Assembly (NCBI GenBank): GCA_027422505.1
Contig: JAPQWV010000018.1
Span: 19,300,001-19,364,000, forward strand
Direction: 5' to 3'
Length of the DNA stretch: 64,000 bases
Source: Craterostigma plantagineum
Taxonomy: Eukaryota; Streptophyta; Magnoliopsida; Lamiales; Linderniaceae
The position numbers were made by a program, and so were the translations under genes. Below, one piece after another: positions 1-64,000 of this stretch. Under the pieces are notes generated by a model. It saw only the letters and a program-made list of their open reading frames with translations. It had not been told where the DNA came from and did not search any database. The stretch's first letter is position 1. Each line of letters starts with the position of its first letter.

Positions 1-540
1 TCTGAAATTATACCAGAAACTGTAGAAATTATACCAACTGTTGTCGTAATTATACCCACAAAATTGTACACTATATCATTTGGTATAATAATGATAACAG
101 TTGGTATAATTAGAATAACGTTTGGTATAGTAATCAAACAGTTGGTATAATGTCCAATTTAATTTCAGAAAAGGGTATTTTCGTCTGTTCACTGTTTGGG
201 ATATTAAACACACAACTTTTTTGCAGATGTTACTGAAAAGGAAAATTTTTTGCCATAAGTACCGATAAGAAAGTTCAAAACACGAAAGAGCCTGATAAAG
301 AATTCACCCATTATATTATGATATAGATGGAAAACCCTAGTTTCCAAAGAATATTATATTATCACAAGAAAAAGAAAAGAGATAAAAGAAAAAGAAAAGG
401 CGCCCCCGCGAGCCACGTCATATATTACTATTTATTTAGCACCAAAATTATAATTGGGCCTAGGCCCAAATACGCTAAGGCTTAGTTAAACTTGTATGCT
501 TGCTCTGAAAAATTAGCTCAAGGGTTTGGGGCTTGGGGAA
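1..540. other. Host flank left of the Helitron, no gene seen
   Basis: AT-rich DNA with no convincing reading frame. Positions 79-152 hold about four imperfect units of roughly 20-21 bp built on TTGGTATAAT. The base at 540 is A, the expected 5' target base of a Helitron insertion. Confidence 0.6.
79..152. repeat. Short tandem repeat, TTGGTATAAT units
   Basis: Four imperfect copies begin near 79, 100, 121 and 141, each starting with TTGGTATAAT or a one-base variant. No function is apparent. Confidence 0.6.
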
Positions 541-556
541 TCTATATATATAAAAG
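541..556 (+). other. Helitron 5' terminus
   Basis: TCTATATATATAAAAG directly follows a host A. The leading TC and the TATA-rich start are the canonical left end recognised by RepHel. Confidence 0.85.
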
Positions 557-1136
557 TTGGATGGACTCTTTCTTGTGCTGACACGTGTGCAACGGTTTCC
601 CCCCCATCCAATCAAAGTGCGCGAATGTAGTTCTGATTAATATTCTGAGTTCAACCTATTAGTTTCCGACTTAAATTTGCCTAGAAGTGCTTACGTGTCG
701 TTATAGGAATGAATTTATATTTTATTTCGGGCGATTGGACTATATAAGACGCTATTCTCTGGCCGGAGATATTAATATATTACATTAAGTTTGCAGTATT
801 CATGATTCATTAACGATTCATATGCGTGACTGTTAGAGTCTTAGATTCATCGTCTATGCTATTAATGGTCTGGCAGGTGTACGGTCATACGATTGGTAGA
901 TTGCCTTGTATGTAGTCAAAACCTGTTCAACTCCTGTAACAATAGCCGACTATGGAATGATGGAATAAATGATCCATAAAGACATTAAATACAATAACTT
1001 CTTATTCATTAATGTTGCAAGACTGTTGAAATTCGCGGGTGACCTGAACGGGAATGAGGAGTAGTAGACGCATTAAACCCCACTATATAATTGTCTGTCC
1101 GGTGAGTTGAATTTATTGAAATGTGCTTTGTGTAAA

Positions 1137-3903
1137 ATGAGTCTTCCAACGAAACATTCTGCTTTAGGTGAATTAAAGGCTAGGACCAAATGTGGAACAA
1201 TTGTGGTGCGCGTCCTCCGTTCATGGACCGCAAGAAACACTAAGAAGAATGGAGAGCCCATGAGCCTAGATATGTTGTTGTTGGATGAGAGGGTATTTGT
1301 TCAATATGCTTGCGATGTTGTTTCTATTTGTTCCATATTGTATTTTGTGTTGTTATCATTTCATTTTTTTTTATTTGGTGTGGGCAGGATACTGTGATGC
1401 ATGCGTCTATCCACGTCGAAAGGGCTGATCGATATGCATCGAAGCTAAGGGATGGCCATATTTATTCAATAACTGACTTTGATGTTGTTGATTCCCCTAG
1501 GAACTACCGTATGACTGATGTTGAGTGTATGGTGAGATTCACTGATCGTACTGTAGTGGCTGAGGTGGATGACAAGTCGCGGTCAATAGGTGTCGACAAA
1601 TTTCGATTCATGTCGTACGAGGTCTTGATGCAGCTCGCCAACCGCAATAAGGAATTACCTGGTATTCCGACGTGTTTCGTTCGTTACAATTATATTTTCC
1701 TGTTTTGTCTGTGTTATACAGTATTTCCTTTACATGCGTATGGATGACCATCGTATATAGATTGGCATCCATGCGTGTTTGCTGACATTTGACAGTGTTG
1801 TCTCTGTTTTACAGGCATCCATTTTTGGTACCTGCTATTGTGTGTTGTTGCGTGCATTACGATTGTGTTTGCTATGTTGTCCCTGTTGTACTGTCTATCA
1901 TTCTTTGTTGATGTGTAGCTTATACATGCATGTTTACTACTATATTTTACTGTATTATCTTTGTCGTACAGTCTTGCAGTCTTTGTTACTGTCTGTTTTA
2001 CGGTCATGCAATGTAATTTCCGTGCATTTAGTCCACGTATGTTTACTCGCTTATACATGCGTGTTTACTACTATATTTTATCGTATTATCTTTGTCGTAC
2101 AGTCTTGCAGTCTTTGTTGCTGTCTGTTTTACGGTCATGCAATGTAATTTCCGTGCATTTAGCCCCACGTATGTTTACTCCACAGTCATGTCGATTCAGT
2201 GCAGCTGATTTTTTTACGTGTCTCTTGCATAATTTGTTTGATCCGCCATGTAGATGTTATTGGACTGTTATCTCAAGTGGTGGAGCCAGATGTTGGTGAC
2301 AGCGGTGGTTCAAAACGTGCAGAATTGAGGATTTTCTTGAAGGGGTACATGCTGTTTCTCTGCTCCATATTAGGTTCTTCCAGTTGGTTGGTAGTTTGGA
2401 TATTTGAAAATTCCTAAGCGTGACTACGCATCGTTCACGATATTGCAGATATCTTAACGCCACTGTTACTGTTTGGTCCGACAAGGCCGATGAATTTTGC
2501 GAGACTGTTCGGTCCAGGATTGGAGAACAAGTAGTTGTTATTGTGACAAGTGTTAACCCAAAATTCTTTGGGCGTAAGTGCCTTTGTTTATTTTTATGTG
2601 TACTTTTCTCTATCTTCATGTAAAATGTTCGTGCAGAAACCCTTTACTTGAATACCACATCCGCATCGAAACTGTATGTTGACCCTGAGATTGATGAGGC
2701 CTGGCAATTTCGCAAGAGGTGATTGTCTTGGCTAAGACATTGACTCCGCTGTACTTAAAAAAGGTTGTGTGATATTATTTGCCAATTGCAGCATGTCTCT
2801 TTTGGACCGGCCAGTCGCACTTTCCCTTGGCACAAAAATGCCTGATTTGCAATCGTGCCGCATTGCTGATATCTATGAATTTTTGCACAAGGAAGATGAA
2901 CAGGTATGGCCTTGTCTGTTTTGCTGTTGGTAGAAGTAGTAGTTGCTAACTCATTGGTGATATATGGTTTGCAGGTCAAAGATTTTATTTGTGTGGCTAG
3001 AATAACTGAGATCCTAACCAGAAATGGATGGCATTATATATCATGTTCAAAGTGTTCGAGCAAGGTGGCGAAGACGGGTGGGGCTTTGATATGTAGTAGG
3101 TGCTCTGATGTGAGAGCTGTCGGTATTCTGCGGTATTCTACTGCGCTTGGTGCATGTCTCTCTATTGTTTGATTCGTTAATCCATCGATATCAATTGTTT
3201 AAATATTATATCGTAGTTTCCGAATAGAGTGCATGGTCGCTGATAACGCTGATACAGCTACGTTCGTTATATTCGATGGGCCTGCAAGAAAGTGTACAAA
3301 CACTACGGCTGAGGAGATTCTTGGTACTCTGGTATGAGATGTGTATGTTGATTGTGTTCAAACATGTTTCTTACGATGGCAACAACTGTTCAGGCTGCAG
3401 ACTCTAATGTGGAAATACCTGATTGCATATCAAGATTGGTTGGGAAGACCTTTAAGTTCTACATAAAGGTTAAGCCTTTTGATTTTCGCAGCATGTTTCG
3501 AAGCTTTACTGTCTCGCGCATGTTGGAGCAGACCAGTGAGGATTTGGGCGATACCTTCCTCGATAGTTCAAAGGTAGTTGATTTTTGCACCCTGCATTCG
3601 AATTCTGTGATACCCTATTTTGTTTGTATGGTGATTTGTTAGGACAGCGCTGTCGGTGGTGATGGGTCAGTCATAGCAGGTGCTATTGATGAAACTGGTA
3701 ATGTTAATGAAATCTCTGCACTCACGGATGTTGAAAAGGATGTCGACCGCGGCCATGGAGGTAACAGTGCGACCAACAAGTTTAGTTCGGAATCGGCTGC
3801 TTGCGATCAAGTCAACGACAATTCTATCGGGGATGTCGGTATGCAAAGGGGTGACGGTACCGAGCGTGTTAGTTCCAAAAAGCGGAAGATAAGTTTTGAA
3901 TAG
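1137..3903 (+). CDS. RPA1-like single-strand DNA-binding protein, Helitron-encoded
   Basis: Predicted 517-aa protein from ten exons: 1137-1292, 1388-1661, 2254-2344, 2449-2573, 2637-2718, 2792-2903, 2975-3132, 3217-3331, 3394-3573, 3643-3903. All introns are GT-AG and the phases close the frame. It resembles the large subunit of replication protein A. Two N-terminal OB-fold-like blocks come first; the second contains DVIGLL and a TVWSDKADEF segment. A C-terminal OB fold has a four-cysteine zinc ribbon (CSKC then CSRC, exon 7) followed by ATFVIFDG. The tail is acidic and Gly/Asp-rich and ends in a basic KKRK patch that could be a nuclear signal. The start is the first ATG in frame (1137). Plant Helitrons are known to carry RPA-like genes. 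The likely role is coating single-stranded DNA during rolling-circle transposition; host RPA function cannot be excluded by sequence alone. Confidence 0.85.
1920..2180. repeat. 131-bp tandem duplication inside an RPA-like intron
   Basis: Copy one (1920-2050) and copy two (2051-2180) are nearly identical and sit in the 592-bp second intron (1662-2253). They account for the unusual length of that intron compared with its ~60-100-bp neighbours. Confidence 0.85.
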
Positions 3904-6060
3904 TTCGTTGTATGGAACTGCTTATAGGGCATGTGCCTTGGTTTGTATGCCGGCTGAATAAATGGAAGACCTTTATCTTTATACAATAGCTTTGAATCTT
4001 CTATCTAAGACGTGGAATTGTGACATTATATTGTGTTCGCACATTCTACAATATCAAAATTGTATAACTGTCTCCATGATTATGTGCAATAACACAACAT
4101 AAGAAAGTATAGTATCATAATATATAGAATATAATATAATCCGATATTCATGTAATATGAATATATCATGTTAGAATGGAAGTCATAATTCTGTGCAAGG
4201 TTTTAAGATATCTGCGCACATTACATTATTATTAAACATTGTATGGAAGTCTAAGAATGCTATCCACATTATCAACAGACGGTTATTACAAATAATTAGA
4301 GGTTTTGTACTGTATAACTGTTTCTATAATCAATATTTCACAACTTTAGTCGCGTTACAGTATAGCATAATGTCATGCTAATGTGATGCCCATTACATTA
4401 TTATTAGATTTGTTGGTCAAAATATACTACAAAATATAGTTAAATAAGTTAAATATTGTAGTGCCATGTAATAGAAATGTAACATAAAATATATAATATA
4501 ATTATCACTACGTTATAGTATAGCCTAATGTGGTATAAGTAGTATTACTTTGCTATATATTATTATAATGTTCGATAATACATCATAACATAATAAAATA
4601 TTATACGATCATTTTATGTTATATTTCTAATCCTTTTGTAATCGCTTATGCAACATAAAATGTTATGCATTTTATAGCGTACTGATTTTTGCAAGAAAAA
4701 TATTATTTTTTCACGTCTTCAGTTTCTTGCATTGACGTCGCCCCAAAAAAATTAATCACGTTAGGCCCGTCATTAATTATGAAAATGATTTCCAATTGGG
4801 TCAGCCCATTGTGAATTTGAATTGGTTGCCTTCGTCCTGTGTACCCTAAATTATTATGTCTTTATGCAATCGTTGGCCCAGCCCATTCAATGAGAAATTC
4901 TATTATGTCATTATTGTAATATGCATTTTATAGCGTACTGATCTTTAGAAGAAAAAGGATTTTTGCATTGACCTGGACCAAAAAAATTAATCACATTAGG
5001 ATCGTCACTGATTCAAATCTAAATGATGCATGTGGTTATTCAGTTAGTAGTAATTGTACGGAAGGCTGTGTCTTGCATGACTGGCTCTACAACCAATATT
5101 TCACAACTTTAGTCGCGTGACTGTGGTACACATCTCCATTCTTACTACCAAAAGTGAATAACTGTCCGTTCATTGTAAGTTAGCCCCCGTTCTATACACG
5201 AGGTTGTTTTGATTTTCCCAATATAAATATAAGGTTTATATTTAAATAAGTTAAATATTGTAGTGCCATATAATAGAAATTTAATATAAAATATATAATA
5301 TAATTATCACTACGTTATAGTATAGACTAATCCGGTACAAGTAGTATCACTGGGCTACAAATTATTTAGTCCAATATAATTTGTTGTGTATAATAATCCT
5401 ATATAATATATTTGATGTGCGCATTATAACATCCAACAATATTCGTTCTTTTATTGTAAAATTTTAGTCAATAATAATATAATCTTCGGTAATACAGCAT
5501 TACGTATTACAATGTTATACTATCATTTTATGTTATATTTTGTAATCCTTTTGTCATGGCTTATGCAAGGTAAAATGTTATGCATTTTATAGCAAGCTGA
5601 TTTTTACAAGAAAAATAATATTATTTTTTCGTGTACTGATTTTGTTGCATTGACTTGGCACGAAAAAAATTAATCGCATTAGGATCGTCCCTAATTATGT
5701 AAATGATTTCCCTATTGGGCCACCCCATTGTTAATTTGAATTGATTGCCTTCGTCGAAATAAATATTTATGCCTTCGACGTGTGTATCCTAGATCATTAT
5801 GTCTTATGCAATTGATGGCCCAGCCCACTGAATGAGAAATTACAGTGGTTATCAACGAAATAAATAATTCTAAATTTCATCCTCCTTCGTGTAACCTGAT
5901 TTGAAAAATCGCAGTACCGCATCCTATTTACTTCTTGGTCATACAGTCCACAGGTGGCCTCTAATTCATCATACTATTTAGGAGTTGTTGAAGTTGGTCA
6001 TTTCAAGTCTGCTACATTTGCCTGTGAGGTATTTCCAAGTAATATCCAACACAGGCGGCA
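3904..6060. repeat. Intergenic spacer with an imperfect ~0.76-kb direct duplication
   Basis: No gene seen. A segment starting near 4332 (phrase ATTTCACAACTTTAGTCGCG) recurs near 5096. The two stretches share further blocks in the same order: AGTTAAATATTGTAGTGCCAT near 4448 and 5250, and GTTATGCATTTTATAGC near 4660 and 5577. The spacer separates the RPA-like gene from Ulp1-A and presumably holds the promoter of Ulp1-A. Confidence 0.65.
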
Positions 6061-9000
6061 ATGGCGGAAACTGGTTTAGAGGTATTGTCTGTGTTTAACC
6101 GCCTGTTCAATGTTTACTGCATAAGTTTCATTTGGCCTGCATATGTCACATTTGTCCGTCTAAATTGACTGTGCCTTCTCCATTAAGACAGGCAAATGTT
6201 GCATGACCATTGATTTCCCCCTTTATAAGTGGGCTACACTTCTTTTGTAGAAATATTATGCACCCTATTAGAGACGAATGATCTTCGGATGTTCGTCCAT
6301 GCTATTCTATATTCTGTGTATATTCGTAATATATCGCTGTGTATATTCCCTATGTAGGTATTTTATGCAATCTGTTGAATGGCGTTCAAATTTCTGCATA
6401 CTGCTCTTCCATATTCTTATTTTCAGTAATAATATGATTCTTTTTATTTTCAGCCATTATTGGACACTCAGCTTCCACAAGACAATATCTTGCCATGCAA
6501 ACTAACCATATGTGCTGACTATAAAGGAGTCAGCAAACTGATACGGGATGTGCTAAATGCAGCAGAAATTGCGGAGTTCGTTGCACGATCTCCGTTTGGC
6601 CAGCTCATATCATGTGCAGATAGGTTCTATCTGTCGAACCAGCTGATTTGGTACATGATGCAAGCTCAAACTCCAATAAATCGTAGAGACGAATTGTGGA
6701 TGGTCATCAATTGCAGGCCTATACGGTTTTCGCCTATGGAATTCTGTTTGATTACTGGTCTGAAATTCTCGGTCGAGCCACAGGTCGTCGAGAATCATGC
6801 TTTTGCTAGGAGGCACTTTCCAAGTTCGCAAAAGATCACGCTGCAGGATGCAATTGATAAATTGAGCGAGATGGGGTGTAACGCATCATCCGGTGTTGAT
6901 GTTGAAAGATTAAAAATGGCCAGTGTTGTGTTTGTCGCAGGAGTACTCGATCACCGTGCCTGTCGAACAGATGTGAAGATAAATCCAGTGATACTTCACT
7001 TAGTTGAGGATTTCGACGCCTTCAACAACTATCCCTTCGGAAGTTATGCTTTCAAGACTGTTTTGGACTCACTGAAAAGGGACTTCTCTTCGTTAAACAA
7101 TATTCTGCCTGTCAGGGCTTCAAGAAAGTACCATACCTTTTGCTTGGGTGGATTCGTCCACCCAATTCAGGTAATATTACCCGCCTCTACACACGTGATC
7201 CATAGCTTTGCTTATTTACGATGTAATGTCAGGGTCTTCACTGTTATTTTGAAACAGATCCTTGCGTACGAATGCTTGCCAGGCGTTGCACAGAAATATG
7301 CAACGCATTTGGGCGACACGATCGACACAGTCCCCCGTATGTGCCGATGGAAGACAACACCTTGGCTAACGAAGCGAGCACCGCGACTACAAGATATTGA
7401 TGACGCTGTTAGGAAGTCAGAGGTTGTCAATGATCTCTTTATTGCCACCGCTGAAGAGTCTGTTGCAGGCTATTTTGCCAATAGCAACTTTGATGTCGTT
7501 CCCGGCGGCAGCGGTCTTCAGCAAATGGGTTCATCGTTGTTGAGAAACACCGCTGAAAGTGGTTTGCCACAGACCACCGTGGTGGACAATGAAGATGGGC
7601 AAAATGTGGTCATCAATAGCAATGACGAAGGTTCACATCCCCCAACATTACAAGATTTTGTCGACGGACTCCTGGCCAGTCGCAAGTCCATGCATGACAT
7701 TGCAAATGTCGTCACAGAGAACAATGCCAACATTGACTCACACCCTGTAGGACAGGTGCAATTACCTTATCATCCGCATTTAGATGTTGTGCCTCATATG
7801 AACAGTTCATCACCCGTGATTCACGAATTGCAGCAACAGTCCACTAATATGGACAATGCGATTGTGCCGTCTCAGACTGCACGCGACGGTATGGACACTC
7901 ATGATGATTTCGTCGACGTTGCGGAAATTGAGGCAGGTAGGACTTCGCATGTCGAGGAGCCGTATGCTGTACATGAGTTGGATATTGATCAAGGAATGAA
8001 CAAGGTTAATTCTCACGCGTCGCAAGGTAAATCAGTAGGAATGGAGAAGGTCTTGCGGCAGCTGGAGACGCTGAGTACAGTAGTCGAATACCACACTGAG
8101 CAGATTTTTCAGATGACCACCCAAATGAAAGAAGGTTTTTTTGGATTGAATGTACGGCTGACTGATATTGAGCATTGTCAACCGCTGGAAGATGTTGCCA
8201 GAGCCTTTGGTGACCAGTTACAGCATCTAACGGAAAAGATAGGGAAGACACGAGGCACGGATCCTGGTACAAACATCTTTTTGTGCCATTAAAATTTGTA
8301 TTCTCATTACTCTAAATACTTCATCATATACCACGTATAGAGTCAGCCAGGGCCAAGGCAATAGACGAGGGGACTGAGCTTCCACCAACAAAAAGGCAAA
8401 AAGCATTGCAAAAGGCTGTTCAGCCCTGTTCCATCGCTCCCAGAATTCCATATGGAAAGTCGAATATTGACGAGCATGTTCTCTACAAACTGAAAATGTG
8501 GCCAAAAGCAGCTGAACGTATAGAGCGAATGGCCGTGAGCCACTACGTCGTAGGGCTTTGTGGGACGGAGCTGAAACAAGATTTCTTCAATGAACTAAAG
8601 ACGCGTGGCATTTACCTACGAGACGTTGTAAGTTTAAAATTGAGTATTAAATTTTGAGATATTCCTCGCTTAATGAATTTTTGAATATCCGTGTTTTTCT
8701 CAACTTTGTAACGCAGCATATTGATGAATGTATGCGCGGATTCATCGAAATGCAAAAAAGGTGTGCCAGCCCTCTTAAGACAGTTGCATTGATGAACACA
8801 GTTTTCAGCCAGTTCATCAAGACGCTTCCTGTTGTTGATAAAACAGCTGACCTAACGGAACTAATGCCCTATGTTCTTGGAAAGTCTATCAATTGGCCGT
8901 CATGTAGTTGGAAAGATGCGTCGGAAATTGTGTTGCCCGTGAACGTGAACAACAATCATTGGGTGTTGGCCGTTATCTTTCTTAGGCAAAAAGTGTTTTT

Positions 9001-9410
9001 GGTCATGGATTCGGATAGATCAGTCGATAAACACTTCGCACAGACGCGTCTTGCGTTGGGGAACACAATCATTATCACCAAGATGTTGCTACGAGAACTA
9101 GACATTGAACGCAATGATTTTCAATTCGACTTTAGGCGTGATAGTCGAATCTCGCAGCAAGGTTACAGGTGCCTTTATACAAATTAATCAATTCACGTGC
9201 TTTATTGTCCACTTTATTTACCTAATCATATAGACCTGTTTTCAATGTAGTGGAGAATGTGGCGTACACATGTTGCGGAATGCATTTGGCATGATGTTTC
9301 CAGGTGACAATCTATATAACATAAAACCGTGCCAGATAGAAGAGTTCCGAAAATATTTGACGGCGTCTGTGTACTACAGTTTTTGGCATTGGCCTCCTTA
9401 TAATGAATAG
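6061..9410 (+). CDS. Ulp1-A: DUF1985-Ulp1 (C48) cysteine peptidase, 881 aa
   Basis: Exons 6061-6081, 6454-7170, 7258-8266, 8341-8627, 8717-9168 and 9251-9410 give an open 882-codon frame. The first exon encodes only MAETGLE and is conserved in Ulp1-B, which fixes the start. Residues about 60-220 match the plant transposon-associated DUF1985 region (WYMMQAQ, PIRFSPMEFCLITGL). An acidic, low-complexity linker and a coiled coil (about 510-590) follow. The C-terminal third is a Ulp1/SENP-type peptidase with candidate triad His759 (NNNHWVL), Asp776 (MDSD) and Cys832 (GECGVHM). Family members cleave SUMO or related modifiers from proteins. In plants this architecture is best known from Mutator-like elements; here it lies inside Helitron ends. 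The intron at 7171-7257 (87 nt) has no stop and keeps frame, so a 910-aa retained form is possible. Confidence 0.85.
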
Positions 9411-10537
9411 ACGTGTTGAATACAGCTCTTATTTATGGGTTTTGTCACCAACAATATTAGCTTTCTAGCCAAAATGAGCTATGAGGTTAGTCGTCCTGCC
9501 ATGGAAGGCTGTATGGAAACTACTCACATTAACAAATTACATTTTGTATAAATATTGCTTTTATTGTATGACTCACGCGATAACCAGTATTGCTCATCAG
9601 ACTGATGCAACGATATCGGCACAACACTTCACAGGATAAGTGAAACAGTTCGTAATGTAACTACTAAGCATATGACTGGTCCTTCTCTTGGCTGAGTGTT
9701 ACAATATGCAACTCCCTTCTTATTAGCACATTCTCATTGTCGATCTATTTAAAATAATATTCCCGAGACACTTCAAGGCACCATCAATTTGCAAGACTGT
9801 TCAACTAATTTAATTGGATAGTTTAAGGCGTCTGTTCAGCTGCCTATTAAATAAATTCATAGAATAGAATATAACGCAATATAATACAATATTGTATAAT
9901 ATAATATAATATAATATGTAATATAATAGAATATAATGAAAGATATTACAATCTAATTATATCTGATATAATATCGTCTATAATATGATAGAATAAAATA
10001 AAATAATATTTTATAATAATGTAATATAATATAATATAATACAATATAATATAATGTAATGTAATGTAATATGTTCTGAAGTGAGATAATGTAATATAAT
10101 ATCATATAAAATATTATTTATAGTATAATATAATAGAATCTCATCTAATATAACATAATAGAATATAATATTACACCTCATGCTCATTTTGACTATCGTA
10201 TATATGGCTGAATAATACGGAGAACTATATATATAGCACTTATACATTAATATACCGTTGCCATATGACACGCTAATACTTAATGTTATAGTGCCAATCA
10301 ATTTTCATTCAATACGATTAAATGCAAGTACGATAACTAATTATTTACATATAGATTCATTGAATGTAGGAGTGGCCCTTCAAGTATTCCTTCATTAACA
10401 ATGTAACATATATTATGCAGCTGACATATGGACTAACCGTTGCTTCGAAAGTGTTTGCATCAAAGGGTTTCTGGCTGGCGTAGATCATTTATGTTGCACA
10501 ACACCTTAACCTTGAAAGAAAATACAAATCTGGTGTT
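9411..10537. other. Spacer between Ulp1-A and RepHel, AT-rich
   Basis: No intact gene. Positions about 9585-9665 resemble the 3' end of RepHel exon 1 and its donor site (shared ACTTCACA-GATAA and AACAGTT-GTAA blocks) and look like a decayed copy. From about 9868 to 10170 the sequence is a degenerate TATAA/ATAAT pentamer tract. The last ~100 bases before 10538 would contain the RepHel promoter. Confidence 0.6.
9868..10170. repeat. Degenerate (TATAA)n low-complexity tract
   Basis: About 300 bp of ATAAT/TATAA words with scattered changes. Reading frames across it on the minus strand are compositional artefacts. Confidence 0.8.
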
Positions 10538-13500
10538 ATGGACGCAAATCTGTCTAATCTTCTAAAAAAACGTTCCGCCGATCTTCGCGAGACAGTTGCC
10601 GAACTGTCAGAAAGAATTCATCAGAGGATAAATTATTGTATAGGCTATGAAGAGCAAGCATGCAGAAGATCACAGTGGAATTGTGACAGTGTTGCGGTTC
10701 ACCTTCGAGGCACATTAGCGGGGTTTGACAACCAATGCACTGATGTGAGCTCGATACTTCACAAGATAAATGCAACAGTTGGTAACGCAACTATAATATT
10801 GGTTGATTTTACTCTCCCACTACCATACACGAGCATATGAATATTAGTTTGACATTTTCTTACTGTTTATATTCAGCAACCATTGTCAATGTCCAGCAGC
10901 AAACCACATGCGTAGATTTTCGTACGCATGCTGCCTCAGGGGTTCTCAAGAACGACAAGTACCATGATAATATTCAACATCATCAGCGACGGAATAAGGA
11001 AGACAACCCGCATTGCCAATCAGACAAAACAAATATTGGTAAATTACTTCAATCTAGGTGCTGAGTGCTTTGTGTGTTGCAAATATATATCTTAATAAAA
11101 TTAGAACAACTACTCATTTTGATCAGTCCTTTTCAGGTGATATGGTATACGATCAAGCAAAACACGCAAGGCACATCCGCTTCAAACTTTTAAAGAACAA
11201 ACGTCGTTTAAAGAACAACCGCCCTGACCATACAAGTATGGCACAAGGTTGAGCATATTTATACGTGAAATAATTCCCAACATACCTTAAATAGCAGGTT
11301 CATTATGTAACCAAAATGTTAATGCTTTCAGACGGCTTTAACATGTCGCGTGCCAAATTATTGAAAACTCGAACCAAGAGGCAAAGACCAGCAGCTGCTT
11401 CACAAAGAGGTTCGCATGTTTGCAAAATCATTATTCATCGAAAAAGTTCTCCAGAATTGCTTGGTATATGATAACTTTTATATTATTTTGCAGAACATCT
11501 CAATACACATTACAAAAAAGAAGAAATTATGCAATGCTACTTTTGTAATGCATTGGTTTGGAAAGCTGAGGCAACGAAGGGGGCAGGAAAACTTAATAAT
11601 CGCCAATTTTCTATTTGCTGTAGCCAGGGCCGTGTGTCATTACCCCCAGTACGTCAAGCGCCTCAATATCTAATCAACAAGTTCTCAAACCAAAGTTTCC
11701 GCCAATATATCAGGGTCTATAATTCAATTCTGGCATTCACGTCTATGGGAGCAAAAGTTGACTCATCAGTTACCCAGAAGTCAGGCGCATATGTTTATCG
11801 GATTCACGGTCAAAACTATCATAACATAGGTTCATTGCTGCCTGCAGAAGGCGACAGACCGAGATTCGCTCAGTTATACATTTACGACACCGCAAACGAA
11901 GTTTCTAACCGTATGAATACACTGACACGCACAAGTTCTGAGGCTTTAGACGCAAACGTTGTTGCACAACTAATCAAGATTATGGATGAAAATAACGAAC
12001 TTGCCAAAGTGTTCAGAATGGCAAGAGACAGGTACGAAGCAGGGGAAACTGCGGAATTTTCAATTAGGTTGGTAGGTTGTGCACGCCAGCGCAGACAATA
12101 CGATCTTCCAGCTTCAGAAGAAATTGCTGGACTTATTGTTGGCGACTTGCCCATGACAAATGGGCAACGCGATGTTATTGTTCAAATGAAGACAGGCCAG
12201 CTTCAGAGAATAAGCGAGTTACATCCTTCATTCATGGCAATGCAATACCCTTTGTTGTTCCCGTATGGCGAAATAGGATTCCACAACCAGATTCTATATA
12301 GTGAGGAAGTTCATTCGCCATTAAAAAGAAAGTTCGTAACCATGCGTGAATTTTACGGTTACCAACTACAAACGAGGTTGACTGAAGGGAGAGGAATCAT
12401 TCAAGGAGGTCGTTTATTTCACCAGTATGTTGTTGACGCATACACGGCCATCGAACAAGAACGATTGCGTTGGGTAAGAAATAACCAACAAACATTGAGG
12501 GCGGACGTTTACAACAACATATGGGGTGCAGTATCAAGAGGAGAAACGAACGCAAAAACTGTGGGGAAAAAAATTATTCTGCCATCATCTTTTACAGGAT
12601 CTCCGAGGTATATGGTAGAGAATTATCATGATGCACTTGCTTTATGCAGATGGTATGGAAATCCTCATCTTTTCATAACCATTACTGCCAACCCAAAATG
12701 GGACGAAATTGGCCTCCATTTGCAAGAGTATGGAAACGACATTTCAAATGACAGGCCGGACTTACAATGCAGATTATTTAAGATAAAACTTGAGCAGTTA
12801 ATAGAAGATATCAGACGAGGACGATTCTTCAAAAGTTGCAAAGCAGGTTTGTAATTCAAATATGTTTAGCATTCATTTAATTTATACACATCTTTTTTAC
12901 CACCAGGCTTAAAGTCATGCATGTTTATTGCCAACAAAACAATGCAGTTTTGTATACAATTGAATTCCAGAAACGTGGATTGCCTCATGCACATATATTG
13001 GTATGGTTGGATCGAAGTGGAACAGAACCGACTCCAGCAGAGGTCGATGAAATAATTTCCGCAGAAATCCCTGACCGTCAAGTTGATGAAGAATGTTATG
13101 CTTTAGTTGAACAGTTTATGATGCATGGACCTTGCGGTTTTGAAGGCATGAACTCGCCTTGCATGGAAAATAACAAATGCAAAAAACATTTTCCAAAACA
13201 GTACAACAGCCGTACGACTGTTGATGATGCTGGACATATCTGGTACAAGCGAAGGAGAAATGAAAGCAGGTATGTAATTAAAAAGAATGTTGTCATGGAC
13301 AACAGATACGTAGTCCCACATAATATACAGCTGCTGAAAAAATACAAGGCGCACATTAATGTAGAGTGGTGCAACACGAGTAGAGCTATTAAGTATCTAT
13401 TCAAGTACATCACGAAAGGGGTAGACAAGGCCACAATGATAATTGAAAATCTGGTGAATCCAATTCAGTCTCCTACTGAACCGACTGCGCAGAAATGTGA

Positions 13501-15823
13501 TGAAATAGCGAGATACCTTGATTGTAGATATATGTCGGCCTGTGAAGCTATGTGGAGAATATTTAAATTTGACGTCCATTACAGAACGCCAGCAGTACAG
13601 AGATTAGCACTCCATTTGGAGGGTGAACAAAGTTTAGTATATGATGAGTCTGTTGATCTCAGCAATATGTTGACGAGAGATGGCGTACACAAAACAATAA
13701 TGACAGAATGGATGGAAATGAACAAGCACAGTGAAGAGGCTAAAAACCTTACGTATATTCAATTCCCATCAAAATTTGTATGGAACGCCTCGACGAAGAG
13801 CTGGACACCCCGGAAGAAAGGTTTCGTCATTGGAAGGGTAGTTAACATACATCCCACGGCGGGTGAGATATATTACATGAAAATGTTATTAACAATTGTT
13901 AGGGGACCCACATCATATGAAGATATACGTACGGTAAATGGTGAAGTCTTACCAACTTTCAAAGAAGCATGCTATAGGAGAGGATTATTAGATGGAGACT
14001 CAGAGTGGCATCATGCCATGGATGAAGCTGCGCAATGGGCTACTCCGATTCAGCTTCGGCAACTTTTTGTTACGTTGCTGATTTTCTGTGAAGTAACCAA
14101 CCCTCTGAATTTGTGGAATAGCTTTTGGAAGACTCTATCAGAAGACATACCAATGCGCCAAAAACGACTATTTGGGTTCACAGAAATGCATCTTACAGAC
14201 GACCAAGTAAAAAACTATGCGCTGGCTGAGATCGAAAAACTAATGATACAGAACTCGAAGACTCTTTCTGACTTCCCTCCAATGCCACTGCCGTCAAAGA
14301 ACGTGCTAAAAGATCTCAACAACAGGTTATTAATGGAAGAAAGCTATTACAACACCGAGGAGAACGACGTTGAATATCAGCGTCTTATTGTGACCTTGAA
14401 CGAAGAGCAGCGTAACATATTCAACGAAGTAATCGACTCGGTTGCAAACGACAGTGGACACCTGTTCTTTCTATATGGCCCTGGAGGAACAGGGAAGACA
14501 CATGTTTACAAAACAATCATTGCAAAATTAAGGTCTGCAAATCAGATTGTAATACCAGTTGCATCATCAGGTATTGCAGCTTTGCTGCTACCAGGTGGAA
14601 GAACTGCACATTCAAGGTTCAAGATCCCTCTTATACTACAAGAGAATTCCATGTGCGACATAAAGCAAGGGACGATGTTGGCTGAACTGTTGGCGCAAGC
14701 AAAATTGATAATCTGGGATGAAGCGCCGATGACAAACAAGCATGCTTTTGAGGCATTGGACAGAACTATGAGGGACCTGATGTCCAAAAGTTCTGAGAAC
14801 TGTGAGGGCAAGCCGTTTGGTGGAAAGACCGTGCTGTTAGGGGGCGATTTCAGACAATTACTTCCAGTTATACGTAATGGTTCCAGACAAGATACGGTCG
14901 AATCAGCCATAAACAGGTCATACTTATGGCAGCATTGTCGTGTGCATACCCTTACACAGAACATGAGATTACATCGTTCAGAAATAGAATTTGCAGATTG
15001 GATTTTGCATGTGGGCAATGGAAATGTGCAAGCTGCTGTAGATACAGACGTTGAGACCATTAAGGTTCCAAAAAACATGTCTATTGATTCTCAGGGTGAT
15101 ACGATCCGTAGCATATGTAACTACGTATATGTTGACTTCGAAGACAATATGACTGACCGAAATTATATTAAGGAAAGAGCCGTCCTGACACCCCGAAACA
15201 AAACAGTTGACGAAGTGAATGACTTCATGCTCTCCATAGTACCAGGGCATGAGACAGAATACTTAAGTTCAGACAGCTTGGAATTGGAAGCCGACGTGGA
15301 AATCAGTGCAACAACAATCTATCCAGTCGAGTTTTTAAACATGCTTGAGATATCAGGCGTCCCAAACCACAAACTCATCCTTAAACATGGAATTTCAGTA
15401 ATGTTATTGCGGAACTTAAATCAGAGAGACGGACTGTGCAATGGAACAAGACTCATTGTATCGCGCCTTGGAACAAACGTTGTTGAAGCAGAAATCTTAA
15501 CTGGAACGCACGTTGGCAATAAGGTTCTCATACCAAGGATAATTATGTCACCCTCCGACACAACCTGGCCATTCAAACTGCGCCGTAGACAATTCCCACT
15601 TAAAGTCTGCTACGCGATGACAATAAATAAAAGTCAAGGTCAGAGCCTAAGAAGGGTTGGAGTATATCTTCCCAGTCCAGTTTTCACGCATGGCCAACTG
15701 TACGTAGCACTATCTAGAGTTACATCACCTATGGGAATCAGAATATTGAGCATAAACGAAGGAGACATAGAAGACAACGAGGTGGTAAACATGGTTTTCC
15801 ATGAAGTTTTCAACAATGTTTAG
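10538..15823 (+). CDS. RepHel: Helitron rolling-circle replication initiator and helicase, 1622 aa
   Basis: Exons 10538-10781, 10877-11038, 11137-11247, 11332-11409, 11494-12850 and 12907-15823 sum to 4869 nt, an exact open frame. The first ~198 residues are a helical, basic extension. A zinc-finger-like segment follows in exon 5 (CYFC, then FSICCSQG). The Rep domain has the HUH motif in GLPHAHIL (His678, His680) and the two-tyrosine motif KYLFKYITKG (Tyr814, Tyr818). The C-terminal Pif1-family SF1B helicase has Walker A GPGGTGKT (~1175), Walker B IIWDEAPM, GGDFRQLLPV, and the final YVALSRV (~1583). All key catalytic residues are present and there is no frameshift, so the protein could be active. 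It should nick at the TC and CTAG ends, strand-transfer and unwind the element. The exon 5-6 junction (donor 12851, acceptor 12906) was chosen because it alone preserves frame. Confidence 0.93.
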
Positions 15824-16790
15824 GTGCCTAAAAAATAACAAGGTATTCTGTAATACCCTCGCTAAAATCTGTAGACAATTGTTGTATGCTGCTATTGTTT
15901 AACATATTTTGTTACAATGTTTACCATCAAACAAACAATAATTCATACAGTCATACTATTCAATAAGTTAATGTCGCGGTGTTTAACTCCATGATACTTT
16001 TACGGTTGTGCATTTTAATTCGCTAACATTTTCAGATACATGTACATTTTGCATGCGTTTGGTCTCCACTGTAATTCCATTTTGTACAGTCATACCAGAT
16101 AGGCTGTTATATTGTAGTTTGTTTTATCTGTTGTACAGTCTTCATTTTTTTTACAATATAAATATACTTCCATTTTTACAGTCTAGAGCGACAAAGCTTT
16201 TTGGCACAAATCATGCGACTCTATCATGATATGGAAATTAGAGACGCAACATAAATGACACTATAATGTAAAACAAATAAACAACTGTTGAATTACCACT
16301 AATGATATCTATCATAAAATGAACTAAAACGCATCGCCCCATTTACTATATAGTAAATATTTTGTTATTGTTTTTATATAATAATAATGGTATTTTTAGT
16401 AAATATATATTGGCAAACATGAACTCAATTATATTATATATTGATTTATAAAATAAACTGTTGCATTCAAACCGTATAATAATAATGAAATTAAGGGTGG
16501 GAAACCAAGAATAGGTATTAATGAAAATCAAATATACCGTTATGGATGGTTACGTCTGTTTGAATCGCCTCAATACTATTGAGGCAAAACACCAACCCTT
16601 ATGAAGAAGACCTTTCAACTGCTGAAATACTTATTAAAAATTCACTCATTAACTCGGTAATTGCTCCATAATAATTGTGGCCATTTGAATCGCCCGAGCC
16701 CCAGACATAAATTAAATACACGAAACGAAGCAACCTATGCAAAGCAATTGAACACATTCATTTTAGAGCCACGTTCTTCCGCAAATATTT
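15824..16790. other. Spacer between RepHel and Ulp1-C
   Basis: AT-rich, about 970 bp, with no coding signal that I can support. It must contain the RepHel 3' end and the Ulp1-C promoter. Confidence 0.5.
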
Positions 16791-18335
16791 GTGACTTTAC
16801 GGTTTTCTATGCAGCATTGTACATTATATAAGTCCTCAAAAACTCAATTTCATAAACAATTAACTGCACAGCAATTTCAAATAACTCAAATGACGAATGA
16901 AATGACAAATTATTTTGACAACATCGTTGCGGATCTTCGTCGAGCTGCGAGCCAATTTGCTGAGAAGATAGAACATAAGATAGATGCCTATGTGCAATCT
17001 GCTGCCCAAAGGTTCAACGATCTACATGCAAGGCACAATCACCAGATTGCTATCCTAAATGAATTGACAGCAAAGATCAACAAGAATTACTCAGAAATGC
17101 AACAGAGGCTATCACATATAGAGCAGGCGCTTGGTATGTCCACAGTATTTTCCAAACAGCCTTACATAACTGTTACTACGTACAAATCGCCCTGCAATTG
17201 TTTTGGCAGGAAAAATCGCCACAACGCTAGGCGACGACCAGTCGACAGAAAAGGTAACAACCATTCATTCAAATAAGGAAACGCCGCCTTCAGGAAAAAG
17301 AAAGCGTTCAAACCTTCCCAAGGAACCTACACAGACAACATTGCAGAAAAGGCCTAAGAGCAAAATTACACCGCCATTAGACCAAGACCATTCGAAGGCG
17401 AAAAAGGTTCCGAAAGACAAAACCCTTGCGACAACTGTCAAGAAACTCTCAAAATTGTTTCCCCGCGTAGCAGCAGCTATAGGGACAATGACCCAGGATG
17501 ACTCTATCAGTACCATATTAGGAGAGGAGCGTGGCTACCAATTCTTCGAAGATCTCATGACAAAAGGAACTTGGCTAACTGATGAGGTACAACATCATAT
17601 TATTGAATGTAAAGTATGTAAGCATATTCTTACAATATATTGTTATCTGAAACAGCATATAGACGAATGCCTGCGTGGGTTTATCGAGAGACAGGCCCAT
17701 GCAAAGTTCCCCAAGGCAAAGGTTGCTTTTATGAACACAACATTCAACCAGATAATTACAACAGAATTTCGACCCGACGGCCATACTGACCTGACAGCCA
17801 TACGTCCATATGCTAATGGTACTGTTGACAATTGGCCATCTCTTCCATGGCAAGATTCGGACCTCATAGTTATCCCAGTCAATATTAATGAATGTCATTG
17901 GGTACTATGCATTGTGGACTATAAAAAGCAATCAATCGCAGTACACGATTGTGACCCTTCGGTGGACAAGGATATGAGGTTCTTTGTGCATGCGTTTAAT
18001 AAAACACGGCTTACAATTCCCTATATTCTTCAAGACCTGCGAATGACTGACTCCATCGTCGACTTCACTGTTTATAGGGATCCTGACTTCCCCCGTCAAT
18101 CCTTCAGGTAATTCTAATCTCTCCATGTATTCAATTTGAGCAATATCATTCAGTAACATAATAATTCGAAATATCTTCTCACTTGTGTACTAGCGGGGAC
18201 TGCGGCGTATACATGCTACGATCAGCATTTTCGCTTATGTTTGCCGAAGATGATGTCCACAGTGTCTTGCCTGATATGATCCAAGAATTTAGAGAATATC
18301 TGACCGCATCGATATTCTTCAATAATTGGTCGTAG
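16791..18335 (+). CDS. Ulp1-C: coiled-coil plus Ulp1 (C48) cysteine peptidase, about 460 aa
   Basis: Exons 16791-17133, 17210-18107 and 18194-18335 give 460 residues. In-frame ATGs at 16890 and 16902 are plausible later starts; the similarity to the RepHel N-terminus favours the later ones. The protein lacks DUF1985. It starts with a long amphipathic helix region (ADLRRAASQFAEKIEHKI), then a Lys/Pro-rich, nuclear-signal-like linker (GKRKRSNLPK), then the peptidase domain. The candidate triad is intact: His344 (NECHWVL), Asp361 (VHDCDPS) and Cys417 (GDCGVYM). At the place where Ulp1-A and -B have an ~90-104-nt intron before HIDEC, this gene has only 42 nt (17610-17651) that begin GTATGT, end in ACAG and are open in frame. 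The segment may be read through rather than spliced; removing it gives 446 aa. Confidence 0.78.
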
Positions 18336-18987
18336 CTCTTGGACACTGTTCTAATCAATCTTTGATGAGTGCATTTTTATATTACTGTTTACCTATCGTT
18401 TCTTGGGAAGTTATTACGGCAGTATAACTTAAGGATCATTTTACAATATTCACATTACAATAATATGACCCAGGACTCAGGCACAACATATACTACCAAT
18501 TTATTGAATACAATGAAAAACACCAGGCTCAAAGACTCTATAAATTAGTGCCTGAATAACGTAGTAATGCCGATAATATAATGTTATATAATATAACATA
18601 AGATCATATAATATAACAATATTTATAAGATAGTATAATTCTATATTTGTGTAATCATATTAATAGAGAGAGCTAAATATGACTTATACTAATATACCAT
18701 GTTAGTCTATTGTTTATTCCCCTTATATTGGACCTTATTATGTTCATTTTTTTATTGTTGGGCCAGCCCGTTTCAGCGTTTCAATGCATTTGTGGGATTG
18801 TGCCCTAAATTATCATGAATTGTGTAATTGGCGGCCCACGCAAGCCTTCAAAAAAAGCATTACACCTGATTCCAAATTACAAAATTCCTTCCCCATCGTT
18901 TCAGCTGATTCCAAATTTTCCAGAATTTGAACTTGCTTATTCCGTGGTCATACAGTCCAGAGGCGACGCATATTCCACTGAATACTA
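18336..18987. other. Spacer and promoter region upstream of Ulp1-B
   Basis: No gene seen. The last ~250 bp share scattered blocks with the DNA upstream of Ulp1-A: GGCCCA-rich segments, GGTCATACAGTCCA (18946-18959 and 5938-5951) and the ATGGCGGAAACTGG start context. The duplication that made the two genes therefore included upstream sequence. Confidence 0.55.
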
Positions 18988-21900
18988 ATGGCGGAAACTG
19001 GTTCAGAGGTATTCACTGTGCTTTAACAATTTGTACGATCATTAATCAGTATGGAACATTTAGTCTCCATATTCTGAGCTTTACTCGGTTATCAGACTGT
19101 GTCTTTTGCATTAAGATAGTAAATTGGCGAATGGTCATTTTTCCCTCTTTTACAAGTGAGCCATATTTTTTTGGACGGGCGTAATATGCAATTTGGTGGA
19201 GATGTTGTTGCAGGCTTCTCTACGGTCCACTGCGTATTAGTTGTATATTTCTGTGTATATTTCTTATCCGATCTGTTTGACATGAACGGTTCTCGAATAT
19301 TAGTGCATACTGTTGTTGGATATTGTCCTATGTTTTGTGTAACAGCATTGGTTTTCCATTTCCAGATGTTTACCACTCAGCTTCCACAAGAAAATATTGT
19401 TCCCTGCAAATTAACCTTATGTGCTGACTATAAAGGGATTAGCAAACTTATTCGGGACAATCTAAACGAAGCAGAGTTTGCAGAAATGCTTGCACGATCT
19501 CCGTTCGGACGTCTCATAGCCTGTGCAGAAATGTTCTATTTGTCGAGCCAGCTAATCTGGTACATGATCCAAGCACAGACTCCACTACGAAATAGTGATG
19601 AACTGTGGATGATTATCAATTCGAAGCCTATACGGTTTTCGCCTCAGGAATTCTGTTTGATGACCGGTCTCAGATTTTCTGCTGAGCCAGAGGTGGACGA
19701 AGATAATTCGTTTATTACAAGACACTTTCCAGGCGAGGAAAAGGTCTCGCTGCAGGACGCGATTGATAGGTTGACGGAAATGGGTTGTAACTCATCGTCA
19801 TCTGTTGACGTTGAAAAATTAAAAATGGCCAGCGTGGTTTTTGTCGCTGGAGTTCTTGATCAGCGTGGATGCCGAACGAATGTTAAGATAAACCCGATGA
19901 TTCTTCACTTAATAGAGAATTTCGGCGAGTTCAACAGCTATCCTTTTGGAAAGTATGCATACGACATTGTTCTGACGTCGGTGAAAAGGAACCTCTCTTC
20001 TTTTAAAAACAGTCAGGGTACAAGCAGTTCGAGAAGATATCAGACGTTGTGCTTGGGTGGCTTCGTGCACCCAATTCAGGTAAATCTTACACGACTCTAC
20101 CAACAGGATTCGTATCCTTGCATATTTATACTAAAATGTATTGTTACCCACTGTTGTTTTCAAAACAGATCCTTGCTTATGAGTGCTTGCCAGGTGTTGC
20201 AAGTAAATATGCAACGTACTTGGACGAAATAGTCGAGCCGGTTCCGAGAATGTGCAGATGGAAGACAAATGCATGGCCAACAAAGCGAGCTCCAAGGTTG
20301 CAGGACGTTGCCAATACTGTTAAGAATTCGGCGGTTGAGAATAATAAAGTCTTCTTACCTACGGCTCAAGAGGTTGTTGCAGGGTATTTTGCCGAAAGCA
20401 GATTTGACGGACGTCCCCACAACGGATGCCTTCAGCGTGACAGGTCGTCACCATCGAGAAGCACCAGTGGAACTGGGTCACCGAATTCTCCCGTATTAGC
20501 AGATGAAGACACCGACATGCAAGGCGAAGGTAGCAGTGAGAGAGTTTTGCCATCTCTAACATTACGAAGTTTCGTGGACAACCTCCGGACAAGCCGCAAA
20601 GCTATGGATCAGATCCCAAATGTTGTTATCGAGGATAATGTCTGCATCGAAACAAATCATGAAGAACGTATACAATCACCTCCTCAGTCGCATGTGGATG
20701 TCGTTGCTGATATGAACGATGCGTCGCCGGTAGTTGACAAAATTCCGCAGCAGCCAACTGATTCGCATGATAGTGCAAATGGGTTCTGTTTTGATGGAAA
20801 TAATGGTATGGATACCCATGATGAGTTTGTCAACGACGTGGAAAATGAGGTTCGTGGAACTTCTCATGTTGAGGAGCCGTTCGTTGAAGGGCAGTTGGAA
20901 AGGGAGCAAGAGAAAAGGAAGGTTAATTCTCGGTCGTCGCATCGTAGGTCGAGAGGAGCTAAGAAGGTCTTGCGACAACTTGGAAATCTCAGTACTGTTG
21001 TCGAACGCCACACTAAGCAGGTCGTGCATTTAACCAGACAGGTTAAAGCAGGTTTTGATGGTTTGAACGTGAGACTGGCTGATATTGAACGTGCTAAACC
21101 ACTGGAAAATATGTTGAGAACTATTGGTGACCAATTAGAGCAGCTGACGGGAAAGATATCGAGCATACAAGCCACTGATCCTGGTAAAATACTTTTTCTT
21201 CCAGGTAAATTTTGCAATATATTCCCTCTAATTATCTCACATCTTATTTGCCTTAGAGTTAGCTGGCCGAAACGCAACAGACGATGGAGATGGAATTCCA
21301 CGTGCGAAAAGGCCAAAATCAATAGGGCAGAGTGCCAAGCCGTCTTCTAACCCTGCCAGAATTCCTTACGGAAAGCAGAATGTTGATGAGCACGTTCTGT
21401 ACAAGCTGCAAATGTGGCCGAAAGCAGCTGCGTCCATAGAACGCATGGCCACCAATCACTCCGTAGCAGGTCTTTGCGGGACAGTTCTTAAAAAAGAATT
21501 CTTTGTTGAATTAATGAGTCGCGGCACCTGTCTTCGAGCTGTTGTAAGTCTACGTTTGAGCATGAAATCATGAGATATCCCTCAGTGAATTGGTGTGAGG
21601 CAGACGTTTATTAATATCCATTGTTTTTCCTGACTTTGGTTACGCAGCATGTCGACGAATGTATGCGCGGGTTCGTTGAAATGCAACTGAGGTGTGCCAG
21701 CCCTGTGAAGACGGTCGCATTCATGAACACAGCTTTCAGCCAGTTGGTGAAATCGCTCCCAATTGTTAGTGGAAAAGCTGATTTGACGAAAGTGATTCCG
21801 TTTGTTCTTGGCAACTCTGCCCAATGGCCGTCCGCTAGCTGGAAAAATGCGTCGGTAATTGTGCTACCAGTGAATGTCAACGAGAATCGTTGGGTGCTGG

Positions 21901-22340
21901 CCACCATTCATCCTAGGAAACGATCATTTGCGATTCTTGATTCAGACATATCCGCAGATCCAAGGTTCACAGCAACCCGTACAGCGATGGGAAACACAGT
22001 TTGTATCACAAAATTGTTGCTACGACGCCTGGGCATTGAACGTTCTAATTTTCAGTATGACTGTACACGCGACGGGCGGATCGCGCAGCAGGGATACAGG
22101 TGACGTTATACAAATGAAATGATTCGTATACGTCATGGCCTTCTTTATTAGTTAACCATATTATGAGATTTTCGTTGCAGCGGAGAATGTGGCGTCCATA
22201 TGTTGCGGAATGCATTTGGCATGATGTTCCCAGGTGACAATCTGTCTTGCATTAAACCATGCCAAATTGAAGAGTTCAGGAAATATTTGGCAGCATCTGT
22301 CTACTTTAATTATTGGCATTGGCCTCCGTATAATGAATAG
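18988..22340 (+). CDS. Ulp1-B: DUF1985-Ulp1-like protein with a lost catalytic His, 882 aa
   Basis: Exons 18988-19008, 19366-20079, 20169-21183, 21257-21543, 21648-22099 and 22181-22340 give an open 883-codon frame. The start exon encodes MAETGSE, as in Ulp1-A. DUF1985 lies at about 60-220, an acidic Ser-rich linker follows, then a coiled coil and a Ulp1-like C-terminus. Four exons (21, 287, 452 and 160 nt) have the same length as in Ulp1-A. The residue at the catalytic His position is Arg760 (NENRWVL, codon CGT at 21888-21890), whereas Ulp1-A and Ulp1-C have His. The Asp (ILDSD) and Cys833 (GECGVHM) remain. Papain-like peptidases need the His to activate Cys, so hydrolysis is probably lost. 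The otherwise open 882-residue frame suggests a retained non-catalytic role, such as binding a modifier, or a recent mutation. Confidence 0.82.
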
Positions 22341-25008
22341 GCATGTTGAAGAACATTTAACTTATTATTTCCGTACTATTTGCGATGTGTCTTTGAGGCT
22401 GACGTCGGAGTCTCTGAACATACTTTTGTGGGTGTTTTTATTGTTTCAGACCTTTACAATAGTAGGTTACTCAGGCGTCTTAGACATGATGGTAGCATTT
22501 ACTGTATGACAAGGTTGGTAGAAATTTTCAACATTATCAGATAATATTTAGTGCAATTAATTACAAGCTGAATACTGGATGACTGACCCTATAATCAGTA
22601 GTCCACCAATTCAATTTAGCAGGCTGCAAACAGTCTGGTCCGCTAACTGTATAACTGTAACACAACGTAAAGCTGTAGTATGTTTTGCAATTTGTTTGTT
22701 TGCAAAAAGGTAAGGATGATCATGCATTATTCTTATATTAAAAATTAAAAGACTAATGTATCGTGGTATGTTTGATTTTCGACTTATTTTTATTAATAAT
22801 ACTTATGCAACATATGCAAATTAACAAAAGTTTAAACAATTTCCGTTTATTAATTTCCTTGCATCGATTAGGGGGTAAAAAACCTTTAGCTAGGGCGTAT
22901 AATTTTCAATGTATTCTTCCGCAACTGATTTTCGGTCTTAATGCGCCAATATATATCACTATATTATGTACTTTTCAAAATGTTTACCGTACAATAGCTT
23001 AGACATAAGAACTTACGAATTATGCTTGACTGCTCATGTTACAAATATGGCCACACCAATCGAGCACTACTCATACAACAAATACGGTGCAGTCATGCCA
23101 ATCTCTCACAGTGTATGTCAGTATAAATGGGCTTGGTTGCAATTTTAATAATGAAATTGTACTCCATACGGCCCATCGTTTCATATCACCGGACCAAGAA
23201 TCAACTTTCAAACAAAGTATTTGACCATATAGCTTCAGACGCAGGCGACCAAAGAAGCCCCAAATCTAAACAAAATCAATCGGCGGGTCGCGGCACAACG
23301 CGCCCTACGTAGACAGTCAGTTGGTATTCTTAAGTCGCTGGATTGCTCCGAAGGAGTTCTACAGGGTATGTTTAGTCTAAGATCAATCAGTTGAACTTAA
23401 TTTCATATGCTGTTTTGAAAACGTGTTTGCAGAGCTCTTTAAATTCGTCTTTAGGGTTTGATTTCGAACTGGTTCGTGCTTTAATAAATAAATCTCAAAT
23501 CTGCCTTTTGTTTGTTTGATTACGCCCTCTCTCAGGGTGTTGTGAACAATAATGCCCACTGTGGCGAAGATGCTGACGACCCAATATATTCGATAAAATG
23601 TGCAGGCCAAGACAATCCTTCCTCTACATATGCACCATTTGAATATGCCTGAAAACAGGCTGCCCTTCAACTCAGGAGTCGGTGATGACACAGTCTCCTT
23701 GCACATGCGGAGAAGTACATGGAGTCAACGAGCCTAACTTCAGAAGGAAACCATTCCTAAATCAGTTCAGTTAGAGGCAAAATTCGTAGACTGCGTGTAC
23801 TTCTCCGCTGTTCAAGGAAACGTGGACGTCCTATATTCTGATAGCACGTCCCGCAAGGGAAGTCCCTCTACCTAACTTCAGGCCATCTCCTGCATATGAA
23901 CTGAAAAAGTTTGCACTTCAACCCAAGAGTCTGTTATGACTCAGTTCAGTTAGAGCAGTTAAAGCAAGAAATACATGGTGTCAACGAGCCTAACTTCAAA
24001 TGAATCCATTCCTAAATCAGTTCAGTTAGAGCACAAATTCCTGGACACCGCGTGCTTCACTGCTATGCAGGATACCGTCGGTGCGACCTCTATTGTGACA
24101 ACACCTCAGCAAAGGGAGTTCTTCTACCCAAATATGATTTCACATACGTGGATATTTTTGCATTTACAATTGTTTCCATATTCTTTCAGGTGACATATGA
24201 GCCTTAATATACCGTAGTTTAAGTGAGAAGCGGACAACGGTCGCTCTCACTGAAAACGATATTTTGGTAGCACCAGCGGAAGAGTTCTCAACTCCCAAGT
24301 CTTTTAGAGATCAGTTTCGTTGCACTAGATGGAGTCTCGGAATCGTCTATGTAGAGTGTAAGAATAAAACGTAAACATGATTAGACACGGCATGGATAGA
24401 AAATGTGGAATTCAGGTACCGATGTAGTATTCAAAAATTGGTAGCCAAAAGATGTTCTTATGAGATGTTCTTGCACTCATGCAGTCTTATGAGATGTTCT
24501 TGCTTGCAGAGGATGACAATATTGCAAATGCTTAAACTACATCCACCCAGTCCTTAGGTTAAATTGTTTCACACGATAATCCTACAATGAAAAAAAGTTC
24601 CAGTTCCACATTTCGAATGACAATTACAAATTAGCAGTATTGCAAGTTTTCAGTCATGCGCTCAGTTCCGGATCCACTTCGACCCAAGGTGGGCTCTCGC
24701 TTACCGTAAGAAATTGTAACAGTTGTCTTATACGAGAATTTCGTTGCACTAGCATCCCCGCTGCAAATCTCAATTGATAGATTGGTAGGTAAGAAACAGA
24801 TTTCCATTATATGATCTGTTTACCACTAAGAAGCAGTCGTACAGTTCTTGAATAAAACATATCTGTTGATATGCATGATTTGTGAAAAGATAACGGGTTA
24901 ACAAAGTAGGTTACGGCAGTGTTTTCAACACCATCGACCAACATACGGGGTCGTTGTATTACTTTAAAAATAATTGAATAATAATACAATATTAATCGCA
25001 ACAAACTA
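22341..25008. other. Helitron 3' region with tandem duplication and coding-like remnants
   Basis: No complete gene. Positions about 23233-23369 form a 45-codon open stretch bounded by an AG acceptor and a GT donor, rich in Arg/Gln (VAAQRALRRQS), reminiscent of basic Helitron N-terminal exons but isolated. Two imperfect copies of a ~256-bp unit follow (copies starting near 23717 and 23973). The rest is unremarkable. Confidence 0.5.
23717..24135. repeat. Two imperfect copies of a ~256-bp unit
   Basis: The phrase GTCAACGAGCCTAACTTC occurs at about 23723 and 23979. In both copies CATTCCTAAATCAGTTCAG and a TAGAC/GGACACCGCGTG-like block follow at the same offsets. The similarity extends upstream to CTTCAACYCARGAGTC before each copy. 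Confidence 0.75.
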
Positions 25009-25037
25009 CCCCGTGCATCGCACGGGGGCAAACCTAG
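25009..25037 (+). terminator. Helitron 3' terminus: hairpin plus CTAG
   Basis: Perfect stem CCCCGTGC / GCACGGGG with loop ATC (25009-25027), then GCAAAC and terminal CTAG (25034-25037), followed by host T. This is the canonical RepHel termination signal. Confidence 0.93.
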
Positions 25038-25397
25038 TTGTACTAATGTTTTGAATAAATCACCCACAACAATTTGATAATTGGGAAGATGGGATTGATC
25101 ATTCGATTTCAATAAAATTGTAGAAATTCAAACTATCATATCTTGTTCAGTATGGTCAAGTATTTGGGGACCAAGACAATACTAGGCCTTCAGAAGTATA
25201 TTACGAAAAAAGAAACGTTTTCTCGAATAACAATCAACAGAGCAGAACGAGTCGAGCTTTTTTATACTGGAAAATTCAATAACCAAAACCAAAACGAAGA
25301 AAATCCTCAAGGGTAAAGCAACGTTAAGTGCTAAATCATAACCTAACAACAGCAGATTCAATTTCCTATAAGAGAAATCGAAATTGGTAAAAAATTG

Positions 25398-25796
25398 CTA
25401 CTTCCTCCCTTTGTTGAGCCTCTGAAGATGGTAGTTAATGCTGGCGAAAGGATTTTTCTTGTCGTTAGTCTGCATCGAGTAGAAGAAGATGCAAAGAGTT
25501 GAGTAAACTTGGGATATCTCATACATTCACACAAGTTTGAATTCGTTTCACTATATAGCTGGTGAAATATGAAAGCATTCTTGAATTTCCATCAATCTCC
25601 AAATGTATATATATATATATACCTGAGCATTCATGCAATTACTCAAGAGAGACTTTTGACGGGTGCACTTTTTATCATCGCCCGTCTGACTCAGAGCCAT
25701 ACAGTTCAGAAAAGACATCATTTCTCTCATACAAGGCTTTTGAAGGATCCCAATTTGCTTAGGGTTGATGCGAAATGTGCCTGCTTTTCTTCCCAT
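25398..25796 (-). CDS. Mitochondrial small ribosomal subunit protein mS37 (Mrp10/CHCHD1 type), 81 aa
   Basis: Minus-strand gene with exon 1 at 25796-25623 (58 codons) and exon 2 at 25469-25398 (23 codons plus stop). The intron begins GTATATATAT (minus strand) inside a TA microsatellite and ends TGCAG. The protein starts MGRKAGTFRINPK, contains twin CX9C motifs (CMREMMSFLNC and CTRQKSLLSNC) and ends NYHLQRLNKGRK. Twin CX9C proteins form a two-disulphide helical hairpin; mS37 is an imported mitoribosome subunit with a basic tail. A 5' UTR exon probably lies at or beyond 26273, where CTAAG is followed by GTAATT on the minus strand, giving a 5' UTR intron of about 450 bp. The gene points away from the MEKK1-like kinase gene, so the two share an upstream region. 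The length is typical for the family. Confidence 0.85.
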
Positions 25797-26684
25797 TCTT
25801 CTTCACAACAAACACTGAAACTCAAAACCGAAAACAGAAAAATAAAAGATGGCACAACAGATTCAAGACAAAAAGAGATCAACTTTGATATTACAAACAG
25901 AGCGAGAAACCAGCCGATTGTGCCAATTGTAACTCCAAAATATCATAGCTAACATAACAACTGATTAAATCGGAAACACACTGCCATATCCTCGAAATCT
26001 CTTAGATAAAACCCCCATTAAAGAACAATTAGACACAAATTACTGATCAAGGTAGCTGAATATTCAACAACAGAATAGGATTATCCACATATTCCAAACC
26101 TCAATCATGAACAAGAGAATCGCGATTCAGCTGTAGTTTTAGCAGGAATTCAATCACCTATCACCTAGCAGGAATTCAAGCAGAAAAACGACGAACACAT
26201 GTGTAAATCTCCGCAGATCCGCCGAATATTGAAAAAAGAAAAGTTACAGCTAAACATTCTCAGATAAATTACCTTAGCTCCAAGCAGTGAACAGAGGCAA
26301 AGAACGAAAATCGCGACTCTCCCCAATGAAGAAATGCAGCATCAGAAACCCCCAAAATTAGAATTGGGCTTTAGGCCCACGTAATATTGGGCCAATGGAA
26401 AGTAAATTCTAATTTATTTTTTAAAGAAATATATAAAAGAAAATTTACCAGTTAAAGGCTAGAAATGGAATGAAAATTTTGACGAATCTACCAATCAATG
26501 CGAGTCATCAAAGGACAACCTAAAGACTCCACGGTCGTCTCCTCATAGCGTCACCACCGCGTTTTTCCCGTTGTTCGATCTGATCGCAAGAACAACGCCG
26601 AAGCTTGAACGGAGGAGGAGGAGGAGGAGAAGGGGGAAGAATCTTTCGTAATTCGTTACATGGACTTCGATTTGCAGCAGTACG
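25797..26684. promoter_or_regulatory. Shared divergent promoter region of mS37 and the MEKK1-like gene
   Basis: About 890 bp between two outward-facing ATGs. It probably includes the mS37 5' UTR intron (about 25810-26272). The stretch 26340-26600 contains ATTGGGC/GGCCCA motifs (near 26364-26396), common in promoters of plant housekeeping and ribosomal genes. The assignment of promoter function is inferred from gene orientation. Confidence 0.55.
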
Positions 26685-26716
26685 ATGCGCGGTTTACCGA
26701 AGATCTTGTTTTCTAG
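26660..26716 (+). promoter_or_regulatory. Upstream ORF overlapping the MEKK1-like start
   Basis: An ATG at 26660 opens an 18-codon frame ending at TAG 26714-26716, overlapping the main ATG (26685) out of frame. If it lies in the transcript leader it could lower translation of the kinase. Confidence 0.45.
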
Positions 26717-29412
26717 CTCAGGTAGACGAAAATCCAGCTCAGCCTCGAGCAGCGGAGGAGATTCTGTCCTTCGGCCGAGGCTCGATCGGTGCAACGCGAT
26801 TAAGGACATCAGTTACGAGTACGTCGATTTTGCGGGGTTGGAAGCTCCGTCGCCGTCGGCTTCGGCGTGCTCTCTGTCGTCTGAGGCTCTTCAATCTCGC
26901 TCGCTCGATTTGTACGAAGGAAAGACTAGCTTTAGGTTCGATGGCGTCGAAGGCGAGTTTAAGGTTTTGTGCGAATCTCTTGGGTTTAGCGGAATTGAGG
27001 ATTTCACCATCTCGGCTGAGGAATATGCGGCGATGAAGGTGAAACCTGGAAATCTTTCAGCAGAAGTATCAAATCGGGCTACAGAGGAAGTGATTTGTCA
27101 AGAAAACGAGGGTAATTTTGCTAATTATGATGGGGAAGTGCTGCGTGTTAGGCATGGGGATAATTTTGGTGAACTGATTGGTGAGAAGTGTGGTAGTGTT
27201 GCTAATGTTAACGACGTGTTTGCTCGAGGAATTGGGGCTAAAAATGGCGTGGATGATGGGTTCGCAGGTAATGAAGAAATCCTGAATGATTATAGTAAAA
27301 CTCGGTCAAGTAAATTACATGGAAATGGAGGAAAAGGTATAAATGGTATGCGCCCGCCTGTTTTAGCGCCACCTCCAATGATGTATCCACAAAAAATCAA
27401 TATGGAAAGTTCCACGTGGGATATGTTGATAGGGTTGGGTCCTGAGGGTGACAAAACATTCAATGTTTCAAGATTCAGCCAAGAGTTCTGCAAGGATGAG
27501 GAAGAAGCAGAGCTAATAAGAGAAGTGTCAATGGGGGATGAGAATTTCATGATGTCGGGGTTTTCGTCCTTTGCAACATCAGCATCAGTGGATGATGATT
27601 TTTCGAGCACTACAATTACACCACTATCCAGTGCTTCGCCAAGTGAAGGTATCGGGCGTGTGATTGTTGACTGGCAGAAAGGCGATCTCTTAGGGCGTGG
27701 ATCATTTGGTTCTGTTTATGAAGGGATTGCTGAGTACGTGTTTTGTTTTGGATGTGATTTTTTTGATTTCGTTCAGGACAATTTTTTTAGTTCTATGCGT
27801 ATTTTCGGGAGAAAACATCCGATCATTAGTTGAGTATTGTGCTTCGAATAATCAATGATTATTCAGGTGATGAGCTTTAACTCGCTAAGGGTCTCTGAGC
27901 TGATTATAGTTTAAACCTGTTGCCTTATTTTCTGCAGTGATGGATTCTTTTTTGCTGTTAAGGAAGTATCTTTGCTTGATCAGTGTGATGGGGCAAAGCA
28001 ATGCATTCTTCAACTTGAACAGGTCTAAAAGCATTGCCATGTTGCTATACTTTCAAATTCTTCGACTTTTCAACTCATTTGTCGTGCAATATTTTGTTCG
28101 CTTTTTTTCTTTACATTATTCAGGAGATTGCTCTCCTGAGTCAATTTGAGCATGAGAACATTGTCCAGTATTATGGCACGAAAAGGGTATGTTGAGTTCT
28201 AGAGTTTCGGAGAGCATTATGCTGCATCGGTCCTCAACATTTAATTTTCCTTTCCTTGTAGGATGAATCACATCTATATATCTTCTTAGAGCTCGTGACC
28301 AAGGGGTCACTGTTAAGCCTCTATCTGAAGTACACTCTCAAAGACTCACAAGTGTCTGCTTATACGAGACAAATTTTGCACGGGTTGAAATATCTTCATG
28401 ACCGCAATGTAGTACACAGGTGACTAAGATACGAATAAATTCTTGTGTTACAGTTATCTTCTTGTTTGGTTCTTTTCTTGACGCATTCGTTCATGTTATA
28501 TTCCTCTTTCTTGTTATTGACAGAGATATTAAATGTGCAAATATATTGGTGGACACGAGCGGCTTGGTCAAATTGGCAGATTTCGGTCTTGCAAAGGTAA
28601 ACCACCAGTGCTCTTTACACCTTCCTTGAGTAGTTGAAATAGATTAGTCTGCTTTACATGCTATTTTCTCTAATGATTAAGTCGTTAATAGTGCGAAAAT
28701 TTACTCAGGCCACGAAGTTGAACGATGTGAAATCTTGCAAGGGAACAGTGTTGTGGATGGCTCCTGAGGTTTGTCCTTTGAACTTCTCATTAGAATCTCC
28801 TTCCATTAACTCTATTGCAAGTTTCGACCTCACTTAAGGCTTTTGCTTGACCTTTATGGTATAGACTCCATCGCATGCCAGGAGATGCATAATCAAGAAT
28901 TAGAAGGAAACTAACACTAGAAAGATCACATACATCTCTTCAACATAAAGAATACAAAAAATTATTGCAATCATCGTCGGCACTTCATCGTTTTCAGGTT
29001 GTAAGGAGCAGCCGTGGGTATGGTCTTGCAGCAGACATATGGAGTCTTGGATGCACCGTTCTTGAGATGCTAACCAGGCGATTTCCTTACTCCAATATGG
29101 AACCTGTGAGTACACTATTTCGCCCGTACATGGTTACTTGCATTATATGTTTCAAGAAATTCTCAATGTTCATCTTTTTACGCTAAACAAATTTTACAGA
29201 TGACAGCTTTGTTCAAGATCGGAAGAGGCGAGAAACCACTGATTCCCGATACTCTCTCTAACGACGCGAGAGATTTTATACTTCAATGTCTTCAAATCGA
29301 CCCGAGCTTGCGGCCAACAGCTTCACAGTTATTGAATCATCCTTTCGTTCAGAGACCACTCCCTTCTTTTTCAAGCTTTCCTTCTCCTCACTATTTCTCC
29401 AGACAAACCTAA
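26685..29412 (+). CDS. MEKK1-like mitogen-activated protein kinase kinase kinase, 602 aa
   Basis: Eight exons: 26685-27733, 27938-28022, 28124-28186, 28262-28419, 28524-28596, 28709-28768, 28998-29105, 29200-29412; all GT-AG and in phase. The N-terminal ~330 residues are a Ser-rich regulatory region. The C-terminal kinase has the Gly loop GRGSFGSVYEG (~337), Lys358 (FFAVKEV), HRDIKCANIL (Asp453), DFG (471-473) and WMAPE. The sequence and the early position of exon 1 ending inside the Gly-loop lobe match the plant MEKK1 (MAPKKK) subgroup, which phosphorylates MKK1/2 and MKK4/5-type kinases in stress and immune signalling. The length is close to that of Arabidopsis MEKK1. The chosen start is the first ATG followed by the long frame. 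All catalytic residues are present. Confidence 0.92.
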
Positions 29413-30500
29413 AAGAACATGGTGAATTGTTTTTATAATATTCAGGTAAGAAAGTATGGATCTTCGACGTTTTGACTAGCCTACACAACCCATCAAAAAA
29501 CATTGTTTTTTTCTTTTCGATCATCTTTTTCCTTTTACATACGCAGGGATGAGACTGTAACATCACACGCAGAGCTTTTCATCGCTTTGTTTCAAGTTTG
29601 TTTTATGGTAAAGTATTCTTACCTGTAAATATTTGGACGAGCTCCTCGCTTGATGTCTTTTTCAATTTTTTAGAGAATTAAACCTCGTATGTTGAAGAAA
29701 TGCTTTGTTCACTAGAGTTTCTTGCTAGAGCTATGGTAGTTAATTGTACGATCTGAGGTTTCTTCTTTTTTTTTTGTGTATCTTCAAAATTAAAATGTGG
29801 CTTAGTGTGAATTTCCCATAGGAAAGGGACAAACGCCAACGCAAAATGGTAAATAAAATATCTTTTATGCATGCGATCGTCATTTTTTTATGCAACAACT
29901 AAATTATTTGCTATTATTTTATGGGAGAATATCATTTAAATCCCTAGCATTATAATTCTATCAACTAACTCCCTTGTCAGAAAATGTTTCAACGGTTAAT
30001 TTTCGGTCAGGCCTCAAAACATATTTTCAATTAAAGATAAGGATCTATGTAAGTTACATTTAGATATAAGGACTCAATTTAACTTTCATTTAGAAATAAG
30101 GATCCATGTGGTATCACTGACCCATGAAGTGGTACCACAAACCTATGAAGTGATACACAGACTCATGAAGCGATATCATAGACCCATGAACTGTTATTGC
30201 AGACCGATGAACTATACTGCAGAGTAATGAAGTGGTATGGGGGAGCCATGAAGTGTTTCTGAGAAAAATTGGTCCTTTAAACTAATGCATTTTCTAACAT
30301 GGGTCTGAAGTAATGAAAATAAAATGGGGCCTGATCCGAAATTTGCCTATATTTCAATTAAGAACCATCTCTAAATATTATTTTTCACTTAAGGACCAAA
30401 TTGGTTAAAAAGACGATTTTAACCTTGCTTTATGATTTTTGTTTTCTTTTTTCTATTTTTACTCAAATAACATTAAAAACAAAAACACAAAATCAAGAAC
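29413..30500. other. Downstream region of the MEKK1-like gene
   Basis: Presumed 3' UTR followed by AT-rich DNA. Positions 30108-30256 carry a minisatellite (separate entry). No gene seen. Confidence 0.5.
30108..30256. repeat. Degenerate ~22-24-bp minisatellite (CCATGAAGTGGTA)
   Basis: About six imperfect units, each containing CCATGAA or CGATGAA followed by a G/C-TGGTA-like block and ACAGA or a variant. Confidence 0.75.
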
Positions 30501-30504
30501 GTAC

Positions 30505-31290
30505 AACAAAGAAGAAGAAGGAGCAGATGAGGAGGAGGAGGAGGAAAAGTAGGAGAGGAGAAGGAATGGAGGAGGAGGAGGAGGAGGAGGAGCAGGGAGC
30601 CGGAGGAGGGAAGAAGAAGAAGAAGAAGAAGAAGAAGAAGAAGAAGAAGAAGAAGAAGAAGAAGAAGAAGAAGAAGAAGAAGAAGAAGAAGAAGAAGAAG
30701 AAGAAGGGGAAGGGGAAGAAGGAGAAGAAGAAGAAGAAGAAGAAGAAGAAGAAGAAGAAGAAGAAGAAGAAGAAGAAGAAGAAGGGAAAAGAAGGAGGAG
30801 AATGGGAAGGAGGAGGAGGAATATGAGGAGGAAGAAGAGAAGAAACAGGAGGGGGATGAGGAGAAGAAGAAATAGGAGCAGGAGAAGGATGATGAGGAGG
30901 AGGAGAATGAGGAGAAGGGGAGGAGGAAAAGGAGAAGGAGAAGAAGGAGGAGGAGGAGAATGAGGAGGAAAAGAATGAGGAGAAGGAGAAAAGACGCGGG
31001 ATAAGGAGTGGAACGAGAAGAATGAGAAGGAGAAGGAGGAGGAGAAATAGGAGAAGAAGGAGACAAAGGGGAGGAAGGAGAAGGAGAAGAATGAGGAGGA
31101 GGAGAAGAAGAAGGAGAAGGAGGACGAGACAGAGGATGATGTGGAAAAGAAGACGGAGAATGAGGTGGAGAAGGAGAAGAATGAGGAGGAGGAGGAGAAG
31201 AAGGAGGTGGAGCAGAAGAAGAAGGATGAAGAGGAGGAGGAGGAGGAGGAGGAGAAGGAGAAGAAGCAGAAAGAGGAGATGGAGTTAGGC
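30505..31290. repeat. ~780-bp polypurine (GAA/GGA)n tract
   Basis: The plus strand is almost entirely A and G, with GAA and GGA triplets; a perfect (GAA)n core lies at about 30612-30790. Long Lys/Glu or Ser-rich frames across it on both strands are compositional. The minus strand is polypyrimidine, so triplex (H-DNA) formation is chemically possible. Confidence 0.95.
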
Positions 31291-31327
31291 ACATTCAGGG
31301 GATGCCTTCTAGGGGACAGATGACTAA

Positions 31328-31859
31328 AAAGCATTTCCAACCGAAAAACACATTCTCAAACTCAAACTCAGTTGTCAAACTCAAAATGCAGTAATAATTC
31401 TCCAACCGTTTAACTCATTCTCATACTCAAAAGACTATTTTTGTAATATTCACTTTCACGCCAATATTTTAAAATTTCAAGCCACATATTTTATAACTTC
31501 ACAAATTTGACTACAAATATTATTTGAGATTTAATAGAGAAAAAACTAATAAAATTAAAACAAAATATATTTTACACATATATAAAGAGCTAGTGGACAA
31601 AAGCTTTGAGCCACACCACATGACTTAAAACACTCACGACTGCTACACAGCTAACGAAATGTCAAAGAAATAATTATTATATTTAAGTGGGCCAACCTTG
31701 TAATATAGAAACTGAAATGCGTTCACTGAATATTAAAATGCAAACATGCATTTTTTGACCAGTGAAATTATTAGAAATGCATTATGGGTATGCATATGAG
31801 TGTCCATTGGAGTAAATTTTGGGTTTTGTGTGGAAAATGAGTGTCCATTGGAGATGCTC
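31328..31859. mobile_element. Putative MITE with GAGCATCTCC-type ends
   Basis: The left end AAGCATTTCC and the right end GGAGATGCTC are imperfect inverted repeats, flanked by TAA on both sides when the ends are placed here, which suggests a PIF/Harbinger-type insertion. There is no coding capacity. The exact ends are uncertain by one or two bases. Confidence 0.5.
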
Positions 31860-31976
31860 TAACAATAACTACAGAACTCGCAAGGGTAAGAGAGTTGATA
31901 TCCCAGCCCCAGGCAAGAAGAAGAAGTGAAGGTGATTTTTCTCTACCATTTTTCCCTCCTTTTGTTTCTGTTTATG

Positions 31977-31981
31977 GTTTG
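31977..31981. repeat. Target-site duplication GTTTG (left copy)
   Basis: GTTTG directly precedes the left LTR of the copia element; the same five bases follow the right LTR at 37031-37035. Confidence 0.9.
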
Positions 31982-32468
31982 TGTTAGGATATGCGGAAAT
32001 CCCGATAATTATTTGCCCGAAAAATGACGAAAAATAAATTTGGACAATGACACGAGATTTACGTGGTTCCGTCAGAATGACCTACTTCCACGGGCCGGAG
32101 GGTAGAACTTTATTATGTGCAGATATTACAGACACGTACACTGATATGATATAAAAGCAGCTACAACAATATAAGGAGTATGCTACAGAAAATGATCAGA
32201 GACGAGAAGATCTGATGTGGTTGTGGTGTGTTATTCCTTTTGCTGAGCACCTCTATTTATAGATGAGTTTTGCCTCGATCTCCCTGGTAAACACACGTAT
32301 CCAATTCAATAATATAGGCGCACTCAATCAAACAGATACGACTTGTCTCATTCTTCTTTTCATCATGTCAGACGCCCACAAAGCATAGCAGCATTTTCTT
32401 GTCTCCCACGTGAATTTCCATTCTCATTGGCCTATTTCGTTGAATGGTCAAATCAAACTCACCTAACA
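31982..32468 (-). repeat. 3' LTR of the copia element
   Basis: 487 bp, TGTTAGG...TAACA. A minus-strand TATA-like TATAAATAG lies near 32260. Confidence 0.93.
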
Positions 32469-32575
32469 AATCTCCACCTTTGATTCCATAAAACACTCCA
32501 CCTTAATCTAGAATACCTTTATCTCCCTCCGACCTTAGCCCCTGACGGGCTACTTCACCATTTTTGAAAGACCAA

Positions 32576-35500
32576 TTATGTCCAAGCAATGCTTGAACTT
32601 GGAAACTGGAAGAGCCTTCGTAAACAAATCCGCAGGATTATCCTTCGTGTTGATCTTCTTGATAAACACCTTCTTATCTGCAATGATATCACGAATAAAA
32701 TGATACTTGACATAATATGCTTAGTCCTTTCGTGATACATCTGATCCTTGATCAAATGAATCGCACTTTGACTATCACAGTAAATAGTAATAACTCCCTG
32801 ATTCGGTGTTAATTCGCCGAATAACCCTGTCAACCATAAAGCTTCTTTGATGGCATCAGTAATCGCCATGTATTCTGCTTCAGTAGTAGATAATGCCACT
32901 ACATGCTGTAGAGTAGCTTTCCAGCTAACTGCAAAACCTCCAATACAAAAATACATAACCAGTAAGAGATCGTCGTTTATCGAGATCACCTGCGTAGTCT
33001 GAATCAACGAAGCCAATGAGAGTATCACTGTTTCTGCCAAACTCCAAACAAAAGCTTAGAGTAGCCTTCAAGTATCTGAGAATCCACTTCACTGCTTGCC
33101 AGTGTTCTTCCCTGGTTAGTCATCTACCTGCTAACAACACTAATAGCTTGTGAAATATCAGGACGTGTACATACCATTGCATACATAATACTGCCGACTG
33201 CACTCGTGCCATGTACGCTTCTTCCTCATCTGATGATGGTGACTGAGCAACGCTTAGCCTAAAATGGCTAGCAAGAGGAGTGCTGACTGGTTTGGCATCG
33301 CTCGTGCCAAATCTCTCCAAAATCTTTCTAAGGTAACTTTCCTGGGTCAGGTGTAACTTACCAGCTCCTCTATCACGTTTAATCTCCATACCAAGAATCT
33401 TCTTAGCTGCTCCCAAATCCTTCATTTCAAATTCACCGTTCAATAAGGCCTTCAATTGGTGAATTTCTGCAAGATTCTTAGCCGTAATGAGCATGTCATC
33501 AACATATAACAATAGATAAGTGAACGAACTGTCACTTAACTTTCGGAAGTAAACACAACTATCATACTTGCTCATGGAGAAACCATAACCCAACATGAGA
33601 GAATCAAACCGTTTATACCACTGTCTTGGAGACTGCTTTAATCCGTATAAGGATTTCTTCAACAAACAGACTTGGTCTTCTTTTCCTTCAACTATGAAGC
33701 CTTCAGGTTGCTTCATATATATCTGTTCATCTAAATCGCCATGTAAGAACGCCGTCTTGACATCAAGCTGTTCGAACTCCAATACATGGCAACGAATGCA
33801 AGTAATACACGAATAGAGCTATGTCTAACGACATGTGAGAATATCTCATTGAAATCAACACCTTGTACCTGATTATCGCCTTTCGCGACTAATCGTGCCT
33901 TATACCTTGCATCGTCAGAACTAGATAAACCTTCTTTATTCTTGAAGACCCACTTACATCCGACTATTTTCTTTTTCTTTGCGGCGGCACAAGAATCCAA
34001 GTTCCATTCTTGTGTAGAGACTTCATTTCTTCATTCATTGCTACCAGCCACTTATCAGAATTAGCATCGCTTATCGCATCCGAATAGGTAGAAGGTTCGC
34101 CGCCTCCACCTGTTTCTTGCGCAACTGATAAAGCATATGAAACTAAATTCACGTACCGGTGTGGTAGTCGGATCTCTCGTCTCTCCCTATCTCTGGCTAT
34201 AGAATATTCATGCTCGGTGCTTTCATCTTCTACAGGATCTGAATTAGGTTCAGGCTCATCCTCTTGATCTGTTAAACTCGTAGCGGGGTCATTTGAAGGA
34301 TCTTTGTTGATCTCGAGCTCCACCTCATTCTGTATACTATCCTTCCTTTCTTGATTAGATGGATTAGTAGACTCTTTCGAAGGATGTAATATAGAAGATT
34401 TGTCAAATGTAACATCTATGCTAATTATAAATTTGGGTGACTTGGGATCAGGATTATAAAGTCTATATTCTTTCACCCCTGAAACGTAACCGAGAAAAAT
34501 ACACTTCTTAGCTCTAGACTCTAACTTTCCCTCGTTTACGTGCATATAAGCTGGGCACCCAAATATTCTTAAATTAGAGTAATCAGCAGGAGTACCTGAC
34601 CATACTTCCTCAGGAGTCTTGAAATTGATCGGTGAACACGGTGGGCGGTTGACAATATAACATGCTGCGGCGATAGCTTCAGCCCAAAAGTCATTTGTCA
34701 ACCCAGCGTTAGAGATCATACATCGAGCTATCTCTAAAAGCGTTCGGTTCATGAGCTCGGCAACACCATTTTGTTGAGGCGACATACGAACAGTGTGATG
34801 TCGAGCAATACCTTTATTCTTGCAAAATTCGTTGAACTCGCTTCCACAAAATTCTAAGCCGTTATCTGTCCGCAACCGCTTGATCTGTTTTCCTGTCTGC
34901 TTTTCAATCAAAGCTTTCCATTGTTTAAATGTTAGGAAAACATCACTTTTCTGCTTAAGAAAATAGACCCAGACTTTCCTTGAAAAATCATCAATGAAAG
35001 TCAACATGTATCTTGCACCACCTTTGGATGGAACACGAGAAGGACCCCATACATCAGAATGAATATAGTCCAAAGTACCTTTCGTCTTGTGGACAGCTCG
35101 CGAATTGAAGCTGACTCGTTTCTGCTTCCCAAAAATACAATGTTCGCAAAAGTCTATCTTACAAGTACTTTGACCACAAAGTAGGCCCCGCTTGCTTAGA
35201 ATCATCAAGCCTTTTTCTCCCATCTGTCCAAGTCGCATATGCCATAATCTCGTGGTATCAACCTCCGGGGATGTCGAAACTGCACCGGAAGCTGTAACAG
35301 TAGTTCCCTGCAGAATATATAAATTTCCAGACCTGCAAGCTTTCATCACGACAAGAGCACCTCTGGCAATCTTTAAAACTCAACCTTCACCTGAGAACCT
35401 GCACCCTTGAGATTCAAGTGTGCCTAAAGAGATAATATTTCTCTTCATATCTCGAACGTGTCTGACTTCTGTGAGCGTTCGGATGACTCCGTCGAACATC

Positions 35501-36501
35501 TTGATCTGAATTGTGCCTTTACCAACAACTTTACACGGGCATCATTTCCCATATAGACGTATCCACCATCAAATTTTTCATATGCGGAAAAACAATCTCG
35601 ACTCCGACTTATCTGGTAAGAACAACCCGAATCTAAGATCCACTCATTATATGACCTAATAATATTTGCAGTTGCTACAAAAATAGTTTCATCGCTCTCA
35701 TCAGCAGCTAAACTAGCTTCGGCGGGTTTATTATATTGCTGATTATTTTTCTCCTTATTTTTTAATTTAAAACAATCAGCTTTAATGTCACCATTTTTCT
35801 TGCAAAAATTACAGACTTTATTTCTGTACCTGGATTTTGACCTTTTCTTTAGATCTGCTACTTTCAGCGTCTCTACGTTCTAGTCGTCCCCGTGCAATCA
35901 GGCCTTCTGCCTGGATACCACTTGTTTCTCCCGTAACATCTCTGTCTATCTGTTCTTTCGATTGTAACGCGGATTTGACACTAGAATACGATATCGTATC
36001 TTTTCCATATATAATAGTGTCACGAAAATGCTTTAAAGACGAGGGAAGGGAACACAACAATATTATGGTCTGATCTTCGTCCGTCACTTTGACTTCTACG
36101 TTCGCCAAATCAATAATGATAGAATCGAATTTATCGAGATGCGAGAGTATAGAAGTACATTCCGTCATTTTCATACTGTATAACTTCTGCTTTAAATAAA
36201 GTCAATTTTTCTTAGTCTTCTTCATGTAGATAGCTTTTAACGCATCACACATACCCATGGCCGTCGTCTCCGTGGCAACTTCTTGTAAAACCTCGTAAGA
36301 GAGATTTAATATAATAGTCGATCTGGCTTTCTTGTCCAATTCATTGAATTGGTCGTCCATCATTTCGGTTGGTTTCTTCTTTGCGCCTTCAAGTGCCACC
36401 TCGCAACCGTCTTGAATGAGTTTGGCCTCCATCTTGAGGCTCCACATTGCAAAGTTGACATTTCTGTCGAACTTTTCGATTGACATTTTTGTTATCGTCA
36501 T
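32576..36501 (-). pseudogene. Broken gag-pol of the copia element
   Basis: Read on the minus strand. Gag begins at the ATG 36501-36499 and frameshifts near 36200. A second Gag segment covers 36174-35818. The integrase region (35349-33964) keeps its zinc-binding HHCC layout and the three acidic residues (SDVWG, RTDNG, QNGVAE). A frameshift at a purine run near 33964-34000 precedes the reverse transcriptase (33782-33120), which has AFLHGDLDEQ and the YVDD active site. RNase H lies at 33040-32576 (STTEAEYMA). Several frame changes mean no full polyprotein can be made. Confidence 0.9.
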
Positions 36502-36523
36502 GGTGGCTAAAAATAAATCGGGT

Positions 36524-36540
36524 TGGCTCTGATACCAATT
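36524..36540 (-). other. Primer-binding site of the copia element
   Basis: On the minus strand the bases adjoining the 5' LTR read AATTGGTATCAGAGCCA, matching the 3' end complement of initiator Met-tRNA, the usual primer in plant copia elements. Confidence 0.9.
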
Positions 36541-37030
36541 TGTTAGGATATGCGGAAATCTCCGATAATTATTTGCCCGAAAAATGACGAAAATAAATTT
36601 GGACAGTGACACGAGAATTACGTGGTTCGGTCAGAATGACCTATGTCCACGGGCCGGAGGGTAGAACTTCTTTATTATGTGCAGATATTACAGACACGTA
36701 CACTGACGTGATATAAAAGCAGCTACAACAATATAAGGAGTATGCTACAGAAAATGATCAGAGACGAGAAGATCTGATGTGGTTGTGGTGTGTTATTCCC
36801 TTTGCTGAGCACCTTTATTTATAGATGAATTTTGCCTCGATCTCCCTGGTAAACACACGTATCCAATTCAATAATATAGGCGCACTCAATCAAACAAATA
36901 AGGCTTGTCTCATTCTTCTTTTCACCATGTCAAGCGACCACAAAGCATAACAGCATTTTCTTGTCTCATACGTGAATTACCATTCTCATTAGCCTATTTC
37001 GTTGAATGGTCAAATCAAACCAACTTAACA
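36541..37030 (-). repeat. 5' LTR of the copia element
   Basis: 490 bp copy of the left LTR, followed by the second GTTTG at 37031-37035. Confidence 0.93.
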
Positions 37031-37035
37031 GTTTG

Positions 37036-37067
37036 TATAAAAGCCCAATGTTGGATATATATATATA

Positions 37068-37108
<41 letters not shown>

Positions 37109-38040
37109 CATAACCAAGAAATGTTGGAAGATCATTCCCATATACGAACGGGCTTCATGAATAGAATCAATTTATCTCCACAGATTACGAACTTCGTGGC
37201 TAGTCTCTGAATGGTCCGCCGATCTCTCGGCTATTTGAGAAAATCTTATGTGTTGTTTCCGTATCATTTTCCTATGATCAATGCTCAATAAGTAGGTAGG
37301 CCTTTGAACGAGAGTTAAATAATTACAACCCATTCTATTCTGTACATGGTTCTCATACATTGGTTGCTCAAATAGAATATTTATTTGAACAAAATCTGAT
37401 TAGCTACGACCCATGTCCAAAGAATCCATCTTATATATATATATATATAGTTATCACCTCACCTAACATGAACGGAGCAGATATCCGTCCATTTTCATAT
37501 GAAACGAACGTTTTGGATGGGGAGTAGTTAGATGCCAACCTACTATATATAATTTTTAGTTGTCGAGGCAAATTCCAATATAAAACGGGAAAATACACAA
37601 AAAAATAGAGTTCAAACAACTATTTTCTTAAAAAATGAGATAATTTAAATTATAAGTTGCAATATCTCGTAGGACTCTTCTCTATTTCTCTATCGTGAGA
37701 ACACTTTTTTTTTCCTAATTACAGTTAGTTAAAAATAATTTTATGATTTAAAAGGATAATTTCAAGGCGCCATCAATTATGAGTTATTTAGGCGAGGTGT
37801 CACGGACCTAGACTTTCAAATTTGTGAGGGCGTGACAGAGGGCTTTGTTCTTAGCAAATTGCTCTAATCTCTAGGAATTCCATTTTTTGCGTGCCGAGCA
37901 GTTTGTTTAAATGTTAATTATTTTTCCCATCTTTTTTAGAAAACCATACATTATCCTCCTTAATATTCCCCTTGCACCATTATTTCGAAGTTTCAAAATT
38001 ATAACACGTACGTACAAAATAGTAAAAAAACATGTGTGCA
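37036..38040. other. AT-rich intergenic DNA with (TA)n
   Basis: Contains a (TA)n microsatellite at about 37057-37107 and a shorter one near 37435-37449. No gene seen. Confidence 0.5.
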
Positions 38041-38045
38041 GTTAC

Positions 38046-38316
38046 TGTTGAAAATAAATTATATAAAATTAAAAAGTGATACACTTCCTTAAGGTTAACC
38101 TTTTAGGAAAAAAGTTCATAAACATGGTATTAAAGCTTAGGGACCTGCAGGTCTGGGTACGAATCCTCGCGACCACCCATTTATAAGTGTTACACGTCTA
38201 AGGCTAGATAATAGAGAAATCAACCTAGACGTGAGGGGGCGTGTTGAAAATAAATTATATAAAATTAAAAAGTGATGCACTTTCTTAAGGGTAACTTTTA
38301 GGAAGTGGTCACTAAA
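38046..38316 (+). mobile_element. TRIM: miniature LTR retrotransposon, 271 bp
   Basis: Two short direct repeats, 38046-38124 and 38242-38316, both starting TGTTGAAAATAAATT, act as LTRs. A primer-binding-site-like TGGTATTAAAGC follows the first and a purine tract GTGAGGGGGCG precedes the second. Five-base duplications GTTAC flank the unit (38041-38045 and 38317-38321). There is no coding capacity. These are the hallmarks of terminal-repeat retrotransposons in miniature. Confidence 0.82.
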
Positions 38317-38321
38317 GTTAC

Positions 38322-39045
38322 TACTTGTAACAATGGTGAATTCTGTAATGGCATTAGTTTTAGATGAGGGCTTTAATTTGCTAATCTTATAATTCCGTTG
38401 CATCATTAACGAAGTAGAAAACATTAGAAAGTTACAACAAGCAAATAAAGATTTGTTGACTAGATAAATATGCATGGACTATATCGAACAAAAAGGGCTG
38501 ACCATCACTAACCAAATCATAATAATACGATTTATTTGCGACTTAAAAAATACTTCAAAAAGATAAATTTCATAGTTATCTAATGTCTTTATTATATCAG
38601 ACCACGGAGACATGGCAATTAATCCGTTCGTAACTAAAGTTATTAAATCAACGAAAGATTCTTTGTACTATTATAACTTGTACACATGCTCCTTTGTCAG
38701 TATCCTTATGATGCTTTTTAAAATACATTTGTGTCTTCTCTATTACTTATTTATTTATTTAATGATCTAATTCGACGTTAAGCCATAGACGGTCGTCGTG
38801 GCTCGGGTAAAAAATGATCTATGCTTTACAATTAATTAATTACTACCCTCACCTCAAATATTTAATTAAGACAAACCCGCACTCTTATTACAGATGAGAC
38901 CCATTACAGTCAAAATTAATAAAGAACTAAAAGCATCTTCTTCATTTCTACAAACATAAATCTCCATATGCTTTTTTTTTGTGTGTAAGAGTTGCTGCAC
39001 GCTTTTTGTAGAATTTTCAACGGCCCTTCATAGTTTTTCCAGAAA
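38322..39045. other. Upstream region of the C2H2/PARP-like gene
   Basis: AT-rich, no gene. It presumably contains the promoter and 5' UTR of the downstream gene. Confidence 0.45.
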
Positions 39046-41768
39046 ATGGTTAAAGCAAGTAACTACAGTAATCCCAGAAAGCTCGCCGGAGAAGAGAAAG
39101 TACAACATACAACGGAAAAGCTGCCGGCGCCGACGCATTCATGGGCAGCCGTAAAAAGCCTCTTCTCTTGCAAGTACGTCGAAGTTGAAACCAGCAATAA
39201 GCCCACCCAGCCGCCGCCGCTGCCTCAGGCCAAGAAAAGCACGACCCATGGAAGTAGCCGCCGCCCACAGACGTCGCCGGTGGATCAGGCGACGGCGAAG
39301 ACGAAGAAGAAAGAAGAGAAAACCCACGAGGAGGAGGCGGCGATAAATAAGAGCAAGAGGATGATGATGACGTGTTCGGGCTCGCTCTGCAGCAACACTA
39401 AGGTCACCCAAAAGCCCGAAATGCTTTTACTTCCATCCTCGTCGGCGACGTACGGCCCCGCCGCCGCCCGTGGAACCAAGAAAAGGACTTTTTCTTCGCC
39501 GGCGGCGGCTGAGAAGGTTAAAAATCGCGGCGCTCGTGCTTTGATTTCTAATTACTCATCTTCTTCGTCTTCTTCCAATAACCCTCTGTTCACCGCCGGC
39601 GCCGCCGCCGTGGCTGGCTCTGATAACTCTCCTAATTGGAAGCCCGGCCCGCTGAGGAACATGGGATTCAGGAAATTTTCGGGCTGCTATGAGTGTAGGA
39701 CGGTGGTGATTGACCCCGTTCTTGGAATGGCCGCCGCCGCCGGCGTCTGCGCCTGCCCTCAGTGTGGTGAGGTCTTCGTCAAGGCGGAGAATTTGGAGCT
39801 TCATATGATCGTTAAGCATGCTGGTAATTTTTATGTATTTAATTTAATTTACTTATATCTTTTGTGTAGTGCTTCATTTTCTCTTTCGATCCATTGTCAG
39901 AATCTTAGGGTTTCCGCAGTCAAACTTCTTCCACTTCAGTTTTGTAAAAGTCAATGTGTTTCATGTCTGCTTATTCATGATGATGGCATAAATGATTTAA
40001 ATAACGTATATCTCATTGAGTGGATTATATTGAAATATCTAGAAAAAAACTCACCTTGTTTCAAATTCCTAATATAGAGCTCTCATATTTCCATATGTAG
40101 TGTAGGTCATATTTTGATTAAGTTTAGACTTCTTAATTATTGTATATAATGCGTTGCGTGGTCTTGCGAAACTATATACGCAAATCAAGAAATTAGTCCC
40201 CCAAAAGTTGAGGTTGTTAGATGGCTGATAATAAGATTTAAATTAACATGGAAATTAGTGTGGTATTATGTGAATATATTTTGACTATATTAATGTATTT
40301 ATAGATAATGATAAAAAGACACCCCTTTACTGTGCACGGTTTCTGTTGCATTCATTAGTTTCCAAGATTTCCTGCGCTTTGACTCCACAAAAATAAATGC
40401 TTGCTTTCAAAACCCTCTTTTTTATCTTTATTTTATGATTTGTCGTTTTACATTAAAAGCTGTGATATGATTTTCACTTCCATATATTTTTGTTTCTATC
40501 TATATGTCCAAATTAAATAGTGTCCGAATTGGGACCTGAGGACACAAGCAAGAACATAGTGGAGATCATATTCCAATCAAGCTGGCTCAGAAAACAGACC
40601 CCAATTTGCAAAATCGATCGGATACTAAAAGTCCAAAATACCCCTCGAACCATCTCAAGGTTCGAGGAGTATCGAGCCACGGTCAAGGGCAAAGCCGGGA
40701 AATCCACCAAGCATAAGCATCCTCGGTGCATCGCCGACGGCAACGAGCTTCTTAGGTTCCACTGCACGACCCTAATGTGCTCGTTGGGCCTAAACGGCTC
40801 GTCGAGCCTCTGCGCCGGTGGCTCAAGCCCGACTTGCGGGGTTTGCAGCATCATCAAGAACGGGTTCAAGGCGGTTGCCTCCGACGTCATCCCGAAAAAA
40901 GGTATGCTTATCAAATTTAAATTTGTTGAACGAATCCATTCCGAAATCATATAAATACATTGTTGGAAATGAAGTATATAAAATTGAAATCATATTCCGA
41001 AATAACTATAGCTTATGGTTTATGTGAAATGGTCATTTAATATGATATCAGAATTCAGAGGCAACGGAAGTCGAAACCCCACTACAACTAAAATTCCACA
41101 TCTATGTTAGATAAGAAAGAGATCAGCCTAAATGTATGGGGACGTGTTTGAAATAAAATACATAAAATTAAAATAACATTAGAACTTAAGCTTTAAGATG
41201 AAGTGATCATTTAATATGATATCAGAGTTTAGGGCCCAAGACCGCAAAATTTCCCCGTCTAGGGTTAGATAGGAAAGAATTTCGTTTTAGGTGAAGTGAT
41301 CACTTAAGTTGGCCTCAGAACTAAATGGTCGAAAAGGTCTTGTGTACGAATCCTCACAAACGCAAAAATTTAACATCTAAGGCGAGATAGTATTCTTATA
41401 GGTCTAAGGCTACATAACAAAGGAATCAGTTTAAACTTGAGGGGACGTGTTGGAAATAATTAAAACATGAGCATTCTAACATATATTATGGATTCGTGAT
41501 TTTTCAAGGTATATTAACGACTGCAACGAGTGGAAAGGCGCACGACAATGCTAGGGTTACAATAGACGACGATCGTGGAAGAGGAAGAGCGATGCTTGTG
41601 TGTCGGGTCATAGCTGGTCGGGTCAAGAAGGGACCCACGGAGGGACCCGCGGAGGATTATGATTCGGTTGCCGGGCCCACCGGGGTTTATTCGAATTTGG
41701 ATGAATTGTACGTTTTCAATCCTAGGGCTATATTGCCTTGCTTCGTTGTAATATATAGAGGTTTTTAA
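39046..41768 (+). CDS. C2H2 zinc finger protein with PARP-like C-terminal domain, 472 aa
   Basis: Exons 39046-39823, 40521-40901 and 41509-41768; all phases match. The N-terminal ~200 residues are basic, Ser/Pro/Ala-rich and low in predicted structure. A single C2H2 finger (CPQCGEVFVKAENLELH, ~237-258) follows a cysteine-bearing SGCYEC segment. The C-terminal half has ADGNELLRFHCTT, GLNGSSSLC, TATSGKAHDNA and LNPRAILPCFVV-like segments. These are typical of a plant-only protein family with a PARP-like catalytic fold whose NAD use is unproven. The exact biochemical role is unknown; I call it from family resemblance. The second intron (40902-41508) contains copies of the TRIM found at 38046. 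The first intron is 697 bp. Confidence 0.83.
40961..41468 (+). repeat. TRIM-related array inside the second intron
   Basis: LTR-like starts recur at 40961 (TGTTGGAAATG), 41145 (TGTTTGAAATA) and 41448 (TGTTGGAAATA). Primer-site-like ATATCAGA segments and GGGGACG purine tracts lie between them in the same order as in the 38046 TRIM. At least two internal segments are joined head to tail; the last LTR is truncated. No clear target duplication is seen. Confidence 0.7.
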
Positions 41769-41970
41769 TTTAATTTAAATGATCCTAAGATTATTGAACT
41801 ACTAAGGATTATGATTTATTGTCTAATGCTGCAATTTTTTCCATTTGTTTTGTGAAATGTAATTTTCCAACGGATGAACGTGATTTGTTTGCTTGTTGCC
41901 CATGAGTTTCTTCTTCATGCTAACTTTCAACAATCCTTATTGTTTTAAGGAAAAATTAAATAGATGTATA

Positions 41971-42010
<40 letters not shown>

Positions 42011-43117
42011 TGTTTGGTGGGGTTTAACTTTTAAGTAGTGTTTTGACTGCCTTTTTCTAGTACTCATTGGATGATGATATTCTCATCATGAACATTGTTT
42101 GGTTAAAGCCACGCATCAAAGTATGGGGTCTCGAAATAATTTATTTTTTTGATGTTTTAAATTTCAAAATATGAGTAAAACAAAATTGACAACTTTGGAT
42201 TATGAGCCCTAATGCAATTAAATCTAGGGAGGGACTAAGCCCTATAATCCATTTTCTTTTATTTCAAATTGCTACATAACTATCAAATAGGAACATAATT
42301 AAGCCAATGTACTATATGGTTCATTAAACGAGGTTAAAAACATTTTTAAACGTACTGCATGTTAAGATTATAATATTGAATTATTTAATTTAGACTCATG
42401 CAAGTGCAATATTAAATATTTTGAATATCTAATTGGCGAGATATTGGCAGTTTGGCACACCTAAATTAGGTTCGCTCCTATATTCGAACGTCATCGGGTT
42501 AGATAATAACTTAACATCACCTAATAAATACGCCAAAACAAAGAAGAAGAAAAACTAATAAAAAACCTGTTTTATTACGATTTTAATTTTTATTTCGATT
42601 AAAGATAAAGAATGTTTCGAGTTCCGGACCATTTGAATGGGCTTAAAAGGCCTATTGGGCCGAATCAATAATTTCCTTTTATGGGCTTTAACATCGTTAT
42701 GGACTTAAGCCCATTGGGTTATCTAATATTATCAGTAGCCTATAGGTTTGTGTTATTACAAGTTTATCTAATATTATCATTTTGTTTTCTTCCAATTTAA
42801 CCCTTCAATAGAAATTTATGTAATGCACATTTTAAGTTAATAACTCCTAGAATATAAGATAGTATATTATATATTTATATGATAATAACTCAAACACTAG
42901 TATTTAATTGGCCAGCCGTTTCTAAGTTCAATGATTGTAATGAGATTCGTTTCACTCTTAAGCAAATAATTGTCATTTCTTGGCATGATTAAGCTTTGAG
43001 TCCAATTCCGTGTAATAAAACAAAAGCCACTTACGAACTTTAATTGTCTTTCTTCTTGGAGTAATTACTACACTTTATTATGAACTTTTTGCTTGTTGTT
43101 ATGCAAACAAACGCCAC
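41769..43117. other. AT-rich intergenic DNA
   Basis: No gene seen. A (TA)n microsatellite lies at about 41978-42006. Confidence 0.5.
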
Positions 43118-43125
43118 GATCATAT

Positions 43126-43902
43126 CAGTGAACGGACGCAGGATCTTATGGTCGGGGGTTCGAAAACTATTTTTTTCTATACATACTAGAAGAGTTAACT
43201 TCATATATAGAGCTGTCAAATGGCCCGCGGCCCACTCCGCCGGCCCGTTTTGACAGTACTAATCATATAGAAAATATGCAATGCATTCCTCATCTCCAAC
43301 CATTACTCTATAAATACAGTTGCTACAGTATAATGTCTCCAGATAGAGTTTGAACAGTATCGCTAAACTCCAACAATTTCCTCTTCAATTTACTCTATAA
43401 AGAATATTCTCATTATATTCAATTATATATTAACTTATATTATAACATCATATAATTTAGATTTTAGTATATTCTATTGAAAAACACTTTGTAGAAAATA
43501 AATTATCTAAATTAGTAATACAAATTTGTTTTATATCATAAATTTTATAGTGAAACTGGTCCAAAATTATATTATATTAATTAAAATACAGATTTAATTA
43601 AATATTACATTTAGTATTTTTACATAAATTAACCACTCTGACATCGTCTCTCTCTCTCTCCCCTATGCACTGCATTATCGTCTCCATCATAAGACACTGC
43701 AACTCAAGTTTTTCTCTCAAAATCCGAAATTGATTTAAACACCAAAATTAAGAAAAGTTAAAGCATCAAATAAGTGGAGAAAAGAGAGATATTGATATAG
43801 AGGGTGAAACCAAGCAAGTTCGGGGGGTCAAAGCGAAACACTCTATGGCAAAATCCCAATCCGGCAGCTCGGGGGTTAGTTGACCCCCTGCGTCCGTCCC
43901 TG
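43126..43902. mobile_element. Non-autonomous hAT-type element, 777 bp
   Basis: Terminal inverted repeats CAGTGAACGGACGCAGG (left) and, reverse-complemented, CAGGGACGGACGCAGG (right) are flanked by perfect 8-bp duplications GATCATAT at 43118-43125 and 43903-43910. An 8-bp duplication and CAG-type ends indicate the hAT superfamily. No transposase is encoded. The internal segment 43211-43258 can fold back on itself (CTGTCAAA ... TTTTGACAG). Confidence 0.88.
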
Positions 43903-43910
43903 GATCATAT

Positions 43911-45600
43911 AACTCAACAAAAAGAAAATATTATCGTTATAACCTTATTAATAATAATAAAAAAAATGAGAAGATATTAACTATAAGTTAAATTGGGATG
44001 ACGATTGAACTCAATGAAGATGAAAAAAAGAACCAATAATTGCACCATGTACGAACGAAACCTTTGTCGCCCATATTAATTTACGCGATGATAAGATATT
44101 GCCTAAGAAAAAGTTATTATAATCTATATTTATATCTCACAAATGGAATGTTCCGAGAATATATCAAATAGATAATGAATACTCTAATATGGTTGGTTGC
44201 TTACAATATATTTACCTCTACTCTTATGAATACTAAAAAATATATGATATAGATATCAATTTGATCGTAACTAGACATGCTTATTTGAGTTTATCTTATA
44301 AATCAAATGAAATAATGATGATTTTAGAATTTGGTAGAATATATAATTAGAATATTTTAGAATAAATTAAATCAAAAGGCAAAAATCTTCACACTATTGA
44401 ATACGCCACTTGTCAAATATATGAGATGTGAGACAAAAAGTGGAATAATAAAGTGGTACAGAGGGTTCGATTCCACTCTAGAAACTGTCTCTCAATTGAC
44501 CGATCTGATTTTTTCTACATTAATTACTATTATAAAAATAAAAAATTGATTAAACACGTGTCCATAACCTCATAATAACAAAGTCTATTTTTAGTACATT
44601 ACTTATTAAAAATACTCAATAATAATTAATTTTATTTTATATGTGTGTGTTAAAATACTACTATTTATAATTGTAATAGAACTGTTTCTCATTTATGGAC
44701 AATGTCGCAACAAATAAATAAAATTATAAAGTTCACAACTTTTTTTTAATACCATGTACTAATGAAATGAATATCTATAATAGTTATTTACTCTATAGTA
44801 AGTTATTACCTATAAATATATATAACATTAAAGGCATAACTAATCGTTGCCTCGAATAACCAGGCAACGGCAACGGAATTACGCCGGCCGTTTGTTATTA
44901 ATTAGTTATAATTATTACAATATTTAAATTCATAAAATAGTCTATTTATTAATTTATAGTAGCACTATAACTAATTTGACGGCGCTTACATCATCTTCAC
45001 TTCACTAGTCACTACTTCGTCATCTTTATCATTTCTTCACAATTATTCCTAATTTTTTAAATTGTTAATATCACCAATTGTTGGAAAAAAATATCACTGG
45101 TTGTTTAATATAAACTAACGGCTCCAACGATATTTCCATACTCTTGGATTAAAATTTAACTTGTGGCTCTGCAGGCGATCGAGAGGTTAACATTAATATT
45201 TTAGAATGTTGACTTTCTATGTCAGCGAACTATACTATAGTTGGATTAAATTATAATTAGAAATGCTTTGGTCAGCGCAGAAAGAGAGTATGTTCATTTT
45301 AAATTTTTCATATACATAGAAGCATTTCTTCTTCTTCCTTCTTTTAGTTTCAATGCTACCTCAAGTATTTACGCCTTGACTAATATCCTAAAGATATTAA
45401 TTATACCATTATTAGTTGTATTTTGCAGCTTACCTGAAAATCAAACGCGGCTTGTTTGGATGATTATTTATTTTAAATGTTATTATATATTTGAAAAATA
45501 GCTTGAAAGGGAAAGCTTTGACATAGGACCACTTTTTTGTGATAGTAACGCCTTTGACCAGTCCATCAAACTTAAAATCATATATTGAATTAACAATTAT
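43911..45600. other. AT-rich intergenic DNA
   Basis: No gene or clear element boundary seen. Confidence 0.45.
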
Positions 45601-45601
45601 C

Positions 45602-46337
45602 ATGCTCCGTTTGGATTCCGGATTTCGATTTGAAATCCGCATTTCGCCCAAATCGTCAGTTTGGCAATCACACCGATTTGGATTTTGATTTCGCCCAAAT
45701 CCGAGGGGAAATCCGAACTCTTATAATTCGTCGGATTTGAAGTTCCATGTCAAATGGTCCGTTTTCGAAATCCAAAGCTGAGCACATAACATGTTTTTTG
45801 TAACTGATAATAATGTATAACCATGATAGTATAATAATAAATAATAATTAAAAAACATAATAATCCTAATAACAATAATAATAATAATAATAATTAGGAT
45901 GTGGATGATGAGTCGAGCCGCAAGCTCGATGAGCCGACTCGAGCTCGTCATGGATTCGCAAATGAGCCGACTCGAACTCGACGAGCTCTTGACTCTTGTC
46001 GAGGTCGAGCTCGTCACGGGTTCGCAGCCGGCTCGAGCTCGAGCTCACTCGTGGGCACTCGAAAGCTCGCAAATCGGCTCACGAGCTTGTATATATATAT
46101 ATATATATTATATGTTATTATTCATGATTTTTATTTTATTTTATTTTGTATTTTTTAAATTATTTTAGAAAAAGTTAAAGATCGAGTTCGACGAGCTCGT
46201 CGAGCTCTATTTTGAAATCCGAATTCAAAATCTTAGCGTTTGCCAAACGGTGAATTTGGATTTTAAATCATGATTTGAAATTCGTTATTTAAAATCAAAC
46301 GATTTCGTTCAAATATGCGAATCAAAACGCACTCTAA
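45602..46337. mobile_element. Probable inverted-repeat element with a nested GAGCTC-rich insert
   Basis: The left arm has CGTTTGGATT and GATTTGAAATCC and the right arm the inverted counterparts (GATTTGAAATTC, AATCAAAACGCAC). Between them, 45912-46205 is dense in GAGCTC/CGAGCTCG palindromic words, interrupted by a TA run (46089-46108). No target duplication could be assigned with confidence, so the ends are approximate. Confidence 0.5.
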
Positions 46338-46339
46338 GC

Positions 46340-47739
46340 TAATTGCGTATTTAATATTTCAACATGAAGCAATTTATATTTTCTTCCCAGTTTTTCCATT
46401 GGTCTTGGAAATTGATTCCCTTCTGTTGGGACCAATGATATGATAGGATCGATTGGCATCAATGGACGACTTTAATCAACTTGTAAAATAAATATCACAT
46501 TTTTATTTTCTAAATAAACACTACATATTTCCTATAATATTTGTAGCCATCAAAACCAATCAACTTTGTTTGACTTCACATGTGTCCAAACGTTACCTTT
46601 CTTCGTGTCTTTTACAAGGAAATTATTGCAAAGTATGCAAAGCGTTTGAGTATAATTTAATTCCGAGATGTGATCAATATAGCCTTCATAATTAATCTAA
46701 AATAATTATATGTTTATTCTTTTAATTAAGTTAACGGTAAGAAGACGGTCCAAGCCGGCAAAAGCTGACGATGTGGAGCTAATGGCACGGTCATGCTCAT
46801 ATATACGTAGTTTCAAATATTATATCAAAATAAAGACTCGTCAAAATTTCATGGTAATTGAAAAATAAATATTGTAAAGGTGACTATATCATTTACGGAC
46901 ATTTTTGCTTGTTGTATATGATGTTAAGGAACTGAGCTTTCATTTTGATGATTTCCATGTTTTAACAGTTCTTGTTTTGCAAGCTCTTGAAGTTTAACTT
47001 TTTGCTTTTAATTTGCATTACTTGGATTACATTTCGATTGATATTTTTTTATATGAAAAAAAAGTTATATGCAGGCAATGTCCTTTTTAAATCAACCATT
47101 GTTTTGTTATCACAAACATCCATTAATTAAATAATTTCTTTTCACTTATTCTCACATGACTTTCTATTAGAGAGACTTCCTGCCTGGGCTTTTACCAAGT
47201 CCCAAATATTTAATCTTCCAAATGGTAAAATAAATAAATAAAGCCATCTCGAGTAATGTTTCGTTTTTTTAACTCCGTACTATCGCAGTAAACAAGATTC
47301 TGTCTCCACAAGTCTTTTACTTTCGTCGTACTTCCAAGATTTGTCCGAACTTAGATTAACTTAGATTAGATTAACTTAACACAAAGTAGAGTTAGGTGAG
47401 CAACAGATTAAACCAAGCTCTTGACTCAGTAACATCCAACAAGTAATAATTCCCATTATTTAAAGCAACAATATAAAATAAATAAGAAAACCCTAAAAAT
47501 GCAAAACCCTTGATTGCAACCCTTTACTGATCCCAATTATATTAAATCCCAAGCTGCACGCACTGTCTTGACCTTTCATCTCCTACCACACAGTTCACAT
47601 TCCATCTTCTATATATATCCCTGCAACACAATTACAAAACCTAATAAAATCCCTAAATAAAATCAATTCCCTCCACACTCAAAGATTAAAAATAATTAAC
47701 TCGCACTTTATAATCCTAAATAAATCTCTAACCATATCC
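46340..47739 (+). promoter_or_regulatory. Upstream region of the NSP2-like gene
   Basis: AT-rich, no other gene. TATATATAT at 47610-47618 lies about 120 bp before the ATG and is a likely TATA box. Confidence 0.55.
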
Positions 47740-49281
47740 ATGGCAATGGCTATGGACTTGGATCTCTCTTCCAATTTCATCTACAACTATTGCCCCACCA
47801 CCACCACCACCGGCGAAATCTGCAATAATAATTCGATCGATTTCTCCCCATTCTTCGACTGGGAAACACTATCATCCTTCCAATTAGAATCCGATTTCCA
47901 CGACCTAATCGATTCGATGATCGACGAAAACCAATTCTTCGACCAAACCCTGATAGTGGAAGACGCAGAAATGGTCCTTACGAACAACGCCTGTCAGGAC
48001 GAGGACGAGGAAGAAGAATCAGACAACCCTTCCAACAACGTCAACATCGATAGAATCTCCGACGAAAATAATAATGAGGACTCAAATAAGGGCATTAGGC
48101 TAATCCACCTCCTAATGGCCACCGCGGAGGCCCTTAACCCCGATGGCGGGCTCCACCGATCCCTCGAACTCGCCCGAGTGATATTGGTTCGGCTCAATGA
48201 GTTGTCTTCGCCCCACCGCGGCTCGAACGTCGAGCGACTAACCGCCCACTTCACCGAAGCCCTCCGATGGCTATCGGAAAACGCCTGTAATAACAAAGCC
48301 CGTCACAGGGAGGAGCAAAACAACAACCAGCACCAGAAGGCGGGCGAAACCCTAGCTGCTTTCCAGTTATTGCAAGACATGTCTCCCTACGTAAAGTTCA
48401 CGCACTTCACGGCCAATCAGGCGATCATCGAGGCAGTGCAGGACGAACGCAGGGTGCACATTGTGGACTTCGACGTCATGGAAGGGGTACAGTGGGCCTC
48501 CTTGATGCAAGCCCTAGCCTCGAGAAAGGACGGGCCCAGCCCGGTCCACCTCAGGATCACGGCCCTCTCGCGGGCCGGCGGGTCGGGCCGGGTCGGGGAG
48601 ACGGGTCGGCGGCTCGCTTCGTTTGCGGCCTCGATGGGCCAGCCGTTCTCCTTCCACATTTCTAGGATCGAGCCCGACGGGCGGTTCAAGCCCGGTTCGA
48701 TCAGGGTGGTTCGGGGCGAGGCTTTAGTGGTCAACTGCGCGCTTAACCTACCTTACCTTACCCGACGGGCCCACAGCTCGATAGAGTCGTTCTTGGCGGG
48801 CTCGAGGGCTCTGAGCCCGAGGCTCGTCACTTTGGTGGAGGAGGAAGAAGAGGAGGTGGGGCCCGCGGGCGGGTTCGTGGGTCGGTTTACGAGTTTGTTG
48901 CACCGTTACTCGGCGGTTTACGATTCGTTGGAGGCGGGCTTTCCACTGGAGGGCCGGGCTCGGGCGCTGGTCGAGAGGGTATTTTTGGGCCCGAGGATAT
49001 TCGAATCGGTGGGTCGGGCGTATTCGACCCGTTTGGGAGCGGAGGAGGAGGAAGGGAGGTGGTGCTCGTGGGCCGGGTGGATGGGTTCGACGGCCAGCGG
49101 GTTTTCGCCCGTGGGTTTGAGCTATGCGAACCATTGCCAGGCGAAGCTTTTGCTGGGGTTGTACGATGATGGTTATAAGGTTGAGGAGTTGGGTGAGAAT
49201 AAGCTCGTTCTTGGGTGGAAATCGACGAGGTTGTTTTCGGCTTCGGTTTGGGCGTGTCAAGATTGTTGTAGTGATTCTTGA
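47740..49281 (+). CDS. NSP2: NSP2-type GRAS transcription factor, 513 aa
   Basis: Intronless, as is usual for GRAS genes. The N-terminus has the FHDLIDSMIDE acidic motif characteristic of NSP2. The GRAS domain runs from LHRI (RLIHLLMATAEAL, ~119) through the VHIID equivalent RRVHIVDFDVMEGVQWASL (~239), a PFYRE-like region with long Glu runs, and a C-terminal SAW motif (LGWKSTRLFSASVWAC). The length matches legume and non-legume NSP2 proteins (~500 aa). NSP2 pairs with NSP1 to activate strigolactone-biosynthesis and symbiosis genes, in legumes also nodulation. The first of three closely spaced Met codons (47740, context CCATGG) is used. The GC content is markedly higher than in the surrounding DNA. 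A miR171h-type target site lies in the coding region at 48176-48195. Confidence 0.92.
   Translation: MAMAMDLDLSSNFIYNYCPTTTTTGEICNNNSIDFSPFFDWETLSSFQLESDFHDLIDSMIDENQFFDQTLIVEDAEMVLTNNACQDEDEEEESDNPSNNVNIDRISDENNNEDSNKGIRLIHLLMATAEALNPDGGLHRSLELARVILVRLNELSSPHRGSNVERLTAHFTEALRWLSENACNNKARHREEQNNNQHQKAGETLAAFQLLQDMSPYVKFTHFTANQAIIEAVQDERRVHIVDFDVMEGVQWASLMQALASRKDGPSPVHLRITALSRAGGSGRVGETGRRLASFAASMGQPFSFHISRIEPDGRFKPGSIRVVRGEALVVNCALNLPYLTRRAHSSIESFLAGSRALSPRLVTLVEEEEEEVGPAGGFVGRFTSLLHRYSAVYDSLEAGFPLEGRARALVERVFLGPRIFESVGRAYSTRLGAEEEEGRWCSWAGWMGSTASGFSPVGLSYANHCQAKLLLGLYDDGYKVEELGENKLVLGWKSTRLFSASVWACQDCCSDS
48176..48195 (+). promoter_or_regulatory. Candidate miR171h target site in NSP2
   Basis: Complementary to miR171h, with a single G:U wobble, as I recall the miRNA sequence. 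The site encodes VILVRL around residue 147. In Medicago, NSP2 is cleaved at the equivalent position. Confidence 0.75.
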
Positions 49282-49758
49282 TTTTTGAATAATTGTTTTT
49301 TAGTGTTTTAATTTTATTTTGAATCTTCCTCCTTTTTGCTTAGCCTTGTGAAATATCTCGTGTAAAAATCGGCTCTTTACTTGGGTAGAAATGTCATAAA
49401 GTTGCCTTGAGTGCAAGATTGACATTCTTTCGTTTGTATCTTAACTAATATCATGTCCCGATTAATGCTTAAGAAGTAGAAAGAACAAGACATCATCAAT
49501 CTAATTTGATTGTAATAATAAGAGTAGTTAGCGAGGTGATTGATGATGTTTCTCACGTGCTACAAAGACAAAAAACAATTGGAATGTAATGTACTTGATA
49601 TGCTGAAGTAGTACTATGTAAGAACAAGATCAGACCTACCTATGATAAGATGAAAGCAAGATTAAAGAATTCCTTTCTTTGTTTTTCTATTTTTCGATAG
49701 GAGGTATTATTACAATTGCTCACTCTATTATTAGAAATCTATTGCCCTTACTCAACCA
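49282..49758. other. 3' region of the NSP2-like gene
   Basis: Presumed 3' UTR and short intergenic DNA up to the Sirevirus insertion. No other gene seen. Confidence 0.5.
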
Positions 49759-49763
49759 ATTGG

Positions 49764-50784
49764 TGTTAGGATCGGTTTACGCGTTTAGAGGGGGGTGAAT
49801 AAACGCTTGTCTCTTTTTCGGTTTGTCTATTGAAGGACAAATACTCAATCAGTGACCAGTCAGTATAAGTGCGGAAAATGATACTGAGCGGTTGAACCGA
49901 TACGTGAATGAGTAAGTGTGTGTGTATATGTATGTGTGAGACCGGTTTGTTTCTGGAAGTTCGGAGTTAAAATCTCCTACGTCTCCCCTTCTTCCTCGCA
50001 AGGAAGGTTCACTAGATCTTCAGTTATACAACCTTGTACAACCTACCCAGCTGAATCTCAGCTCAAATCTAGTGAGTTCCCTAGGCAGTTGTTTACAACA
50101 ATCCACCTACTTCAACAGCTTTTTACAGTCCGTTGGAAATGATTACTATAAACTGAGATCAGAAAAGAAATGTCTTTGGACTTCACTCTTGCTTTTGTGC
50201 TTTCCTCACCGTACTTGAGACTAGCTCGATTGTCGTCTTTTTGAGGATGAGATTTCAAAGTCGTAAAATTGTGAAAGTTCAGTGAAGTAAGTGGTCTTCT
50301 TCTTGCATCTCTCCTTTTATGCTTGAGGTTTGAAATTCAAACCGTTGTGAGATAGACTCTTCACTCTGATCGGTGCATTAATTGACTTTCCCAAAATGGG
50401 TCTGTCCAGTTTGTGCCGCAGTCTATCCTGTCACTTTGCTTTATTCCTTATTTGCATTAGTTGACCTTGTCTATACTCAGGATCCGCAACATTGCATTGA
50501 ATGTCGGAAATTTCCTTTTTGTTTTAGCATGCTCTTATCTTGATTGTCTAATCTGTCATACATCCGGTATAGCGTGCTGTCATGCTTCCTGAATCCTTTT
50601 TCAAGACCGGTATCTTCAGTCGGTATTCGCCATAGTCTTTCGTGCTTGCGTCAGTCCGGTCACATATATACGGCTCTTAATCCTTAGTGTAAACGATGCT
50701 TTAGATCTCCGGTTTTCACAAGATTAGTCAGTTGCGTCAACACCAAAACTGTTAATCCGAATGTTTGAATTCGTATTACTAACA
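49764..50784 (-). repeat. 3' LTR of the Sirevirus
   Basis: 1,021 bp, begins TGTTAGGATC and ends ACTAACA; the inner end is followed by the purine tract (as pyrimidines on the plus strand). Confidence 0.93.
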
Positions 50785-50871
50785 ATTTCCCCCTTTTTGG
50801 TGATTGACAAAACTTGTCAGCAGAAAACCAGTTTCCATTTATGTCAAGAAGAGATTGATACAAACAACAAC

Positions 50872-53693
50872 TTATTTGTATCCCTTGCTCTTAAATATCC
50901 GCTCTACCTCCTTCAGCTTGGCATCATCCTTGTATGCATCTTCCTTTATATCATGTAACCTCTTAAGATCGGCCAGCTGTTCCTTTGTCAGGTTGCAGGC
51001 TAGATGCCGTAAACTGCTGCCATCATACTGTACTTCAACTGGACCAGTTTCGCTGACTGGTACAGCCGTATTCTGTCTTCGTAAGACTGCATCCGGAATG
51101 AGTGCAGCTTCAATTGCAACTCGTTTTGGATCTTTGGTTTTGATATAAAGTTTGGATAAAAACTTCTGAGGCTCAGATGAGCTAGAGTTGGGAGGTTGCT
51201 GTTTTCTGCTGTCGCTTGCAGTACTTTCCCCCTTTTTGGCAATAACCGGGCTGATTAGCTGAGTCAAGGCAGTCAGTTGTCCTTTGATAACCTCCAGATC
51301 GGCAAAGACATCAGAGCGGAGGCCGGTGATATCTTCCTTGAGAGCTTGAAACTGCTCATTATTATGCTGCCGGTCACCGTTGATAGCCTTGCTGAGAACA
51401 GAGACTGTGCGATAAGTCTGCTTGACCAAGGAGATTTCTCTCGGTGAGCCCATAATATCAACCGGTATGGATGTGATGTTGGGAGATACAGTCGGTTGCG
51501 ACTGTAGAGGGGTTGAAGACTGAGTATTCTCCGGCTGCGGAGTGGCGGAGACAACGATGGACTCAGTCACAATGGCAGATACGGGAATCCCCTGTCCCAT
51601 CGTTGTGCGGACTTCGGTATCTGTTCCCTGCTCAGATTGAACCTCTACCGGTTGGGGTTCTGCCAAAGTAGCCGAAACAGTTTGAATGTTGTCTGGAGAG
51701 ATGGGAGAGGAAGGTCCAGTTTCACCATGAAAGGTGAGAAGTAGAGGTAGTTGATGAGGTATCTGTGTCTGAGGTAGTCCATGAGGCGGTGTCAGCCTGG
51801 CTGGAATCTGAACCGGTAGTGATAACGGTACAGATTGCCAGAGGAACGACGGAATAGGTTGCCTAAATAGCAAACGTTCCTCAGAGACCAAGTTCGGATG
51901 GAGAATGAAGAGCTGGACTCTGTGCCAGTTGAGGAGATGTATGATCAGGTAGAACAGAGGAGGAGGGCATAGGCGCGAGGACCAAAGCCGTTGTCATGTG
52001 GGAGACTTCCGACGACTGATCAAATGAGGCAGAGACTGAGCCGGTTGGCGCAGCTGATGCAGCGGAGGAGGATGAACCATCCGGCTGAAGTTTCGCCCAG
52101 ACTTCAGCATAGTAGACCTGCATACTCTACAGCTCTGCCTCGAGCCTAGTTAGAATTTGGAGCTCTTGCACTGCTTCTCGTCCTTCTGGCTGAAAGTTAT
52201 CCCTGCGCTGTTCAATATAACTCGTCAGGTGCGCCATTTGAAGACTAACCCGGTACAGCTCTTGTGCGTTCACCAGGCGCTTGATGGATTCTATGCCTAG
52301 TGCCTTTATGAGCTTCCCTTCAGTCTGTCTGGCCTGTTTGAGTCGGTCAGAGAGACCTTTGGACTTCCAGATCTTCTGGCTGTATGGGGTGAACCGAAAG
52401 TCGACCCAATCGTCATAGGCTCGAAGATCGTCCGCAATTTTCTCCGCGATCTGTTCTCTGATGAGAATCCAGGCAGTTTCATCGACTAACTCTTGTCCTT
52501 CGGGGACAGCAATGGCTTTGCCCTTTCCTTTGTCAGTCGAGAGAACTCGGGCTGGTTCATGAAACCTCACACCACTTTGTGATGTGACAGTCCTGACCAC
52601 CGAACCAGTTGTCTCCGGAGATGGAGTGATAGTGATGGTTGGTGTAGCTGCAGAAATCGACTGGACAGGTTGTGTAGATTGTGTCGGTTTCTTTGGGGGA
52701 ACTGACCCGGTCTGTAGCTTCTTGATAGGCGTCATGGTCCTTGGCTTGGTAAGCACTTTCTGGAGCGGCTGAGTGTCGTCAGAGGAGGAGGAAGACCCCA
52801 AGACCAGTTTCTTCTTGGAGGGTTTTGAGGAGACCTGCTTGTCATCAATCTTCTTCTTTTTGAGCGCCGAAGATCTTGGTCGTGAATCGGTCTTCGACGA
52901 TCCCAGAGAGTGGTCAATAGTAGACTTCTTAGTGGGCTTGAGAATGTTCAGATCTTCAGTGGCTTTTCGTTTAGCTGGTTTCTTTGTGAGCGAGGCTGTA
53001 CTCACCATCTGGCGGATGGTATTAGCAGAGATGCAGTTCACAAACCCAATCAACTCAATTGGGCCAACATCTGCAATCTTGTGTTTGAGAAGGAAGGACA
53101 GTTGAGGCGCAAAGTTCTTGATCTGCCTGTCACGAACTGGCAGTATTCCCTTTAGGACCGAGAAAATCACAGAAGACCAGTTGATCTTCATCCCAGTCAC
53201 GATAGCCACCATGGCCTGAACCTTATCGCTTGTAAGCATATCAAACGATCCAGCCTTCCCCAAGATTGATTTGGCAACAATATCGTGGAGCAGTCTGTAT
53301 TCTGGTTAGAACCACTCGTTTGTCTGAGTCTTTAAATGTGGCCCCCGTTAAAGACATCGTGGACTTGAGAGATTCCTTAACTTCATCGGAGACGTTGATG
53401 ACAGTTTCTCCGGAGGTTGGCAGATTGAATAGGTTTGCGAAGTATTCTTCCGTGATATCAAACTGATATCCGTTGATTAGACACTGGAAGCGGTCTCCCA
53501 CTATGAGTACGGTGTTGAAGAATTGATGCAGAGCCTCTGGGTAGTATTGCATAGTGCAGTCGAAGAAAGTTTGAAGGCCGGTCTGAATTAGGGCTTCGAG
53601 GATGGGAAGAAATTCTTCGTGTTCAGTTTCCTTGCAGTTAGCAAAGTAGATTTGAAGTGCCGTTCTTGTAAATTCTTTGTGTACTGGTGCCAT
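50872..53693 (-). pseudogene. Extra 3' ORF region of the Sirevirus (env-like position)
   Basis: About 2.8 kb between pol and the 3' LTR, read on the minus strand from an ATG at 53693. The N-terminal part (MAPVHKEFTRTALQ, SGETVINV) and the next segment (KINWSSVIF, FAPQLSFLL) resemble the plant-transposon ORFs found 3' of pol in SIRE-type and some gypsy elements. A long Ser/Thr/Pro/Lys-rich region and a C-terminal helical segment follow. The frame changes near 53250, has an in-frame TAG at about 52129, and changes again near 51885. I see no clear signal peptide or transmembrane segment, so an envelope role is not supported by sequence. Confidence 0.65.
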
Positions 53694-54397
53694 TGTTCTA
53701 AGAGTCGGATAGGGTTTCTGCAAAGAGGTTGAAGAGATTTTGGGGGAGAAGATGATTATTCGGCTTGAGAGAGAGAGGTAATGATGGAATGTCTTCAATT
53801 GAATATGAGTACTAAGTCTATCAGCGGGATAAAGCGTGTATTTGCATTAAATGCATAGAACGTCTTGTCGCTTAGCTTTCCTCTTTCATAGACTGTGATA
53901 TCATATCTCTGCAGTGTTGTCAGATTTCCTGCGAAAGTGTTATGATTAAATGTTTGCAATTGATGACGTATATTTAATAAGAACGATTTCGGTCAGTCAC
54001 TGGTCTAGGTAATACTCCGGTATCAATACCGTTTTGTAGAAGGTGTCCCGGTTTTTGAAGAAGGCAGTTTTCCAAAAAAAATTGTATATATATTTGTGAC
54101 GAGGATCAGTTTTGGGTGAAACTGATAGGAATAATGAGTTTTGACCAGTATGAAAGAAATGACTGATTTAAAAGGAAATAAACGGCTTATTACGATCATC
54201 ACTTTGCACAATTTGGTGTAGTGTCTAGGTCACCAGTTATACCAATTAATTTGATATAACAAGGTTCCCCCTGACTCTATGCCTAGGTATTTTAGGATAA
54301 ATCAATAGACCTAAAGCATTTCGGAAAAAGAGAAACTTAGCTTCTGGTAGTGGCTTGGTTAGGATGTCGGCGACTTGTAGATCGGTTGAGATGTGTT

Positions 54398-57300
54398 CTA
54401 GGCGCACATTTTCTTCAGCACATGATCTCGTATGAAATGATGTCTTATTTCGATGTGCTTTGTCCTAGAGTGAAATACCGGATTCTGTGTGATTGCGATT
54501 GCACTTGTATTGTCACAGAAGATAGGTGTGTTTCTTGTATTCCATAATCCTCCAGTTGATGCTGTATCCAAAGAATCTGTGAGCAACAGCTTCCAGTCGC
54601 CAAATATTCTGCTTCAGCTGTGGATGTGGCTATAGATGTTTGTTTCTTGCTGAACCAAGAAATAAGTCGGTCACCGAGGAACTGACATGTGCCACTTGTA
54701 CTTTGTCGGTCGATTTTGCAACCTGCATAGTCAGCATTATGTATATCCATGCAGTGATAAGCTTGAGTCTTTGGGATACCATAGACCAACATTTACAGTC
54801 CATTTGAGGTACTTCAGGATACGCTTTGCCGCAGAGAAGTGGCTTTCTTTTGGATCAGACTGGAACCGGGCACACAAACAGACACTGTACATAATGTCCG
54901 GTCTGCTGGCAGTAAGATATAGTAGTGATCCGATCAGCCCCCGATATTTGGTAACTTCAATTGATACTCCATTTTCATCTTTGTCCAGTTTGATTGATGA
55001 ACTCATAGTCGTTGTGGCCTGTGAACAGTTTTCCATACCAAACTTTTTGAGCAACTCCCTTGTATATTTGGCTTGATTTATGAATATCCTGTGCTCCGTT
55101 TGTCTTACTTGAAGTCCCAAAAAAAATGTGAGTTCACCCATCATACACATTTCAAACTGATCTTGCATCATTTTAGAAAATCGCTTACACAGCTTAGGAT
55201 CAGTTGATCCAAAGATAATGTCATCGACATAGATCTGAACGATCAACATGGGCTCTCCTTTAGTGAATCTGAATAGTGTTTTATCAACACTTCCGATTGT
55301 GAACTGATGATCAGTCAGAAACTTCGATAGCGTTTCATACCACGCTCTTGGAGCTTGCTCTAGTCCATAGAGAGCTTTCTTTAATCGATAGACATGGTTA
55401 GGATACTCATGGTTTTCGAAACCGGGTGGTTGAGCAACATACACCTCCTCAGAGATTGTACCATTCAGGAATGCACTCTTGACATCCATTTGATATACTT
55501 TGAAGTCCTTATAAGCTGCATATGCCAAGAAAATCCGTATGGCCTCCAGTCTTGCTACAGTGCGAATGTCTCATCATAGTCTATTCCTTCTTCTTGTCTG
55601 TATCCTTGAGCAACCAGCCTTGCCTTATTTCTAGTGACAAGTCCATCCTCATTAAGCTTGTTCTTGAATACCCATTTCGTATCGATTACAGTTTGTGTTG
55701 GCTTTGGAACAAGAGTCCAGACTTGATTTCGTTCAAACTGGTTTAATTCTTCCTGCATAGCTTCTATCCAGTTGTCATCCTTGAGAGCTTCATCGACCTT
55801 TGTTGGTTGAATCTGTGATATGAACGCATGACTGAATAGATTTGGGTTAGACTGTCGCCTTGTTTTCATAGGTGCAGCAGGGTCTCCTATGATCAATTGC
55901 TGAGGGTGATTTAGCTTTGTGCGATTCCATTTGATGCGTTCCCCCTCAATTGATTCCTCCGGTGTTTCTTGAGTCCATGTATAAGTTTCACCTTCTGAAC
56001 CAGCTTCAGGGCCGGTATTGTGTGAGCTAATTGTTTCCACAGGTTCCATCTGTATTTCGGTGGTCGCATTTTGAATATTAGTTTCTTCTACAATAGGTAT
56101 TTCTGTCAGCTCCAATACCGGTTGATTCCCTTCTTCATCACTTTCATCTTCAAACTGAGGTCTCTCCAGTTGATTGCTTGGACGATTGATATTACTGGGG
56201 GTTTGGTTATCAGTTTCTGACTCTTCAAAGACTACGTGTGCTGATTCCTCAATAGACAGAGTTTTTGTGTTGAAAACCCGGTAAGCTTTGCTGACTGAAG
56301 AGTACCCAAGGAATATTCCCTTTTCAGCCCTTGTATCGAAAGTTCAGAGTTGATTCTTCCCATTGTTGTGGATGAAACACTTGCTTCCAAATGTCTTGAA
56401 GTAACTGATTGTGGGAACATTTCCGGTCCATACTTCGTACGGTGTCTTGCCCTATTTCTTGCAGATCATGGACCGGTTCTGTCTGTAGCATGCAGTATTG
56501 ATGGTTCTGCCCAGAATTTATGAGAGATGTCTGCATTTGCCAACATTGTCCTGGCTGCTTCCTTGAGGGTTCTGTTTCTTCTTTCAGCAACTCCATTCTG
56601 CTGTGGTGTCCTAGCAGCAGATAACTCATGGCGTATACCATGGTTCTCAAGAAATTCGGTTATCGTTATATTCACAAACTCAGTACCCCGGTCACTACGG
56701 ATCCGGTTTGTGTTACCATTTTGTTCATTTTCTATTCTTCTGAAGAGCTTTATTAAGTTGACTGGTGTTTGATCCTTGGATTTTAAAAATACTACCTAGG
56801 TGTACCTAGAGAAGTCATCTACAACTACGAGTGTGTATTTAGCGCCACCAAGACTGACTACCGGTATAGGTCCAAATAAATCCATATGAAGTAAGTCTAG
56901 ACACCGGTTTGACTCTATACTCCCTTTATTCTTAAAGGTTGACCTGATTTGTTTACCTAACTGGCACGCTGTGCAGTGTTTATCTTTTGAAAACCTTAGA
57001 TTAGGTAGACCTCTAACCAGATTGTTTTTCCTAAGGGCTGATATAGTTTTAAAGTTTAGGTGACTGAGACGTTTGTGCCACAGCCAACTTTTGGAGTTAT
57101 AAGCTATTAGACAAGTTTGGATGGATACCGATTGATCTCGTACCCCCGACCCTATGACTGGTTATCAGTATTCGTTTCTCTTTGTCCTTGACAAAGCATT
57201 TATCCTTTTCAAAATATATTAGGTAGTTACTTCTACATAGTTGACTTACACTTATTAAGTTATAATGGAGGTTTTGTACTAGGTGTACATCTTTTAGGGT

Positions 57301-59319
57301 AAGATTCCTGTGAGTAATCACTCCCTTCCCTATTGTTTTACCTTTACCGTTATCTCCGAAGGTGATTGTCGGTCCGGTGTGTGCCCTAAGCTCCTTTAGT
57401 AGTCTTCCGTTTCCAGTCATGTGATGACAGCATCCACTGTCCAGATACCATACTGATCGGTTCAGTTCCTCAATGTATTCCTGAAAAACATAAGAATATA
57501 TATATATATATATATTACATACATTGGTACCCAGTTTTACTTGGGTCCAGTATAGATTAGACTCTTAGGAACCCAGATCTGAAAGACTCTAACAGTCCGA
57601 CCAGTTTGAGGGTCTATGAGATATTTAACGTTTCTAGTCCTAGTCATTCCAAATCTAGATCTTTGGTGCTGTCTATCCCGTTTTCTATACTCATAGTCAT
57701 ACCTCCGATTCCCCCTATGTTCATGCCCGCTTGGCATTGATCTGTTTCGAAACGGCGCTGTTTTTGGTAATCTCCTATTATGTTGAAATCCTTTCTCTAT
57801 CCTAACTGGGGAATTAGGTATGTTGCTAGTATTTTTAGCTTGCGAAGAACTGGCTGAGATAAACTTAATCCAGCCGGTATTCTTTTCTCTTGCTGTCGGT
57901 TCGCTTGATCCAGTTTCCCTAAACCCTAGTCCAGTTTTATCATTGCTAACCTTCAGATTACTCTGGATATTTTCTACTGTCTTCTTGGACTGACTCCAAG
58001 TCTTTAAGATCGCATTTAGCTTATCGTTTTCAGTTCTTAACTGTACTATCTCGTTTCTAAGTTCTCTAACTTCCTCATTCAAAACTCTTGTTTGACTAAA
58101 ATCACTATCAGTTTGTTCAACTGATGCGATTTTCCCTTTTTGTTTAATTCTAGTAGAAAGTTTCTAATATTCTTCAACCATTTCTTGAAGAGCTTGAAGA
58201 AGCTCTTCCTTAGTAAAATCATCTGGTACAGAATCACATACCTCATTGTCGCATGTTGGCCATAAGACATTCATGAGATTCCTGATCACTACCGGTATCT
58301 GACTCATCCCTGTCTGATTCTTCGGAGTCAGAGTCATCCCAGGTTTTTCCACTTTTGGCTACCAATGCCTTTTGATACTTCTTTGACTTGGCACCGGTTT
58401 TCTCCTTTTCTTTCTTTGAGACACGACAGTCGATCGCATAATGTCCTTTCCTGCCACATTTAAAACACGAGACATCAGTTCTTTCTGTCTTACTCTTCGA
58501 AAAGTTCTTACCTTCCGAACTGTTGCTTCGATTTTTCTTCATGAACTTCCCGAATCTCTTTACGAAGAGCGACATGACTTCATCAGTCAGTTCTTCTGAT
58601 GTTTTTGAAGTTGAAGTTTCTGGTGCTACGAGTGCCTTGACAGGTTGTTCTGTAACTGATTCTTCCATCCTCGTTTGCAGTTCGAACTCATGAGCTTTGA
58701 GATCAGCAAATAAGTCATGAACTTGTATCTTGCTGAGATCCTTTGATTCTCTCATAGCCATGGTCTTAACGTCCCATTCACGAGGAAGAGCCTTCATGAT
58801 TTTGATGGCAACATCTCGGTTTTCTAACGTTCTTCCAAGAGCCGTGAGGTCGTTGATGATATTCATGAATCGGCTCTCGAAGTCAGCCATTGGTTCTCCC
58901 GGCTTCATTTTTGTGCTATCGTACTTTTGTATGGCAACAATGAGTTTGTTTTCCCTTGTAGACTCGTTTCCTTCACAGATTTGACAAAGTTTTGTCCAGA
59001 CCTCCCTTGCTGTTTTGCATAGCATCATTTGTCTGAATGTTCCGGTATCCAGTGTTTTGAACAAAATGTCCTTGGCGACGTTATCTAGATTCATCAGTTT
59101 CTTCTCTGCCTCTGTCCACTCACTTTTTACCTTTGCAATCATTTGCGGCTGTGTGTTGTCCTGTGTATGTAGTGTATTGATCTTTTCTAGCTTTGTAGGT
59201 CCATCTGTGATGACATCCCACATATCTTTGTTCTGGGCAGCTAGATGGGTCATCATGCGAACTTTCCATTCCATGAAGTTTTCACGGGAGAACATCGGCA
59301 GCTTGCTTGATGTATTCAT
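54398..59319 (-). pseudogene. gag-pol of the Sirevirus, broken
   Basis: Minus strand. The Gag ORF (59319-58243, 358 aa) is intact with a UBN2-like region and one CX2CX4HX4C zinc knuckle (CFKCGRKGHYAIDC). The frame then shifts (58270-57537 in other frames). The protease has DSG (YLDSGC, near 57440). The integrase (57420-56200) is split across frames and retains QNGVAERRNRT. Pol continues at 56115-55555, where a single-base loss after ETFA creates a stop, and resumes at 55528-54737 with AFLNG and the YVDD reverse transcriptase site. RNase H follows at 54792-54398 (TAEAEYLA). A functional polyprotein is not expected. Confidence 0.85.
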
Positions 59320-59363
59320 CTTTATCGGTTTGATGATTGAGTAAAACCTGCTCTGATACCACT

Positions 59364-60382
59364 TGTTAGGATCAGTTTACGCGTTTAGAGGGGGGTGAAT
59401 AAACGCTTGTCTCTTTTTCGGTTTGTCTATTGAAGGACAAGTACTCAATCAGTGACCAGTTAGTATAAGTGCGGAAAATGATACTGAGCGGTTGAACTGA
59501 TACGTGAATGAGTAAGTGTGTGTATATGTATGTGTGAGACCGGTTTGTTTCTGGAAGTTCGGAGTTAAAATCTCCTACGTCTCCCCTTCTTCCTCGCAAG
59601 GAAAGTTCACTAGATCTTCAGTTATACAACCTTGTACAACCTACCCAGCTGAATCTCAGCTCAAATCTAGTGAGTTCCCTAGGCAGTTGTGTACAACAAT
59701 CCACCTACTTCAACAGCTTTTTACAGTCCGTTGGAAATGATTACTATAAACTGAGATCAGAAAAGAAATGTCTTTGGACTTCACTCTTGCTTTTGTGCTT
59801 TCCTCACCGTACTTGAGACTAGCTCGATTGTCGTCTTTTTGAGGATGAGATTTCAAAGTCGTAAAATTGTGAAAGTTCAGTGAAGTAAGTGGTCTTCTTC
59901 TTGCATCTCTCCTTTTATGCTTGAGGATTGAAATTCAAACCGTTGTGAGATAGACTCTTCACTCTGATCGGTGCATTAATTGACTTTCCCAAAATGGGTC
60001 TGTCCAGTTTGTGCCGCAGTCTATCCTGTCACTTTGCTTTATTCCTTATTTGCATTAGTTGACCTTGTCTATACTCTGGATCCGCAACATTGCATTGAAT
60101 GTCTGAAATTTCCTTTTTGTTTTAACATGCTCTTATCTTGATTGTCTAATCTGTCATACATCCGGTATAGCGTGTTGTCATGCTTCCTGAATCCTTTTTC
60201 AAGACCGGTATCTTCAGTCGGTATTCGTCATAGTCTTTCATGCTTGCTTCAGTCCGGTCACATATATACGGCTTTTAATCCTTAGTGTAAACGATGCTTT
60301 AGATCTCCAGTTTTCACAAGATTAGTCAGTTGCGTCAACACCAAAACTGTTAATCAGAATGTTTGAATTCGTATTACTAACA
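59364..60382 (-). repeat. 5' LTR of the Sirevirus
   Basis: 1,019 bp; the adjacent bases at about 59347-59363 are the Met-tRNA primer site on the minus strand. Confidence 0.93.
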
Positions 60383-60387
60383 ATTGG

Positions 60388-62639
60388 GGATACGAGGGAA
60401 AGCTTCTTAATATATAAGGTGAGATTTGGAGTTCGATGTGGGACAAAAGCCCACCATTTTATTTTATGATCTCAGCACTGATTTATCGTATGGATAAAGG
60501 GGTTTTTCACAATGCATTTCCATATCGAATTTGTTCTTATATTTGTTTATATACTATATCTTCCCAATTATTAGAAGAGTTTAAAATCTACTTATAACAA
60601 ACGCATTTGAGTTGATTGTTTTGTTTCCACTAGTCATGTTTTCAGTGTGCTAGAACATGGGAATAATTCGTGGTATACACCATCAATAATACACCTTTTT
60701 CCAAGCTTTGACGCATAAGCCTAGGAAAGGGCAATTTAAAAAATATAATATTAACGTGGTAACTAAATATTAAAGATTAAAAGATTCTCTTCCCATCTAC
60801 ATATATTTTTGTTACAAATTAGCTTTATCAGGCGTTAGTGTTTTTTTAATATATTGTCTTGTCTCTAGCAAGAGCTTTCCAGCAAATCAGATGAAGATTT
60901 GATTAAAGTAATTAGATGATTACTACAATGTTATTGTTTTTGCCAACAATACTAAACAAAAATATGTTTAGAAACAAAAGATGATGTCGTCATTATCTAT
61001 TCATGCAATTGCAGACGGAGTTCGTAATTAACTATTATTTAACAATATGATTATGTCAGACATTATACAAGGCATCATTTTATTAAAATATTCAGAAATA
61101 TATTATTTCTTCCTCCATGAACATCCACTTGTTCTGTAATTGCGCCATCCACGATTCCACTTGTTTGAACCCTAAATTAAACTATAGAAAACTTAATATT
61201 TTATTATCTATGGTCGCGTCATTTACCACTCGCCTTCTTGATTTTTGGCACTATTATAAATTCAACCAATTTGTGTATCATTGGTAAAAAACCTTTATAT
61301 ATTAGATCACCATTTTGGTTTGACCTTTCTACTTTATTAAGGTTGACAGACTTATAGTAACTGGTCTCAAATTGATTGTTGTGTCGGTCATTAAAATTAC
61401 TATTTCCTTGATTTAAAAAAAAATTATCCCAATTATGTCTTCTAATATCATTTTTATACTTTTAAAAATAACATAAAATAAAACTTTATATTATAATTTA
61501 CCTATTTAAATTACCTTATAAAGCTAATATTTTATATTTATATAGCCACCACACATATTAGGTGTGCAAAAAATACTAGATTGAATTATGACATTATTGT
61601 CGGAAACAGTTCAAGTGGACACGATACTATTCATACAAAATTTGAGATTTTGTTCCAAAATTATAGTTTGAGAGTTTGGCATTAGAATTATCATAAGTTG
61701 CTAATCATTCAATATAGAATAAACATCAACTTGTGGGATTGCATCATCCACCACCTACCACCCACTTTGTAATTTTAAAATTAATAAAAATTATCGTCTC
61801 GTAATTAACTAACTCTTAAGCCATGTCAATGCCAAAACACCCGTGACGACATGTTAGAATGTAATAGTAGTTTAATAAATAAAGCCTAGTGATTCTTGGA
61901 AGTACTTACACGATGATAATTACCCCCAATTTGAACATTTATCCACTTAATTATTCTTGGAAAATTGAAAGATTCTGAGTTTTATCGATTTGTCTTTTTT
62001 ACTTAGCGGTGCGCATCAGTTGACTATGTGATTTGAAGAAGATTAATGGTGAAATCTAAAAATGGTATCTTTGTAACTTGCGATTTGCATTTGGAAGAAT
62101 TAACTGTTGTCACATTCTGAGTTTTATATTTTACTCTTTCTTTGTCTATCATTTCATTTTCGACAAACATGTTGAGCTTCACTATACATATTCTTCAAAA
62201 TTTAGTAAAATAGACATTTTCTTGCCTATTAGCTAGCCATGTAAAATTTTGCATGGTCAAAATTTTCCAATTTATTAATTTTAGTTTTTATAATGCTTGG
62301 TTAAAAACAATCATGAATCAAGTCAAATACTATTTGACCATGCAGTTAAAACTGGGCCTATAACTTGTAAAGGCCCAATAATAGTTTGAACGTGGGCCCA
62401 ACTAAAATTAACTGGACCAACATATGATTGCAATCCTAGTCCATACCGTACCCGAATATTAAGCGGATCTGACGTCGGGCTACAAACCGGCCCATTTATT
62501 TCTAACATTTTCGACTAAAAAAAGAAAAATAAATAGGAAAATAGAGAACAGTGTGGGCCCCACGAGAAACTGGGACAACCTCTGCGTGGTTAGAAATAAC
62601 ATTAGATCAGCTGATAATCGATTGAATTGTCCTAATTAG
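60388..62639. other. AT-rich intergenic DNA
   Basis: No gene or element boundary that I can support. Confidence 0.45.
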
Positions 62640-62812
62640 GGGTGGTTCGGTACGGTATATCGTACCAAAACTGTGATATCGTATACCGTATCAAAATTTC
62701 GGTATCGAAAAAAATCATATCAATACCATACTAAAATTTCGATATACCTTAAATTTCGATACGTTATCATACCGAAATTACGGTATGGTATCGGTATCAT
62801 ACCTTCTATACC
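62640..62812. repeat. GGTATACCGAAATT-type degenerate repeat
   Basis: Multiple CGGTAT, ATACCG and AAATTTCGGTAT words in both orientations, a repeat type seen scattered in many plant genomes. Parent element not identified. Confidence 0.65.
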
Positions 62813-63200
62813 ATTCACACGAGGGTTTTTTACATGCGTGTCTCGTAACTCGTTAATTTGTTGTTTTCGAATTTTTAGTCAATTCAAACTCCTTATGCCC
62901 CAATAAGATGGATTATTAATACCGGCTTTTCCAAAATAAAAAGATTTTTAATTTATAAAATAACCTTATATAATTTACTTATTTTAGTCAGTCTCATTAG
63001 TTATAAACACAAATACAACTTTATATACTGATTAATTAATACAAAACGGCTATTAATGTAAGTAAAATATGGTGGACCTCAAAAGTTGGGTATAATTAAT
63101 AATTTATGAGCTAATATAAATTTATGAAGATCCTTATAATATTTTTATCCATTTTATATTTTTTGAAGTAATATAATATATTTATGTGTATATATATATA

Positions 63201-64000
63201 TGTCACGCCGTAAAGGACCTAGAAATTTTTTCGAAACTTCCCAACCCCAAACGCGCCCGTGACCGGCTTCCCCTTTGAACGCGCGTCGCCCCTACGATGC
63301 TCGCTCAAAGTGGAACACGCCTCACACGCCTCGCCCTGCTTTGCAAACGGAAACGTAAACAAGACAAGACTTAGTCGAAGGGGACCAACGGGAATAAGCC
63401 TCCCCGATTGGCCGTTCTTTATTTCGAACAAAGAATTACACAAGGAAACACGGTACCGAACACTCCTCGGCCTCGCGTCTAAACTTGATCAAACACAAGC
63501 CTAAACTACCCGCCTCACGTTTCCTAGTGTCCCCTCTTTGTGGGATCTTAATCACAAACCTACGCGCTCGTGAAAACCTCTCGCGACCCCTTGCCGAATT
63601 CACCCCAAACGAACTCGACGCCACTTCACTTTGATGCTCTCGCTCGCTATGAAGTGCTCTCATGCTTGAACTCTCGATGCTTGGCTTGGGCGAATGAGGT
63701 CCTATTTATAGGCCTCAAGCTTCCTTTTGTGACTTGGTAAAGATCTCCATATCTTGTTTTCATATCTTCCAAATATGGTAAATATTCAAACAAGATCCTC
63801 CTCAAAGATCTCAAATCCCTTGAACCAAGTCAACCTCCTTCGAAAGCTCCCATGGACTTGGCAAGCCGCAGCCCCGCCCGCGTCCATGGTCCACGCCGCG
63901 CGCGCATCGCGCCGCGCCAGCCCGCGCCTGGCCTAGCCCTCGCGGCCAGGCCCCGCCATGGGAGGTCCGTATCAGCCAGCTGGCCCGCCTGGTTGGTCCC
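63201..64000 (-). repeat. Partial LTR-like sequence, runs off the window
   Basis: A sharp shift from AT-rich to GC-rich DNA at 63201 starts with TGTCACGCC, a common Ty3/gypsy LTR start. A minus-strand TATA-like CTATAAATAGG lies near 63710. The other end and any internal region lie outside the window, so the call is tentative. Confidence 0.45.

Follow-up and report, generated by a model that had tools for sequence, protein, structure and literature searches.

A recently multiplied Helitron of Craterostigma plantagineum carries three Ulp1-type genes and a possible anti-silencing module

What might three genes for SUMO-protease-like proteins contribute to a rolling-circle transposon? The question is raised by a 64,000-nucleotide stretch of the Craterostigma plantagineum genome (contig JAPQWV010000018.1, positions 19,300,001 to 19,364,000; referred to as the window, whose own numbering is used below), in which positions 541-25037 of the + strand form a complete 24.5-kb plant-type Helitron. 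To our knowledge, transposition from the native sequence has yet to be demonstrated for any autonomous plant Helitron, and we know of no mechanism by which Helitrons escape silencing. Two of the three SUMO-protease-like genes described here share a domain with anti-silencing proteins of other transposons.

The element starts with TCTATATATATAAAAGTTGGATGG at position 541, preceded by A540, and its last bases up to 25037 are ...CCCCGTGCATCGCACGGGGGCAAACCTAG, with T25038 next. Its 5′ terminus (TC..., 541-564, +) has the same start in its copies and in a sister family, fam7. At the other end, a computed fold gives a terminal hairpin with an 8-bp stem and a 3-nt loop (25009-25027, +; -10.3 kcal/mol, z -4.4), followed by the terminal CTAG (25034-25037, +), which is directly succeeded by T in the window and in the copies. 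Across nine loci examined, A stands before TC at all 8 of the 5′ ends read, and T after CTAG at all 8 of the 3′ ends read, counts that leave out the 5′ end of copy C18_1.81 (outside the piece read) and the 3′ end of C302 (pattern mismatch). Several hallmarks of canonical Helitrons are present together: a Rep (HUH) domain and a PIF1-like helicase in one protein, TC, hairpin and CTRR termini, insertion between A and T, and an RPA1-like gene. The end sequences and copy flanks therefore bear out the Helitron identity, the two termini and the A-T insertion site proposed in the initial annotation. Membership of the Helentrons is ruled out by the canonical termini, the A-T site and the lack of an endonuclease domain: Pfam found no AP endonuclease in the two large RepHel frames, which take in the C-terminus.

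The 3′ 138 bp of the element are found at 100% identity at eight places, the window counted. Seven other copies of 24.4-28.1 kb align along their length at 98.7-99.8% identity (matches below 150 bp dropped); six of the seven alignments begin at window positions 536-540 and all seven stop at 25038-25046, the few aligned bases outside the Helitron borders being chance matches. The C18_1.81 copy was read from window position 2627 onward, and its 5′ end was matched at C18:1840887. Of 40 scored 5′ ends, 23 can be paired with a 3′ end that was also scored and lies on the same strand no more than 45 kb away, and eight of these 23 pairs, the window among them, span 24.4-24.8 kb. Since the copies have both borders and the ends pair at the matching span, positions 541 and 25037 are the two ends of a single element, as had been claimed. 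Chimeras are possible among long elements, and one copy (C2_8.49) adjoins a second, partial copy; yet a composite joined from the ends of different elements, or a mis-assembled locus, is barely conceivable and is refuted by the seven other collinear copies, which have different flanks and identical borders, while the termini of fam7 also match.

The window family has multiplied recently. Among eight young copies read, a count that leaves out five further young 5′ ends, the window copy alone has all five genes unbroken; RepHel is unbroken in one of the other seven, DU1 in two and DU2 in two. In the young copies and C302, pN/pS values for RPA, DU1 and DU2 indicate weak constraint (0.51-1.37), with 0.84 for RepHel in the young copies, as neutral decay of most insertions would predict. 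The C302 values are taken from DNA alignment, the tblastn Ks of 0.34 for its ULP3 gene being an artefact of reading through frameshifts. Recent multiplication and a sole intact copy among the eight strengthen the suggestion that the window Helitron may be autonomous.

Gene models and domain matches confirm the earlier account of five genes on a single strand with intact spliced frames: RPA1-like, DU1, RepHel, ULP3 and DU2, all on the + strand, keep full-length frames after removal of 27 GT-AG introns in total, with a single stop in each. The RPA1-like gene (1137-3903; 10 exons, 517 aa) matches DUF223 and Rep_fac-A_C. RepHel (10538-15823; 6 exons, 1607 aa) matches Helitron_like_N and PIF1, both found by Pfam in the two large RepHel frames, and its spliced protein contains the motifs HAH, KYLFKY and GPGGTGKT (Walker A). 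DU1 (6061-9410; 6 exons, 881 aa) and DU2 (18988-22340; 6 exons, 882 aa) combine DUF1985 (E 1.2e-15 and 1e-15, respectively) with an Ulp1 (C48) domain, and ULP3 (16809-18335; 4 exons, 431 aa) carries an Ulp1 (C48) domain, no DUF1985 being found in ULP3-type genes. No MULE transposase domain was found by Pfam in ten element ORFs scanned, nor any DUF287 match at E<=0.001 in the element ORFs and spliced proteins.

The initial annotation was right in counting three Ulp1-type genes, but it missed DUF1985 in two of them and the loss of the catalytic His in DU2, as well as the sister families and the probable exchange of DU2 described below. In ULP3, the catalytic His-Asp-Cys and the oxyanion Gln align with yeast Ulp1 (1euv), and the His, Asp and Cys of DU1 are likewise present by alignment. 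In DU2 the catalytic His is replaced by Arg, in the window, in 8/8 other copies and in the one fam7 copy, and the protein is predicted to be catalytically dead. A different substitution, Cys to Ser, is found in a DU-like gene of a third family, fam450, in the C450 copy and at six of seven further loci, the seventh giving no match; this is the change used for making substrate-trapping Ulp1. Among the copies read these active-site losses are fixed, and the window family, fam7 and fam450 each have two Ulp1 domains with catalytic residues and one with a residue lost. The DUF1985 core was not detected in the fam450 DU-like gene; with the ULP3-type genes, this suggests that Ulp1 need not be tied to DUF1985. 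Between DU1 and DU2, Ks is 0.80, and Ka/Ks is lower in the DUF1985 part (0.25) and the Ulp1 part (0.22) than in the middle (0.49), a pattern resembling the conserved domains and variable regions of VANC proteins (PMC5735166). A protein homologue search with DU1 gave one match, in Primulina eburnea, which lies in the DUF1985 part and covers 28% of the query at 39% identity, and one with ULP3 gave none; AlphaFold modelling of DUF1985 with four sequences reached a mean pLDDT of 42, too low for a usable fold.

Comparison with fam7, a second Helitron family with the same five genes in a different order, gives Ka/Ks values of 0.26 (RPA), 0.32 (DU1), 0.11 (RepHel), 0.41 (ULP3) and 0.37 (DU2), which indicate purifying selection on all five genes. 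By this measure, the three SUMO-protease-like genes of the window Helitron are kept by natural selection. The comparison rests on one fam7 copy, which is broken by frame changes in DU2, DU1 and RepHel and lacks a 3′ hairpin arm; its stop codons in RPA (one) and ULP3 (two) are taken as tblastn entering introns. Fam450 has no RepHel and only an RPA remnant, and retains three Ulp1-domain genes, to which the related window-family genes stand at a Ks of 1.17 or saturated. Its ends are common to many near-identical places, and one copy has an exact empty site with no target duplication.

DU2 departs from the other genes, with a Ks to fam7 of 0.19 (0.15-0.23), whereas RPA, DU1, RepHel and ULP3 lie at 0.62-0.70. 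The DU2 block as a whole (18542-22814, +, delimited by comparison with fam7) is 90% identical to fam7 over 18987-22759 and 76%, gaps counted, over 18542-18989, against about 77-81% in the alignable stretches flanking it. The lower Ks suggests that the block probably crossed between the Helitron families after their split. Gene conversion, or slower evolution of DU2, would also give such likeness, and only one fam7 copy underlies the comparison; these are quite improbable readings, as the 90% stretch takes in introns and 3′ intergenic DNA and the block has another position among the genes, at a point where fam7 has about 100 bp.

In the non-coding DNA of the window Helitron, ACAGTC comes out strongest among the 6-mers that contain at least two G/C and at least three different letters; its top rank holds only within this set, as k-mers of lower G/C or diversity were left out. 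It ranks second in fam7 non-coding DNA, behind TACAGT, and its score was reached in 0/100 Markov simulations for either element. In fam450, ACAGTC is weakly enriched (5 vs 1.3) and TACAGTC absent; the coding masks of fam7 and fam450 are tblastn matches and hence approximate. The host flank shows some TACAGTC excess as well (5 vs 1.5). ACAGTC motifs occur in a 131-bp tandem duplication within the second RPA intron (1918-2180, +), and four cluster 3′ of RepHel (15947-16183, +) in a block that partly recurs at other non-coding places of fam7. Some of the occurrences are copies of a single repeat, and some are shared through descent. The unfiltered k-mer list is dominated by (TATAA)n arrays.

Our favoured reading, to which we give slightly less than even confidence, is that of a canonical plant Helitron with a selected, exchangeable three-gene Ulp1 module whose DUF1985-Ulp1 proteins would work like the anti-silencing proteins VANC and KIU. 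Briefly, these proteins would bind short motifs in Helitron non-coding DNA, as VANC does on VANDAL MULEs, and, at silenced copies, would target SUMO conjugates: DU1 and ULP3 would be the active proteases, and DU2, catalytically dead, would bind SUMO or DNA. The module would thereby make the Helitron accessible to transcription and copying, and relatives that lack RepHel could benefit from it too. The Ulp1 genes might instead aid transposition directly: at the rolling-circle intermediate their products would strip SUMO from Rep, from RPA or from host proteins of repair and replication, and silencing would be left untouched. The retained H, D and C of window ULP3 and DU1 would suit such a role, OTU proteases of Helentrons have been argued to act in transposition (PMC4067079), and a suggested transposition role of Ulp1 has been cited (PMC2836005). 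Nevertheless, we consider it rather unlikely, since the Ulp1 genes are kept in the RepHel-less fam450, DU2 is under selection although predicted to be dead, and DUF1985 is common to an anti-silencing protein (PMC5735166).

That the genes are passengers, picked up from the host or a MULE with no benefit to the element, would accord with the frequent capture of gene fragments by plant Helitrons (PMC6431247, PMC3288121) and with the broken genes in most young copies read. It is improbable, however, given that these genes are complete with introns, that the same set is found in fam7 at a RepHel Ks of 0.62, with purifying selection between the families (a Ka/Ks well below 1 being indicated for one other family so far), that related genes persist in fam450 at a Ks of 1.17 or saturated, and that the DU2 block is of later common origin. 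Extending the anti-silencing reading to plant Helitrons in general is a more tentative step: they may own a mobile module, convergent with the VANC/KIU system or acquired from it, that would join DUF1985 DNA recognition to Ulp1, comprise, as in all three families read, intact proteases and a fixed inactive partner, pass between families and be kept without a replicase.

How anti-silencing follows from DNA binding is left open in PMC5735166. That one element encodes Ulp1 partners predicted to be active as well as inactive makes SUMO a possible link between the two. The window family is recent and multicopy, with precise borders and one fully open copy of the eight read, and together with the RepHel-less fam450 it makes autonomy and trans-mobilisation directly testable.

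In the literature searched, Helitrons bearing Ulp1 or DUF1985 were not found described, in keeping with the earlier remark that this gene combination is not known as a described Helitron class. Helitrons of Arabidopsis, rice and maize (ZmhelB) share with the window element the HUH-type Rep and PIF1 helicase, the RPA1-like gene, the 5′ TC, the 3′ hairpin, CTAG and insertion between A and T (PMC3288121, PMC4683698), whereas the three Ulp1-domain genes, two with DUF1985, are additional. At 24.5 kb it exceeds the maize autonomous candidates of 12-15 kb (PMC3288121), but lengths of up to 39 kb are on record for maize Helitrons that have captured fragments, and size alone is not new (PMC6431247). 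Animal Helentrons with an OTU cysteine protease (PMC4067079) are likewise rolling-circle elements that carry RPA and a gene for a cysteine protease of the ubiquitin type; the window protease is of the C48 (Ulp1) type, and the element differs in its canonical termini, its A-T site and the absence of a detected AP endonuclease. The RPA-bearing, RepHel-less Mothra mother element of rice (PMC4683698) resembles fam450 in being amplified and keeping another element gene, yet fam450 has only an RPA remnant and three Ulp1-domain genes. A functional parallel may lie with the VANDAL and Kaonashi (KIU) MULEs, whose VANC proteins contain DUF1985, also with DUF287, and have as binding sites short motifs within non-coding tandem repeats (PMC5735166), KIU being an Ulp1-bearing VANC (PMC13317346). 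Unlike them, the window element is of the rolling-circle type, with no MULE transposase domain or DUF287 found, and has three Ulp1-domain genes, one predicted dead; it shares with them a DUF1985 protein, Ulp1 in the case of KIU, a variable middle between conserved domains and an enriched short motif lying partly in intron and intergenic repeats.

The window lies on contig JAPQWV010000018.1 (C18) of a 1.71 Gb genome and carries a complete Helitron on the + strand at positions 541-25037. This element begins with TCTATATATATAAAAGTTGGATGG directly after A540 and closes with a GC-rich hairpin and CTAG, followed by T25038, the hairpin being far more stable than its shuffled counterparts (-10.3 versus -3.75 kcal/mol, z -4.4). 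An A precedes TC in all eight 5′ ends read (window, six young copies, and C302, a copy of a 93-96% identical subfamily), and a T follows CTAG in all eight 3′ ends read (window and seven young copies). The initial annotation had claimed both canonical termini and an A|T site, which is borne out by these ends and by copies ending at the same borders; as a transposon, the element is a canonical plant Helitron.

The terminal 138 bp recur with 100% identity at no fewer than eight places including the window (40 of 321 candidates scored), and seven other copies are 98.7-99.8% identical to the window element across the whole length read, with similarity stopping a few bases from its borders (matches below 150 bp were dropped). 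The first 360 bp gave at least 40 scored full-length matches among 333 candidates; identity is 98-100% for 13 of them and 93-96% for 27. For 23 of these 40 ends a scored 3′ partner lies no more than 45 kb away in the same orientation, with spans of 20-28.1 kb in 20 cases and 11, 36, and 41 kb in the other three. Two copies align in a single piece, with 57 mismatches over 24,520 alignment columns for one and 51 over 24,513 for the other. Because copies share borders at a divergence of only about 0.2%, the boundaries are secure and the family is recent; at 7e-9 substitutions per site and year, its age would be of the order of 0.15 million years. One copy, C18_1.81, read only from window position 2627 onward and with its 5′ end at C18:1840887, bears a ~3.6 kb insertion inside RepHel. 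At another, C2_8.49 (fetched pieces L027-L029), the 5′ flank at C2:8528762-8529128 is element-internal sequence (window 15051-16601), followed by 16 bp and a new 5′ end, and a second 5′ end lies 16 kb upstream; at this locus a full copy stands head-to-tail behind a truncated one, perhaps as a rolling-circle multimer or a nested insertion.

Exons were placed by hand, guided by open reading frames, splice signals, and alignment of paralogues, and these models confirm the earlier claim of five genes in frame after splicing, with 27 GT-AG introns and a single stop per gene. Pfam domains were assigned to the RPA1-like gene (517 aa; DUF223, Rep_fac-A_C), DU1 and DU2 (881 and 882 aa; both DUF1985 and C48), RepHel (1607 aa; Helitron_like_N and PIF1, with HAH, KYLFKY, and GPGGTGKT motifs), and ULP3 (431 aa; C48), whose alignment to yeast Ulp1 (1euv, E 2.5e-05) retains His, Asp, Gln, and Cys. 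DU1 and DU2 are paralogues of long standing (Ks 0.80). Between them Ka/Ks is 0.25 for the DUF1985 portion and 0.22 for the Ulp1 portion, and it rises to 0.49 across the variable middle. The only database relative of DU1 found, a 635-aa Primulina eburnea protein (P0001), carries DUF1985 and the apparent beginning of an Ulp1 domain, a hint that the module may be present in other plants.

When the window exon models were transferred to the seven other young copies, none had all five genes unbroken together: RPA is open in three of the six where it is readable, DU1 in two of seven (an in-frame deletion being present in one of them), RepHel in one, ULP3 in five, and DU2 in two. Part of the single-base differences among copies, located in short homopolymers, could have arisen in assembly. 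Either the broken copies were mobilised in trans or they decayed after insertion; of all copies read, the window copy is the strongest candidate for an autonomous element. Pooled ratios against the young copies (ULP3 0.17, DU2 0.51, DU1 0.78, RepHel 0.84, RPA 1.37) are as expected if most insertions decay once they have landed; against C302, itself broken, pN/pS is 0.28 for RepHel, 0.24 for ULP3, and 0.56-0.65 for RPA, DU1, and DU2.

A stronger test of selection than the young copies is comparison between families. A genome search with ULP3 yielded at least 278 matches (97 of 7744 candidates scored), many of those listed at 79-86% identity and about ten at 66-67%, and one locus per group was read, representing families fam7 and fam450. 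The fam7 locus (C7:22683400-22709399) has an A|TC start with 24 bases identical to those of the window element and, ~23.8 kb away, a CTAG|T end embedded in sequence resembling that of the window element; this copy lacks the left hairpin arm at its 3′ end. It holds the same five genes, rearranged as RPA-DU2-DU1-RepHel-ULP3, and is broken, with tblastn pieces shifting frame within DU2, DU1, and RepHel. Ka/Ks between window and fam7 is 0.26 for RPA, 0.32 for DU1, 0.11 for RepHel, 0.41 for ULP3, and 0.37 for DU2. Ks is 0.70, 0.67, 0.62, and 0.63 for the first four of these genes versus 0.19 for DU2 (95% bootstrap 0.15-0.23). The similarity around DU2 extends through introns and 3′ intergenic DNA, at 90% identity over window 18987-22759 and 76%, gaps counted, over 18542-18989, and this block is flanked by window 18525 and 23019, points ~100 bp apart in fam7. 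Its low Ks and position indicate that the DU2 block most likely moved between the two families after their split, in either direction. Irregular (TATAA)n arrays also occur in non-coding DNA of the window element (9859-10171 and 18573-18616), their commonest 10-mers being absent from its coding DNA, and fam7 has a comparable AT-rich stretch at the matching place.

The 12.9-kb fam450 copy on C450 (L035:4032 to L034:6961) contains an RPA remnant, two ULP3-like genes (a and c), and one DU-like gene with no detectable DUF1985 core; RepHel was not found in this copy even at E = 10. Its 3′ end was scored at 40 or more places at 91-100% identity, five of which, including C450, are 100% identical at full length, and such places need not all carry its genes; for the 5′ end, 23 of 46 matches start no more than 7 bases apart and thereby define it. 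The surrounding region is, by our own reading of its translation, presumably acyl-CoA-oxidase-like. At an empty site on C190 the joined C450 flanks match 755 of 770 bases, ungapped across AA|T, which shows A|T insertion without duplication in this sister family. The gene beside the insertion (L035:3000-3830) has an unfilled, 98% identical counterpart on C190 (L045), and the similarity suggests a recent segmental or haplotype duplicate.

In DU2, the catalytic His is replaced by Arg in the window, in all eight other copies (seven young, C302), and in the single fam7 copy. In the DU-like gene of fam450, Ser takes the place of the catalytic Cys, both in the C450 copy and at six of seven further loci, the seventh giving no match. 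His, Asp, and Cys are kept in DU1 and ULP3 of window and fam7 and in fam450 a and c of the copy read. Among the other window-family copies, where the His codon was the sole catalytic position compared for these two genes, it is retained in ULP3 in eight of eight and in DU1 in seven of eight, with Tyr in the broken C19_7.25. These residue states point to two intact Ulp1 domains and one predicted inactive domain in three families, and the putatively inactive member is under purifying selection in window and fam7.

Outside the element, a long purine/pyrimidine-biased low-complexity tract at 30362-31355, with open frames on both strands, is most likely non-coding. Copia-type LTR retrotransposon remnants lie on the - strand at 32576-35379 and 54737-59376 (integrase, RVT_2, and gag domains; three frames scanned), and a GRAS-family transcription factor open frame at 47572-49281 (Pfam E 2e-96).

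Plant Helitrons with RPA and animal Helentrons with OTU proteases are described (PMC4067079, PMC6431247, PMC4683698, PMC3288121), as are Ulp1 and DUF1985 in MULEs (PMC5735166, PMC13317346, PMC2836005). Literature on Helitrons with Ulp1, DUF1985, SUMO protease, or peptidase C48, outside most subscription papers and Repbase, yielded no published Ulp1 gene inside a Helitron in the text available; the accessible part of PMC5240378 reports an Ulp1 gene and putative helitrons within one 297-kb Amaranthus region, neither placed inside the other. The Ulp1-bearing Helitron is thus likely new in print.

As to function, ACAGTC occurs 12 times versus 2.3 expected in the 11.5 kb of non-coding DNA of the window Helitron, and none of 100 order-2 simulations gave an equally strong 6-mer (at least two G/C and three different letters). 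In fam7 it occurs 15 times versus 3.2 expected (0/100 simulations), ranking second behind TACAGT. Counted on both strands, non-coding versus coding occurrences are 18 versus 9 in the window element and 27 versus 4 in fam7; the 39 kb of host flank contain 13. In fam450 ACAGTC is found five times versus 1.3 expected on the + strand and TACAGTC not at all; the latter occurs five times versus 1.5 expected in host flank. These occurrences are not independent, because some are repeats of one block at several non-coding places; targets of VANC proteins likewise grow through repeat formation.

The main alternative, that Ulp1 acts directly in transposition, is mildly disfavoured, as the RepHel-less fam450 keeps the module and a predicted dead protease is retained. 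We propose instead that the three-gene Ulp1 module may be an anti-silencing module, with putative DNA binding and effect, on the basis of the enriched ACAGTC and of parallels with VANC and KIU proteins. In the published text available, the VANC proteins encoded by VANDAL MULEs carry DUF1985, bind short motifs piled up in intron and intergenic tandem repeats, and make their own family lose DNA methylation (PMC5735166, PMC10398659), and the Ulp1-bearing VANC genes are those termed KIU (PMC13317346).
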